DNA of 64,000 nucleotides from Circinella umbellata (lineage: Eukaryota; Mucoromycota; Mucoromycetes; Mucorales; Lichtheimiaceae): assembly GCA_025093555.1 (NCBI GenBank), contig JAIWNF010000098.1, positions 39,377-103,376 on the forward strand. The letters run 5' to 3'. Each line of letters begins with the position of its first letter. The stretch's first letter is position 1. The notes beneath the pieces are model-generated. The model was not told the DNA's origin. It saw only the letters and a list, made by a program, of their open reading frames with translations, and searched no databases. Made by a program: the position numbers and the translations under genes. This document shows, piece after piece, positions 1-64,000 of this stretch.

Positions 1-367
1 TTCGTTCATTATTCAATAAACCTGGAAACGTTGTTCTTGAACTATGAGATGATGGACCTCCTCCAGTAGCGACCGACGCTGATTCGTTGGTATTATTACT
101 ATTGATATTGCTGTTAATAGTAGAATACCCATCATTTGGACCATTATTACCCGAGTATTTCTGATAATACGATGGCGGCATGGATGTAGGTCTTGCTAGT
201 GGATGGTGTTGTAGTTGATCATGTGAAGATGACTTGTTGTTGCCACTGTTATTCATGTTGTTGACTGATGAAGCAGATGGTAAAATGGTTAAAATGTTGT
301 TACCGGTATTATTTCCGTATGAATGAGTAGATGTTTGTGGTGAAGTATAAGTTGAATGCTGATACAT
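1..367 (-). CDS. 5' end of a low-complexity Asn/Ser-rich protein (partial)
   Basis: The reverse strand is open from an ATG at 367-365 to the left edge, 122 codons without a stop. The protein begins MYQHSTYTSPQTSTHSYG and continues with Asn, Ser, Gln, Pro and Tyr-rich sequence. It has no membrane segment and no domain I recognise. Such leaders are common in fungal transcription regulators and RNA-binding proteins, but that is only a guess. Codon use is less AT-biased than the flanking DNA, which supports real coding. The gene continues outside the window. Its upstream side is the unusually long AT-rich tract beginning at 368. Confidence 0.7.
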   Translation of the reverse strand, partial: MYQHSTYTSPQTSTHSYGNNTGNNILTILPSASSVNNMNNSGNNKSSSHDQLQHHPLARPTSMPPSYYQKYSGNNGPNDGYSTINSNINSNNTNESASVATGGGPSSHSSRTTFPGLLNNER

Positions 368-925
368 TAAAAAAAGAATAATGAAAAAGTTTTGGGGTTC
401 TAGTTTCCTTTTTTTTTGTTTTTTGTTTTTTGTAGTTTCGAAAAGCTTGTAAGGATGCTTTTTTTTTGTAATTGTTATTATTATTTGGCACCTATATAAA
501 TCCCAAAGAGAGAAGCGTGAGGTAGAGGGAAGTAGAAAGATAGAGATATGCCAAGAAAAGAAAAGCAGGGAATAGACCGCGAGATTAGTAAAAGAGTATA
601 TATTATATATAGCGTTATTATATTTTATATAGTAAAAATAAAAGAAAATAAAAAAGAGAAAGAAAAGAAAAAGAAAATAAATTTGAGCTGATCCCAGTAT
701 AAGGAATTAACTGTATCAAAAAAGGGGAGGGTAGGAGTAAGCAGGAGGGAAAAGTGAAGATAGAATATGATTCTGAATAAAAGAGAGAAAGAGAGGAGAT
801 CAGAGTGTTATAAGCAACAGCATCTGTATGAGTGTGGTCATATATATACATTCACATTACTGTATATGTATGTATTATTATTATTTGCCACATAAACACA
901 TAAACACACATCCACATATTGCATT

Positions 926-936
926 ACTCTCTCTCT

Positions 937-973
<37 letters not shown>
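926..973. repeat. CT/GA microsatellite
   Basis: A nearly pure (CT)n run interrupted by short T runs, flanked by further pyrimidine-rich sequence. It lies about 560 bp upstream of the start of the reverse-strand gene at 1-367, so it would be a purine-rich element in that promoter region. Confidence 0.85.
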
Positions 974-977
<4 letters not shown>

Positions 978-3900
978 CTCTTTTCTATCTATTTAAATTA
1001 AAATATAACAGTAAAAAAGAAGAAAAGACCATTTCAGAGCACATGAAAGAAACAATTGAGAAGAAAATTTGTTTACTTACAGTGTATTGTTGAAACTGTT
1101 GTATGTATATAAAAAATAAATACAAACTGCTTTTTTGTTTCTTTTTAGGATTTTCGATCAGTAAACTTCCAATTATATATTAAAATAGATAATAGTAGCT
1201 GCGTGTTGAGGTTGACTGATGTTTTAATAATTCGAACTTATTTGACAAAAAAAAAAAAAAAAGATTCGAACTCGGGGCACTATGGTTTTTTTTTTTTTTT
1301 TTGGTTGCTGTTTTGTTACTGTCTGTGAATGCGTGATGTATCTTTCGGATCCTCTTGTGGATTATATACAACAAAATTTAAGATATGTAAATATAAAATA
1401 TAAAAGAAAGAAAGAAAGCAAATAATAAAAATTTGAGTTTATACTTTCACAACAAAGAAAAAAAAAAAGAAGAAATAAACAAAAAAAAAAAACAAAAAAA
1501 GGAAGAAAGTTCGGAAAGTTGAAAGTGTATGTGCTATAAAACTATAAATATATTATGTTTTATGTTAGAAAAAAAAAAAAGAGGGGCTGGCGGGAAACAA
1601 TTATTTGTATACAGTACGCCTCACGTCTTGAAGGAATTAATGGCTTCTTTTTTTTTGCTTATACGTATATGTGTTTTTGTAAGTGAATAGTTATTGAAAG
1701 GGAGCAAGAAAAGGAAGTGAGATAGAGGAAGGGGGCTAGGTCAACTTGTTTTGGATCAAAGAAAGACTTGGCGGGGTAAGGGTATTTGGGGGGAGGTCAC
1801 TTTGTATATGCTGTGATATGTAAAATAATAATTTTTGGATGGAGATCCCAGAAAAAAAGACAAAGGAAAAATAACGGAATCGACAAAGAAAGGGAGCCGA
1901 CTTACCTTTCTTTAAGAACGCGAAAGTTTAATAACACACCAACAAAAAAAAACGGATTAAGAATAAAAAAAAGTTGAGTTAAGAGGCACCCAAAAAAAAA
2001 AGGAGTTTGCTTAAAAGAAAAAGAGAAGAAAGTAATAATAATACTAACAAATAATTGGATGAAAAGAAAGAAAGAACAAAATGACAAGTGACTCTGTTGC
2101 TATTCTTATCATGTGGATGATGTGATGATGATGTTGATGTTGATGCAGGCAAAAGAATAATCAGGTAGTGAATGATATTAGTATTAGTAGTAGTAGTAGT
2201 AGTAGTAATAGTGTTACTATACAACTACTTATAACAATAACAACTTGGTTCTAGTCTTTACAACAATAATAAAGTGGTTATATTACTCAAAGGACAATGG
2301 GAACAATGAACCTTTTTTTTTCTACTTAATAGCATATACACTCTTATACTTCTCTCTTTCCTTCTCTTTCTTTAATAGACTTATAAATTAATTATCTGGT
2401 ACTTTTTGCTTTTTACATTCTTTAAATGATGATTCAATTGGTTTTTATTTTTATTCTTCTTCTTCTTCCTTCTACATAAATGTTTATCAAATGAAACTTT
2501 TTAATTTTTTTATGTTACTCTTTTTTTGTCTTCGTACATACATTGGGTCCTTGCATGAGGGGTAAAAAAAGAAAAAGAAAGTGTAGGAGAAAGAAAGAAA
2601 AAAAGGGGGGAGGGGTTAAAGAAAAATTAGCACTTTATTCGGGGGAGTGTACCTGATAATAGAAGAAGAGTAGTGTTTTGCTTAAAGGTGGTCGAGGAGT
2701 TTCTATAAAACAGGGGGTGTAGGTCGATGTGGGTGCGTGTAAATGTATAGTGAGAGGTTTTATTGAACAAGTAAAAAAAGGAGTGCATAAATAAGTCAAT
2801 TGAAATCCATAGAACAACTCTCATATAGTCGAAAATAATGATATTAAGTCAATACATCACAATTCTTCGTTTTGCTTTTATGTAAAAAAATAGGATGATT
2901 ATTGATGATCAAACAACAATAATAATAGCCTATAGTAACCTTCTTTGAGATATAAAATAAAGAAAAAAAGGTAATTATATATGCACAATTATGCATCGTG
3001 TGTATAATTGATTATAATGTATGCACATGTAAGCCATCATTATTATCGTAATGAACCACATTGGTTTTATGCTTGTTATTTTACTTTTCTTTACTTGGCA
3101 TATAATCATCAGTATTAAAGCCTCTTATAACAATTTTCTTCCTTTCTTTCTCACCTAGTCCTCTCCTTCTTTGCAAAATTGAGAGTATATATTTGATCCA
3201 TATGTCATAGTAATATTGTACACAAAAATTAAAATGTGTAACTGTGATAGTAATGATGTTTTGATTGATCTGTCTTATATTCCTTTTCCTACCCCATCTT
3301 ACCCCGAAACTCTTCTTTTAGTTAGTTTTTCTTTACCCCACTCCTTTATACGCAGGTTATCTAAATGTATGTATGCCACCATAAAAAAATACAATAAAGT
3401 ATAGTAATCATAGCATACTAATACATGTATACATACACAAAAAAAAACAAGCTTGAATATAAATTAACCAGATGTAATGATAGATATGAGAGTTTTTAAT
3501 AGTAACAATAGACTTATTTAGCAGAAGTCATTGATAAGAAAGTTTTATTCCCCAACCATATTTTTTTTTCTCGATCGCTTTATGCAGGGATTCTTTCGTT
3601 CTGTGCTCTTTTTTATAATATATAATTTTCAGTATCATAGTATGTACTGTAAATGAACATACATAAAAAATAAGCAATTACGATAAATGTTGATATTGAT
3701 AGAATCGTATTTTTAGACATAATTAATTAGTGTTGTTTTTCTTAATATCGCTAAAAAAAACGAATATCGATGGTCACATTATTAATTCAAAAAAGAAGAA
3801 ACTTGCTACATTTTGGTATTAAATAAAGTTCAACTGCAAGCAGGTCGTTTGGATCAATTTATTTTATTGTTTATTATGTTGTGTATCATGCCAACAACAA

Positions 3901-6900
3901 TGAGCTCAGGTCTGGAGGTCAGATATTTGTTCTCTTGATCGATTGAGTACCCACATTATGTATATGTTGTGTAATAGAGAAAAGAAAGGATTACGGGGAG
4001 AGAAATGAATATGATGGTAATATAAAGTAATCAGGGCAGGTCACTACATCACCCACTATATATTGATACCAACTAAATATGCATTATATATCGTAATCTT
4101 TCAGACGCACTATTTTTCCCATCATTGTTGTTGCTATTGTTACAAATGGTTAAACAATGATTTTGATTACTTGACAGCCAAGAAAGAAAATAAAACTGAA
4201 GATCATTATTTGTTTTTGTTTTTTGTTTTTTTTACACACATACACACATATACATTGTATATTTCCGGTCATTCAGAAATGGCGGGTTCACTTCTCGTGT
4301 TCTTCTTGGACAAGGAGGTTAAGCTGCTACAGAGATTCATGCGGGGTGATGATTTGGGTTTTTTATTTTTCGAAAACCTTATCTCCCCCCCTTTTTCTTA
4401 GTTCTCTTTACTTCCACCTCCCCCCCCCCTTCCCCTTAAAAAAGATCGAAAAAACTCAGTGCGCACGACGTACATAAAATTTCAATGGTCGGCACAAACC
4501 TTAATAAAATATACTTATATCGCCTCATTTTTTTTTGTTTCTTTTTCGGCATCTTTAGGGCTCACAATAAAAATATCATATATATATATATATATTATTG
4601 TTTTTTTGATCGATTACTTGAAAATTATATACAAAGTCATAGTAGTTATGCTTTGAATTTTGAAAACCTATTGAATCAACAAGAATGGGTTTTCTTCACC
4701 AATAAAAGATTTATATGATATAAAACAAAAATTAGATACGTATTATGAATAATAAAATTGATTAATGATTGTGATGCGAATGACACCATAATCATTAGTA
4801 TTCATTCTTGTTTGGTTTTTTTGTCATTTTCCAAATTATATATGACTATTATATCTTGATCACTTTATTGTCATTATTATGTTTATCATTACTGATCAGT
4901 TATCAAAGAGTGTTCTTTTTTTTAATTTTCTGCCAAGACCAGTATTAAAAATTATTACTTTTTTTTATATCAACCTGCATGATATTTATCAATCTGGTTC
5001 TTTTTCATGCATCCTAAAAAAAATAAGATTCATAAAGTGGCGGAGTGAGACTTGAAAAAAATATTGGATTTGTGCAGATTGAAGGAGATCAAAGCAAAAA
5101 AAAAAAACATATATATAATCGAACAAAAATTACTTCATGCCCGATCCTTTAATACTAGATATATTATTTGAAAAAAACAAGTTTACATTTCTTGCAGTTT
5201 CACAGGTACATGCAGGTGAAAGTTTCACTCTTCTTTCATATTACCATTTTAATTATTTATTTGCGCTAGGAAGGTTTTTTATTACATTTAGTAAAGCATA
5301 AAAAAATATAAAACTGGTTCCTGTTCATTAATGCGAGAAAGCGTATTTTACTATTTTCATTCCCTGCTTCAAAGAAATAACAGAAATTACCGGCAGGCTG
5401 AATATAAAAAATAGCTATATACACGTCATGTGAAGTGCCGAAGTTTATGTGTGTTGTAGTGGATCTTCACTCCTCTTTTCTTTTTTCTTGTTCTCTCCTT
5501 CTCCCCCACTACAATAATATATCCTGAATTATCTGGGCTATACATTTCTTATAAACAGGAAACCAGTGGTATAGTAATATAAATGCGTGAAGATAACGAC
5601 TACATAGATGATGATAAGACATACATATTTTTGTTTCTGTTACGATTGAAGTAATACATACGAGAATTCCTCCTTTCAGTAGAAATCAATGTACACCATT
5701 TAGTTGTGCGAATAAGACACATACACACACATACATACGTACACACATTATACCAAGAGAAAGTTATGATTATCAGTACAATAAAGAGTTGTTGTTTATA
5801 CTCTCTTTACTATAATATAAAGCACACTTTTTTTCCATTAATGGAGCTCTGTATTATAAAGTTGGTGCCGATGTAGAATAGGTCACTTCTTTTTTACAGT
5901 GGCATGTAGTATAATAGCTACTGCTGTTAAGCTATCTAACATTAGCAATTTGTCTCGTATAAGTAGCTGCCGTCAAGAACATAGGGGATCTATTGCTTGT
6001 ACATCTCTCCTTTACTATAATTAATAATAGGGATGATTATATCCTTTTGAATACTAGTAAGGACTTGTCAAAACTAAATAAAGCGAGAGAAAAAAGATAA
6101 ATTTATCAAGATGACATAAAAGAAGAAATAAAAACAATACATTTCTATATTATATGATAATTGTAGTATGAAGCAATCTATTTCTGAAATGAATATTATT
6201 GATATTGTTTACTGTTACTTTTAAAAAAAGATGGTTACTATTGCTCTATCTCTTCTTACTACTGCTATAATAATAGTTATTGCCTTCAATGTTTTTTTTT
6301 GGTCTGAGAAAGCCCCCAAAGAACACGCAGTCAAATATTATTATCATATATAACCATTTATTAGAAATTCATCCATAGTAATAATGGATGCAAAAATGCT
6401 TTGTTTATATCTACTAATACATGTTTTTTCATAAATTATTTCGTCAAAGTTTCTTTTTTTCCCGATTCTTTACTACTACTAATGTTAATCATTGTATCAA
6501 TTATAATGACATTTTCACATATACTAGATATGCTTAACTTATTATCAAGAAACCATAACAATGCACAAAATTATATTATAATTACAAGGAAACCTCTGTT
6601 TCCCTTTTTTCACATATGTAGATCTCCATAGTTACCATTTTTTTTTCCGATACATAGTTGATAGCTCTCGAACATCTATAATTCTTTTCTTTAGATGATG
6701 CACCATTTTTAAAAAAAGTAAATAAAAATAAAGTTAACTTGTGAATTATTTTAAAATTCTACAACACAATTTCTAATAGCATTGGTATCTGCAATGCAAC
6801 TCAAAAAACCAATTGACTGATGCCATAGCAACAGCGATACATGATTAGTATTGCTATGGCATTGCGCTCTTAATGAATGACTGATATTCACAAACACTGC

Positions 6901-8211
6901 ATTTCATTAAAAGCGTGTTGTTTAGTTTATGCATACCAAAAATTAAATTTATTTGATATATCAAAATCTAGGCTATAAATTTTATTTAACTAATCGCCGT
7001 ATTATTATTATCATCATTATTTCGTAACAAAGAAAAAATTATGTTTATTGAACAAACTTTTGATATCGTGGTTATCATCATATAGTACAACTCTTTGGGG
7101 GTTTCCCCTATCATATATTCAATCTCGAATCTTATTATATCGCTCACAATAGATAATAGATGTAAAAATAGAAAACTACGCCAGTATTGCTGTCAAAAAA
7201 TACCAACTAGTTAAAACCCAGGGAGCGGGGAGAATGGTCGGGAGGGAATAAGCTTGTTTTATGTACTAATAGAGCTCTTTTTTTTTTATGTACATGTATA
7301 TGTATATATGTTGTGTGCCTAAGTCGACAAACAGAATTTTTTTAGCATCGAAAATGGTCAGGAACTTTTTTCTTTTTAATAAAAAAAAAGTTGTCAGAGA
7401 AATTATACTGTCCGTCCTCGCGGGCACACTAAAAAATATGCGAGAATAACATTTTGAGATAATGGAACATCCGCGGAGCATATTTTTAGACAAGTTCTAT
7501 ACTACAAAGCTTTTAGGTCAGGGGGGGACTGGAGGAACAGACATGTGAGAATGCGTGAAAATCATTATCCAAACTAATTCGGAGGTTAACTTTTAATCAC
7601 CCGCTTTTCTGTCTTCATTTGTAAAAAATTTAGATAACAACTAAAAGAGATAAGAATTCTTTTAACTTGCCTATGGTTTAATTGATAAAGATGTTTGATA
7701 TTTCCTTTCGTTTCATGATAAGTAAAACGATGAAGTACTACACAGGATAGAGTTATACAAAATACTTTTTTTTTATATATTTCTCTTTTCTCTTAAAGTG
7801 TACATTTCGTGTATGGGTAAAATCTGTCAATCTTTTTTTTTTTTCTTCGCAAATCCAGTTCCATTCCGACAGTCCAAAAAAATTACAAAGATAGAGCGAC
7901 TCATATTGCAGAAAAAAAAACTATCCCACGACTTCCGCTCTGACCGGAATGTGATAATAGTATGCACGGACTCCCAAAATAAAAAATAAAAAAAGCACTG
8001 CGCACGCAATTAATATCTGATATAATAAATTTTTTATTTTTTAATCTATACAATAGATAATCTAAAATGATATGATTTAAAACATAAAAATTGGGAATTG
8101 TATTAATGCATGGTTGTAGTGATGAAATTGTAAGGAGGGGATTTTCTTCGTTGATAAGAAAAAAAAATGTATACATGTTATTAAAAATGAAGAAATGAAT
8201 AAAAATGATAG

Positions 8212-8218
<7 letters not shown>

Positions 8219-8273
<55 letters not shown>
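8219..8273. repeat. (AT)n(GT)n compound microsatellite
   Basis: About 15 AT units run directly into about 12 GT units in intergenic DNA downstream of the small reverse-strand ORF at 8410. Confidence 0.95.
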
Positions 8274-8280
<7 letters not shown>

Positions 8281-8409
8281 GCCTAAGAATTATTAATGAA
8301 TGATTATGGGAGATAGTAACAAGTTGGAAAAACAAAAGATTATTTTGTTATATGGCGGGTATATTTAAGTAGTAAAAAGATCTTGATGCGCCAGTAAAGG
8401 TTTGTTTAT

Positions 8410-8559
8410 TTACTTTGTCTTGTTAAAGTAAAGAACATCATTCTTGCATTCTTGTGCATATGTATAAATCAAAGCACCTGCAGTAGTAGTAAGGGCTAAT
8501 TTCTTGCCAACTTGAGTAGCAGCAGTACCAGTAGCGAAACGGAAAATACGGTTATACAT
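8410..8559 (-). CDS. Hypothetical 49-aa small protein
   Basis: An intronless reverse-strand ORF begins with ATG at 8559-8557 and ends with TAA at 8410. The protein begins MYNRIFRFATGTAATQVG, has a basic, aromatic, acid-free N-terminus like a mitochondrial targeting peptide, then a short hydrophobic Ala/Thr/Leu segment and a polar C-terminus ending NKTK. I do not recognise the family. Composition is clearly less AT-driven than the surroundings, and Ala and Gly codons are frequent, which favours a real small gene. A single-pass mitochondrial membrane subunit is a possible role (inference). It is divergently oriented to the arrestin-like gene about 1 kb away. Confidence 0.5.
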   Translation of the reverse strand: MYNRIFRFATGTAATQVGKKLALTTTAGALIYTYAQECKNDVLYFNKTK

Positions 8560-9575
8560 TCTTGTTATATGTGTTGTATAAATGGGAGAAAGAAAAAAAA
8601 ATATTTCTTTGGTTTGAAGAGAAATTTGATGATAGCTAAAACAAAAAAAGATCGGTCCTCTTTTATATATGCTGGATTTTTCAAAAAAAAATTTGATATA
8701 CTGGGAAACCGCGGGTAATTTCAAACCATTTTTTCAAAAAGATCAACGATCGCCCGCGGAAGTGTGCACGTTTGCACCATGGTGACTCACCAAAAGGATA
8801 CAGCGCACAAAAGGAAATCCCAAAATAGTTGTCAAATTAATAAAATGATTGGATAGAAAGATAGAAAATGATTGGAACAATTTTACAAAGACCCAAAAAA
8901 AAAAAAAAATTCTCTCCGTCTTTGGTAATTAGCCCGACTTTTGGTTTAGAACTTCTTTTTTTCTTTAAGCCCTAGAACTTGTCGGGTAATTTTTTCTTTA
9001 ACTTTTGACAGGCAACAGAGAAAAAATAGAAAGATGAGATTTAAAGGTTTAAAAGAAAGTTTTGTTGGTTTGGGGAAAAGACTCACTGCTAATATATAGT
9101 AGCTATTTTAATAATATATAGTAATCAATTCCTCCGCTATAACAAATCGTTCCCCACATATTATTTATGATTGATGGGCTTTTCTATAATATCAATGAAA
9201 GATAATAATTTTACTTATCGAATAGATCAATAAAGAGTTATCATTTGTGAGAGTAAAAAGCCAACATTTATTTAGTATGATAAGTTTGGTTTAATTGATT
9301 TTTACTGTTTATTTATTTTATGTGCATTACAATCAAGTAAAGTCATGCCCAGATACTTATAAACCCTCCTTCCTCTCCTCCCCTTCCCCCCCTTAATTTT
9401 TTTTCTTGGCTCTTTTTCTTCTTTGCCACTCATTTACTCTCACAGACAAGAAATTCGTACAGATATAAAAACTAGAATTGATATTTTACATTTCTTTTTC
9501 TCTTTTCTTTACTACTACTACTTCTTTAAGGACAATAAGAATAAAACCCAACTTTTCCCGCTTTTACTTTTTATT
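8560..9575. other. Divergent intergenic region
   Basis: About 1 kb between the small reverse-strand ORF and the arrestin-like gene. It includes a relatively GC-rich patch around 8735-8790, then AT-rich sequence. Pyrimidine-rich runs precede the arrestin ATG, for example C runs near 9375-9395. No further gene is visible. Confidence 0.6.
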
Positions 9576-11337
9576 ATGCTTCTTTTTTCCAGCACCCCAG
9601 CAAGTCCCGTTCGATCATTTAATCTTAGTATGATACCAAGTGGTCAAGACCGAGTTGTGGCTTTTGGCCCTGGATCGGTGTTGAATGGTATATTATTCTC
9701 TTTTTTAGGTAATCTAACCGATAAATGGATTATTAATAATAGAGTAAAATTCTTTTTATTCAATTCATTCAGGGTCCGTTGTACTTAACTTGGATAAACC
9801 CGTGAATGCACATAATATTCGCGTGGTTTTCAAATGTGAACAATATGATGAATCAAATAGTAAAACAACTATTTTCAACGTTGAAACATACATTTGGGGT
9901 CATGCACAATCAGGTAAAAAAAAAGTAGTTTCGTGTATATATATATTGAACACACATGCAAATCAACAGAACCAACTCCCTCCTCTCCCCCCCCCTTGAT
10001 TTTTTTTTCTTACTAAAATTATTACTAATAAAAACTTCCCGTCCGTTATATATTTTACTTCCGTGGCCTAATTTATATACATTTATATAGAAGGAGTAAG
10101 CTTTGAATTATCTGATGGTAGTCATATGTATTTATTTGCAGTTAAAATACCATTCGTTAATTTCCCACCATCTATTCATGGAACCTATGTTGGTCATCAT
10201 GTTGAATACAGTTTACAAGGATTTTTGGAATTAGATGATACGCCCAACTGCATTGAAACTGCATGTGTTCCTGTTATCTATCTTCCATTTGTCACATGTA
10301 TGCCTATGGATGGTGATGTACTGAGAGAAGGCGCAAAAAAGAACCAAGTATTCCGTCGTAATAATGCAGTGGTTGAAGTGATAGCCGAATTGATCAAACC
10401 GGCATATTGTCCCGGTAAATAATTATACATTTCTTCTCCTACCCCCTCCTTTTTTTCTTCTAGGTTTGCTTCGTTCTGCCATAAAATTTAGGTTCTGAAT
10501 ATGCGTTTTATTTTGAGAGCTAATAATTTTATTTGTTTGTTTATTTTTGGTGTTTATGCATATACCATCGTTACAATAAAAAAATAAATGCATCTATCAG
10601 GCGATTTATGCACCGTCAAACTTACTACGACCAATCAATCTAATCATAAAATTAGCCACATGGACGTATCGCTTGTATGCAATGTGAATCAGCAACGACA
10701 TCATACGTTACAAACAGAAACATTTTATGTCGCCATTCCGAAAGAGACAAAGGAGCATCAATCTGTGTTCCGTTTCCATTTACCTGATGATTTGGTCCCA
10801 TCGACACAACATCCGGGACTTGATATTTCTTATGAAGTTGTAGTGACTTTGCCAATCAGTACATCAGCTACTGACTTAACTGGATCACCAACTACGAATA
10901 CGGGTAGTGGTGTATGGAGCTTATTTGGTGGTGGTAATAATAATACAACACAACCAGTTGACAACACAGTTGCTTTACCTGTTCTTATTGCTACCGTACC
11001 CAATGGTTTTGCTATTCCAGATCAATTAAGTCGACCTCTTAAAACATATAATGAAGAACCAGCAGATCCATCTTTTATACCCGATATTGAATCTCCATTG
11101 CCTAGCCCTTCAGGAAATATGTTTTCTCCTGTAGGTAGTTGGGCAGGTAGCCCTGCAGCACTTTCTCCATCTAATTCTGTTCATGATCCAGATTTTGAAA
11201 TAGCAATCCAACAAGATGCTTCTGGTCATTTAATGGTTCCTTCTTCTCCTCGTTTACAACAAGATAATAAATCCAATGAACGACGTACATCAAATGCATC
11301 AGATCATTCAGGATTGATGACTGTTGCTGTACAGTAA
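9576..11337 (+). CDS. Arrestin-domain protein
   Basis: Four exons (9576-9687, 9773-9913, 10091-10414, 10601-11337) join in frame to 437 aa. The N-terminal half (residues about 10-190) has the arrestin N-fold pattern: a start like SFNLSMIPSGQDRVVAFGPG, then GSVVLNLDKPV, then IPFVNFPPSIHGT. The second half (about 195-330) is an arrestin C-fold with GDLCTVKLTTTN and YEVVVTLPIS. A disordered Ser/Pro-rich tail of about 100 residues follows. Proteins of this family are trafficking adaptors that link cargo to ubiquitin ligases; no clear PPxY motif is visible in the tail, so that link is unproven. The ATG at 9576 is the only one before the fold, but 'tttttccag' just after it resembles a splice acceptor, so an extra upstream exon is possible. 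The gene converges with IBA57. Confidence 0.87.
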
Positions 11338-11565
11338 AGTTATATATAACTTATATCCATCATACCCCTTCCGTCCTTTATTCCCCTTTTTCCCTCCTCT
11401 ATTCCCCATCATAGTTGTCACTTGAGGTCCCTCTTTCTTTCTTTCTTTCTTTTTGTTGTTGTTATTCTTTTTTTTTTTTGGTCCTTCAATGCTTTTTGTT
11501 ACATAATCTATATATTGTTATACAATAAATATATACTCATCATATTCTTTATATATAATATCGAT

Positions 11566-13201
11566 TTATTGTGTTTCTACAGGCCACCATTTAGGTAAAA
11601 ATGGTTTTACACGAACATTGGTTTCAGGCACTTCAAATGCAATATCTTCCCCTGTTGCACATTTTTCAACTTGTTCTAATCGCATAAGTGCTAAACCAAT
11701 GTTATGAATTCCAGAACATGTTTTACCAACCCCACGTTTACTTGATGAACCACTTATTTTAATATCCATTTGTGGTTCAATATTTGTAGGATAAGTTTTC
11801 CCCCGATCTACGGCCAATGTAGTTGGAACACTTTAAAAAGAAATCGTTAGTCTATGTATGTAATATCGATTAGTAGTTATTGTTTTCTCTTTTTTTTTTC
11901 TTTTACCTTTCATCCTTTTCATATAATTGTACTGGCAAAATTCGTTTACGTACAACTCCAGTATGGTATGTACGAATGGTTAATTCTTGACCAACATAAC
12001 ATCCTTTTCTAAAATCAACTAGTAAAACCAAAATTAAGTTTAATTAAATGTAAACTTTGATTTCTTTGGATCAAATCCCTTCCTTTTAATTAATTGAATC
12101 TGACTTTATTTTATTTTTTTACCTCCATTCATATAATCAAAATTGGATTCTAATGGTAAAGATTGCTCTGGCCACATATCTTCGATACCTTCTGGAATAC
12201 CATTAAGTATCCTACGAATTGTATACTCTTCTGATGATAATTCTTTAAAATCACCTACTTGAGAAAGTATCGCTCCAATATCTAAATCCCACTTTCCCAC
12301 CAAAAATTATCATTAATGTTTGTCAAACTTTTTAAATAATATATGTCTGTGTGTATATCACACATCTACAAAAAAAAAACATAAAATAATAATAACCTTC
12401 ATTTTGTGGTACAATGGCACGGTAACCAAAATCCGGAACGCGGGGATCAATACACCCGATATCCGAAACTCGTTTATTTTTTTTAACCAAACTACCCACA
12501 GGTACTTTGTTCTCTTCTTCTTCATTATGTTGATGAATGTTTCCCCAAACACTGAATGCATTAAATTCATCAGAAACGTCACGTAATTTTACTTTGGATC
12601 GTAAAATATATCGTTTTAAATGTTTAAACATTTGTTCTGTAGCTGCTGCTGGTAGTTCAATCATGAATTTTGGATGAGGAAAGTTTACACCCACATTGAC
12701 TGGATAAATAAATGCATCATAGAGCATACGACCCTATATTGATATAAACATAATTTCAAATATCGATATCAACATTTTCAACTTTCTTTTTTTTTTTTTA
12801 TTACCCCGCACAACAACCCTAATAATTATATTACTAATTACCTGAGGAGTCAAAAATGCTGTATAAAAACCATCACCACCTGCTGAAATTAAAGGCATGT
12901 GGTTTGTTATAAGACCTTGTAAATACTTTGCTGTGTCAGGTCCTTCAATTTCAATTAAACCACGTTTAGGAATAGGAGCAAAATGATTGCCTTCAAGTAA
13001 ACTGTCTTTTGCTTGAACTTTTGTTATAATTGTGGAACCGAATGCGCGTCGACCGGGTACTACATAACAAACCAAAATAAAAACTGTTTAATATATGTTC
13101 CTCTCTCTCTCTCTCTTTCTCTTTATAGCTTGTGTACACTTTTTTGTTTTACCCTGAATAGGTACGACACGAGCGATCGGCCTTAAACGTGGAGCAAACA
13201 T
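11566..13201 (-). CDS. IBA57: IBA57/YgfZ-like folate-binding Fe-S assembly protein
   Basis: Six reverse-strand exons: 13201-13153, 13059-12842, 12733-12397, 12291-12123, 12018-11907, 11830-11566. The diagnostic family motif KGCYVGQE follows LNG-like MNGVDFR, and [20 protein letters not shown] matches the N-terminal GCV_T/YgfZ fold. IBA57 proteins work in mitochondria in [4Fe-4S] maturation, and the basic start [13 protein letters not shown] fits a targeting peptide. Odd point: the obvious exon 3/exon 4 splice (donor after 12397, acceptor before 12291) is one base out of frame. Using the earlier in-frame donor at codon GTA-CCA would restore the frame at the cost of six codons, or the assembly has an indel. 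The start codon lies only 62 bp from the left end of the MULE, which has therefore replaced or displaced the native promoter. Confidence 0.85.
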
Positions 13202-13263
13202 TTTTTTTTATTAAAAAAGAAAAGCAAGAGGATTAGAAAAAAAAACCAAGCTCCGAGTAATAA

Positions 13264-13325
13264 TGGGCTTGTCTATTTGCACCCCCCCCTCTCAGGTCCG
13301 GCCCGGGATTCACCCCCCCTCTGCA
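13264..13325. repeat. MULE left terminal inverted repeat
   Basis: 62 bp, inverted at 16841-16936. The GC-rich core CCGGCCCGGG is framed by C runs, very unlike the AT-rich surroundings. Confidence 0.9.
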
Positions 13326-13599
13326 TAAATAAAAAGTTGAATTTAATCAATGCAAACGGTTTTTAATTAATTATCACCAAATGAAAATTTATATATTAAA
13401 ACGTAGATATGTCATATATGATAGCATATATAGAAAGTAAATAACAGCAAAATGATATGAATAAGGACAATATTAACGGCGATCTACCATGCTGCAACAT
13501 AAGTCATATACATATATAAAGAGAAATATGAATACGTTATATAATACTTCTCTTGCACAAAAAATATTTTCTTTTTTAAAAAAACTGTCATTCATACCA

Positions 13600-16500
13600 A
13601 TGTCGAAATCTTCTAACTCAATTCCTAATGAACTCCAAGAAACATGGGACGATTATAATGCTGCCAGAGATGCTTGCTTTAAATGGGGTAAAAAAAATGG
13701 AATCGCGCTATACACAGCCAGAAGCGATCTCCTCAAGTAAAAAAAGAAAAATGGTTCTTGGTTGTAAACATTATGGTAAACCTGCCAATAACGACGTTCA
13801 TGAATGTGAACAAAAATACTCAAAGGCAAAAAGATTTGTTGCCAACGATAAGGGTGAAGTTCTTGGACCTATGGATTCAACAGGAATGAAACACCGAGAA
13901 GTGACTTCACAGCGTTTTGGATGTCCTTTTAATATGATTCTTCGACCATTGAATGTACATAGTCAGCAATGGCGTATTGTGTCGTTTTTTGATGGAGAGC
14001 ATAATCACAAACTTGCACAAGAAATATCATCATACTCCATGGCGCGTCGTCTTGACACAGAAGAAGAAGCCATTGTTATAAGCATGATCAAAAGTCATGC
14101 AACAAATAACTCGATCTTGTCATTCCTTGCCAGTAAAGGCAAGATCATTAATCCAAAAAAAGTAACAAACTTACGTCAAACGATATTTAACAATGATCCA
14201 CAACATACAATGTTCAATTTGATCAAAAAATTAGAAGAGAAGGGATATGAAGTAGACTTTCAGTCAAAGAAAGAAGGTGAAAAGCGGTTTTTACTTTCTC
14301 TTTTTTTTGCGCATAATTCGGCTATTGCTTTAGCTCGCAAGTTTCCCGAGATTGTTGTTTTGGATGCGACGTACAAGACAAATAAGCATCGCTTACCTTT
14401 TGTAAATGTTGTTGGCACTGGTAATATTGGTTATCCACATTTGAAAACATTTTGCATTGCTGGTGGATGGGTATCCCAAGAAACAAATGAAACTTACGAA
14501 TGGGTTATTCAGCGTCTTCAGAATATTGTTTGGCCATCGAATCAGTCTGCATTTCCGAAAACCTTTGTTACAGATAGTGAAGGTGCTTTGATAAAAGCCT
14601 TGGATAAAGTTTTTCCTGATTCAAAAAAATTGTTATGCAAAGTCCACCTACGTCTTAATTTCAGAACAAAATTGCAAAAACTTTTTGATATCAAGGATGA
14701 TTACCAGGAGCTTGAAAAAGCAGTTAACTTTTTAATGACTGACCAATATCAGGACGAACTTGAAGATATGTGTGTGATTCCAGATGAAAAGTTTGAGGCT
14801 AAAGCATTGGCCAAGTATAATGAAATAGCCCAAAAAGCCAAAAATCCAGCTGAAGTTATCAAATATTTAAAAGAGTAAGTAAATCATAATAGAATATATT
14901 TATTAGTTACAACAATTAACTGACTCTTTATACTTCTAATAAAACAAAACAGAAAGCTAGAATTCCGTGAAAAATGGGTTGGACGTGATATTGCAAATAT
15001 AGTTCATTTTGGCAATAATAGTACAAATCGTGTTGAAGGAGCTCATGCTGACCTAAAAAGGTCAATTCAATCATCCAGTGGAAATTTATTCTCTGTTTTT
15101 GAGCAAATCGATGAACACTATAGGTTGAAAGTAAGTATAAAACTTAAATACGATTCATTCGTTGCTATTACTTACGTGTATTTCTTCTGTAACCCAACAA
15201 TAGAACGTAGCATGGAAACAGCAGCATGATAAAGAATACTTCACTGTTAATCCCCATATTCCTGAACCTCAAAAAGAACGCTTAGTAAATTTGGAGCGTA
15301 ATATATCCAAATTTGCATTCTATGCCATCCGTGATGAGCTTAAGTACCGAAATATTTTGAAAACAAATATTTGTAGATGTGCTATTAAAGCTCATTACAA
15401 TATCCCATGTTGTCATATGTTACCCACCACCGGAGCAATTCCGTTAAGTTTGATTCCTGGACGTTGGCATCTTTACCCAGAAACAACTGCACCTGAAGGT
15501 AATTTTAATCATAACACCTTTTAGGATATTGATATTGAGAATTATATTTCAATTAAATTATGTAGAAAATACGAATATGAATGATGTGGATAATGTTCTT
15601 GCAATAACAGAATCGTATATTCCACCTAATGTTGAAGATCAAATTAATGATGAACTCGCACGTATTAACACCTTGCTTCACAAATATACTGATCAAAAAC
15701 AACGTAAAACTTTGCTACAACGCTTACAGGCAATTAATGATGATCTTTTTGTGGATCTTGAAGACTTACAGCAGCCGAAAAATGCTCCAAAGAAAGGCAG
15801 AGGCAAAGATCAAGAAAAACACAAAAAACGTGACTTAATTGCTTTAGAATATCAAGAACAAGAAAGTAAAAAAAAAGCAAAAACTAGTTTTGGTCATAAA
15901 TCTGCTGAAATTTGGTATTTATTTATTTCTAATAATTGATACCATTTAACATATTATCTAATACATAATTAATTAAATTATAGGAAGGGGAAGTGTAAAG
16001 CCACAGATAACTTACAATTAAACTCATTATCACCATCATCCACTACTCCACCTCGTAAAACCAGCATTGTGCCAAATATAAATATGGTAACCAATAACCT
16101 GATCCCTCACCGTGAAGTTGACGAAGTGTATAATCCAATTGGAGATGGAAACTGTGGATTTAGAGCATTGGCAGTTGAACTATTTGGTGACGAAAGAAAA
16201 TATCTCGATATAAAAGATGCAATGCTGAGACATTATTTGACAAATATTGGCGGTATCTATAAAAGTTATGATCAACATCGTATTAAAGGGATCCTCAATC
16301 CACATAGCAATGAATGGTTTTGCGTTCCCGAATGTGCTCAGATTGCTTCTGACACATTCAAAGCTCCAATCGCATTCTACGGCTTTGAATCCAATACATT
16401 TTTTCCTCTCCAACTTACCCCATTCGAATCAAAGCGCACACATCCAATAGCACTGCATCTTCATCATGCTCATATTATTCTTGTAAAAATCAAACATGAC

Positions 16501-16701
16501 GCGTGTATTCAATGGCCCGAACTCTATTATGAAAACCGAGGAAGAAAAAGAGAGGTATTAACTGTTGATCCGTGGTACCCATTATTCAAAGATGTGTTCG
16601 ATCGATCCATCCGAATTTATAGTGAGGTCTCCCTTCCTGGCGATGCTGATGTTCAATCTATTTGTTCTTCTGATCCCGAAACACTCGATTTAACTAATTA
16701 A
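13600..16701 (+). pseudogene. MULE transposase-OTU fusion with one frameshift
   Basis: Exons 13600-14874, 14953-15130, 15204-15498, 15566-15914 and 15984-16701 give about 937 aa if one base is ignored. Order: FAR1-type zinc-binding N-terminus (WDDYNAARDACFKWGKKNG, then GCPFN and HNHKL), MULE DDE core with IVVLDATYKTNK (first Asp), VTDSEGALIKAL (second Asp) and NSTNRVEGAHADLKR (Glu), SWIM zinc finger CRC...CCH, basic linker, then an OTU cysteine-protease domain with GDGNCGFRA (Asp/Cys) and HHAHIIL (His). A single extra T at 13738 turns AAG-AAA into AAG-TAA and shifts the frame between the N-terminal domain and the DDE core. All downstream parts are intact, so the lesion is recent, an assembly error, or a bypassed site. 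A fused OTU deubiquitinase would act on ubiquitin-type modifiers (family knowledge). Confidence 0.85.
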
Positions 16702-16840
16702 TTATTTTTCTCAACTATTTTTTTTTGTACTGTCTCTTTCTTCTCTTTCCTGTTTCACCTTTCCTTTCTTGGTTCCATATAAAGATATAAATAAGAAAAA
16801 AACCAGTGCGTAAATTATTTAAAAAAGACCTTTTTATTTT

Positions 16841-16936
16841 TGCAGAGGGGGGGTGAATCCCGGGCCGGACCTGAGAGGGGGGGTGCAAGATTTTTTTTTT
16901 ATGTGTGAAGAGGGGGGGTGCAAATAGACGAGCCCA
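16841..16936. repeat. MULE right terminal inverted repeat
   Basis: Inverted copy of 13264-13325 with an internal 33-34-bp expansion: a second TTGCACCCCCCCTCT-like block separated by a poly-A stretch. Confidence 0.9.
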
Positions 16937-16997
16937 TAATAATGGGGCACAAATATCTCTTGTTTTTTTTTTTGCAGGATATATTTTTGGAGGGCTA

Positions 16998-17119
16998 GGC
17001 TCTCTATATTTATCACCAATAATGACGTCAGCAAATCATATAATGTGACATGAGAACTACAAATAAAAAATAACGTACCGCCGTGGCCAACAAAGGGCGC
17101 ATTACCAGTGTTTGACTGG
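16998..17119 (-). ncRNA. Candidate Fanzor guide-RNA scaffold (left copy)
   Basis: Reverse-strand 3' region between the Fanzor stop (17120) and the element edge. It mirrors the right-arm candidate, including the hairpin directly after the stop codon and a TGACGTCA palindrome. One substitution (C/T in the CCRCCG segment) separates the copies. Fanzor guide RNAs are known to derive from the 3' end of the locus; the assignment here is inferred from position only. Confidence 0.3.
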
Positions 17120-20100
17120 CTATTGGACAACAAGGTGTCCTCGATCTAAAGCTGGAGGTCTTGGTAAATTATTTAAATAATTTAGGAGAATTTGGCGCAT
17201 ATTACAGGCAGCATTAACATCACGATCCAAGTGCTACAGAAAAAAATATAGAGAAAATGATCATATTTAGCATTTAAAAATAAATAAAGTATGACCATTA
17301 AAGAAAGACGTATATACCAAAGCAGGAGTATTTCTAACCGACAAACAATTTTGGCAAATCTTTATAGGATAGATCAAACGGCGATAGTCTTCATCACCTG
17401 TGTAAATTTTGAAGAGGACATTAATAAATCACTTTATTGGATTGTATATGAAACTTACCTAATTGTACTCTTGCTTCACACTGAGATGTTCTAATTCTCG
17501 TTCCATCTGGTAAATTGCAGTAGCGGCGTCTGCGATGTCGAGGGCGTCCATCAGAATCTCTTACCCAACGATCATGGGTGACAGTTGTACTACATGACAG
17601 TTGCATTTATATTTAATAATGATGAATAGATGTATATAGAAAAATTATCAAAAAACTCACCGATGGTTACAAATCGACATATCATTTCTTCTTATATCGA
17701 ACAGGCGTTGATGGCAACCTGAGCATATTTTGCTTGTGTTGTACTCATCCACACATATAACCGGAGCACGTTGAGCAAGATACCTTCTGAATGTCTAAAA
17801 AAACAAATGTTTAGAAAATTTGGCAATAAGAATGAGTATCTAATATGCTCATTCTCTCTTTCCTAACCATGCATTACGTACTTTTGTTGGTAAAGGGCCA
17901 CTACCCTTCATTGTACCCCGGAGGTCAGCATCACCATAAGCAATCACCAATCTTTGGTCTCTTGGCGGTGGCTGTATGTGAGCCCCTTGTAACTGGTTTA
18001 AACTTTCACGTATAGTACGCACTTGAAGACGTCTTTCTGCTTTACGTTCTGCTTTGGATTTTTTTAAAGTTGACTGGATGTCAGGCTAAGAATATAAAGC
18101 GATGAGCATACATTAGTATAATTTATATAAAAGTTATATATATATTGATATATATAATATAATTGAAATGTGTTGTAAATACCTTTATTATTCCACCAGC
18201 GACGTAATTTGCCAAAACGTCAAGTGCACACTTACGACTTGCAGCACTTCGTTCTCTACGTTCTCTATGTCTAAAACCAATATTGAAAGTGTGGATACTT
18301 GGATATAATCATGTTAGATGTATTTATAATAGGCAAAGCTCTTTTTGCCCACATTTAATTTTTATATTAATCGCGTAATAACTTACTTTCTATGCACTCT
18401 TCCAAGGGCACTAATATAATTTAAATAACCTTGGGAACTTGGAACAGTGGGAGGGTTTTGTGTAAGGACATCATAGCTAGGTTGAATATTTGCATTGTTA
18501 CGTTCAATCAATTCTTGGTTTGCAGCACGTCTAAAACCGAACGTAGCCTAAATAAAATATAAATTATCAATTGATTGTTTGTTAATTTGTATACCACAGT
18601 AACAAAAAAGTATTATTACTTACTGATATTCACCGTTACTAACAGTCTTGATGTTATGTGTCCGCCAGTTTTTATTTCCCAGATCTTCCTGATGGTTATT
18701 GTAGTTTCCTACAGCAGTAAACATGGCACGGATGCCTACAATAATTTAAGTATGAAATAAATTAGTTTAGCCACATTTTGATTAAAAACTTTATATGTAC
18801 GTATAGTAAAAAATAATGTACCTGGATCAATTCCTATTATTTTAATTTCGGGATCTTGTCCTTCTTGTGAAAAAAACCGCTGACGATCTTCAGCGGAAAA
18901 GTGTGGAGCTTTATTGAGATGAAATATGCCTTTTGCATTTTGGTTTCCTAATATATCTAATCCATTAGGCATGGTACGAAAATTTTGTGTGGTTTGAGGG
19001 TATTGCTCTATAAATTGAAAAGGAATAATTAGTCACAAATATAACATAAACTAAAACACAAAGTAGCTTATATATGTACCAGTTCTCCTAGTGACATAAC
19101 CTAGTGAAGCACTAACACCGTTAGTTGTGATATTGTAGTCAAAACAAACAAAGGATTTACGCTGCCTTTGTTCATCTAAATTTATATATATGTTAATAAC
19201 CAATGTTTCAAATCATATCATTCAATCACTTTAATATCAAAACAAATACTTACGGGAATCAGTATAAAACCGCTGATTATTACCAAAGCAACTCAAATTG
19301 AACAATTCTCGCCAAAATGCTTCTTTTGTACGTGAAGGAAAGTATATGGTTTGATTAAAACGCTGGATAGTGATGGTATTCTATGTATAAGAAGATAGTA
19401 TATGTGTACATATATATAAGTATCATAAATTTCAATTTAAAGTAGTCGTATTACTATGGACATCGTAGTAACAATACTGTAAAATCACTTGAACAACTTA
19501 CGACTCCGTCATGCGTATGCATCATATTTGGGACATTGTGTCCCATTTGATTTGCTTCTACGAGCAAGTGAAATAAAGAAATACTATCGTAGTGTACATG
19601 GCCTACGAAAGAAAAATAATAAAAAAAAATTAGTTTTTTTTAAAAAAAAAAAAAACAATAACTTTCTATCTCCTAGACATACAAATCTGATGGTTTGCAA
19701 TTGGCAGCAGTGACCATTTTCTAATATCTTGTCGGTTGTGAACTTGTACAAGCAACCAGTGTGAGAATCGTAACAAAACTGGCACTAAGTTGTTGTGTTG
19801 TACGAGATATTGTTGGGTGAGGGTGTCGAGGTTGATATTGTTATTTTGAGCATCCTGTCCGAGTTCATTGTGTTGAACTAGCATTGCACTATATATAAAA
19901 ATATGCAAAAATAATTGAATAAAAACGATACCTAGACCAACAACAGAATGGAAATTATAAGTTAAATATACATACTTGTAGAATTCCATTAATGTGTTCT
20001 GCTGGTGGGGGTTCAGAACCAAAAATAATTCAGCATACCAGCCTGCATCAGCAAATGTAACACGTTGCTTGATGCTTTTGACTGCTGCACGAGCTATATT

Positions 20101-21149
20101 CATCAGTGTAATAATTAAAAATATTAGGAATATCTTTAATATCAAGAAATTACATTATACGTATCTGTTCACATATATAGAAACATACCTAATTTGGAGG
20201 GACCTCCCCTTGGCATCACTACGCCTTGATCTTCATAATTCCGCAAGTGACCAGTAAATGCTCTTACCATGAACGAACTTGTGTTTCGAATCAGGTGTTG
20301 AGCAGTGTCTAAAATAAATAAAATAATAACAATATAAAACCTTAAGTAAAATGATAGAAACATGCTATATATCATGTAACAATAAAACATACTTGTAACA
20401 ATTTGATGTGCAAAATGATTCTGACCAACATAATTTAAACATGCAGTTAACGTAGGTGGCTGATAATTAGCTACAAAAAGACAGAAAAAGAAAGATAATA
20501 CACCGGTATTAGTAAACAAATCAAGGTTATATAAAAACAATTATACAATTCCGTATACCTTGACCTAATTCGTTTCTCAATGCTCGTAAATAATGCTGGT
20601 TATATGTATTTAACACATCCTGGTATACTTGTTGAGGCAACTGAGAAATTAAATAGTAGAATAACACACTTTTGTTAATATATAACATGTGACTATTATA
20701 TATCTATATTTTCAATACGTACATTATTATTCAGGACAGTGGTGGTAACAAGAACATTATTGGGAACAAGCTGGAACAAAACTCTCCAGAAATTAAGGCT
20801 CAAAATGTCAGGGAATCCACCTGTGTAAGCTTCAGGATTCTCTAACAACATGCGAACATGTAAGTTGGCCAAGTTCAGAACGTCCCTTCTAAGCAATTGG
20901 TAATGCTCGGCATTTCTGCGAAAAACATCCTATTTTATAATAAATGTTACTATGATTTGGTACCCTAGCGCGTAATAATATTGTTATTATGATCTGATGA
21001 AAAATACATACTCTACAAGACTTATATCTTGCGTTTAGAAGGGTGGAGAGTTTACAACTTTGTGCTTTATGCTGTATCGAACCAGGACCTCCTGTAACCA
21101 AATAACCAGACGCACCCGAAAGTGGCTGTAGAGGTTGAGGAACCTGCAT
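17120..21149 (-). pseudogene. Fanzor (left-arm copy), frameshifted
   Basis: Reverse-strand copy of the 19-exon Fanzor gene in the right arm, starting with ATG at 21149 and ending at the TAG at 17122-17120. The exon boundaries and motifs I compared are conserved, including RuvC-I GIDPG, VDEYNTSKICSGC and LDRDVNAACN. One base is missing near 18540: the right arm reads GTTCAGG, the left arm GTTCGG. The frame after this point, just beyond RuvC-I, soon reaches a stop, so RuvC-II, the zinc finger and RuvC-III would be lost. Substitutions also occur (for example Met to Arg in exon 10, Thr to Ile in exon 9). Intron 7 is 1 bp shorter and intron 9 is 5 bp longer than in the right arm. An assembly error is possible but the site is not a homopolymer. 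Confidence 0.82.
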
Positions 21150-22558
21150 ATACTAAAAATGAAAGCTGCTCAAAAAAAAACGATATATGAATAAGAAAAT
21201 GGGGAAAAGTGAAAAAGTTATGTAGATCAAGAATATTCAAAAAAAATTAGATATTTTATATTTTGCCCCTTTTTTTCAGAACAAAGGTAAAATCAGGATG
21301 TCGCACAAAGGGAACAAAGAAATACACAAAAGGAAAATCATGCTACCCCTTTTTTTAATCCCATACAATGAAAGAATATTTATAGTACGATATGTACTGT
21401 AGACATATTAACTTAAAAAGAACGAGAGGTTTACCGCGGCTAAAAATAATGGAAATTTACCTAATTCTCTTTCAGTTTGTTTGAAAAAGACAACCATGCA
21501 TTTGCACGGAATAAATCTATAAATTTCTATTACAAAAATAAATGAATATGAGTGACAGTGTATATGAATTTTGCATCAATCTGAATAAAATATCTATGAA
21601 AATATATCTGTAAATATGAATGAAAATGAATATGGCTGATTATCTATGAAATCATGGTTACATATACTTTTTCGTATAACCATGATCATGTGAAAAGAAG
21701 TGATTTCCCATGCACTTTTATATTGCTTTTCTCATTATCTCGCATAGTGAATGGTGCACAAAAAGAAAATATATGATCCAAGGTGCTTATTATAATAGAA
21801 GTATATGTACTGTTATATCAATAGAATTAATAAAATAAAAGGAGACGTAAATAAGTCAAGGAGACCCAAAAGAACAATAATTGAACTCCAGTTTATTAAA
21901 ATAAAATATCATCTCTATTAATATGAATCTTATTATCGGTGGGATATACTGATATGTGTATATGGGTATACGTAAGATTATATTTGTCATGGCCGTGTGA
22001 ATTATGAATATAAGCTTAATGATATTAAGATTAGACTTTGAGCGGTTGACGATATGATATATCTACGCAGCTGTTATCTTTATCATTATAGAAGACGGAC
22101 TTTGTGTTCTTACAAATCACTGTCCAAATAGGGAAATACCAAAGTGTCAGCAAAGAATAATTAGAGATACGACAAATAATTATCTTTATGAATAATATGT
22201 GTTGGATACAACATGTACTAATTATATTATATGACATAGTATATCATATATATTTATTAAGCAAAATGTATATTATTTAAAAATCCAGTGCTGAAAACCT
22301 ATGAGTCTATCTTTATTGATTTATGAATATCTATGCCTCAGTTTAATCTATGAAGTAGGAATCTGCATGACGTGGCACTTTCATAGAAATCTATTATTAA
22401 AAAGGGTGTACTGTTCGTCCTAATGTATATCCTTTAATTAAGAAGAATCAAGTAAAGAGAGGTTTTTATTATATGGAACCATACTTCATATATATACAAG
22501 CCACAACACCAAATGACTCATATTAGTAAATGGGGAAAAAAAGACTGCTGAAATGCGA
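21150..22558. other. Left-arm spacer between Fanzor and E2
   Basis: Non-coding, AT-rich, mirrored at 35831-37201. It contains an imperfect hairpin around 21645-21695 (ATCATGGTTA...TAACCATGAT type). It holds the pre-insertion site TTACTAAT (on the reverse strand, near 22530) that is filled by the 1.53-kb MITE in the right arm. No gene is recognised; the 68-codon frame at 22031-22237 is conserved only as DNA. Confidence 0.6.
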
Positions 22559-23682
22559 TTATATTCTTCTTTTTTTATGAATATGTGTATTAATATAGCC
22601 ATCTCCTTCATCACTGGGTAGAGGCGAGTCTTCTATTACAATAGGTGTTGTTGGATTACACATGGTAATATTCTCTTCTTCTTCATTGCGTGGAGGTGAG
22701 TCTTCTATTACAATAGGTGTTGTTGGATTACACATGGTAATATCCCCTTCTTCTTCATTGCATGGAGGTGAGTCTTCTATTACAATAGGTGTTGTTGGAT
22801 TAAACATGGTAATATCCTCTTCTTCTTCATTGTGTAGGGGCGAGTCTTCTATTACAATTGTTGTTGGTAGCGGTGTATTTGTTAACGATTGTAATGTAGT
22901 TTTTTCCAAAATCTAAAATGTTTAATATAAAATAATAATATTACGTAAGCTTTATTTCATGATGCTTTTATTTTTACTCAACTTGTTGAATTACTCTTTC
23001 TTCGCTGGCAAATTTACGAGTATATTCACGTGCTTTTGTTTCGTATGAATCATTGTTTATCAAAATCTCCATAGCCTAAAAAGATTCCACAAAGTCTTCA
23101 ATATCATTATTATATAATGGTTATATAGTTTTACATAAAAAGGTCCCTTACAATGTTTGTATCAATAGGGTCCACACATCAGGCTGCATCAGAATCATCC
23201 GCAATGACTTTAAAACAGTCGATAAGGCTACTGATTCACCCCAATTATCTATCCAGGTATCAAAAGCGCATGAACGACCGTTCTTATCAACGTTTGGATG
23301 GTATATCTTCGTAAGAAACTTGAATTCTGTTGGCATTTTTGGATATTCGTAAGGAATCTTCATCTCTACTCCAAAATATCCATTTCGTATGGCGTATCTT
23401 CTGGACCTTTTATCACTAAACGTGTTGCAATTAATTAATATTTATAATGCTTAGATAAAGTGTAACATTAAAACACGCTTTCCTTACCAGCATATATTCT
23501 TGATAAATTATTATCAAGTGGTATACAATGAACACCTTCGCTATAATCTGCATTAATTGATTCTGTTTCTATTAATTAACAACTTGTATGTAATCAGAGA
23601 ATATAACTGCAAGAAGTAACCAAAGTTAAAACAAATTACCAATTTCTTGAATAATCCGTTTAAATTCTTTCAAATTGGACAT
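22559..23682 (-). pseudogene. E2 ubiquitin-conjugating enzyme with SIM tail (left copy), two frameshifts
   Basis: Copy of the right-arm E2 gene. The ATG (23682-23680), splice sites, HPN motif and catalytic Cys segment NGRSCAFDTW are all present. Two single-base deletions lie in exon 3: near 23384 (CATTTCG against CATTTTCG) and near 23174 (CCACACATC against CCACCACATC). Each shifts the frame, so no full-length E2 can be made. The SIM tail exon (22909-22559) stays open but has four IVIEDSP units where the right arm has five. Loss by point deletion rather than by rearrangement fits relaxed selection on the redundant arm. Confidence 0.85.
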
Positions 23683-24771
23683 TTGTAGATCAAAATTGAA
23701 AAAAAAAATACTACTCGACAAGATGGAACTATAAGGCTTTATTTATTTACTTTTAATACTATGTGTATTGTTACAAGGGAATTCGGGAATTGTTACGGAC
23801 ACTCCACAAATAAAAAGTTGTCAAACAAATTCTTAGACATGCAAACTATTATACTACTAGCGTTGACAACACGCAATACCGCTTCTTATTTGACCACTCA
23901 TATATATCATTAGGAGTATACATTACTCCTTGTTTCGTTGTCTTGTCTCCATGTGGGCTACAGCTCTCACTTGTGCACATAACTATATAGTGAGAGAAGA
24001 TGAACGATATTCATAAAATGTTAAACTACTAATATAAGTTCATAAACATTTTTAAGTTTTATAACGATGATAGCTGTATATATAGTGTATAAATGGCTGG
24101 ATACGACGTAATTACATTAGACTGTTATGTATTTTTGAAAAAATATAAAAGTGGGGTGTCCGTAGCAAATCTCTTTTTTACAATCACTTAAAAAGTAATC
24201 TTTAGTGCTTGATCTTAATATAGCTCACAATAAATATTCCTCTTCTTTATACTTGTATTGATACGGTTCGATCATATCGTGTTAGAAGAATGAATATAAT
24301 TCCGAGTATACGTATGACTCAAGGAAAAGGATAGATTATAATAAATACATAACTTATAAAAATAAAAAACTCTAGTAAATTTAGTAAAGCTTAGTAAAAC
24401 TATAGATATAATTGAGGAAGAAAAATGTCGTATTTATACTAATTTCTATCTATCTATCTTAAAATTGATAATTGGTTGTAATTCATGAGTATTAGTAACT
24501 TGTACTTGTAACAGTTAATTGCAAGCGTTGCAATTACTTGTAAATGTTGCAGCTACTTGCACACGTGCTCTTTACTGGCTTAGGTTAGAATTACTTGTAC
24601 AGGTAGCAATTATCCTACTTATCTTTAACAACTGGTTCTGCCGGTCTGAATGGAACACATTATTCATGGTATGATAAATACTTTTTTATTTGTTCAATAA
24701 TAAATTATTATATAATAAAGAGTTACTATTGATGTTGATAATTTATAAGGTGATAATATATTTAATAAATT
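23683..24771. other. Left-arm inner segment with MITE
   Basis: Non-coding DNA upstream of the left E2 copy, mirrored at 31969-33057. It includes the 385-bp MITE at 23787-24171 and an imperfect series of Gly-less direct repeats around TGCAAGCGTTGCAATTACTTG near 24510-24560 (purely DNA-level). No gene is seen. Confidence 0.6.
23787..24171. mobile_element. MITE-like element in left arm
   Basis: 385 bp bounded by imperfect inverted repeats: GAATTGTTACGGACACTCC at the left and GGGGTGTCCGTAGCAAATC at the right (15-16 of 19 positions pair). The identical-size copy in the right arm is at 32569-32953, and a diverged partial relative lies outside the palindrome at 42537-42765. It sits about 100 bp upstream of the E2 start codon, so it forms part of that promoter. 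Confidence 0.6.
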
Positions 24772-24890
24772 TAAAAAAGGGGGAAAGGGAAAAAGGGGGT
24801 AACACTATAATAATAGCAACTCGCTCAACGTGGTTTTTTTTATATTTTTTTTTGCCTTTTCTTTTTCAAAAAAAATTAAGTATTATTAAC

Positions 24891-27190
24891 ATGAATCGTT
24901 ACAACGTGTAAATATTATAACTATTATTATTATTGTATGGAGTGGAATAATAAAAGTTGAAGAATTATTAACAACTAAAATGTAGACTTCGTCTTTTGCA
25001 ACAGCAGCAAGTATGTAAAAATGATTATAATAATTGAATGTTTTTTTTCTTTAACATAATCTAAAACATTTAACAGCCTCAACAACCGCGACAACCTCAA
25101 CAGTTTCAACGACAAGGTATTACTTTGCATATATAAAAAAAAGTTCGAAAATCATATCGTTTATATGCTCATTGAAATTTTGTTGTATGTTTTTGAAGTT
25201 CCTAATTTCGCAGGACACCCACTTGAAGATGCCTTGAATGAGGTGTGTGATATACAATCATATTATAAAGGACAAAATAATACGTAGTAGTCTAATAAAT
25301 ATAGGTTTGTGCTTTAGATACTTCAACAACATCATGACGTGCTTGTGTTTGGTATGTATGAACCCAACTGTTCTTTTGACCATATAAAAAAAACTAACAC
25401 AAAAAAAAGCTCCCCCGAGAAGTGATAAATCAAGAATTTTGGAAGCTGCGTTATATCATGAGTTAAACTTAAACCGTCAAACAAGTAAATATTTGGTGTT
25501 GTATCCAGATATGCACATGTGCCAAATAAAACTTCAGATGCTTCAGCAGCGATTTCCCCAATTAAACTGTTAAGTCAAGAAATTATTTGCACCGTAGTTA
25601 CTTTATTTCTTTGCTTTGTACTAACGTTATGTATAAAACAGCCATTGCTTTAGCAGAAGGAGTCAATGACCAACAAATCGCTGATGCTGACGCAATGTAA
25701 GACTATTGATTTATAAAGTTTGTATCAATTATGTAAATTAAGTACGTATATACTGATAAATTAGGTAATTACGTATAACAATAATAGTGTCAGTATTCCT
25801 TCCATGTGGTACCCTCGCAGGGTAGTAAATGTTAATCTCATAGTTGTAAGCGATAATTAATATAAAGCATATTAATACGCTATAAATGCGAACATAAAAG
25901 TCCATAAATATATTATCATATTTTTAAAAAGTCGATACTTTTATAAGATAATTACCAACCTAACTTTGTAATAGGTTGTCGAGATCTTGGAAATAATGGG
26001 TGACCCGCAGGAAAGGGATTATTTAGATGCTTACTTGGCACATGTTAAAGTACGATTTTATTATAATATGTTCAATATTCTTCATGAATTGTTTGAATTA
26101 TGTATTTATAAAATTAAAATTGATTTAACTAGAGAAACAACCATTCCCACCGACATAGAATAGTCGCTACCTCATCAGAACTCAATTTCGCAGAAGAACT
26201 TCGAATTTATTTGAATCTTGCCCAAGGTAATTCTGTATTGTGTGAAAATAATAGGAATTATTTATTATATTTTATTTCAGTAGTTGCTCACTTGAATAAC
26301 ATGCCAGTGTTTCGATTTGAAAACCTCTTTCACCATTGGAGTCAAGATGTAGCATGTGATATTGTTCCTGTAAACAGAAATAACCAGCATCTGTTCATTT
26401 ATGATGCGTCTATTGATACGTCTGGTAATCCAAGGTATTATATAGAATTATAAAGTTACCATTATTAATACGTCTATTAATAAGTAATGATTTCTGATCT
26501 CTGTGTATTTTTTTGTACTAGCTTGATTAGCGTGATCGCACAAAGAATGAGAGAAGGAGATGAACAAGTGATAGTGGTAAGAAATGTTTATATTTTATAT
26601 ATTACTGTATTCGATTTAACAATTATGAGCAATGATGAAAATATTGTTTTGATTATTTATTAGATTTGTCAAGACAGAATGGCTACATACCTAACTTGTG
26701 AACGGCTAATTTCATGGTTATTACCAAGAAATCAATCAATGCTGTAAGCTAAAAAATTAACGAATATTTAAATTTTAATGAAATTAACATTATTTCAAAA
26801 AGGCCAAATAATAGTAATGCGGTTATTCATTATAACTTCGATGACCAGACTCTTGTGAACGGATTAAGATTAGGCTTAACTTATTTTTATGGTGAAGTAT
26901 TCAATCACCAATGTATTAAGAAAAATAAAACCTGCTTTAAATTTACTAACATATCGAATATTTAACTATAATAGACAACATGAGTGATCATGACAAGAAC
27001 ATTGTGATAGACATGTATCAACGTCGAGAGATCAGGGTTATATGTAACGTGATTGACAAATATTATTTCACACGTGTAATTTTTATGAAAAAAAAAATTA
27101 ATTAATATATTTATAGGTACAACCATCGGTATGACATTAGATCGTAGTGCATTTCCGGTATGTAACAATGACAAAAGGATATTAGTAGTA

Positions 27191-27239
<49 letters not shown>

Positions 27240-28909
27240 CTAAATATAATTTTTTTATTAACTATTTTGTAGTTTGATGCCGATGTTATTATAATAAAAC
27301 CAAACGAATGTGAGTTTACTTTTATTTTATTTTTAAGCCATACGTAAAATACTATATGCCAAATATAATTTTTCAATCACTTTGACAAATCTTTGGATTT
27401 GTTAATTATAGGCTATGTTAATGGATGCATCACCACTTATTCACCTGTCCTGCTACGTAGTGCTTTTTCATGCGCGTTGCGTCAAAATAATCCTTTTAAA
27501 GAAGCTGTTATTATTACTCATGACGAAAGCACTGTTCACTCGGACACTGTAATCATCAATAGGTAATTTCGAAGTGCAGATGGTGTTGAATTATATACAG
27601 CACGACTTTATATATCTCAAACTCAACTATTATTTCTTATTAGTATGTCTGCTCATTTGAGCCGCTACTTATTGTTTGAAATATGCGTAGGTGGAACAGT
27701 TTCTGAAAATGATATTTTTCGATGGTATATATTACATATGTAATACAGTACATAAATTTGTTGCAATAATATATTGTATTAATCTTTTCTATTTCTTAGG
27801 TATTCTGAAACTTTCTATGTGCGACAACCTAATTTCAACAACCAACAACGCGTGGACCAACTCACGACATTGACAAGTGAGTATATATACATATATATAT
27901 TTTATTTAATAATTACGTACGTTAATGAAATGCTGGTGCAATTTAAATATTATAGATGCATTGATCAGGTTAGGGCTTAACAGTTTAATTACACCGAATG
28001 TCACGAACCATACCGTAGCCATTACACGTTGGTATAAGTTTAAAACGGGTTATTATAGAAACAAAGCAAGAGGTGGAATACTAATTGATAGAATTATATA
28101 TTAGTTTCTGGAAATCTTATTGTATACTACAGCATAGAAATTGAAACTTATAATCTCATTATATCTAACCTTGCTGGTGATGATGGACATTTTTTAAATG
28201 TTCAAAGATTGGTATGCTTTTTATTTAGTTGCTTTATTTCCATGTTATTTTTTAATGTTAATGCTTTATTTTAGCTGCTTTTTGTAAGTGGCTTCCAAGA
28301 GTTCAACGTCATTCAATACCATCCGCGAGATCATGGTTTTTTTCAAAACTACAACGACAGTATACCACATTTTCCACACGGCAGAGGGGTAATTGATATA
28401 CAAACTAAAGTATATGTATTACTGCAGGTATAATGGAATGAAAATTATATAATAAATAAAAATAACAAGCTTCAACAAGTTTTATCAAACTCTTTATAGC
28501 TCACTGTTGGTGGCGTAACCACTGACAGTCATGTGTCGGGTACAGCTTATCAAGCAGAAGGAGAGTGTGTAATTCGTGTAGCGTTGCGAGTCATGTCATG
28601 TAAGTATTCATAAACTACCACTCCACAATAACACAGATAAAAACATATTTTCTATTTTCTATATCAGCTGAATTATACACATGATATCTGTTAGTTATTC
28701 TTCATTTCTATCACATTATTAACCAGCATCAAGGGATCACCGTCCAGCAGCATATATTTAGAACTGCACACCTTCTACATTGTATGCTGGCTACTCGTGC
28801 TTGGACCCCAACAAATGAAACAGTACACCAAACGCGGTTACAGCTAATGGAACAATTTCTTCCATTGAACAACATAATCATTAATCAGATAAATCTGCAG
28901 CAACAATAA
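24891..28909 (+). CDS. Brr2/Ski2-like pseudo-helicase
   Basis: Twenty-five short exons (24891-24907, 24986-25010, 25077-25116, 25214-25242, 25318-25351, 25410-25568, 25642-25696, 25821-25845, 25975-26049, and so on to 28695-28909) join without a stop into 656 aa. After a Gln-rich start (MNRYNVLRLLQQQQ), VLVFAPPRSDKSRILEAAL occupies the Walker A position of Brr2-type helicases, IVVVEILEIMGDP the DExH position and IVATSSELNFAEEL motif III. Then come MSDHDKNIVIDMYQRREI (residues about 313-330), DVIIIKP, the winged-helix-like SAHLSRYLLFEICVGGTVS and Sec63-like HQGITVQQHIFRTAHLL. Walker A lacks both glycines, the DE of motif II is gone and the motif VI arginines are not visible, so ATPase activity is unlikely. 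Brr2 remodels U4/U6 in the spliceosome; a regulatory or decoy role is inference. Exon phases agree at every junction, implying a maintained gene. Confidence 0.75.
27191..27239. repeat. Palindromic (AC)n(AT)n(GT)n microsatellite in intron
   Basis: About eight AC, eight AT and eight GT units form an almost perfect self-complementary tract inside intron 16 of the pseudo-helicase gene. Transcribed, it would fold into a long hairpin between the splice sites. Confidence 0.9.
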
Positions 28910-30218
28910 TAATAGTACTAAGAATCTTTATATACAGTGCGTGACGTGTTTATGAGAAAAAGTCATTTTCTTGTAAATCTATTTATACCAAACATTTATA
29001 TCACCTCGATTTTATATTCCACAAGCCTTAGACCCACTAAAAATATTTTTTTGCTCATAAGACTGTTATTTATTAATCTGTGTTATTTTTTTAGTTACAA
29101 GGTAAACATAATAAGCTTACAATCGTATTTGTCTTAGCTTTTTCATGGTAGACAAAATACATTTCAGAAAAAATGTAGGTTATTTTTTTATTCAGTAACA
29201 AAAAGTAAGTGTATCTACTCACAAACATCCATGTTTAGTACTATAATATCAATGTATTTCTCAAGTTTGGACACTTTTACAAAAATCAGTGAAATTGGTA
29301 ATATTGTTACCTCCTAGGGATTTTCCCCGTTTTTTTTTACACAATATATATATATATATATATGTATATCAATATAAAATATACGTAATCGTTTTTATAC
29401 TCTAGAAAAACATCAAGCTCACAGCATATCCTGTCTGCCACCAATAATAAATAACTTGCTATGCTCCATTTTCTTTTCAAATTTTAAGCATATATAAATA
29501 TACGGATACGTAAGGTGCTTGTAAATAATATTGACTTAAGGTTAATCTTGAAAATATATACGGATGAGATTGTAAAAATAGCGGCTTGATAGTGTAACGT
29601 AATAACAAAAGTTATCAAGGCTTAAAATGTTAAATGAAAAAAAAAGCTACAAGCCGAAACGATAATTGTCGCTATGAAATGTATGAATACATACCATACA
29701 AAAGAGAGATACTTGAAGAATCATGACCCCACTACATATACACTTATATATTCCGTAGAGTATTTTGTTTTTACAAAAATATATTGATAAATTACTGTTT
29801 TACTCGCCTTTGTGGCGTTTTTTGGTCTGTCAGGAGTTACCCATTTTCATCGTTACTAGTTCATAAACGAGCACACAACAGATTGTGTTTGGGAATAGAT
29901 ATTACTATTTTTTTTTATACAAACGGTTCCTTCCAACATAAAAAACCTATTTTATGTATAATATCTATAATCCAAACTCTTTTATATGCGGCTGTAAATA
30001 TATAGCTCCTACTACTAGACATTTACATGTTGTCAATCAATAGATCTTAACAGGTAACAACAAAACACGTACGCAAAAAAATATATAAAAATGGGTGATT
30101 TTTGTTCCAAAGTTCATTCTTTTAATTTTCTTGCAGCTGTTATTTTTTACACTACCGCTTTGTTATTACATTCTTACTCTTTATTACAAATATTATTATT
30201 TACCTTTTTTTCTTTGTG
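28910..30218. other. Core intergenic region
   Basis: 1.3 kb between the pseudo-helicase and the Q-rich gene. AT-rich, with a (TA)n run near 29345-29362. Open frames at 28937-29137 and 29784-30005 are short and Phe/Ile/Leu-rich; I see no support for them. The last 200 bp is the presumed promoter of the Q-rich gene. Confidence 0.6.
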
Positions 30219-31616
30219 ATGGACAATAACCAACAACAACAGCAACGCATTAGATACGCACAAGTTATAGATTTACAGCGACGGTTGGAGAGTATGCATC
30301 CTGGAGCATCAACTATTACTATGAATAGTACACTTAGGCACCTAACAGGTGGTACCAGTGCTAGGGCAGCAATGAATACAGCGCGTGCCCATGTACAATT
30401 ATTTCAACAAGAAAATTACGATGCACAAATTCAACATCAAAGTGCTGTTCAACAAGAAGAACAGTTTCCACAGCAGTTACAAAACCTTCTTCAAAACCAA
30501 CAACACCAATTATTGTTGTTACAAAATTATCACGCTTTAGGAATGCAAAACAACAACGTACAGCAGGTTCAACCGGGCCTAAATATTTTGATTCAAAATT
30601 ATCAGAACATGATACAGCAAACAAGGGACATGTTGGCCAATATACAGTTGCCACCAGTTCAACAGCCACCAGTGCAACAGCCACCAGGTCAGCAGGTGCA
30701 AGCACAGCACCCACAAGTACCATGGACAGTAAACTTACGAAGAAACATCTTACTCGGATTATTACAAAGAGCTGCTGGTATACCAGACCCCATTGACACA
30801 ATTGACACTTCTCCTCTATGTATCGCGTTTATCAATGGCACAGATTCTGTACATACCGGTGAATCCATAGTCCAAGCTGAACAACAGATTCAATGGTTAA
30901 TACAAAGAACCCAATATTTCCGGACGGGTACGGAGCAGTTGGACCAAAATCAGTTGATCTCAGGCAACACGGTTGATACAGCATTAGGTACATTTTTTCA
31001 AGAAAGATACAACAATTTCTTATTTGCATCACCTTATCAGGACCAACAGCATCAAACACCGCCGCTTTCGTACCAGCACTATTTACAAGATGTAGCATGT
31101 CATTCCTTTGCAACTTTGTACGAGCAACACATAGTAGCGATGTCACATAGCAACAACATTGCTCATTTTTTTAATGGTATTGACCCCATGCAGCAGCCAC
31201 GACGACTTTTGGACCACAATCAAATAACGGATCTTATAAATGCATTGGGTAACCACCACCAGCAACAGCAACAACAACAACAACAACAACAACCGCTCAT
31301 ACAGATTATTAGAGATCATTTTGGAAATGAACGAGTGGATCTGCTTTTAACTGTGTGGGAACAGGTACTGTGGGAATCACACCAGCGACGCATTATTCAA
31401 ACCTTGCTGCATGACCCATTTAATCAAGTTACCGTGTCTTTCAACAGGTGGACAGCAAACCTACCAAGTTCTCACCAACGACATCAACTTGTAACTTCTT
31501 TGATCAATAATAATGCACAAAGTATCGCTGCAGGTTTGGGATATCATCATAATCATGTTATACGGGTAATCCATATAAGAGCTCAAAATTTATTTGGTCA
31601 TCATCTTCCCCGTTAG
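30219..31616 (+). CDS. Q-rich protein of unknown function
   Basis: An intronless 465-aa ORF, unusual among the intron-rich genes of this element. It opens with MDNNQQQQQRIRYAQVIDLQ, continues as a glutamine-rich, probably helical/coiled-coil segment (residues about 70-145), then a PPVQQPPVQQPPGQQ linker (about 148-162), and a C-terminal region with predicted helices (about 170-465). This C-terminal region is interrupted by a pure CAA/CAG-encoded Gln run near 31258-31292. No zinc finger, DDE triad, recombinase tyrosine context or membrane segment is visible. The intronless state suggests retro-insertion or a different origin from its neighbours (inference). Polar low-complexity content suggests a condensate-forming or scaffold protein, but that is only a possibility. 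It is unique to the core and not duplicated in the arms. Confidence 0.75.
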   Translation: MDNNQQQQQRIRYAQVIDLQRRLESMHPGASTITMNSTLRHLTGGTSARAAMNTARAHVQLFQQENYDAQIQHQSAVQQEEQFPQQLQNLLQNQQHQLLLLQNYHALGMQNNNVQQVQPGLNILIQNYQNMIQQTRDMLANIQLPPVQQPPVQQPPGQQVQAQHPQVPWTVNLRRNILLGLLQRAAGIPDPIDTIDTSPLCIAFINGTDSVHTGESIVQAEQQIQWLIQRTQYFRTGTEQLDQNQLISGNTVDTALGTFFQERYNNFLFASPYQDQQHQTPPLSYQHYLQDVACHSFATLYEQHIVAMSHSNNIAHFFNGIDPMQQPRRLLDHNQITDLINALGNHHQQQQQQQQQQQPLIQIIRDHFGNERVDLLLTVWEQVLWESHQRRIIQTLLHDPFNQVTVSFNRWTANLPSSHQRHQLVTSLINNNAQSIAAGLGYHHNHVIRVIHIRAQNLFGHHLPR

Positions 31617-31968
31617 CGTTTCCTATATAGCAAGGGATCTGGACCTTACTTCTTACCTGGTTTATATTTTAGTTTTCTTGTAACCTTTCAGATGCTCCTT
31701 ATTGTCCCTTATCATATTTTTTTTACCTCTATTCTGTAATAAAACTCTGCGACGGATGTAATGTTTTTATTATCATAAATACACATTAATATAATATTAT
31801 TCAAGAAATTAAGTACTATATACTACCATTATTTCGGTTAGTCATGCCTTTTTATTTGTTAATACGTAATAAAGTGACTATTTATATTTCAAGTATATAA
31901 ACTAGGAAGTTGCCGTATGTTGTTATTTCTTTTTCCCTTCCCTCTTTTTTTTCTTCTCTATTTATTTA
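31617..31968. other. 3' flank of Q-rich gene to arm boundary
   Basis: AT-rich 3' UTR-like sequence with AATAAA-type signals (for example around 31737-31743, 'taataaaact') and a pyrimidine-rich stretch just before the right arm begins. Nothing else is seen. Confidence 0.55.
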
Positions 31969-32568
31969 ATTTATTAAATATATTATCACCTTATAAATTA
32001 TCAACATCAATAGTAACTCTTTATTATATAATAATTTATTATTGAACAAATAAAAAAGTATTTATCATACCATGAATAATGTGTTCCATTCAGACCGGCA
32101 GAACCAGTTGTTAAAGATAAGTAGGATAATTGCTACCTGTACAAGTAATTCTAACCTAAGCCAGTAAAGAGCACGTGTACAAGTAGCTGCAACATTTACA
32201 AGTAATTGCAACGCTTGCAATTAACTGTTACAAGTACAAGTTACTAATACTCATGAATTACAACCAATTATCAATTTTAAGATAGATAGATAGAAATTAG
32301 TATAAATACGACATTTGTCTTCCTCAATTATATCTTTAGTTTTACTAAGCTTTACTAAATTTACTAGAGTTCTTTTATTTTTATAAGTTATGTATTTATT
32401 ATAATCTATCCTTTTCCTTGAGTCATACGTATACTCGGAATTATATTCATTCTTCTAATACGATATGATCAAACCGTATCAATATAAGTATAAAGAAGAG
32501 GAATATTTATTGTGAGCTATATTAAGATCAAGCACTAAAGATTACTTTTTAAGTGATTGTAAAAAAGA

Positions 32569-32953
32569 GATTTGCTACGGACACCCCACTTTTATATTTT
32601 TTCAAAAATACATAACAGTCTAATGTAATTACGTCGTATCCAGCCATTTATACACTATATATACAGCTATCATCGTTATAAAAGTTAAAAATGTTTATGA
32701 ACTTATATTAGTAGTTTAACATTTTATGAATATCGTTCATCTTCTCTCACTATATAGTTATGTGCACAAGTGAGAGCTGTAGCCCACATGGAGACAAGAC
32801 AACGAAACAAGGAGTAATGTATACTCCTAATGATATATATGAGTGGTCAAATAAGAAGCGGTATTGCGTGTTGTCAACGCTAGTAGTATAATAGTTTGCA
32901 TGTCTAAGAATTTGTTTGACAACTTTTTATTTGTGGAGTGTCCGTAACAATTC
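32569..32953. mobile_element. MITE-like element in right arm
   Basis: Mirror copy of 23787-24171 with the same GGACACCCC / GGAGTGTCC inverted ends, ending about 105 bp upstream of the E2 start codon. Present in both arms, so it predates arm duplication. Confidence 0.6.
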
Positions 32954-33057
32954 CCGAATTCCCTTGTAACAATACACATAGTATTAAAAGTAAATAAATA
33001 AAGCCTTATAGTTCCATCTTGTCGAGTAGTATTTTTTTTTTCAATTTTGATCTACAA

Positions 33058-34255
33058 ATGTCCAATTTGAAAGAATTTAAACGGATTATTCAAGAAATTG
33101 GTAATTTGTTTTAACTTTGGTTACTTCTTGCAGTTATATTCTCTGATTACATACAAGTTGTTAATTAATAGAAACAGAATCAATTAATGCAGATTATAGC
33201 GAAGGTGTTCATTGTATACCACTTGATAATAATTTATCAAGAATATATGCTGGTAAGGAAAGCGTGTTTTAATGTTACACTTTATCTAAGCATTATAAAT
33301 ATTAATTAATTGCAACACGTTTAGTGATAAAAGGTCCAGAAGATACGCCATACGAAAATGGATATTTTGGAGTAGAGATGAAGATTCCTTACGAATATCC
33401 AAAAATGCCAACAGAATTCAAGTTTCTTACGAAGATATACCATCCAAACGTCGATAAGAACGGTCGTTCATGCGCTTTTGATACCTGGATAGATAATTGG
33501 GGTGAATCAGTAGCCTTATCGACTGTTTTAAAGTCATTGCGGATGATTCTGATGCAGCCTGATGTGGTGGACCCTATTGATACAAACATTGTAAGGGACC
33601 TTTTTATGTAAAACTATATAACCATTATATAATAATGATATTGAAGACTTTGTGGAATCTTTTTAGGCTATGGAGATTTTGATAAACAATGATTCATACG
33701 AAACAAAAGCACGTGAATATACTCGTAAATTTGCCAGCGAAGAAAGAGTAATTCAACAAGTTGAGTAAAAATAAAAGCATCATGAAATAAAGCTTACGTA
33801 ATATTATTATTTTATATTAAACATTTTAGATTTTGGAAAAAACTACATTACAATCGTTAACAAATACACCGCTACCAACAACAATTGTAATAGAAGACTC
33901 GCCCCTACACAATGAAGAAGAAGAGGATATTACCATGTTTAATCCAACAACACCTATTGTAATAGAAGACTCACCTCCATGCAATGAAGAAGAAGGGGAT
34001 ATTACCATGTGTAATCCAACAACACCTATTGTAATAGAAGACTCGCCTCCATGCAATGAAGAAGAAGAGGATATTACCATGTGTAATCCAACAACACCTA
34101 TTGTAATAGAAGACTCACCTCCACGCAATGAAGAAGAAGAGAATATTACCATGTGTAATCCAACAACACCTATTGTAATAGAAGACTCGCCTCTACCCAG
34201 TGATGAAGGAGATGGCTATATTAATACACATATTCATAAAAAAAGAAGAATATAA
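33058..34255 (+). CDS. E2 ubiquitin-conjugating enzyme with tandem SUMO-interacting-like tail
   Basis: Exons 33058-33100, 33172-33252, 33325-33590, 33667-33759 and 33830-34255 give 302 aa. Residues 1-161 are a UBC fold: GPEDTPYENGYFGVEM, then KIYHPNVDKNGRSCAFDTW with the HPN motif and the catalytic Cys eight residues after it, then YETKAREYTRKFA typical of the C-terminal helices. Residues about 162-302 contain five 24-residue repeats of the type TPIVIEDSPPCNEEEEDIT. The hydrophobic IVI core followed by acidic residues and Ser-Pro fits the SUMO-interacting motif pattern. The last intron uses donor GTTGAG; without it the protein would stop after QQVE with no tail. The tail exon has no ATG and is in phase, so splicing to it is likely but inferred. 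A role linking SUMO-decorated targets to ubiquitin transfer is plausible. Product modifier (ubiquitin, SUMO or other) is not determined. Confidence 0.82.
33880..34205. repeat. 72-bp tandem repeats encoding SIM-like units
   Basis: Five units in the right arm and four in the left (22612-22860 region), each encoding 24 aa with IVIEDSP. The copy-number difference is one exact unit, consistent with slippage or unequal exchange after the arms separated. Confidence 0.92.
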
Positions 34256-34292
34256 TCGCATTTCAGCAGTCTTTTTTTCCCCATTTACTAAT

Positions 34293-35822
34293 GAGAATTA
34301 CTACATGGGCTACAAAAATTCAAAGTCAGACCACATGGGCTACAAAAATCATAAGGTATGTTAGTAACTTGTAGCCCATCTCGTCTGCTTGCCATATATA
34401 GATCCTGTAGCCCATCTCGTCTAATTTTTTGTAGCCCACCTCGTCTAATTTTTTGTAGCCCACCTCGTCTAATTTTTTTGTAGCCCATCTCATCTAATTT
34501 TTTTTAATATCATATAGTTGCTAATGTTGTATTATAAGAACATTATCTCTTTATCCCAGATGAAATAAGAAATCATATTTAAAATACAGATGTGAGCAGA
34601 ACTCAATTCTAAAAAGGAAACTGAGTAAAATCGCATAACAATGTCCTGCACCTCGTCAACTTAAATTAAAGAATAAAAGAGAGTTTCATGGCTAAGCCCA
34701 ATATACTTCAGAACAGTAGCTATAGTAACCTTCTCAATATTAATGACTAATATCAAGTACCTGACTTTACTATCAATCACCCACATCATTCTATTAACAA
34801 GCCCCATAACTCATAGAATAGAAATCATATAAATACAGGTTGTAAATATTATTTTAAAGAAAGAACTTTATTCTAGTTTCTAAATTATTATTAAAGATAT
34901 ATAACAAAGTCTCAAAGGATTTATACCTTGTCTGTTTTTATTTCCTACTCTTATTAGAATAACCAAATATCACAGCTAATTTTCAAAATAAAATTTTTAA
35001 GATAATTAATTTCATTGTTATTACTATGTTTTTACGCTATAACTACACTTTTATTATATTATTCTCTTCCCTAAGTGTATAGTAAAATTACTTTGTGCTA
35101 CCTTTTCCCTTTTTGACAATTTTATTTTTCATACTTCTGGTAATGCACATTGATTTCTGCTTGGTACTTATTATACCATATATTAATCAGTATTGTCAAG
35201 GTGTGCAGCAATATTAACATCATAATTTGTATGCATTATAATTACAATTATTGCTAAATCACGCAGCAATATTAGCATCATTATTCATATTTTGCTGTTA
35301 CATTCCGTTTAGATCGTACTTAATAAAATAAAAGAAGATAGAAGTAATTCTGAGTAAAAGACTCAAGGAATAAAGAAAGTTATACATATCAAATAACTTA
35401 TTCAACAAAAATAAAAGGGGGTGGTTTTTTATAACCACAGCATATTCAATATGTCAAGACATTATCATTAGTATTTCTATTTTCATATTGTTGTTGTTGA
35501 TGTTTTCATTCTCGTTTACGTATTATTATTATTATTATTATTATTATCAAATACAGTCTATCTTATAATTGTAACCTTTTTCAATAATATTAATGTAGAA
35601 AAAGTGACAAAAAAGGGTCGAGAAGTGGATGATAAAAAAAATTAGATGAGGTGGGCTACAAAAAAATTAGACGAGGTGGGCTGCAATAAATTAGACAAGG
35701 TGGGCTACAGGATCTATATATGGCAAGCAGACGAGATGGGCTACAAGTTACTAACATACCTTATGATTTTTGTAGCCCATGTGGTCTGACTTTGAATTTT
35801 TGTAGCCCATGTAGTAATTCTC
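34293..35822. mobile_element. 1.53-kb non-autonomous element with 8-bp TSD
   Basis: Present only in the right arm. It is flanked by TTACTAAT at 34285-34292 and 35823-35830; the empty site in the left arm has a single copy. Inverted ends of about 190-200 bp begin GAGAATTACTACATGGGC. Each end contains a direct TGGGCTACAAAAAT pair and then an array of about 24-bp units (TGTAGCCCACCTCGTCTAAT type), four at the left and three at the right. No coding capacity is seen. An 8-bp duplication is typical of hAT-like elements; the superfamily is not proven. An (ATT)n run lies near 35521-35549. Confidence 0.92.
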
Positions 35823-35830
35823 TTACTAAT

Positions 35831-37201
35831 ATGAGTCATTTGGTGTTGTGGCTTGTATATATATGAAGTATGGTTCCATATAATAAAAACCTCTCTTTAC
35901 TTGATTCTTCTTAATTAAAGGATATACATTAGGACGAACAGTACACCCTTTTTAATAATAGATTTTTATGAAAGTGCCACTTCATGCAGATTCCTACTTC
36001 ATAGATTAAACTGAGGCATAGATATTCATAAATCAATAAAAGATAGACTCATAGGTTTTCAGTACTGGATTTTTAAATAATATACATTTTGCTTAATAAA
36101 TATATATGATATACTATGTCATATAATATAATTAGTACATGTTGTATCCAACACATATTATTCATAAAGATAATTATTTGTCGTATCTCTAATTATTCTT
36201 TGCTGGCACTTTGGTATTTCCCTATTTGGACAGTGATTTGTAAGAACACAAAGTCCGTCTTCTATAATGATAAAGATAACAGCTGCGTAGATATATCATA
36301 TCGTCAACCGCTCAAAGTCTAATCTTAATATCATTAAGCTTATATTCATAATTCACACGGCCATGACAAATATAATCTTACGTATACCCATATACACATA
36401 TCAGTATATCCCACCGATAATAAGATTCATATTAATAGAGATGATATTTTATTTTAGTAAACTGGAGTTCAATTATTGTTCTTTTGGGTCTCGTTGACTT
36501 ATTTACGTCTCCTTTTATTTTATTAATTCTATTGATATAACAGTACATATACTTCTATTATAATAAGCACCTTGGATCATATATTTTCTTTTTGTGCACC
36601 ATTCACTATGCGAGATAATGAGAAAAGCAATATAAAAGTGCATGGGAAATCACTTCTTTTCACATGATCATGGTTATACGAAAAAGTATATGTAACCATG
36701 ATTTCATAGATAATCAGCCATATTCATTTTCATTTATATTTACAGATATATTTTCATAGATATTTTATTCAGATTGATGCAAAATCCATATACACTGTCA
36801 CTCATATTCATTTATTTTTGTAATAGAGATTTATAGATTTATTCCGTGCAAATGCATGGTTGTCTTTTTCAAACAAACTGAAAGAGAATTAGGTAAATTT
36901 CCATTATTTTTAGCCGCGGTAAACCTCTCGTTCTTTTTAAGTTAATATGTCTACAGTACATATCGTACTATAAATATTCTTTCATTGTATGGGATTAAAA
37001 AGGGGTAGCATGATTTTCCTTTTGTGTATTTCTTTGTTCCCTTTGTGCGACATCCTGATTTTACCTTTGTTCTGAAAAAAAGGGGCAAAATATAAAATAT
37101 CTAATTTTTTTTGAATATTCTTGATCCACATAACTTTTTCACTTTTCCCCATTTTCTTATTCATATATCGTTTTTTTTTGAGCAGCTTTCATTTTTAGTA
37201 T
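35831..37201. other. Right-arm spacer and Fanzor promoter region
   Basis: Non-coding mirror of 21150-22530, upstream of Fanzor. It contains the imperfect hairpin ATCATGGTTATAC / GTATATGTAACCATGAT near 36666-36703. No gene is recognised. Confidence 0.6.
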
Positions 37202-40200
37202 ATGCAGGTTCCTCAACCTCTACAGCCACTTTCGGGTGCGTCTGGTTATTTGGTTACAGGAGGTCCTGGTTCGATACAGCATAAAGCACAAAGTTGTAAA
37301 CTCTCCACCCTTCTAAACGCAAGATATAAGTCTTGTAGAGTATGTATTTTTCATCAGATCATAATAACAATATTATTACGCGCTAGGGTACCAAATCATA
37401 GTAACATTTATTATAAAATAGGATGTTTTTCGCAGAAATGCCGAGCATTACCAATTGCTTAGAAGGGACGTTCTGAACTTGGCCAACTTACATGTTCGCA
37501 TGTTATTAGAGAATCCTGAAGCTTACACAGGTGGATTCCCTGACATTTTGAGCCTTAATTTCTGGAGAGTTTTGTTCCAGCTTGTTCCCAATAATGTTCT
37601 TGTTACCACCACTGTCCTGAATAATAATGTACGTATTGAAAATATAGATATATAATAGTCACATGTTATATATTAACAAAAGTGTGTTATTCTACTATTT
37701 AAATTCTCAGTTGCCTCAACAAGTATACCAGGATGTGCTAAATACATATAACCAGCATTATTTACGAGCATTGAGAAACGAATTAGGTCAAGGTATATGG
37801 AATTGTATAATTGTTTTTATATAACCTTGATTTGTTTACTAATACCGGTGTATTATCTTTCTTTTTCTGTCTTTTTGTAGCTAATTATCAGCCACCTACG
37901 TTAACTGCATGTTTAAATTATGTTGGTCAGAATCATTTTGCACATCAAATTGTTACAAGTATGTTTTATTGTTACATGAGATATAGCATGTTTCTATCAT
38001 TTTACTTAAGGTTTTATATTGTTATTATTTTATTTATTTTAGACACTGCTCAACACCTGATTCGAAACACAAGTTCGTTCATGGTAAGAGCATTTACTGG
38101 TCACTTGCGGAATTATGAAGATCAAGGCATAGTGATGCCAAGGGGAGGTCCCTCCAAATTAGGTATGTTTCTATATATGTGAACAGATACGTATAATGTA
38201 ATTTCTTGATATTAAAGATATTCCTAATATTTTTAATTATTACACTGATGAATATAGCTCGTGCAGCAGTCAAAAGCATCAAGCAACGTGTTACATTTGC
38301 TGATGCAGGCTGGTATGCTGAATTATTTTTGGTTCTGAACCCCCACCAGCAGAACACATTAATGGAATTCTACAAGTATGTATATTTAACTTATAATTTC
38401 CATTCTGTTGTTGGTCTAGGTATCGTTTTTATTCAATTATTTTTGCGTATTTTTATATATAGTGCAATGCTAGTTCAACACAATGAACTCGGACAGGATG
38501 CTCAAAATAACAATATCAACCTCGACACCCTCACCCAACAATATCTCGTCCAACACAACAACTTAGTGCCAGTTTTGTTACGATTCTCACACTGGTTGCT
38601 TGTACAAGTTCACAACCGACAAGATATTAGAAAATGGTCACTGCTGCCAATTGCAAACCATCAGATTTGTATGTCTAGGAGATAGAAAGTTATTGTTTTT
38701 ACTTTTTTTTTTAAAAAAACTAATTTTTTTTATTATTTTTCTTTCGTAGGCCATGTACACTACGATAGTATTTCTTTATTTCACTTGCTCGTAGAAGCAA
38801 ATCAAATGGGACACAATGTCCCAAATATGATGCATACGCATGACGGAGTCGTAAGTTGTTCAAGTGATTTTACAGTATTGTTACTACGATATCCATAGTA
38901 ATACGACTACTTTAAACTGAAATTTATGATACTTATATATATGCACACATAAACTATCTTCTTATACATAGAATACCATCACTACCCAGCGTTTTAATCA
39001 AACCATATACTTTCCTTCACGTACAAAAGAAACATTTTGGCGAGAATTGTTCAATTTGAGTTGCTTTGGTAATAATCAGCGGTTTTATACTGATTCCCGT
39101 AAGTATTTGTTTTGATATTAAAGTGATTGAATGATTTGAAACATTGGTTATTAACATATATATAAATTTAGATGAACAAATGCAGCGTAAATCCTTTGTT
39201 TGTTTTGACTTCAATATCACAACTAACGGTGTTAGTGCTTCACTAGGTTATGTCACTAGGAGAACTGGTACATATATAAGCTACTTTGTGTTTTAGTTTA
39301 TGTTATATTTGTGACTAATTATTCCTTTTCAATTTATAGAGCAATACCCTCAAACCACACAAGATTTTCGTACCATGCCTAATGGATTAGATATATTAGG
39401 AAACCAAAATGCAAAAGGCATATTTCATCTCAATAAAGCTCCACACTTTTCCGCTGAAGATCGTCAGCGGTTTTTTTCACAAGAAGGACAAGATCCTGAA
39501 ATTAAAATAATAGGAATTGATCCAGGTACATTATTTTTTACTATACGTACATATAAAGTTTTTAATCAAAATGTGGCTAAACTAATTTATTTCATACTTA
39601 AATTATTGTAGGCATCCGTGCCATGTTTACTGCTGTAGGAAACTACAATAACCATCAGGAAGATCTGGGAAATAAAAACTGGCGGACACATAACATCAAG
39701 ACTGTTAGTAACGGTGAATATCAGTAAGTAATAATACTTTTTTGTTACTGTGGTATACAAATTAACAAACAATCAATTGATAATTTATATTTTATTTAGG
39801 CTACGTTCAGGTTTTAGACGTGCTGCAAACCAAGAATTGATTGAACGTAACAATGCAAATATTCAACCTAGCTATGATGTCCTTACACAAAACCCTCCCA
39901 CTGTTCCAAGTTCCCAAGGTTATTTAAATTATATTAGTGCCCTTGGAAGAGTGCATAGAAAGTAAGTTATTACGCGATTAATATAAAAATTAAATGTGGA
40001 CAAAAAGAGCTTTGCCTATTATAAATACATCTAACATGATTATATCCAAGTATCCACACTTTCAATATTGGTTTTAGACATAGAGAACGTAGAGAACGAA
40101 GTGCTGCAAGTCGTAAGTGTGCACTTGACGTTTTGGCAAATTACGTCGCTGGTGGAATAATAAAGGTATTTACAACACATTTCAATTATATTATACATAT

Positions 40201-41228
40201 CACTATATATATAACTTTTATATAAATTATACTAATGTATGCTCATCGCTTTATATTCTTAGCCTGACATCCAGTCAACTTTAAAAAAATCCAAAGCAGA
40301 ACGTAAAGCAGAAAGACGTCTTCAAGTGCGTACTATACGTGAAAGTTTAAACCAGTTACAAGGGGCTCACATACAGCCACCGCCAAGAGACCAAAGATTG
40401 GTGATTGCTTATGGTGATGCTGACCTCCGGGGTACAATGAAGGGTAGTGGCCCTTTACCAACAAAAGTACGTAATGCATGGTTAGGAAAGAGAGAATGAG
40501 CATATTAGATACTAATTCTTATTGCCAAATTTTCTAAACATTTGTTTTTTTAGACATTCAGAAGGTATCTTGCTCAACGTGCTCCGGTAATATGTGTGGA
40601 TGAGTACAACACAAGCAAAATATGCTCAGGTTGCCATCAACGCCTGTTCGATATAAGAAGAAATGATATGTCGATTTGTAACCATCGGTGAGTTTTTTGA
40701 TAATTTTTCTATATACATCTATTCATCATTATTAAATATAAATGCAACTGTCATGTAGTACAACTGTCACCCATGATCGTTGGGTAAGAGATTCTGATGG
40801 ACACCCTCGACATCGCAGACGCCGCTACTGCAATTTACCAGATGGAACGAGAATTAGAACATCTCAGTGTGAAGCAAGAGTACAATTAGGTAAGTTTCAT
40901 ATACAATCCAATAAAGTGATTTATTAATGTCCTTTTCAAAATTTACACAGGTGATGAAGACTATCGCCGTTTGATCTATCCTATAAAGATTTGCCAAAAT
41001 TGTTTGTCGGTTAGAAATACTCCTGCTTTGGTATATACATCTTTCTTTAATGGTCATACTTTATTTATTTTTAAATGCTAAATATGATCATTTTCTCTAT
41101 ATTTTTTTCTGTAGCACTTGGATCGTGATGTTAATGCTGCCTGTAATATGCGCCAAATTCTCCTAAATTATTTAAATAATTTACCAAGACCTCCAGCTTT
41201 AGATCGAGGACACCTTGTTGTCCAATAG
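37202..41228 (+). CDS. Fanzor RNA-guided nuclease (eukaryotic TnpB homologue)
   Basis: Nineteen exons (37202-37339, 37422-37628, 37711-37792, 37881-37958, 38043-38162, 38258-38375, 38463-38668, 38750-38850, 38972-39098, 39172-39267, 39340-39525, 39612-39723, 39800-39961, 40078-40165, 40263-40466, 40554-40687, 40759-40889, 40951-41030, 41115-41228) join in frame to 827 aa. The N-terminal half is helical and Gln/Asn-rich. RuvC-I is IIGIDPG (Asp about 485), RuvC-II is VDEYNTSKIC (Glu about 692), a zinc finger uses CSGC (699/702) and CQNC (778/781), and RuvC-III is LDRDVNAACN (about 793-797). This order and the DEYxTSxxCxxC arrangement are diagnostic of TnpB/Fanzor. Length and intron content fit the Fanzor1 group (inference). 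Such proteins cut DNA guided by an RNA made from the 3' end of their locus. The stop codon lies 122 bp from the element edge, as expected. All catalytic residues are retained. Confidence 0.92.
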
Positions 41229-41350
41229 CCAGTCAAACACTGGTAATGCGCCCTTTGTTGGCCACGGTGGTACGTTATTTTTTATTTGTAGTTCTCATGT
41301 CACATTATATGATTTGCTGACGTCATTATTGGTGATAAATATAGAGAGCC
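41229..41350 (+). ncRNA. Candidate Fanzor guide-RNA scaffold (right copy)
   Basis: 122 bp from the Fanzor stop to the sharp right edge of the element. A perfect hairpin (CCAGT-CAAAC-ACTGG, 41229-41243) begins at the base after TAG. A GGCCACGGTGG segment and a TGACGTCA palindrome follow, and conservation with the left arm ends exactly at GAGAGCC. By analogy with omega-RNA/fRNA, the guide would be read from the flank starting TTTGCGGTTG at 41351. The call rests on position, structure and conservation only. Confidence 0.35.
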
Positions 41351-41645
41351 TTTGCGGTTGTTTTGAAATGCTGCTGCTCAGTCACAAAATCTAATTTAGT
41401 AATCTCCTGCACAGGGTAATTTTTCAAGGGGAACCTGATTGTCCTTAATTCGCACTCTTTGAACATATATTTGACTTTCAATGTATAATAGCCAAAATAT
41501 GCTATATAGTCATATAAAAAATAATAGCATTTTATTAATTATAATTTTATAATCTTTTTGAGCACATATTTATTACTATGAATCGGCTTTTCTCTTTTTT
41601 TTTATATATTTCACACAAACATGTTCAATATGGGAAACACGAAAA

Positions 41646-42536
41646 AAGGTGTACAATCAAAAAGGTGTACTTTTTGAAAGAGCGACATGAATAGCAAAAA
41701 AAAGTACTTTCTTTCCAAACTATCCCTTATTATCTATAATATTACTTTTTTCTACAGAAATTTTGTAACAGATCTTTATCAGCGTCAGGGAGTGTTATTG
41801 TAGCTTCTGAGTTTGACAACGAAAAGAGAGAGTAATATTTAATCCATCCAGAACACGAGATATGGAACAACCTGCTACAAGAGGTTATAAATGGAATTTT
41901 TTTGACCTCACTGTCGATTATAAAGCTACATGAAGATATACCTTCACAGAAACATCTTGCTCTATAAGATACTCTATTTCTTTGAGGCAGTTGGTACATA
42001 CAAGTGTCATAGAAATTTACAAGATACAAAATAGATAGGAATGTACGTAATTTAATAAACAGCACCAAATGTTATAAAACAAAAAGATAAAAACTGAATG
42101 ACTTATATGTCAAAATTTTGAACCAAAAACTAATCATCAAGATTAATAGCCAGAACTCTTTAATAATCAATATAACTGTAAAATAAGGACAAGCTCACCA
42201 TAAGAATTGGCAATATTTTGACCATAATATTTCATTAAATATAAAAGCTACGTACTAGAATATAAAGTACAATGTATGATTTGATTTCTGGTTTTTTCAT
42301 ATTACAAAAAGTATAAAATTATAACACTATTTTTCATTATATGAAAAATAAAAACGTGATATTTCTTTTGAATAACTCTTATAAAATTATTATTATTCAA
42401 TTCAGTAAATATTAGGTTTAAAAAAAATACTTTGAGATATTGTGTGGAAAGATGCACCAGGTTTACCATGAAGCCATAGAACCCAATGCTGGGATTGCGG
42501 AATTTTAAAAAGTACACCTTTTTGATTGTACACCTT
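41646..42536. mobile_element. 891-bp MITE with 30-bp terminal inverted repeats
   Basis: Perfect inverted ends, left 41646-41675 and right 42507-42536, beginning AAGGTGTACAATC. The terminal sequence GGTGTAC is repeated directly inside each end. No protein-coding capacity. A clear target-site duplication was not identified. It abuts the truncated MITE relative at 42537, suggesting insertion into or beside it. Confidence 0.85.
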
Positions 42537-42765
42537 GTGGCACCCCCACAGCTCACACTTGTGTGCATAATGATATAATGAGAAAAGATAAGAAATATCT
42601 ATGGACTGTTAAAAAGTTAAGCTGCTAATATAGGCTCCATAAACAGTTTTAAGTTATATAACAATAATATATAACTGCATAGATAGTGTACAAATAGGTG
42701 GATACGATGAAATTATCAGATTGTTGTGTGCCTTTGAAAAAATATAAAACTGGGGTGTCCGTAAG
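42537..42765. mobile_element. Diverged, truncated relative of the palindrome-arm MITE
   Basis: Reads like 23945-24167 of the left arm with many substitutions: CACAGCTCACACTTGTG against TACAGCTCTCACTTGTG, GGTGGATACGATGAAATTA against GGCTGGATACGACGTAATTA, ending GGGGTGTCCGTAAGAATTG. Only the right-hand half is present. It shows that this MITE family exists outside the giant element. Confidence 0.75.
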
Positions 42766-44298
42766 AATTGAAATTACCTATCATAGTATGTTTTGGGGGC
42801 GTCAGTAACAATTCCCATGATAAAAAATTATTCACTGGTTACAAAGCCATATTCAAACCATGTTGCGAGATAGTAATATATATTCACTTTATCATCGATC
42901 CAGCGTGTATTGAGAACAAGATCGTCACACTGCTTTATTACGTAATAAAATGACATACCATATTACGTTCAGGAACCAGCTCAGGTTTCCTCTTGTGAAA
43001 TCACTCTATTTTTTCCATCTGTTATTACTATAGCTGATGATCTTTGATAATAAATATCCCAAGGTCTACATTAAGTATGTTAAAGTCGGTAACCCGAGTT
43101 ATGGAAGTAGTAGCATGCTTTAATTATAACATTCCTCGATCATCAAATACTTAAAGTAAAAACGCAAGCACTCTAACATATCCGGTTATTTACATGAGCT
43201 TCTTTTTTATATATTGTATGTCTAAATCAAAAAAATACAGGAAAAAATTCCAATACCCCCCCCCCAATTAGTCATCACTTATAATACGACCATAGTAAAT
43301 ATATGATAGCAACATATTATCCCACGTCCCACCAGACAAGGATAAACAAAGATTTCATAGAATTCGCTCCTTCCGTTTCCGTGTCAATTCCTTTCTTTTC
43401 AAATTAATATACAATACAGGAAAATATGGCCCAAAGCTTCCAAAAGTAACAGCATCACTTTGTTCGTATTTGTTAAGCGACGTGCTGGCTTTGTTGGTAT
43501 AGATCAGTTTCATTGAAAAAAGCTAGTTAAAAAAAACTCTTCTCATATCCGTAATTTATATGCACAGTTAATACCAAAAATGATTTATTACAAGCATGAT
43601 AGTGTATTATAACAACACTACTACGACTAGAGTGGCATTGACAATGATATATACATAATGGCTAATAGGATAAAGGCAAACAAAAAAGTAATAGTCAGTA
43701 ACACCATTTATCTTGCTATCACATTATTTTCGGGGTCCACATGAAATGCTGGCAGTACTGAGCATTGTGGCTTTATTTTATTTTATTTTTGTGCTGTGTA
43801 CTAATGTAACTACTTTTTCTATGAGCACAAGAAACAAGCAACTCGTTTAAGAGGAATTCTAGAAAATGTAAAAATAGTCTCTTTTTAACTTAAACAAAAG
43901 CAATTCGGCATAACAATATACTCTATAAACTCGGCAGGTTGTCCGTGATATTATCCGTATACGTACTGTATAATAAGCTGCTTTTTTTATTATGAACTAT
44001 CTAAAATACCTAAAATGACTGGGGAAAGAAAGTTTTTATATCGGGTAGCTAGTGCGCTTACAAAATTAGATAGTGTACTGCTCAATGCAGCTTTGAAAAA
44101 TCACTTGAATAACGAAAAACATTTAAATCGACCCAAATGTGGTTCAATCATGAAGTGTCGTGTAACACTGAACGAAAAGGAAAAAAAGACTTGGCAATCA
44201 ATAAACTGAAAACATATGAAACCTGCCATTTTGTTTACAATGGTTTTCTGCCTCATTTTCTTTTTTCACATAATATAACTTTATTTATTTTTTCTTGC
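42766..44298. other. Intergenic region upstream of the Zn2Cys6 cluster
   Basis: AT-rich with a poly-C run near 43254-43265. A second sequence like the MITE end (CAGTAACAATTCCC) lies near 42798-42815. The 64-codon ATG frame at 44015-44209 has no recognisable motif and no supporting composition; I do not call it. Confidence 0.55.
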
Positions 44299-46360
44299 GT
44301 GCGTAACATAAATTCATGTCGCGGTAAGTATCTTATTTGTCATTTAGTATATATATGTTACATGTTCATTCTTTTTTTTTTCTCTTTGACAGATTGTCGA
44401 ACGAGACGACGGAAATGTGTATGGGAAATAAACGATTTAAAATGTGAACGTTGTGAACTGTCAGGTACAGAATGTATACCATGTCTATCCAGCAGTGGAT
44501 AAATACTTGAATGGTGGAATCAATTAATGGAACTGGAAGAAGAGTTAAATTTAGCAAGAGATGTATTGTTTTTGGATAAAAGCAACTCGACAAGATCTCC
44601 AATACCACTAACGTATCATACGTCGACTCAATAGCACCAGCAGCAAATGAAACACACCATGATGAACGTCAATGGATGCTGAAAGTCGTAAACGGTTGTG
44701 TACAGCTCGAAACCAACATCAAAGATTACAAAGAATTATTGATATATCATCAGGCATCAATTTGCTACATTTCCCCTTTGACAGGATTACTTCAAAGAGA
44801 AAACGTACGGTTCGATAGTATCTCGATTAGTTCTATTGCTTCAGCTAACTAAGCTTTTCGCTATACTAGATATTAACCACGACGACAGAAAATAATGATT
44901 ATTGAACAACAGGAGCAACAATTACACCAATATAGTTATCGGCATGAAATGAAAAAGCTTATCACTATATATATGAAAACTTACAATCAAATCATTGGTA
45001 CATTATTCGTGCCTTCATTCATGACTCGTTTTAATTAACTCGAAAATCCACACTGTTCCTCTGCCGCTCTCACTACATGCATTGATGTCATTGTTTATTT
45101 TTATCCTCAGCTTTCTTATTTGTCTTTATGGGCAGAACTCTTATATAGTAAATACAAGGAAAAATTATTTGACATGTATCACGATCCAGATTGTCGATTG
45201 ACAATCATTCTTACCACTACACTTGTCTTGAAACATCTGATTAATATAGTAATGGATTTTGCAGAAGTACGTCGGATGATCACCATAGCACTATCGATTT
45301 GCAATGACCTGGAGGAAAACTCTATGACACGAATAGATATGATTTTATTTCGTCGACATCGTACGTGCCTTCAACTTTATGACAAATGTATGGACTTTTA
45401 CTTTGAAGGTAAAGGCGACCTTTCTGGTATTCAAATACCTGGTACAGAACTTTTAGTAGATGAATCAGATTACGTTAAGAAGTACTTGATGGTATGGAAA
45501 GTTGTCATTGAGTTGATCGGATCGCAATATATGACATCATTAATGGTAAGAAAGTTTATATAATTGAATAATTATTATTGTATTCTTTTTTCTTTTTAGC
45601 AAAGAGTAAATTTTGCAATCCATGGAAAACCATGTGAAATAAGTTTACATTTGCTTTTAGAATTTGAAACCATATTTCAAGAAATTTGGAAGAGCCTTCC
45701 AAAATTTTTCAGGATATGTGAACAATATTACTGATCCTATTACCATCATACCATTTGCTGCTCTACACTGCTTATATGAAGTAGTACAATTATCCATGTT
45801 AGAACCTTGTTTTGTAAATACCGACGACTCTCCTATAAGTGATAATATAGCTCAAACTATACGAGACAAAGCCGAGTCAATGACAATTATATCTATTAAG
45901 GCACTTGCTTATGTAACGAAACGGGACCTTGAAATTTGTGTGAGGTCTATTCCATGCAAGTGCAAAATAAAATAAAGTATTAATAAGAGCTAGTCTTTGT
46001 ATCTCCTTCAATCAATTATGGAAGTGACAATTTTTACTTCTAATGTCGATTTGGTATATGTTCAGAGCACTTCAAGCAATCTGCAAAATTGAAAATCATA
46101 GCACTAACGTTCAAATTGAAAACGAATTACCGGAAACATTGTCCAAATGTTTTACTCGATTGATCATTATTCTCCTTGTCGATCACCAATTGCGACAATA
46201 TATTTCACCTTTGAAAGCATTTATGAAAAAGACGAAGGTAAACACATCAACACTTATGAATATATATGATATATATCCTCTACCAGGGTATGCAATGGCA
46301 TCCGATATGCTTTCACTAGTTTCAATCAACCCAGACGCAGATTTTGGTCTCAATTTCTAA
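44299..46360 (+). pseudogene. Zn2Cys6 transcription factor, tandem copy 1 (decayed)
   Basis: Collinear with the two intact paralogues downstream. The start codon is GTG where the next copy has ATG (GTGCGTAAC against ATGCGTAAC). The Zn2Cys6 motif CRTRRRKC...CERC is preserved. In-frame stops follow: TAA before ILEWW (near 44501), TAA near 44850, TAG near 44868 and TAA near 45036. A frameshift near 45720 separates FQEIWKSLPKFFRICE from DPITIIPFAALHC, and the last intron acceptor has lost its AG (tctaatg near 46041). Multiple independent lesions mean this is an old pseudogene, yet large parts of the regulatory domain (45120-45563) remain open. Confidence 0.88.
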
Positions 46361-46564
46361 ATGATGTAATTACTCATCCTTTCTTTATGATTAAACTTTT
46401 ATGTCATCCTACATATGTGATCCACCAAATTTATGCATCGTAGATTAAAGTTGAATTACAAAACAAATTTTATGTCGGAATCCACGCATATTGTTGCCAA
46501 GCTGTGCAGTAGTTAATTTTCATTTGTCAGCAATCTGCTCAATCATGCTTTTGTCTTTAACCCT
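46361..46564. promoter_or_regulatory. Intergenic spacer / promoter of tandem copy 2
   Basis: 204 bp between the end of the decayed first copy and the ATG of the second. No TATA box of obvious quality. It would contain both the old 3' flank and the promoter. Confidence 0.4.
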
Positions 46565-48778
46565 ATGCGTAACGAACACCCTTGTCGCAGTGAGTCTTTC
46601 TTCAAATTACACATAACTTATAAATATATAGTATTTATTTAGAAATAGAAACAGGGGTACCCATAGAAACAGTAAGGCATTACTATTATTCTTTTTCGAT
46701 ATTATATATTTTAATCTATTTTATTTTTGTACAGATTGTCGAAGTAGACGAAGGAAATGTTTATGGGAACTAGGTCAAGAAAAATGTGAGCGATGTTTAG
46801 AATCAGGAATCAACTGTGAACCCTGTGAAAAAACAAGTTCCAATGCTGGCATTCAAGATGGTAATAAACAACTGCTTGAATGGTGGGAACGAACTGCAGA
46901 ATTAGAAGAAACACTGGATTCAATCGATCAAGAACTTTATCAGTCGACCAAAGCATTGACAACAAGAACATCAACAAAGGAAACAATGTCGGGAATAGTA
47001 CACAGAGAAGATCAAAAAGAACAACAACAGCGACAACCCGAATGGACATTAACCGTTGTTAACGGTCGAGTACGATTAGAAAGCAGTATTAAAAATTTTG
47101 AAGAATTAATAATGTATCACCAAGCATCAATCCGATATTTGTCACCATTAGCAGGATTACTTCAAAGAGAAAGTTTGAGATTTGAATGTTTATCTGCGAG
47201 TGTTGCGATAGCATCCACAGGACTTGTTATTCGATACACGCATCATACACCACGACATATCATCGTCAAAGAACTACCTTACCAATTTATTGATTCTTAT
47301 CGAGAAGAAATTGATCACCTTATTACTTTGTACATGGCGCGATACAATGCATGCACTGGCTACTTACATGAACGAAGCTTTTTGAAATATTATCGACAAC
47401 TTAAAGATCCATTGACAAGTCCAGTTGTCATGGCTGTCTGTATAGACGCTATTGCTTACTTTTATCCACAATTACAATACACTCCCTTGGAAAAACGACA
47501 ATTGGCTGAATTCTTTTATGGACAATGTAGAGATATGTTACTGGACATGTATGAGGATCCTTCTCGTAGAATGGAAATAATTATGACAAGCTCATTTGTG
47601 ATGCAGTATTTGCAGGATGTACTAATGGAATACGCAGAAGCACGCCGTATAGTGACAGTGGCATTGTTGATCTGTCATGATTTGGATAATGATGATGAAG
47701 CACAGCACAAGATGTCAGAAGTAGAACGTGTCCTGCTCCGTCGTCATTATATGTCACTGAGGTTATGGGGAAGAATAATTGATATCTTTTTAGAAGGTGT
47801 TTTTAACTTTTCAAATATTGAATATTGTGGTGGACAAGTACTAGAAGGTGAATCATATGCTGTATCACAATATCTTTGCATGTGGGACTATATTGTACGA
47901 TTCGTGGGCAGCCCATACATTACCGATATTATGGTATATATCATATGTAACTAAGCTGGATAACTTATATAACATATTACTAATCTGGAGGAGAAAATAT
48001 AGAAACAAATTTCCCTTGCTGTTCATGGAGAACCCTACGAATTGAGTTTGGATATGGTCCTGCACTTTGAAATAGCACTTCAAGAATGGTGGAAAAGTCT
48101 CCCAGAATATTTCCACATTTGTGATGACCCTTTAACATCCACGGCCTATAAAGCCCTTGATACTGTTAATTCATCCGTTGTATTGTTACCATTTGCTGTA
48201 CTACATTCTACGACTGCACTGATACAGTCAGCTTTACTTAAACCACCCGTCATTATTGGAGATGATCCTTCCACTGCAACCGATGATATGATTCGAGTCA
48301 TACAGGAAAAAGCCGTATCGCTCACATTAATATCTATAAAAGTGCTTGTTTATATTATAAAACGAAATCTAGAGATTGACGTAGAAGCAATTCCATGTAT
48401 GTATAGCAAATATCTATATTATTTATGTATGTTTGTTTGACGTAAAGAAAGGCTAATACATATAACATAGTATCAATTGGGTATATGATGGGCACGCTTC
48501 ATGCAGTATGTAGTGTCGTCGATAATTGTGAAGATATCCAACTACCCGCTGAAGTTTTAGATATATTGTTTCGCTGTTATACTCAAATTAACTCTCTTTT
48601 TCCTCCAGGTCACTCTATTCCTTCTTCATCTTCTTCACTTGAATCTTTTTTGGCTACTTTCAAAAAGAATCCTATAGGATTATATTATAGGTTTCCTATG
48701 CCAGGCTATGCATTGATTTCTGATGTCTTTCATACTTGCTTTAATCAATTGGAACGTGGCTTCCGTCTTGCTCTTTAA
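46565..48778 (+). CDS. Zn2Cys6 fungal-specific transcription factor, tandem copy 2
   Basis: Exons 46565-46589, 46735-47933, 48003-48396 and 48471-48778 encode 641 aa. The N-terminus MRNEHPCRNCRSRRRKC with the following CERC and CEPC cysteines gives the full Zn(II)2Cys6 binuclear cluster (C-x2-C-x6-C...C-x2-C-x6-C), split by intron 1 after the first cysteine. An acidic, helical linker (LLEWWERTAELEETLD) resembles the dimerisation region. The middle part (FLKYYRQLKDPLTSPVVMAV, AEFFYGQCRDMLLDMYEDP) matches the fungal-specific transcription factor domain. It should act in the nucleus as a DNA-binding dimer at CGG-type half sites (family knowledge); the target pathway is unknown. Same architecture and intron phases as copy 3. 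Confidence 0.9.
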
Positions 48779-49005
48779 ACTGTTTTCTTTTCCCTTTATG
48801 TATCCCCATCTCTCGTATTCTTTCTTCTAATATGTATATTTTCTCACTACATTTTATTGATAGTAATTTGACACTAGTATTTCTTTTTTGAATCCGGTTG
48901 GTTTCGATTAGAGCTTGACATTCTCAGATTTGGTTTGGGTGTAACTGTGTTGGTCCGTAAACAAATTTCCCCCGAATTTCTTTCTATTTATTCCACAAAA
49001 AAACA
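48779..49005. promoter_or_regulatory. Intergenic spacer / promoter of tandem copy 3
   Basis: 227 bp with pyrimidine-rich stretches. No additional gene is seen. Tight spacing of the three copies implies duplication of promoter plus gene. Confidence 0.4.
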
Positions 49006-51191
49006 ATGAGTCGCAATAAAAAGCCTTGTACATGTAAATATCTTTTCTTCTGCCCATTTGATACATATCTTGAACTTCAAAATAAACTAAAATATTATTA
49101 TTATTATTAGATTGTAAAAGAAGGCGACGAAAATGTATTTTTGACAGCAATAATAATAGTGATGGTTGCAAACTTTGTATACAAATGAATCTGGAATGTA
49201 TACCGTGTGATCCCGATGAAGAATGCGTACCTGTACGCGATGGTAACAAAGTAGTACAACATTGGCAAAAAGAAATTATACAACTGGAGAGCGAATTACA
49301 AACCATGCAACATTTGGCGAGGGATGTTGATTATCACAACAACTATTATAAACATATCAATCACGAGGTTGACAATGGAAACACTAATTACTTTGAATGG
49401 AGGCTTCGTGTTGTCAATGGAAGTATTCGTCTCGATAGTCGAATTAGAAATATCCAAGAACTTTTGATATATCACCAAGCTACCATCCGATATCTTTCAC
49501 CATTTCAACCCTTTTTCCAATCCGATCGTATTCAATTTAAAAATATGCCTAGAAGTATTCCCGTCGCTTCAACAGCATTGATTGCTCGTTATGCCAAACC
49601 ACCTAATACACCACGCCACACTATCACTGATTATCCAGAAGGTTTCAAAACAAAAAACAACAGTACACTTTATAATACAACGACAGTATTAAAACAAACG
49701 ATGGATGAACTTATAACACTTTATCTGGAGCGGTATAATCAATTTGTTGGATTGATTCATGCACCTTCTTTCCTGGAACATTATCACACTTTGGAAGACC
49801 CATTATCAAGTCCTATGGTACTTGCTGTTTGTATCGATACCATTGCCTATTTTTATTCACGACTCAAATATTCAACAGAAGAAAAACGACAATTGGCCGA
49901 ATTTTTTTATACTAGATGCCGAGAATTACTTTTGGATATGTACGACGATCCGGAATATAGGCTTCAGTCAATCATTTCTACAACTCTACTAATGCAATAT
50001 CTTTTGGAAATATTATTAGAGTTTGCAGAAGCTCGACGATTATTGACAGTGGCGTACCTTGCGTCACATGAAGTAGATTTGCATAAACTTTCCAAAGTAG
50101 AATATGCCATATTCCAACGGCATCGTGTTGCACTTGAAATCTACATAAGTCAAACGGATGTTATATTACATGATCGATATGATTGTAGTATTGTAAATTT
50201 TACAAATGTAAATCTACACGAGGATGATCCACCAGCTATAGCAAGTTATTTTGCCATGTATAAGGCTATTTTTGCGCTGATCAAAACGCCTTACATGGCA
50301 AATTTACTGGTAAAAATGAAGTACATTAAAGATTCTGTGGTGTTATATTATATTTAACATAGCAATAACAATAACAATAACAATGACAATGACATTTTGT
50401 TACATATAGGAACAGATAAGTGTTGCTATTATACATGGAAAAAGTTTTGAATCAAATCTTGATCAAATTTTATTATTCGAGCATGTGTTAACGTCTTGGT
50501 GGAAAGAATTACCACAAGAGTTTCTTATTTGTGACCAGCCATTTGATTTATCAACAGGACTTAACGCGGTTGAAAAGGTTACCTCATCTACTCAATTAGC
50601 ACCATTTGCCGTTTTACATGTAATAACAGCCATTGTTCAGTCGGTCTTATTAAAGCCAAGGTTCGACAATGACGATGATTCAAGTGAAATAGCGGGATAT
50701 AATGAAGATATTATAAATATTATACGTGAAAAAGCATTATCCATGACATTATGCTCAATTCAGTTACTTGTTTATATGATGAAAAAACATATAGAAGTGG
50801 ACATTGAAGCTATACCTAGTAAGTAATAATCAATATTTCTTTTAAATATATATGTACATACACATAGCAGCTAACATACAAGTATTATAATAAATTAGTA
50901 TCATTTTTATATATGATTGGAGTTCTTCACTCTATATGTAATGTTATGTCAATGTGTAATCATATTGATCTTTCATCAGAAACGCGGAGAACATTATCAC
51001 ATTGTTATTCTCAACTGATATCGGTCATACCTGCTAATCATCATATTTCCCGATCAGGATCTTTATTAGAGTCATTTGTGGCCACGCTAAAACATAATCC
51101 TTTATCTGTCTATGAAAAGTATCCCATGCCGAAACTTGCCATGATATCTGATATTTTATATACCTGTTTTAGCCAATTGGGCTCAACCTAA
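49006..51191 (+). CDS. Zn2Cys6 fungal-specific transcription factor, tandem copy 3
   Basis: Exons 49006-49033, 49111-50309, 50410-50818 and 50899-51191 give 642 aa. The cluster reads MSRNKKPCTYCKRRRRKC, then CKLC and CIPC, again interrupted by intron 1 after the first cysteine. The spacer between the third and fourth cysteines is longer than in copy 2 (IFDSNNNSDG). The conserved block RVVNGSIRLDSRIRNIQ ELL is shared with copy 2, as are HAPSFLEHYHTLEDPLSSP and the C-terminal MPKLAMISDILYTCFSQL. Copies 2 and 3 are moderately diverged, so the duplication is not recent. The altered zinc-cluster spacing may change half-site preference (inference). Confidence 0.9.
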
Positions 51192-51992
51192 AAAGTACAC
51201 ACATAAACACCTTTATGATTATATATTTGTATATACACTATTCGTTACTACTATTACTTCTTGTACAAAAATACTCTTTACCTTTAATTACAAATAAAAT
51301 TAATATTTCGAAAAGAAAAAATTGGCAACTTTTTTTATTTTCCCTGCGTGCAATTGCATAAAATTGGTCATGGGAATCTTTTCACTCATTACTATTAAAG
51401 TCAATTATGTACGCTGATCAAGACAGTGATTATCATATATAGAATAACAAGGAACAACAGATTTTGATATTACTATGATATTATATAACATGATACAACA
51501 ACATATGACATATACAATAACGAGAAATTAGACCGTTATCAATGAAATCCAATAAGTAAATACATAAATTTGCTGATGAAAAGATGAAATTGCTGCTTGT
51601 TGATCCGTTTACCGATAAATTACCGAGAAAAAATTCGCTTTCTTTTTGCTTAAGACTAAATAACATTTCAAACTACTCATGTAAGTATAACCCTATTGGA
51701 TACATATTGAAAGAATGACTCGATATGGTGACTTATACATAAAGATCACTTGCACGTATGATACACTTTTAGAAGAAGAGCAGCCCATCGTCATGCGTGG
51801 TCGGACATAACCTGTCTGTTAAAAAAAATCCAGCGCAACCTAAAATGCAAAAGCGTATTTTTCTTTAATTTGTCTCTCGAATAACATATATAAAAAAAAC
51901 TTACAGCCAAAAAAAAAAACGCGCGACGGCTTTTATTATTCTATCACATACGCTTTAGAGTTCTGTATATGGTTTAACAAAGTTGGTGAGAA
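51192..51992. other. Intergenic region before Vps3
   Basis: 800 bp holding the 3' flank of the Zn2Cys6 gene and the Vps3 promoter. A 'catatataaaa' TATA-like stretch near 51886-51896 lies about 100 bp upstream of the Vps3 ATG. No gene is seen. Confidence 0.5.
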
Positions 51993-54900
51993 ATGCCTTT
52001 CACACCATATACTTTACAAACCATTTTACCTTCGGTAACTAGTAGTGTTACAAGTACAACTCCTACTTCGAATAATACAACACCTAGTGAGGAACACCAA
52101 CAACAACAACCATCACCACCAACAAGTCTCAGTAGTAGTCCAGCACAATCATCGTCAGCAGGCTCTTCTTTTTTTTCACGTCGTTTACCAGGTTCCCCTC
52201 CAAGTTCGGATGTTTCAAAGTCTTTGCCAGCTAGTCCATCCCGTTTGAACAATTTATTATCGGGTCAACAGCAGCAAGCGTTTGCTAATGTGACACCATT
52301 TTCTATCGATGCCGCTGAAGCTTGGGGTACGTCAATGAAATCGAGTATATAGATTCTCCGGGAATTATCTAATAGTAGAGTGTTTTGACGCATCTCTTTG
52401 CTTTGTTGATGGCTAATTGGGAAACAAATATTTTAGATACCAATCTATATTTGGGTACCTCGGACGGTCAGGTTTTACACTTTACGCTGGAAGAACACGG
52501 CAAAGCTCAAGAAGTAAAGAAAAAAAAGAAAAGGGAGAGAAGGGGAGAAAAAGATAGATGAATCAAAAAGTTTATAAAGTCATTAAGCTTATTCAAGAGG
52601 TCGATAGAGCGATAGAGGGTGTGTTGATTTGGCTGATCTCATAATATTCTAATTGAAATGATAATAAAAACAGGTACCTTATGCATCACAACTCGAGAAT
52701 AAAATAAATCTCGGTTTTGGACGTAAACCAGTTGAACGTATCCTTATATTACCTCAAGTTTCCAAGGCAGTTGTACTTTGCGGTAAGATATAGATCAGTA
52801 TAATTGACGAAGAGGAAGGATGTGGATCAATATAAAAGTAAAAACAGAAATGATAACCATTAACTTATATTATGCGTAATTATTTATTAGATTCAACACT
52901 GAGCTTCTATTCGTTACCATTTTTTGATCCTATACCCGTATCTTTGATTCCACAGATTAAAGGCGTTGCTTGCTTTTCACACGATGTTGCAGAAGAAGGA
53001 AGGATAGGAGAGGATGGAACCATTGAACTATGTATTGTTAAAAGGCGCGTTTTACAGATTTTGAAGATTGGGGAACTAGTTCAAATGAAGAAGGTATAGG
53101 AACTTTTATTTTTTAAACGCTTAGTATAAACAACTGGAGAAAATGCTAATACATGAATATTTTATGTGGTTTTTAGGAATTACCCTTACCAGATGGAGCC
53201 ATTGCCATTGTACGACATAGTAGAAATTTATGTCTGGCCGATATCCAAAATTACAAATTGATCAATTTACAGCTGCCCAACCCAACCCCTCTTATTCCTA
53301 CTCCTCAGGTTGATATATCATCTTCTCCTCCTTCAATGACAACATCCATGCTTAGCACCGGATCTCAAAAAGTTCCACGTCCTGTTTTAACAGTTATCAA
53401 ACAAGATGAATTTCTAGTAGTTAGTGGAAACGTATCGCCCAATAATGATACTACCATTGGTATTTTTGCAGATTCACAAGGCTCACCTATTCGTGGTACA
53501 TTACAATGGTCCAGTTACCCGAAAGCATTATGTGTGGAATATCCCTATATTGGAGCATTATTAAGGAATAACACTATTGAAATTCATAATATTTTGGATC
53601 AAAAGCTATTACAGACCATACGACTGGACCCATCCTTTGAACCAAGGGGTATGTCATTTGGTCATGGTATTCGTGTTTGGATGGAAGGTATGGCTCAGCG
53701 ACTGTCAAGACGGCCATGGTCTAGTAGCGTTAACAAGGAGGGAAAGGATGAGGATGAAGAAGAATTGCGGTTGCAATTACGCCGACAAGTGGCTCGTTTT
53801 TCTACCGTACCAGCTCGAATTCTTGTCTATGGTCGTGAAAGTGTGATGGCACAAATTGTGACACCTTTGGTAGTTCAAGTGGATGCGTTATTGGATACCA
53901 AGAATTTTGAGGAAGCACTGGATATGGCGGATCAAGCACGTAACACATTATCAGCAGAAAATAATACCCATGTAGAACGCATGGTAAGCAATCATCTACA
54001 TTTATTTATAGTGAAGTTCCATGAATATATAGACAAAGAATATTTATATGGTAACATGGAATTGTGCGCTGTATATATAATAGCAATCCGAATTAGATTA
54101 TATATATCAAAAAGCTGGACTATTATTACTTCAAGAAACATTATTCGAAGATGCCTTTGCATTATTATCAAAAGGGAATTTGGATCCACGTGTAGTGATT
54201 TATTTATTTGGTGATCTTTCACAATGCTCTTGGCTAGCTGAAACACCTAGTGTATTGTTATTTGATGGTATTCGAAGTTTACTGGATACGGTTGGAAAAA
54301 TTGAAGATGTAGTGGCACGGACCATGAAGAAAAATTACTCACCACATTTGGAAGAAGACGATCATCAACAAAGGTCGAGTCCTACTATGGAAATGCGAAA
54401 AGTTTTGTTGAAAAATGCAAGAGAAGCTTTGGAGAGATACTTAACGGTGGAACGAGGAAAACATAGAACGCTGATTGGAAAAGGAAATGCCGTATGTAAA
54501 GTAAGTAATTGAGTTTCTGTATACTACCATGGTAGTGAAAGATACCATGGATACAGCTAATATGAAACGGTTACATTATTATTTTACTCACAATGGATGA
54601 TATAATATATATGCTCTTCAGGCTATGGATACAGCTTTGTTGAAACTCTATGTAGGTGCTGGTGAAGATCAATCTATATATACCCTTCTTCAACGACCTA
54701 ATGATTGTAGTCTTGAAGAGTGTGCTAATACACTTAATCGATCAAAGGTAAAAAAAAAAAAAAAAACAGAGCTTCGAGCGTACAGCATGAGGTCGCTAGT
54801 GCGAGTGTGTTGTAAGAAAACTCACTTTTTTATATGTTTCACATCCGAAACTAACTCAATCTAAATTATATGCAAATAACTGTATTGTGTAGAGATATTA

Positions 54901-56815
54901 TGCTCTATCTGTACTATACCAATCAAAACAGTTGTATGAAAAAGTATTGGAAATATGGACAAAAATATATAGTGGAGAATTACCAGATACACAATTTACA
55001 GATGGTCTGGGCCAAATTAAACGGCTACTCTTACGTGATATTAATGATGATTCACAACTATCCTTAACGACGATTGTTAAATACACCTGGTGGCTTATGG
55101 ATAATGCACCTCATGATGGTGTTGAAGTGTTCATAAGGTCACCTCGTGCCAATGAGATGGATACCGATAACATATTAGGAAAACTAAAAAAGTACGGTAA
55201 TGAAGCCGTCCGAACGTACTTGGAATACTTAGTATTGACCCGTGAAAGTGAACAAGCTATACATCATACTCGGCTGGCATGCAGTTATGTTCGTGATGTT
55301 AAACTGGAACTTCAAAATGTACAAGGCGAAGAAATGCAAAAGCTTGGTAAATACTTTTTCACGGGAATGTTAATGCGCGTATAACCAATGGAAAGAAAAA
55401 TAAAGTTTAGAGTTATATTGGTATAATGGTATAATGGGATTTTAATGGGACTAAATGGATAAAAAAAACCTCTCTGACTCGCGTATATAGTGGATGGGTT
55501 CAAGCAGTCCATCCATCCAGCAGAAATAGGTGGACATGATCAAACATTTGTTGCCTATTTAGGTCGACATCAACAAACCGAATTGATTCGTCGACGATTA
55601 TTATTAATACGATTATTACAGCGATCTTCATTATATGATCCAGAAGTTCTTTTTCAAGAAATATCAGAGGCTGGGTCTCTGAAAATTGAAATAGTTATTC
55701 TTTATGGAAGGGTAAACTTAGAAAGGGTTTCTCTTTTTGCTAGTAGAAACTAGAAATAGTAGAAACTAACAAAAAGTATACATATTATTATCTTATAGAT
55801 GAAAAAACATGAAGAAGCTTTGCAAATTTTGATACATGAATTAGAAGATTTCGTAGGGGCAGAAACGTATTGCGTAACAAATGGTCAAAGTACAGGCGCT
55901 GTACCCGACATCATCTCTGTACAAGGTCCAGTGGTTACACCAGCCAGAACTTCCTCTTTAAATCACCATAAAGAGAAGGAAAGATCGTTAAAAAAGAAAA
56001 AGAAAAAAGCCGATAAAAAGCCAAAATCATTATCTTCATTAACACACGAGCAAGTATCACAACAACTAAATGAACGTCGGCAGCTGTTTTCCATGCTACT
56101 AAAAACATACTTAGCAATCAAGGAGAGGTATGTACAATTGAGCGGACAAGCTTTTATTTTATTTTGGTTTCTGCGTATCATTATTAACATTCGTCAATTT
56201 TGTACGTGACGTATATAGACAATTGATGTTAGTACGAACAATGCATCTATTAACAACGCAAGGATATTACTTGGATATATTAGAGGTATAATATCAATTA
56301 TAGTTTTTATGGTCTGATTATTTGTGTACTGAGAATGCAAGGATACTAATACAGCGACACGTTTATAATGATAGACATTACAACTGATACCGGATGATTG
56401 GCCAATTCAAACATTACAAGACTTTTTAGTTCATTCATTACGCCGTTCACTACAAGAAAAGCGTGAAGGAGAAATTGTGGTTGGTTTAAGTCGCGGCGAA
56501 AATTTAATGGTAAAGCCTAAAAAGATAAGAATGAGGAGGACCAAATTTAGTAAAGTTACTTACAGGAGTTTAATTCATTATAATTTTTAGGTTGGTGGCC
56601 AACTGATCGATATTTATAAAGATATTGGGCCTACTTATGTTGATTCCCAATCAGAATGCCAAAGATGTCATCGATATTTGGGAATTAATATAGTTGTTCG
56701 TGATCATAAGAACGGACATTTATTACATTTACAATGCGCCAAAGCATCTGGATTAATAATACCAAATGATAATACGACTACTTCTATTTCTACTACTAAT
56801 ACTAATACTACTTAG
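51993..56815 (+). CDS. VPS3: Vps3/TGFBRAP1-like CORVET tethering subunit
   Basis: Thirteen exons (51993-52326, 52437-52513, 52674-52782, 52891-53093, 53177-53983, 54084-54500, 54622-54747, 54893-55346, 55491-55711, 55799-56127, 56219-56285, 56375-56509, 56591-56815) join in frame to 1167 aa. After a disordered Ser/Pro/Gln leader comes an N-terminal CNH beta-propeller with LYLGTSDGQVLHFTLEE, LGFGRKPVERILIL and IELCIVKRRVLQI. A Vps39_1-type helical region contains MDTALLKLYVGAG; the mid region has GVEVFIRSPR. The C-terminal zinc ribbon is CQRCHRYLGINIVVRDHKNG with LHLQC. This order fits TGFBRAP1/Vps3 better than Vps39. CORVET tethers Rab5-positive early endosomes (family knowledge). A Lys-rich insert (KKKKKKADKKPK) is lineage-specific. 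The intron before LEI-TLQLIPDDW uses acceptor tgatag. Confidence 0.9.
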
Positions 56816-57777
56816 ACATACTTTAATATTAATGATAATGATAAGTTTGACATCGATAACTTTTTTTTCATGCAAAGAAAACAATAACTCGAGGGAGAAA
56901 TTAAAATTACATATGTGAATGGTGATGGTGAAGCAGCAAGAAGTAAAAGAAAAAAGGGGGTGGCAGAAGATTTTCATGAGAATTATAATATTTTTTCTTG
57001 CTCCTCCATTTTTTTTTTGTTTCTCGGATGTAGTGGATTTAAAAGGTTAAACTGTTTATTCAATAATACGCGCCGATTTTTTCTTTGCTATAATAATGAT
57101 ATACATACTAGCCAATAAGCATTAAACAGTAGCACAAAGGAGAAAAAGTTAAAGGGGAGTAAAAAGAGGAAATTCAAAAATCGTATAAATATCCCATTTT
57201 CTCAATTGTTTTTTCCCTTTTACTTCTGCTTGTTTTCTGGTCGTCCTCTTGTCCTGACTGACGGGGACCCAATATCTTGGGATCTTTTTGAATCCTCCTG
57301 TCTGAGGGGGTCAGAGAAGTTCTATATTGACAAATTGGTATGTTATATTTTTTAGCTTTTTTATACTTATTATACTTATTGTCCTCAATCAAACTTCATA
57401 TTCATCAATTCTAACTTTTCTATGCTTATTATATCAACCATACAGACCCCCACGCCATTCCTCTCCTTTCGTCACCTCCTCTTCTTCCTGCTCCTGTGGG
57501 TTTATGGTGTCCAACACAGCAGTTCCAGTAGTAAATGGGCCGCTGTGGCCATTTTGATTTCAAAATCCAGAAATCATTAGTTTTGCAAATCCAATAAATT
57601 GTCTATTTTTTATTTCACTACAAAAATTTTAATGTTCTGTTCATATGATATAATGACTTGTTTGTTGTGGGAAGAAAACAATAACAAGAAGGCTCTGTTA
57701 CACCATCGAATACTTGAAGAATTTTATTCATTCTGAGATATTGCTTTTAGATACTAGGTAAGAGAAAGAGAAATTTA
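56816..57777. other. Intergenic region after Vps3
   Basis: About 960 bp, mostly AT-rich, with a GC-richer patch around 57238-57320 (GACGGGGACCC and CTGAGGGGGTCAG). No gene is recognised; the overlapping short frames are not conserved-looking. Confidence 0.5.
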
Positions 57778-59237
57778 CAGGATTTTTCCTCGTTTTAGGC
57801 GTTTGGTTTTTTTCAACATGGCGCGTGATGTATTTGTTTTATTTAGCACTTGGTTTTTTTCAACCTGGCGGCTGAAATTTTTGGTGTGGCGCCAAATCGT
57901 AAAATGCTTGGCGTCTCAATAATCTTATTTGGCGACTGAAAAAAAATTCCAAATGATATTTGACTGTTTTATCTAGTAATAAGGAACAAGTAATGGCTTT
58001 GAAAATATGACGTAAAAGCATTAAATAAACAGCAGTAAAAGCTATAACATTGGTTCTTCAAGAATACAACGTGGAAAATAAGACTTTGCATGACATATCC
58101 ATCCTTGACAATCTATAGCAATAACCAGGTATCCTGGCTGGATAATGCGAGGTGTCAAATGATTATTTGTAGTTAAGGTCTCTCACTTGACACTGGCCTA
58201 TAGTTTTGACCAAAACCTCTCTACCGGGTTCAGCACTGGTGAGTATTATGGAGGTAGATATAGGATATATAATCCACGATTTTCAATGGTATCCTTGATA
58301 ATACTACTATGAAGTAATTGAGAAGCTTCTTCAGCAACATTTAAAGTTACATTTTGTACGAGGTCAATAAATTCAACGATCTGCAAGTCAGTATATCGTC
58401 TGCTTGGACCTATAAAGCATGGCTTCTAATAGCCTAAATATAACTGCTATGAACTGATAATCTATTCATTATAACAACATATATTTCTTGGTTTTATTAC
58501 TAATTTTTTGGGTCTGTTGCTATGAAACCGCTCACGTTTTTTCTTTTCACCTGTGTTCGAGCTAGATTCAGCCTTTTGTTACTGAGGAATATTTGGTGCA
58601 TCAGTTTCTATTTCATAAACTTTATGCTGAAACATATATGCATATTTTATATACTGTTTATCGAATAGATTTTTAGATATTTTTTAACAATAAAGTATAT
58701 CTTTACCTTTTCTGAATTATTTGGTCGTTTTGTCATTGATACCAATGAATATACACTGTCTTTTCCTCCATCGAATTCAGTATTCGCGATGAGATATTGA
58801 TCCTCTGCTTCCATAATTTCATAACTTCTAGCTTGTCACTCTCTTCTTTAATATCTTCTTCGTTGACATACGGTAACTCTGGTACTTTGATATCCATTTC
58901 CAGCTTCTCTTCTCCGCGAAGCATGGGCGTATAGCGCTCATCAGATGCAGAATACATGATCGTGGACGGTTTGTGAAAGAAAGCCGGATTTTCTTGCTTA
59001 GCTTTGTTAACAAAACGGCCTCTTATATCAAAGAGGTAGTTTTCTTGGTATGATTTTCTTGTTAAATTAATACTTTCGTTATTTCCCTGAACTTTGGTAG
59101 TGCATCATTCTTTATACAAAGAATGGGTTGCCAGCCGCAATGGCCGGCATACTAAAAATATTGAGCTGCCAAGCATTTTATGATTTGGCGCCACACATCA
59201 CGCGCCAAGTTGAAAAAAATCAGCAGGAAAAATCCTG
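57778..59237. mobile_element. Tc1/mariner-like element, internally deleted
   Basis: 1.46 kb with terminal CAGGATTTTTCC and its complement. The subterminal inverted region TTTTTTTCAAC-TGGCGCGTGATG recurs at both ends, followed by GGCGCCAAATC and AAATGCTTGGC. The left flank is TA and the right is TG, consistent with a TA target duplication that has mutated. The body contains fragments of a transposase on the minus strand. Confidence 0.75.
58130..59080 (-). pseudogene. Tc1/mariner-type transposase remnant
   Basis: Read on the reverse strand, a helix-turn-helix start (GPSRRYTDLQIVEFIDLVQ, then VTLNVAEEASQLL, around 58410-58320) runs directly into the C-terminal DDE_3 signature ENRGLYILYLPP-YSPVLNP followed by VERFWSKL (around 58300-58200), with an in-frame stop between the two prolines. 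The catalytic middle is missing. Upstream, an open segment MYSASDERYTPMLRGEEKLE (58957-58733) belongs to the element but is not a recognised transposase part. The protein cannot be active. Confidence 0.75.
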
Positions 59238-59238
59238 T

Positions 59239-60830
59239 GGGTTTTTTTTTTTTGGCTAAATACTTCAATACACAAAACTCACTGCCAAAAAAAAATTGTC
59301 GGAGTCACCACGGGTCACAGCCAAATACATGTGTTTTTTGTGTTTCTTATTAAATGGAGCAATAAATACACCGCGTATTTAGTGTTCAGGTCACAAATCA
59401 TAGTGCTTTTAAATGTTTAAATCCCCAGGTCAATTTAATCACAAAATACGGGTCACAGCCAAAATACAAGTGTATTTTGTGATTCTTTTAAAGTAGTATC
59501 TCTCTTTCCTGTCTTTTCCACTTTACAGCCTATACTCTTTTTCTCCAATTACAACTAGTGTGTAATCTTTCATCTAACGCAATCTTGGATGTTTGGTGGC
59601 ACAACAATTAAAACCCGCGATAATTTAATTATCAAGGACCTTCCTTATCGACTAAACGGCTCCGGTTCATAAATTTGTACAAGAAAAAAAAGATCAGTTA
59701 TCTGTTATCCTCGTTGGTACTTTTAACTGTCCGCTGTAAAAAATAAAAATAAAAAAGTCCATGGTTTCGTTCTCGGCCATCCCTATTTTTTTTATAATTG
59801 TAACATTGATATTTATTTATTATGCATGAAAGAAAAGATCGTATAACTGTTATCGTTTAAAAGACGAAAATACATCACGGTTCTGTTCTATTTTTTTTAC
59901 TCAGGAAAAAAAAACTATTATCTGAGAACAAATCCCAGAGAATTACAGGTTTTGTGATTGCTTAATGTGCCGTCTTGCCTGGATAATCATAGCAAAACGG
60001 TGCGTTTCGGTATTACTATTTTTTTTCTCTGTAACATTCAGCGCGTTAGTTTCGAAGCGTGCATAAAAAGAATACTATTCATCAAATATTATAGTTGATG
60101 AATTTGGACATTCTCCAAAAGAAGTAATCTTTGAGTTACTGTTATGCCATTGTCATGAGGGACAAGCGTTTATGCAAGTACCACAAAACTCTATTTACTC
60201 ATCTCCATATAGTACAATTTACCACAGTAACGAATCGAGACATCGGTGGTATTTTTTTTTTTTTAAAAAATGGTTTCCCTAAAATGGATTTGTACAACTG
60301 GGACTTTGGAAAGTGTTATACTACTCTGAGTATTTGTGATTGCATGGTTTTTTTCACTGAATTATTTATGAAAGTCCTAGTGATACACACTTCTCCCACT
60401 CTTATTGTGGAGCTATACAAGACGGGGTCTCCACTATTTAGACGACCTCGTGGTCTTGTGACCTCGGACCTCGACAATGCGTGGAAGAAAGCTCAGCTAT
60501 TAAATAAGCGACAAAAAAGAAACCCAGCTGCTAGTTCCAACTATTACTACTTTATATACGAAAACCAAATTGCCTTCAAAAAGCAGTTATAAAAACCCTT
60601 TTATTATATTGATAACATATAGGAATTCGTATTATAAAGGACAAAAAAGGGTGTTAAATCAAACAGTGTGAGGAGTCTCCCCTGAAGATGAGAGAAAAGA
60701 AAAATTGCAGAAGCACAACAATGATGACATAATAAAAATCAGAAATTCATATTTAATCAGACCCTCATAAAAAATTGCTGTTACTATTTTATTTATTTAT
60801 TTCATTACCATACTATTTTTCTTCTCAAAG
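59239..60830. other. Intergenic region with repeated CGGGTCACAGCCAAA motif
   Basis: Contains two copies of a CGGGTCACAGCCAAA(A)TACA unit, at about 59318-59338 and 59449-59469. The second lies in the loop of a 13-bp perfect hairpin, AATCACAAAATAC / GTATTTTGTGATT (about 59437-59484). The 153-codon frame at 60131-60592 is not recognised and has AT-driven composition. Confidence 0.5.
59437..59484. repeat. Hairpin with internal CGGGTCACAGCC unit
   Basis: Thirteen-base perfect inverted repeat around a 22-base loop. A related half (CACGGGTCACAGCCAAATACATGTG) lies about 130 bp upstream. It could be a degraded MITE end. Confidence 0.7.
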
Positions 60831-62673
60831 ATGTCTATGAACAACACCATTAACTTGCTTGATGTGGATAATGACCACCTTATTGAGGTCTTTCAAAAGG
60901 CTTTAGTAATTCTTTCCAAGGATTACGGAGAAAGAACTGCTGACGAAGATGAATGGGTCGAAAAGGAGCCAAACCTTTTCCGAATGTTTGAAGGCGATTC
61001 CGAGGGTAGTGTCGAACAGCTCAACACTCTCAAATCAGAGATCAATCGTCTCAAAAGTTTGACACAGTTTACTACTGTATCGACTGGAAGAAACAACCCA
61101 AGACTCATTAGCGACTTGAGTGATTCCATGGATCCCGATTCGGCGATGAGTATTGAGCTTGCTGCCTTGGAAAGCCGACTTGTCGAGGAATTGAGGGTTG
61201 GTCGCGCCCGGATAGCGGAGAAGTATGGTAGACAAGTAGAATCGTTAGAGCCGATTAAGCTGCCATCTCTTCGTAAGAACACCGGATTGCGCACTGGATA
61301 TGGCGCATATCTTTCTGAGCAGTTCACTGATCAAGGTAGTTTTTTTTATATAGTAGTATAGTAGTAGAAGTGTGACCAGTTGTTGGTATGGACTAAGCAT
61401 ATTTGGATACCAGTATCAGTTTATGAGGAAAGAAGAATAAAGCAGAGGATGAGACGTTTGGGTCTCGGTATTCAAATAGATAGAAACAATATATTTCTAC
61501 TGTACATTATTATTTTTGGAAGAGAAAAAAATCGGGAAGGAACGGATAGAATGAAAAGAGAGAATGGAATAATTTACATTGGTATTAAAAAATGCTTGTT
61601 ATATTGGTTTTAGACCGGGAGAATCTCAAGAGAGATTCTAAGCAAATGGGTAACATCATTGCTCGCAAGGCTACGGCTTGGAATGCTCTCACGGTGGAGG
61701 AGAAAGAGGTCTTCAAGTCAAAGGCCAAGGCCTTTAACGAGAAGGAAGGTAAAATTCGACCATTCTCTCTTGAAACAAAGGCTAAGAGATTCAATTTGTT
61801 ATCAAATTGTCTCTCTGATACCTTGAATATGCTTCGAGAAGAATGTGGTGTGGAAAGCATCTGCTTTGTTGCACCAAGTAACACCCAAACCTCTTTGAAT
61901 CCACCTCAAAGCGGATTTGGCACAGGTAATCCATCATACAGTTGTATAAAAGCAAATGTATCACTGAGCGGATGTGGATTATTCGTGCTAATCATCATGC
62001 ATTAATTTTCATCTATATTTTTTTAGACTGTGGTCATCGATTCTTCAAAATGATGAAGAAAGGCGAGGTAGAATTTACCCCGATCTCCTTCCAACGAGAG
62101 TTCCGTTTTCGGATGCTTCAATTTAACGTAGAAGATCGTCTCGGTAAGTTTGAAAGCGTTTAATTCATATAATTTGTGTATGTGACTATTACAAATATAC
62201 GCGTTAACATCATAAGTTTATTAAATACAGCCTCTGCCTCTGCCTCTACCACCATGCCTGCTCCCTCTACCATCATGCCTGCTCCCTCTACCACCATGCC
62301 TGCTCCCTCAAATGAGATCCAGACAACCAAGACCCGTCTCCGAGCAACGAAGCAACATGCCTATAACACATGGTTAAAAGATACAATCTTTGATAAATAT
62401 AGTAAGTATTAAAAAAGTGATTTTTTATGTAATTATGCTAATAAATTATTTATAGAAAAAGCTGTCAAGGATGTATATAACCATGATATTGTAGGTGAAA
62501 AAATGCAGTGGAAAGATGAGAAGATGTACAAGGAAATTGTATTACAAGGTTGGCCGGAAGGCGTCAAGCGTGAAAGACCCTGCAATTTGAACAGTGCACA
62601 AAAGCGAAAGCTTGAAGAAAGTTTAGGTAACATTCGCTTTGTTATGTCACCTAACAAGGCGCAAAAGCAATAA
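60831..62673 (+). CDS. HMG-box-like protein
   Basis: Exons 60831-61335, 61614-61925, 62027-62143, 62231-62401 and 62456-62673 give 440 aa. The N-terminal 130 residues are acidic and helical without a recognised domain. Residues about 155-225 look like an HMG box: GYGAYLSEQFTDQDRENLKR with AWNALTVEEKEVFKSKAKAF, the pattern W-x-x-L-x-x-E-E-K. A central segment (CGHRFFKMMKKGEVEFTPIS) follows, then three heptads (T)TMPAPS/TIMPAPS near residues 314-335. The Lys-rich C-terminal part has a second possible HMG-like stretch (ATKQHAYNTWLKDTIFDKY). HMG-box proteins bind or bend DNA in the nucleus. This is not flanked by the genes typical of the mucoralean sex locus, so no mating role is suggested. All exon phases agree. 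Confidence 0.72.
62231..62315. repeat. Coding tandem repeat (MPAPS heptads)
   Basis: Three 21-bp units encoding TTMPAPS-type heptads, preceded by a CTCTGC repeat encoding Ser-Ala. In-frame, so copy changes would alter linker length only. Confidence 0.85.
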
Positions 62674-63925
62674 GTCAGAGCCGCTTTCTTCAAAAAAAAA
62701 TAATAATGAATAAAAAAGATAATATATACATTCAAGCATAGACGAATAGATAACCACTCGTTCTCTTTTCGGATATTTACCTAGAAACCCATCTAATACT
62801 AATAGCTGACCCCAAATGCAAAATACATCCTTGGTAAGTTGTCTTATGTGCTGTAGAGTAACAAAGTAGATATCTGCATACTGGTACTTTTATTTGTATA
62901 TTACCCATTACCAATGGGGTTTAGAATGTCTTGCTCATCAAACATTTATTTCGATTTTTTTGTATGAGAGGTAAAATCGAAGGTTACATTATAGAAGCTT
63001 TGTTCGGATTATAAATATGTAACAATTGTTTTTTTTTATTTTTTGGCTTAATGTGATATGGACTGAAGTATTGGAATAAATGAAAAGAGAAAAAAGACGA
63101 AATAAAAGAAAGCTGGAAATTGTGATAAATTAAAATATTTAGTATAAAGTCTACCCTTTTCTAGTTCGATGACTCAGGGTTGATTATATATGTCTACTCA
63201 TAGTGCTTGGATTAACCAAGGATTATATTATTTGTATATTACTAGTCTGATAATAAGTATAAAGTATAACATGGTCCCGTTTGTAGGCGATTTTATGATA
63301 TGTTACTTTATATATTGGCAAGTACTTCATATCGCCAATGGTTGATAATAATCATAATGATGACTAGTGTTATTGTTACTTGATACATTAGCCTTAATAT
63401 ATGTATATAAAAACTAGAGTCCAAATATATAGAAAATGAACAATACTGTTGGTTCGTGTGTGTGTTATGTGTGTATATATAAACTAACTCGAAGCTCTTT
63501 CTCATAATTTATCTAAATGTTTAAAATTATTAACAACGAGAGTGAATAGGATCTGTGCTTATTATACCTTTTCATCACATTAGTTACTACATCATCATCG
63601 AAACTACGTAATACTTATTTAAAAAGTCAATCATATATCCACACAACATCAGTAGTACAGGCTATGCATTAACAAAGTAATAAGTATGTGCTGTTTTTTT
63701 TGCTCCGCATAAGAGCAACTAAGGCATGAAGAGGAATGGAGTTTCTAGATTTAAATCTCGATTGGTGAGCCACAGCTTTTGTTTATTTGACCAAGCAAAT
63801 TCTTCTTTCTGTCACATTTATTCTTTCTTTTATTCTGAACAACTACCATAATCCACTATACAAAATGCACAATGTAGAATAATGGCTAATATACTTTAAA
63901 CGCTGCTTATAAATCTTCGAATCAG
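62674..63925. other. Intergenic region
   Basis: AT-rich, no gene recognised. It probably holds the 3' flanks of two converging genes: the HMG-box-like gene and the partial reverse-strand gene at the right edge. Confidence 0.5.
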
Positions 63926-64000
63926 CTATTGGAAGCTATTTTTCGGATAAGAAGATCGGTCATATTCCGTATAATCATTTAATGATCCACCATTTCCATT
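63926..64000 (-). CDS. Possible C-terminus of a reverse-strand protein (partial)
   Basis: From the right edge the reverse strand reads NGNGGSLNDYTEYDRSSYPK and then NSFQ before a TAG at 63928-63926. Composition (Gly, Asp, Ser, Tyr, Pro) is unlike translated AT-rich spacer, and resembles low-complexity fungal protein tails. With only 24 residues the call is tentative. Confidence 0.4.
   Translation of the reverse strand, partial: NGNGGSLNDYTEYDRSSYPKNSFQ

What the first reader, a model, noticed from the sequence alone, without database searches (positions are those of the whole stretch)
16998..41350. A 24-kb palindromic element carrying Fanzor and an E2-SIM enzyme in its arms
Two 7.77-kb arms, each with Fanzor on the outside and an E2 with SUMO-interacting-like repeats inside, flank a unique core with a Brr2-like pseudo-helicase and a Q-rich protein. 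Known Fanzors ride on small TnpB-like units or on classical DNA transposons; I recognise no transposase here. The gene set suggests an element that combines RNA-guided cutting with manipulation of host SUMO/ubiquitin and possibly RNA processing. Whether it moves as one unit is inference.
Basis: partly seen in the sequence, partly recalled or inferred. Interest (0 to 1): 0.93.

Follow-up and report, generated by a model that had tools for sequence, protein, structure and literature searches.

The report
Rearranged giant Fanzor transposon in fungus
The 24-kb mirror-image block is present in the assembly, but it looks like a rearranged copy of a larger jumping gene of about 20 kb that carries an RNA-guided DNA cutter (Fanzor) together with an unusual ubiquitin enzyme and other unknown proteins, not a mobile palindrome in its own right.

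Summary
The palindrome is in the sequence: arms 16997-24804 and 31921-41351, about 99% identical. It does not behave as one mobile unit. The arm's outer end (GGCTCTCTATATTTATCACC...) is shared by five copies in different flanks, so it is a true transposon end. The opposite end, absent from this window, is on contigs C202, C133 and C112 and is an imperfect inverted repeat of it. Pieced together from several contigs, the intact element is about 19-22 kb: a MULE-like segment, an orphan 381-aa ORF, a helicase-like protein, a Q-rich protein, a Ubc13-like E2 with five SIM-like repeats, and Fanzor at the far end. Copy C133...C200 has 9-bp flanks matching at 8 of 9 bases at both ends, as in MULEs. In the window the far end is missing; an inverted second Fanzor/E2 arm is joined to the core inside a solo LTR, most simply by ectopic recombination at the LTR; an assembly chimera is not excluded. 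Arm parts alone (C204) and core beside another neighbour (C202) both occur. MuDR-type Fanzor elements are known from Mucorales; the gene load looks new.

The parts
16997..24804 (-). left arm: inverted second copy of the Fanzor-side part of the element, up to the inner end of a solo LTR
   Evidence: outer end shared with C204, C200, C112
31921..41351 (+). right arm: Fanzor-side part of the element in the same orientation as the core genes
16998..17030 (+). element end (RE, Fanzor side), left copy: GGCTCTCTATATTTATCACCAATAATGACGTCA
   Evidence: five copies with different flanks; imperfect inverted repeat of the other end on C202/C133/C112
41318..41350 (-). element end (RE), right copy; flank TTTGCGGTT shares 7 bp with the flank of the other end on C202
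17120..21149 (-). Fanzor gene, left arm; 1-bp deletion relative to the right arm (18538) inside what the right-arm model treats as exon
37202..41228 (+). Fanzor gene, right arm, 18-exon model, 829 aa; motif D487-X209-TS-xx-C4-X12-RD
22559..23682 (-). E2 gene, left arm; 1-bp deletions relative to the right arm at 23174 and 23382
33058..34255 (+). E2 gene, right arm, 298 aa: UBC domain nearest to Ubc13/UBE2N among solved structures, catalytic Cys kept, then five IVIEDS repeats
24259..24804 (+). solo LTR at left arm/core junction; flanks GTAT (arm) and CTAT (core)
   Evidence: the same LTR on C202 has CTAT/CTAT
31921..32481 (-). inverted solo LTR at core/right arm junction; flanks ACAT (core) and ATAT (arm), read in LTR direction
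24891..28909 (+). core gene 1: intron-rich, 24-exon model, 704 aa, helicase-like by recalled motifs only (APPRSDKS in place of a Walker A)
   Evidence: no significant homologue
30219..31616 (+). core gene 2: intronless Q-rich protein, 465 aa
   Evidence: one match in the genome search; structure prediction uninformative, pLDDT 37
34293..35830 (.). later TE insertion in the right arm only (terminal repeats about 190 bp, 8-bp TSD TTACTAAT)
21811..22214 (.). dispersed about 400-bp repeat inside the arm (present in both arms), absent from the C112 copy
13277..16944 (+). separate multicopy MULE element next to the left arm, not part of the Fanzor element

Best explanation
The window holds a rearranged copy of a large MULE-type Fanzor transposon. 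SHOWN BY SEQUENCE: one element end (RE) follows Fanzor and is fixed in five copies; a second, different end (LE) lies on C202, C133 and C112 and is an imperfect inverted repeat of RE. INFERRED: intact copies run LE-side MULE-like segment, 381-aa orphan ORF, helicase-like gene, Q-rich gene, E2-SIM, Fanzor, RE (about 19 kb, about 22 kb with the MULE-like segment), the last five genes in one direction, and insert by cut-and-paste with 9-bp duplications using a MULE transposase. In this copy the LE side was lost: a break in the left solo LTR was repaired from the inverted LTR next to another copy's E2/Fanzor arm, giving arm-LTR-core-LTR-arm. Fanzor would act as proposed for TnpB elements: an RNA read from the RE end guides cutting of sites that lack the element, so that repair copies it back. 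The Ubc13-like E2 with SIM-like repeats would go to SUMO-marked repair sites and favour template-directed repair. The last two steps are hypotheses.
For: RE identical or near-identical at five sites with unrelated flanks. LE on C202 and C112 91% alike over 65 bp, starting at the same base; third LE on C133. LE against RE: 0 of 2,000 shuffles reach the score; MULE-segment end against RE 4 of 2,000. Copy C133...C200: 9-bp flanks CATAAAAAC and CGTAAAAAC, 8 of 9, directly at the two ends; P about 2.5e-4 per pair; eight flank pairs had been scanned with free offset first, and the 9-bp frame was set after the end of the MULE segment had been fixed from other copies, so the value is partly post hoc. 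Copy C202...window right: 7 shared bases TTTGCGG, weaker. Helicase-like, Q-rich, right-arm E2 and Fanzor genes all on +; orphan ORF next to the core in the same direction on C202. Solo LTR on C202 has perfect 4-bp TSD CTAT, the TSD length of a full element of this LTR family on C2 (GTGT/GTGT), so C202 shows the original neighbour of the core. Arm identity fades within the last 35 bp of the LTR. E2 3' part and SIM repeats sit beside Fanzor also in the old C112 copy, 83-89% DNA identity.
Against: No contig carries the intact element end to end; it is pieced together from C202/C133, the window and C200, of which C202, C133 and C200 stop inside it. C202's core differs from the window's at 6 of about 1,372 positions, so C202 and the window's right arm are not simply two halves of one present-day copy. 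The MULE-like segment is weak: PF10551 E=0.14, below cut-off; SWIM finger 21.8 bits in one exon piece and 19.5 in the gene model, cut-off 19.6; its reading frame may be interrupted; and it is a fragment of a separate multicopy family, so it may be a neighbour and not the element's transposase. No such segment was found near the C112, C204, C200 or window copies, and C112 shows no target duplication. On C112 the LE alone does not exceed shuffled scores against RE (24). Left LTR flanks match at 3 of 4 bases, as do the right ones, so the LTR argument alone is not decisive. Only this one genome was searched at DNA level.
Confidence: 0.62

Rival explanations
1. The palindrome is an assembly chimera: reads from two copies in opposite orientation were joined inside the 0.55-kb LTR, and the left Fanzor arm really belongs to another copy.
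For: Inverted LTRs about 99% alike outside their last 35 bp are the junctions; three contigs (C133, C200, C202) end inside this element family, so it was hard to assemble; the flank of C202's end shares 7 bp with the window's right flank, as if C202 were the true left partner.
Against: The arms carry 46 substitutions and a private TE insertion, so two distinct arms exist; a 0.55-kb repeat is short for a long-read assembly (the assembly method is not known to me). Searches with the two outer flanks listed no other full-length copy of them, but did not list the window itself either, so they say little.
Confidence: 0.2
2. One reading: a 24-kb palindromic transposon whose 7.8-kb arms are its terminal inverted repeats and which moves as one unit.
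For: Both outer ends are true element ends, and both could in principle be recognised by one transposase.
Against: No second arm-core-arm copy among the matches listed, no target duplication seen at the two ends, core adjoining another neighbour on C202 and a different far end on C202, C133 and C112.
Confidence: 0.08
3. Two independent short Fanzor/E2 elements inserted in opposite directions on either side of an unrelated host segment.
For: RE ends are precise at both sides with different flanks; C204 shows an arm part without the core; in Mucor the MCi-2 Fanzor family has a fixed 3' end and variable 5' parts (PMC3627910, section 12).
Against: Both arms stop at the same place inside inverted copies of the same LTR subfamily, seen at 97-99% only at the two window places and on C202 (next matches 82% and lower); the core is found with LE on C202; core genes and right arm share one direction.
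Confidence: 0.1

Closest known systems
MuDR-type Fanzor1 elements of Mucorales (ROr-4, PBl-3, MCi-4; Bao and Jurka 2013, PMC3627910; abstract, sections 5 and 12 read)
   Same: Fanzor1-type protein in a Mucorales fungus, terminal inverted repeats, 9-bp target duplications; as there, several copies here (window, C112, C204) have no transposase
   Different: Here about 19-22 kb with four further genes and a MULE-like segment at one end of two copies.
MCi-2 Fanzor family of Mucor circinelloides (same paper, section 12)
   Same: Constant Fanzor-side end, changing far side
   Different: MCi-2 lacks TIRs and has 11-12-bp TSDs; variation here is explained by truncation, deletion and LTR recombination
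TnpB/IS200-IS605 and Fanzor RNA-guided nucleases (Saito et al. 2023, PMC10432273, two passages seen)
   Same: RuvC/C4 motif, gene placed at the element's end where a guide RNA could run into the flank
   Different: Guide RNA not shown here; no TnpA seen; a fold of the end region is not unusual (z -1.03)
Ubc13/UBE2N E2 enzymes
   Same: Best solved relatives (108.8 bits against 87.4 for the best Ubc4 chain), HPN and catalytic Cys kept
   Different: Best-scoring place elsewhere in the genome, C173, is 41% identical, a short exon piece on C124 52%; C-terminal tail of five IVIEDS repeats
Plant MULEs with ubiquitin-like protease genes (Kaonashi; recalled, only a search listing seen)
   Same: MULE carrying a ubiquitin/SUMO-pathway gene
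   Different: Protease there, conjugating enzyme here; no Fanzor recalled there

Membership tests
Fanzor (Fanzor1) | D-X(125,275)-[TS][TS]-xx-C4 zinc finger-X(5,50)-RD (motif as printed in the PMC3627910 abstract) | tested here: met
   right arm: D487, 209 residues, T697 S698, CxxC 701-704 and 780-783, 12 residues, RD 796-797; the 75-residue gap between the CxxC pairs is long
Fanzor (Fanzor1) | sequence kinship to known Fanzor proteins | tested here: inconclusive
   2 of 4,992 candidates significant: Circinella minor (65% over 45%) and Fennellomyces (39% over 84%), neither named Fanzor; weak Pfam Cas12f1-like_TNB hit below cut-off; no NCBIfam or PDB hit
Fanzor (Fanzor1) | RNA-guided DNA cutting | not testable with these tools
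   needs experiment
MULE / MuDR superfamily | 8-10-bp, mostly 9-bp target duplication (recalled; 9 bp also in PMC3627910) | tested here: met
   met for one copy: C133/C200 pair 8 of 9; C202/window right 7 bp only; C112, C204 and the two window ends: none found
MULE / MuDR superfamily | terminal inverted repeats | tested here: met
   LE, MULE-segment end and RE alike over about 30 bp
MULE / MuDR superfamily | MULE transposase encoded | tested here: inconclusive
   C202:3901-6707 segment: PF10551 E=0.14, below cut-off; SWIM about at cut-off; DxTHKT and CHWHxxR signs are recalled; 22% match to the window MULE at E=0.26
E2 ubiquitin-conjugating enzyme | UBC domain with HPN and catalytic Cys | tested here: met
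   PF00179 E=2.2e-29, profile positions 5-139 of 140; Cys aligned to the Ubc13 Cys
SUMO-interacting motif protein | hydrophobic core next to acidic stretch binding SUMO | not testable with these tools
   five IVIEDS repeats; SIM reading is by eye
Ski2/Brr2-like helicase | profile or sequence match to the RecA, winged-helix or Sec63 parts | tested here: not met
   no family at E up to 10 in Pfam; only unrelated weak hits in NCBIfam (0.046) and PDB (1.5, 0.45); none among 7,062 candidates of the large protein search

The most novel reading that the evidence does not exclude
A multi-gene Fanzor 'homing' transposon: Fanzor cuts empty sites, and co-carried proteins (a Ubc13-like E2 that reads SUMO marks, a degenerate helicase-like protein, Q-rich and orphan proteins) steer host break repair towards copying the element, the first RNA-guided eukaryotic element with its own repair-directing gene set.
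Probability: 0.15. Interest if true: 0.85.

Novelty: new variant of a known kind. Interest (0 to 1): 0.55.

Why it matters
What Fanzor does for its carriers is an open question. An element of about 20 kb in which Fanzor has long travelled with a Ubc13-like E2 bearing SIM-like repeats (both are already together in the old C112 copy) gives a concrete partner for Fanzor and a test of the idea that RNA-guided cutting in eukaryotic transposons works through the host's recombination repair. It also shows that a palindromic 'element' seen at first sight can be the scar of recombination at LTRs.

Tried and rejected
Searched for an inverted partner of the RE inside the arm: nothing above shuffles, which sent me to other contigs. 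Tested 16997/41351 for a target duplication by eye: none. Took the window's MULE (13.3-16.9 kb) as the transposase: rejected, separate family with many solo copies. Took the 24.26-24.80 kb repeat as a TIR of a core element: rejected, it is an LTR (paired 8.75 kb apart in direct orientation on C2 and C189, 4-bp TSD). Took C202:3901-6707 as a complete MULE inserted in LE: solo copies on C137 and C57 continue past 3901, so it is joined there as a fragment; not resolved. Structure of the Q-rich protein: pLDDT 37, no fold search made. Guide RNA at the RE: fold not better than shuffles (z -1.03); one compensatory difference to C112 seen by eye, not counted. Selection on Fanzor between arms: 5 synonymous, 7 non-synonymous codons; coding 12/2,489 against non-coding 18/2,055, Fisher p=0.14: no conclusion. 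Orphan ORF: only itself found. Uniqueness of the outer flanks: searches did not return even the self match, so I draw nothing from them on copy number. Gene models come from a home-made splice finder trained on the window; exon edges are approximate, and the models of the MULE-like segment and of C204 are poor.

Print: Fanzor with 'ubiquitin-conjugating' 0 papers, with MuDr 1, with Mutator and transposase 4, Circinella umbellata with genome and transposable elements 0, in the held open library only.
Full report
ORGANISM. The window is G000:C209:39377-103376 of a 50.8-Mb genome in 210 contigs. The orphan ORF of contig C202 is found at 100% over 96% of its length as a protein of Circinella umbellata on a contig of 117,830 bases, the length of C202, so the genome is very probably that of this Mucorales fungus. 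The two significant Fanzor relatives are from Circinella minor and Fennellomyces.

OBSERVATION. The inverted repeat is in the sequence. Outer edges are 16997 and 41351; on the inside the arms end in two inverted copies of a solo LTR (24259-24804 and 31921-32481), the match fading within the LTR's last 35 bp. The right arm has a later TE insertion of 1,538 bp with an 8-bp duplication and one more 72-bp SIM-repeat unit. The dispersed repeat 21811-22214 is in both arms and missing from the old C112 copy.

ENDS. In five places (window left and right, C204:52595, C200:1834, C112 about 1041637) the sequence GGCTCTCTATATTTATCACC... (ACTTTCTATATTTATCATT... in C112) begins abruptly next to unrelated flanks. 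This is one end, RE. Aligning RE against the fetched contigs gave a second, related end facing the other way on C202 (score 34 against a maximum of 30 in 30 shuffles of the same 20 kb) and a weaker one on C112 (score 24, not above shuffles by itself). These two second ends match each other at 91% over 65 bp, beginning at the same base. A genome-wide pattern search with up to 3 mismatches gave 6 places: 2 LE (C202, C133) and 4 RE (C200, C204, C209 twice); the reversed control pattern gave 2. The LE-RE score is reached by 0 of 2,000 shuffles.

INTACT ELEMENT. On C202, reading from LE: orphan ORF 381 aa, solo LTR with perfect TSD CTAT/CTAT, then the first 1.4 kb of the core, where the contig ends. 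In the window the core gene, the Q-rich ORF, the right-arm E2 and Fanzor follow in the same direction up to RE. Joined on paper, LE to RE is about 19.1 kb including the later 1.5-kb insertion, 21.9 kb with the MULE-like segment. C133 also holds LE and stops 1.3 kb inside. This piecing together is an inference: no contig spans it.

MULE SEGMENT AND TARGET DUPLICATION. C202 and C133 share a further 2.8-kb segment just outside LE, related to many places in the genome (the 8-kb query listed 53 matching pieces, most of them in this segment; a lower bound). Outside that segment the two flanks differ. Its outer end resembles RE and LE (4 and 2 of 2,000 shuffles reach the scores). At the outer end on C133 the flank is CATAAAAAC; after RE on C200 it is CGTAAAAAC: 8 of 9, in place. 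Eight flank pairs (2 by 4) had been scanned with free offset before, and the exact end of the segment was taken from C57, C137 and C133; P about 2.5e-4 per pair is therefore partly post hoc. C202 and the window's right flank share TTTGCGG (7 bp), with the last bases of the segment missing on C202. Solo copies on C137 and C57 run past the join to LE, so on C202/C133 the segment is a fused fragment. It carries weak MULE signs. It is not found near the C112, C204, C200 and C209 copies in the stretches fetched. Whether it supplies the transposase is open.

HOW THE PALINDROME AROSE. The core's other known left neighbour is the orphan ORF and LE (C202). In the window that side is replaced, from within the LTR outward, by an inverted Fanzor/E2 arm ending at its own RE beside a different flank. 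Recombination or break-induced replication between the left LTR of this copy and the inverted LTR of a copy at the left locus would give this. Diagnostic sites do not fix the exchange point inside the LTR: near the core the left LTR is like C202, elsewhere it has private changes. C202's core differs at 6 of about 1,372 positions from the window's, so at least two cores exist. An assembly chimera at the LTR would look the same and can only be excluded with reads.

OTHER COPIES. C204 carries 4.55 kb of the Fanzor side (98%) with a stop codon in the right arm's frame and the first RuvC Asp changed to Gly, so it is probably dead. C112 is an old 2.5-kb remnant with both ends, bits of Fanzor and the 3' part of the E2 with its repeats. 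Thus E2 and Fanzor have been together for long; for the core genes and the orphan ORF this is not shown. A further Fanzor piece at 79% lies on C189:409521-409676 and was not followed. A distant second Fanzor family may exist in the genome (C136, C5, C174, C101, C197, C15, C195; 24-44% in pieces at E 3.5e-5 to 5e-4) and was not examined.

GENES. Fanzor: 829-aa model with the motif complete in the right arm; the left arm has a 1-bp deletion in a modelled exon. E2: PF00179 E=2.2e-29; best PDB sequences Ubc13/UBE2N; catalytic Cys kept; five IVIEDS repeats followed by acidic stretches; best place elsewhere in the genome 41%. Core gene: the helicase look (APPRSDKS, EI..GT, TFYVRQ) is recalled pattern only; all database tests were negative. 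Q-rich: no Pfam family above cut-off, not searched in the large protein set. Orphan protein: only itself found.

MECHANISM. Likely: MULE-type cut-and-paste for movement (supported by the ends and the 9-bp duplication of one copy), Fanzor for RNA-guided cutting at or after movement (from the known family), E2 acting on SUMO-marked repair complexes to favour copying repair (hypothesis from Ubc13 biology, recalled). I give the first step about 0.65, the second about 0.5, the third about 0.15.

LITERATURE. Bao and Jurka 2013 (PMC3627910; abstract, sections 5 and 12 read) already describe MuDR-type Fanzor elements with 9-bp TSDs in three Mucorales and the MCi-2 family with variable far ends. Saito et al. 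2023 (PMC10432273): two passages seen. The 2023 NAR paper PMC10711439: a term search only, no hits. I found no report of a Fanzor element with an E2 gene in the searches named above.

Noticed in passing
   Followed up: no
C189:409521-409676 (own genome): A further 79% piece of this Fanzor (residues 425-476 of the query), possibly another old copy.
   Followed up: no
P0001 (Circinella minor): The closest Fanzor protein is annotated with an N-terminal DUF6729 domain in place of the first exons: either a mis-annotation or another rearranged far side.
   Followed up: partly
window 16998-17060: The RE end folds into a terminal hairpin (GUUCUC/GAGAGC); the C112 copy seems to keep the stem through a C-G to U-A change (by eye). 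Fold energy is not unusual.
   Followed up: partly
C2:200267-209574: LTR retrotransposon with 609-bp LTRs (99.8% alike) and 4-bp TSD GTGT; related LTRs are dispersed in the genome.
   Followed up: partly
window 41638-42536: Dispersed 0.9-kb repeat matching at least 30 other places in the genome.
   Followed up: no
C209 contig ends: No TTAGGG/CCCTAA in the first or last 2,000 bases of the contig.
   Followed up: yes
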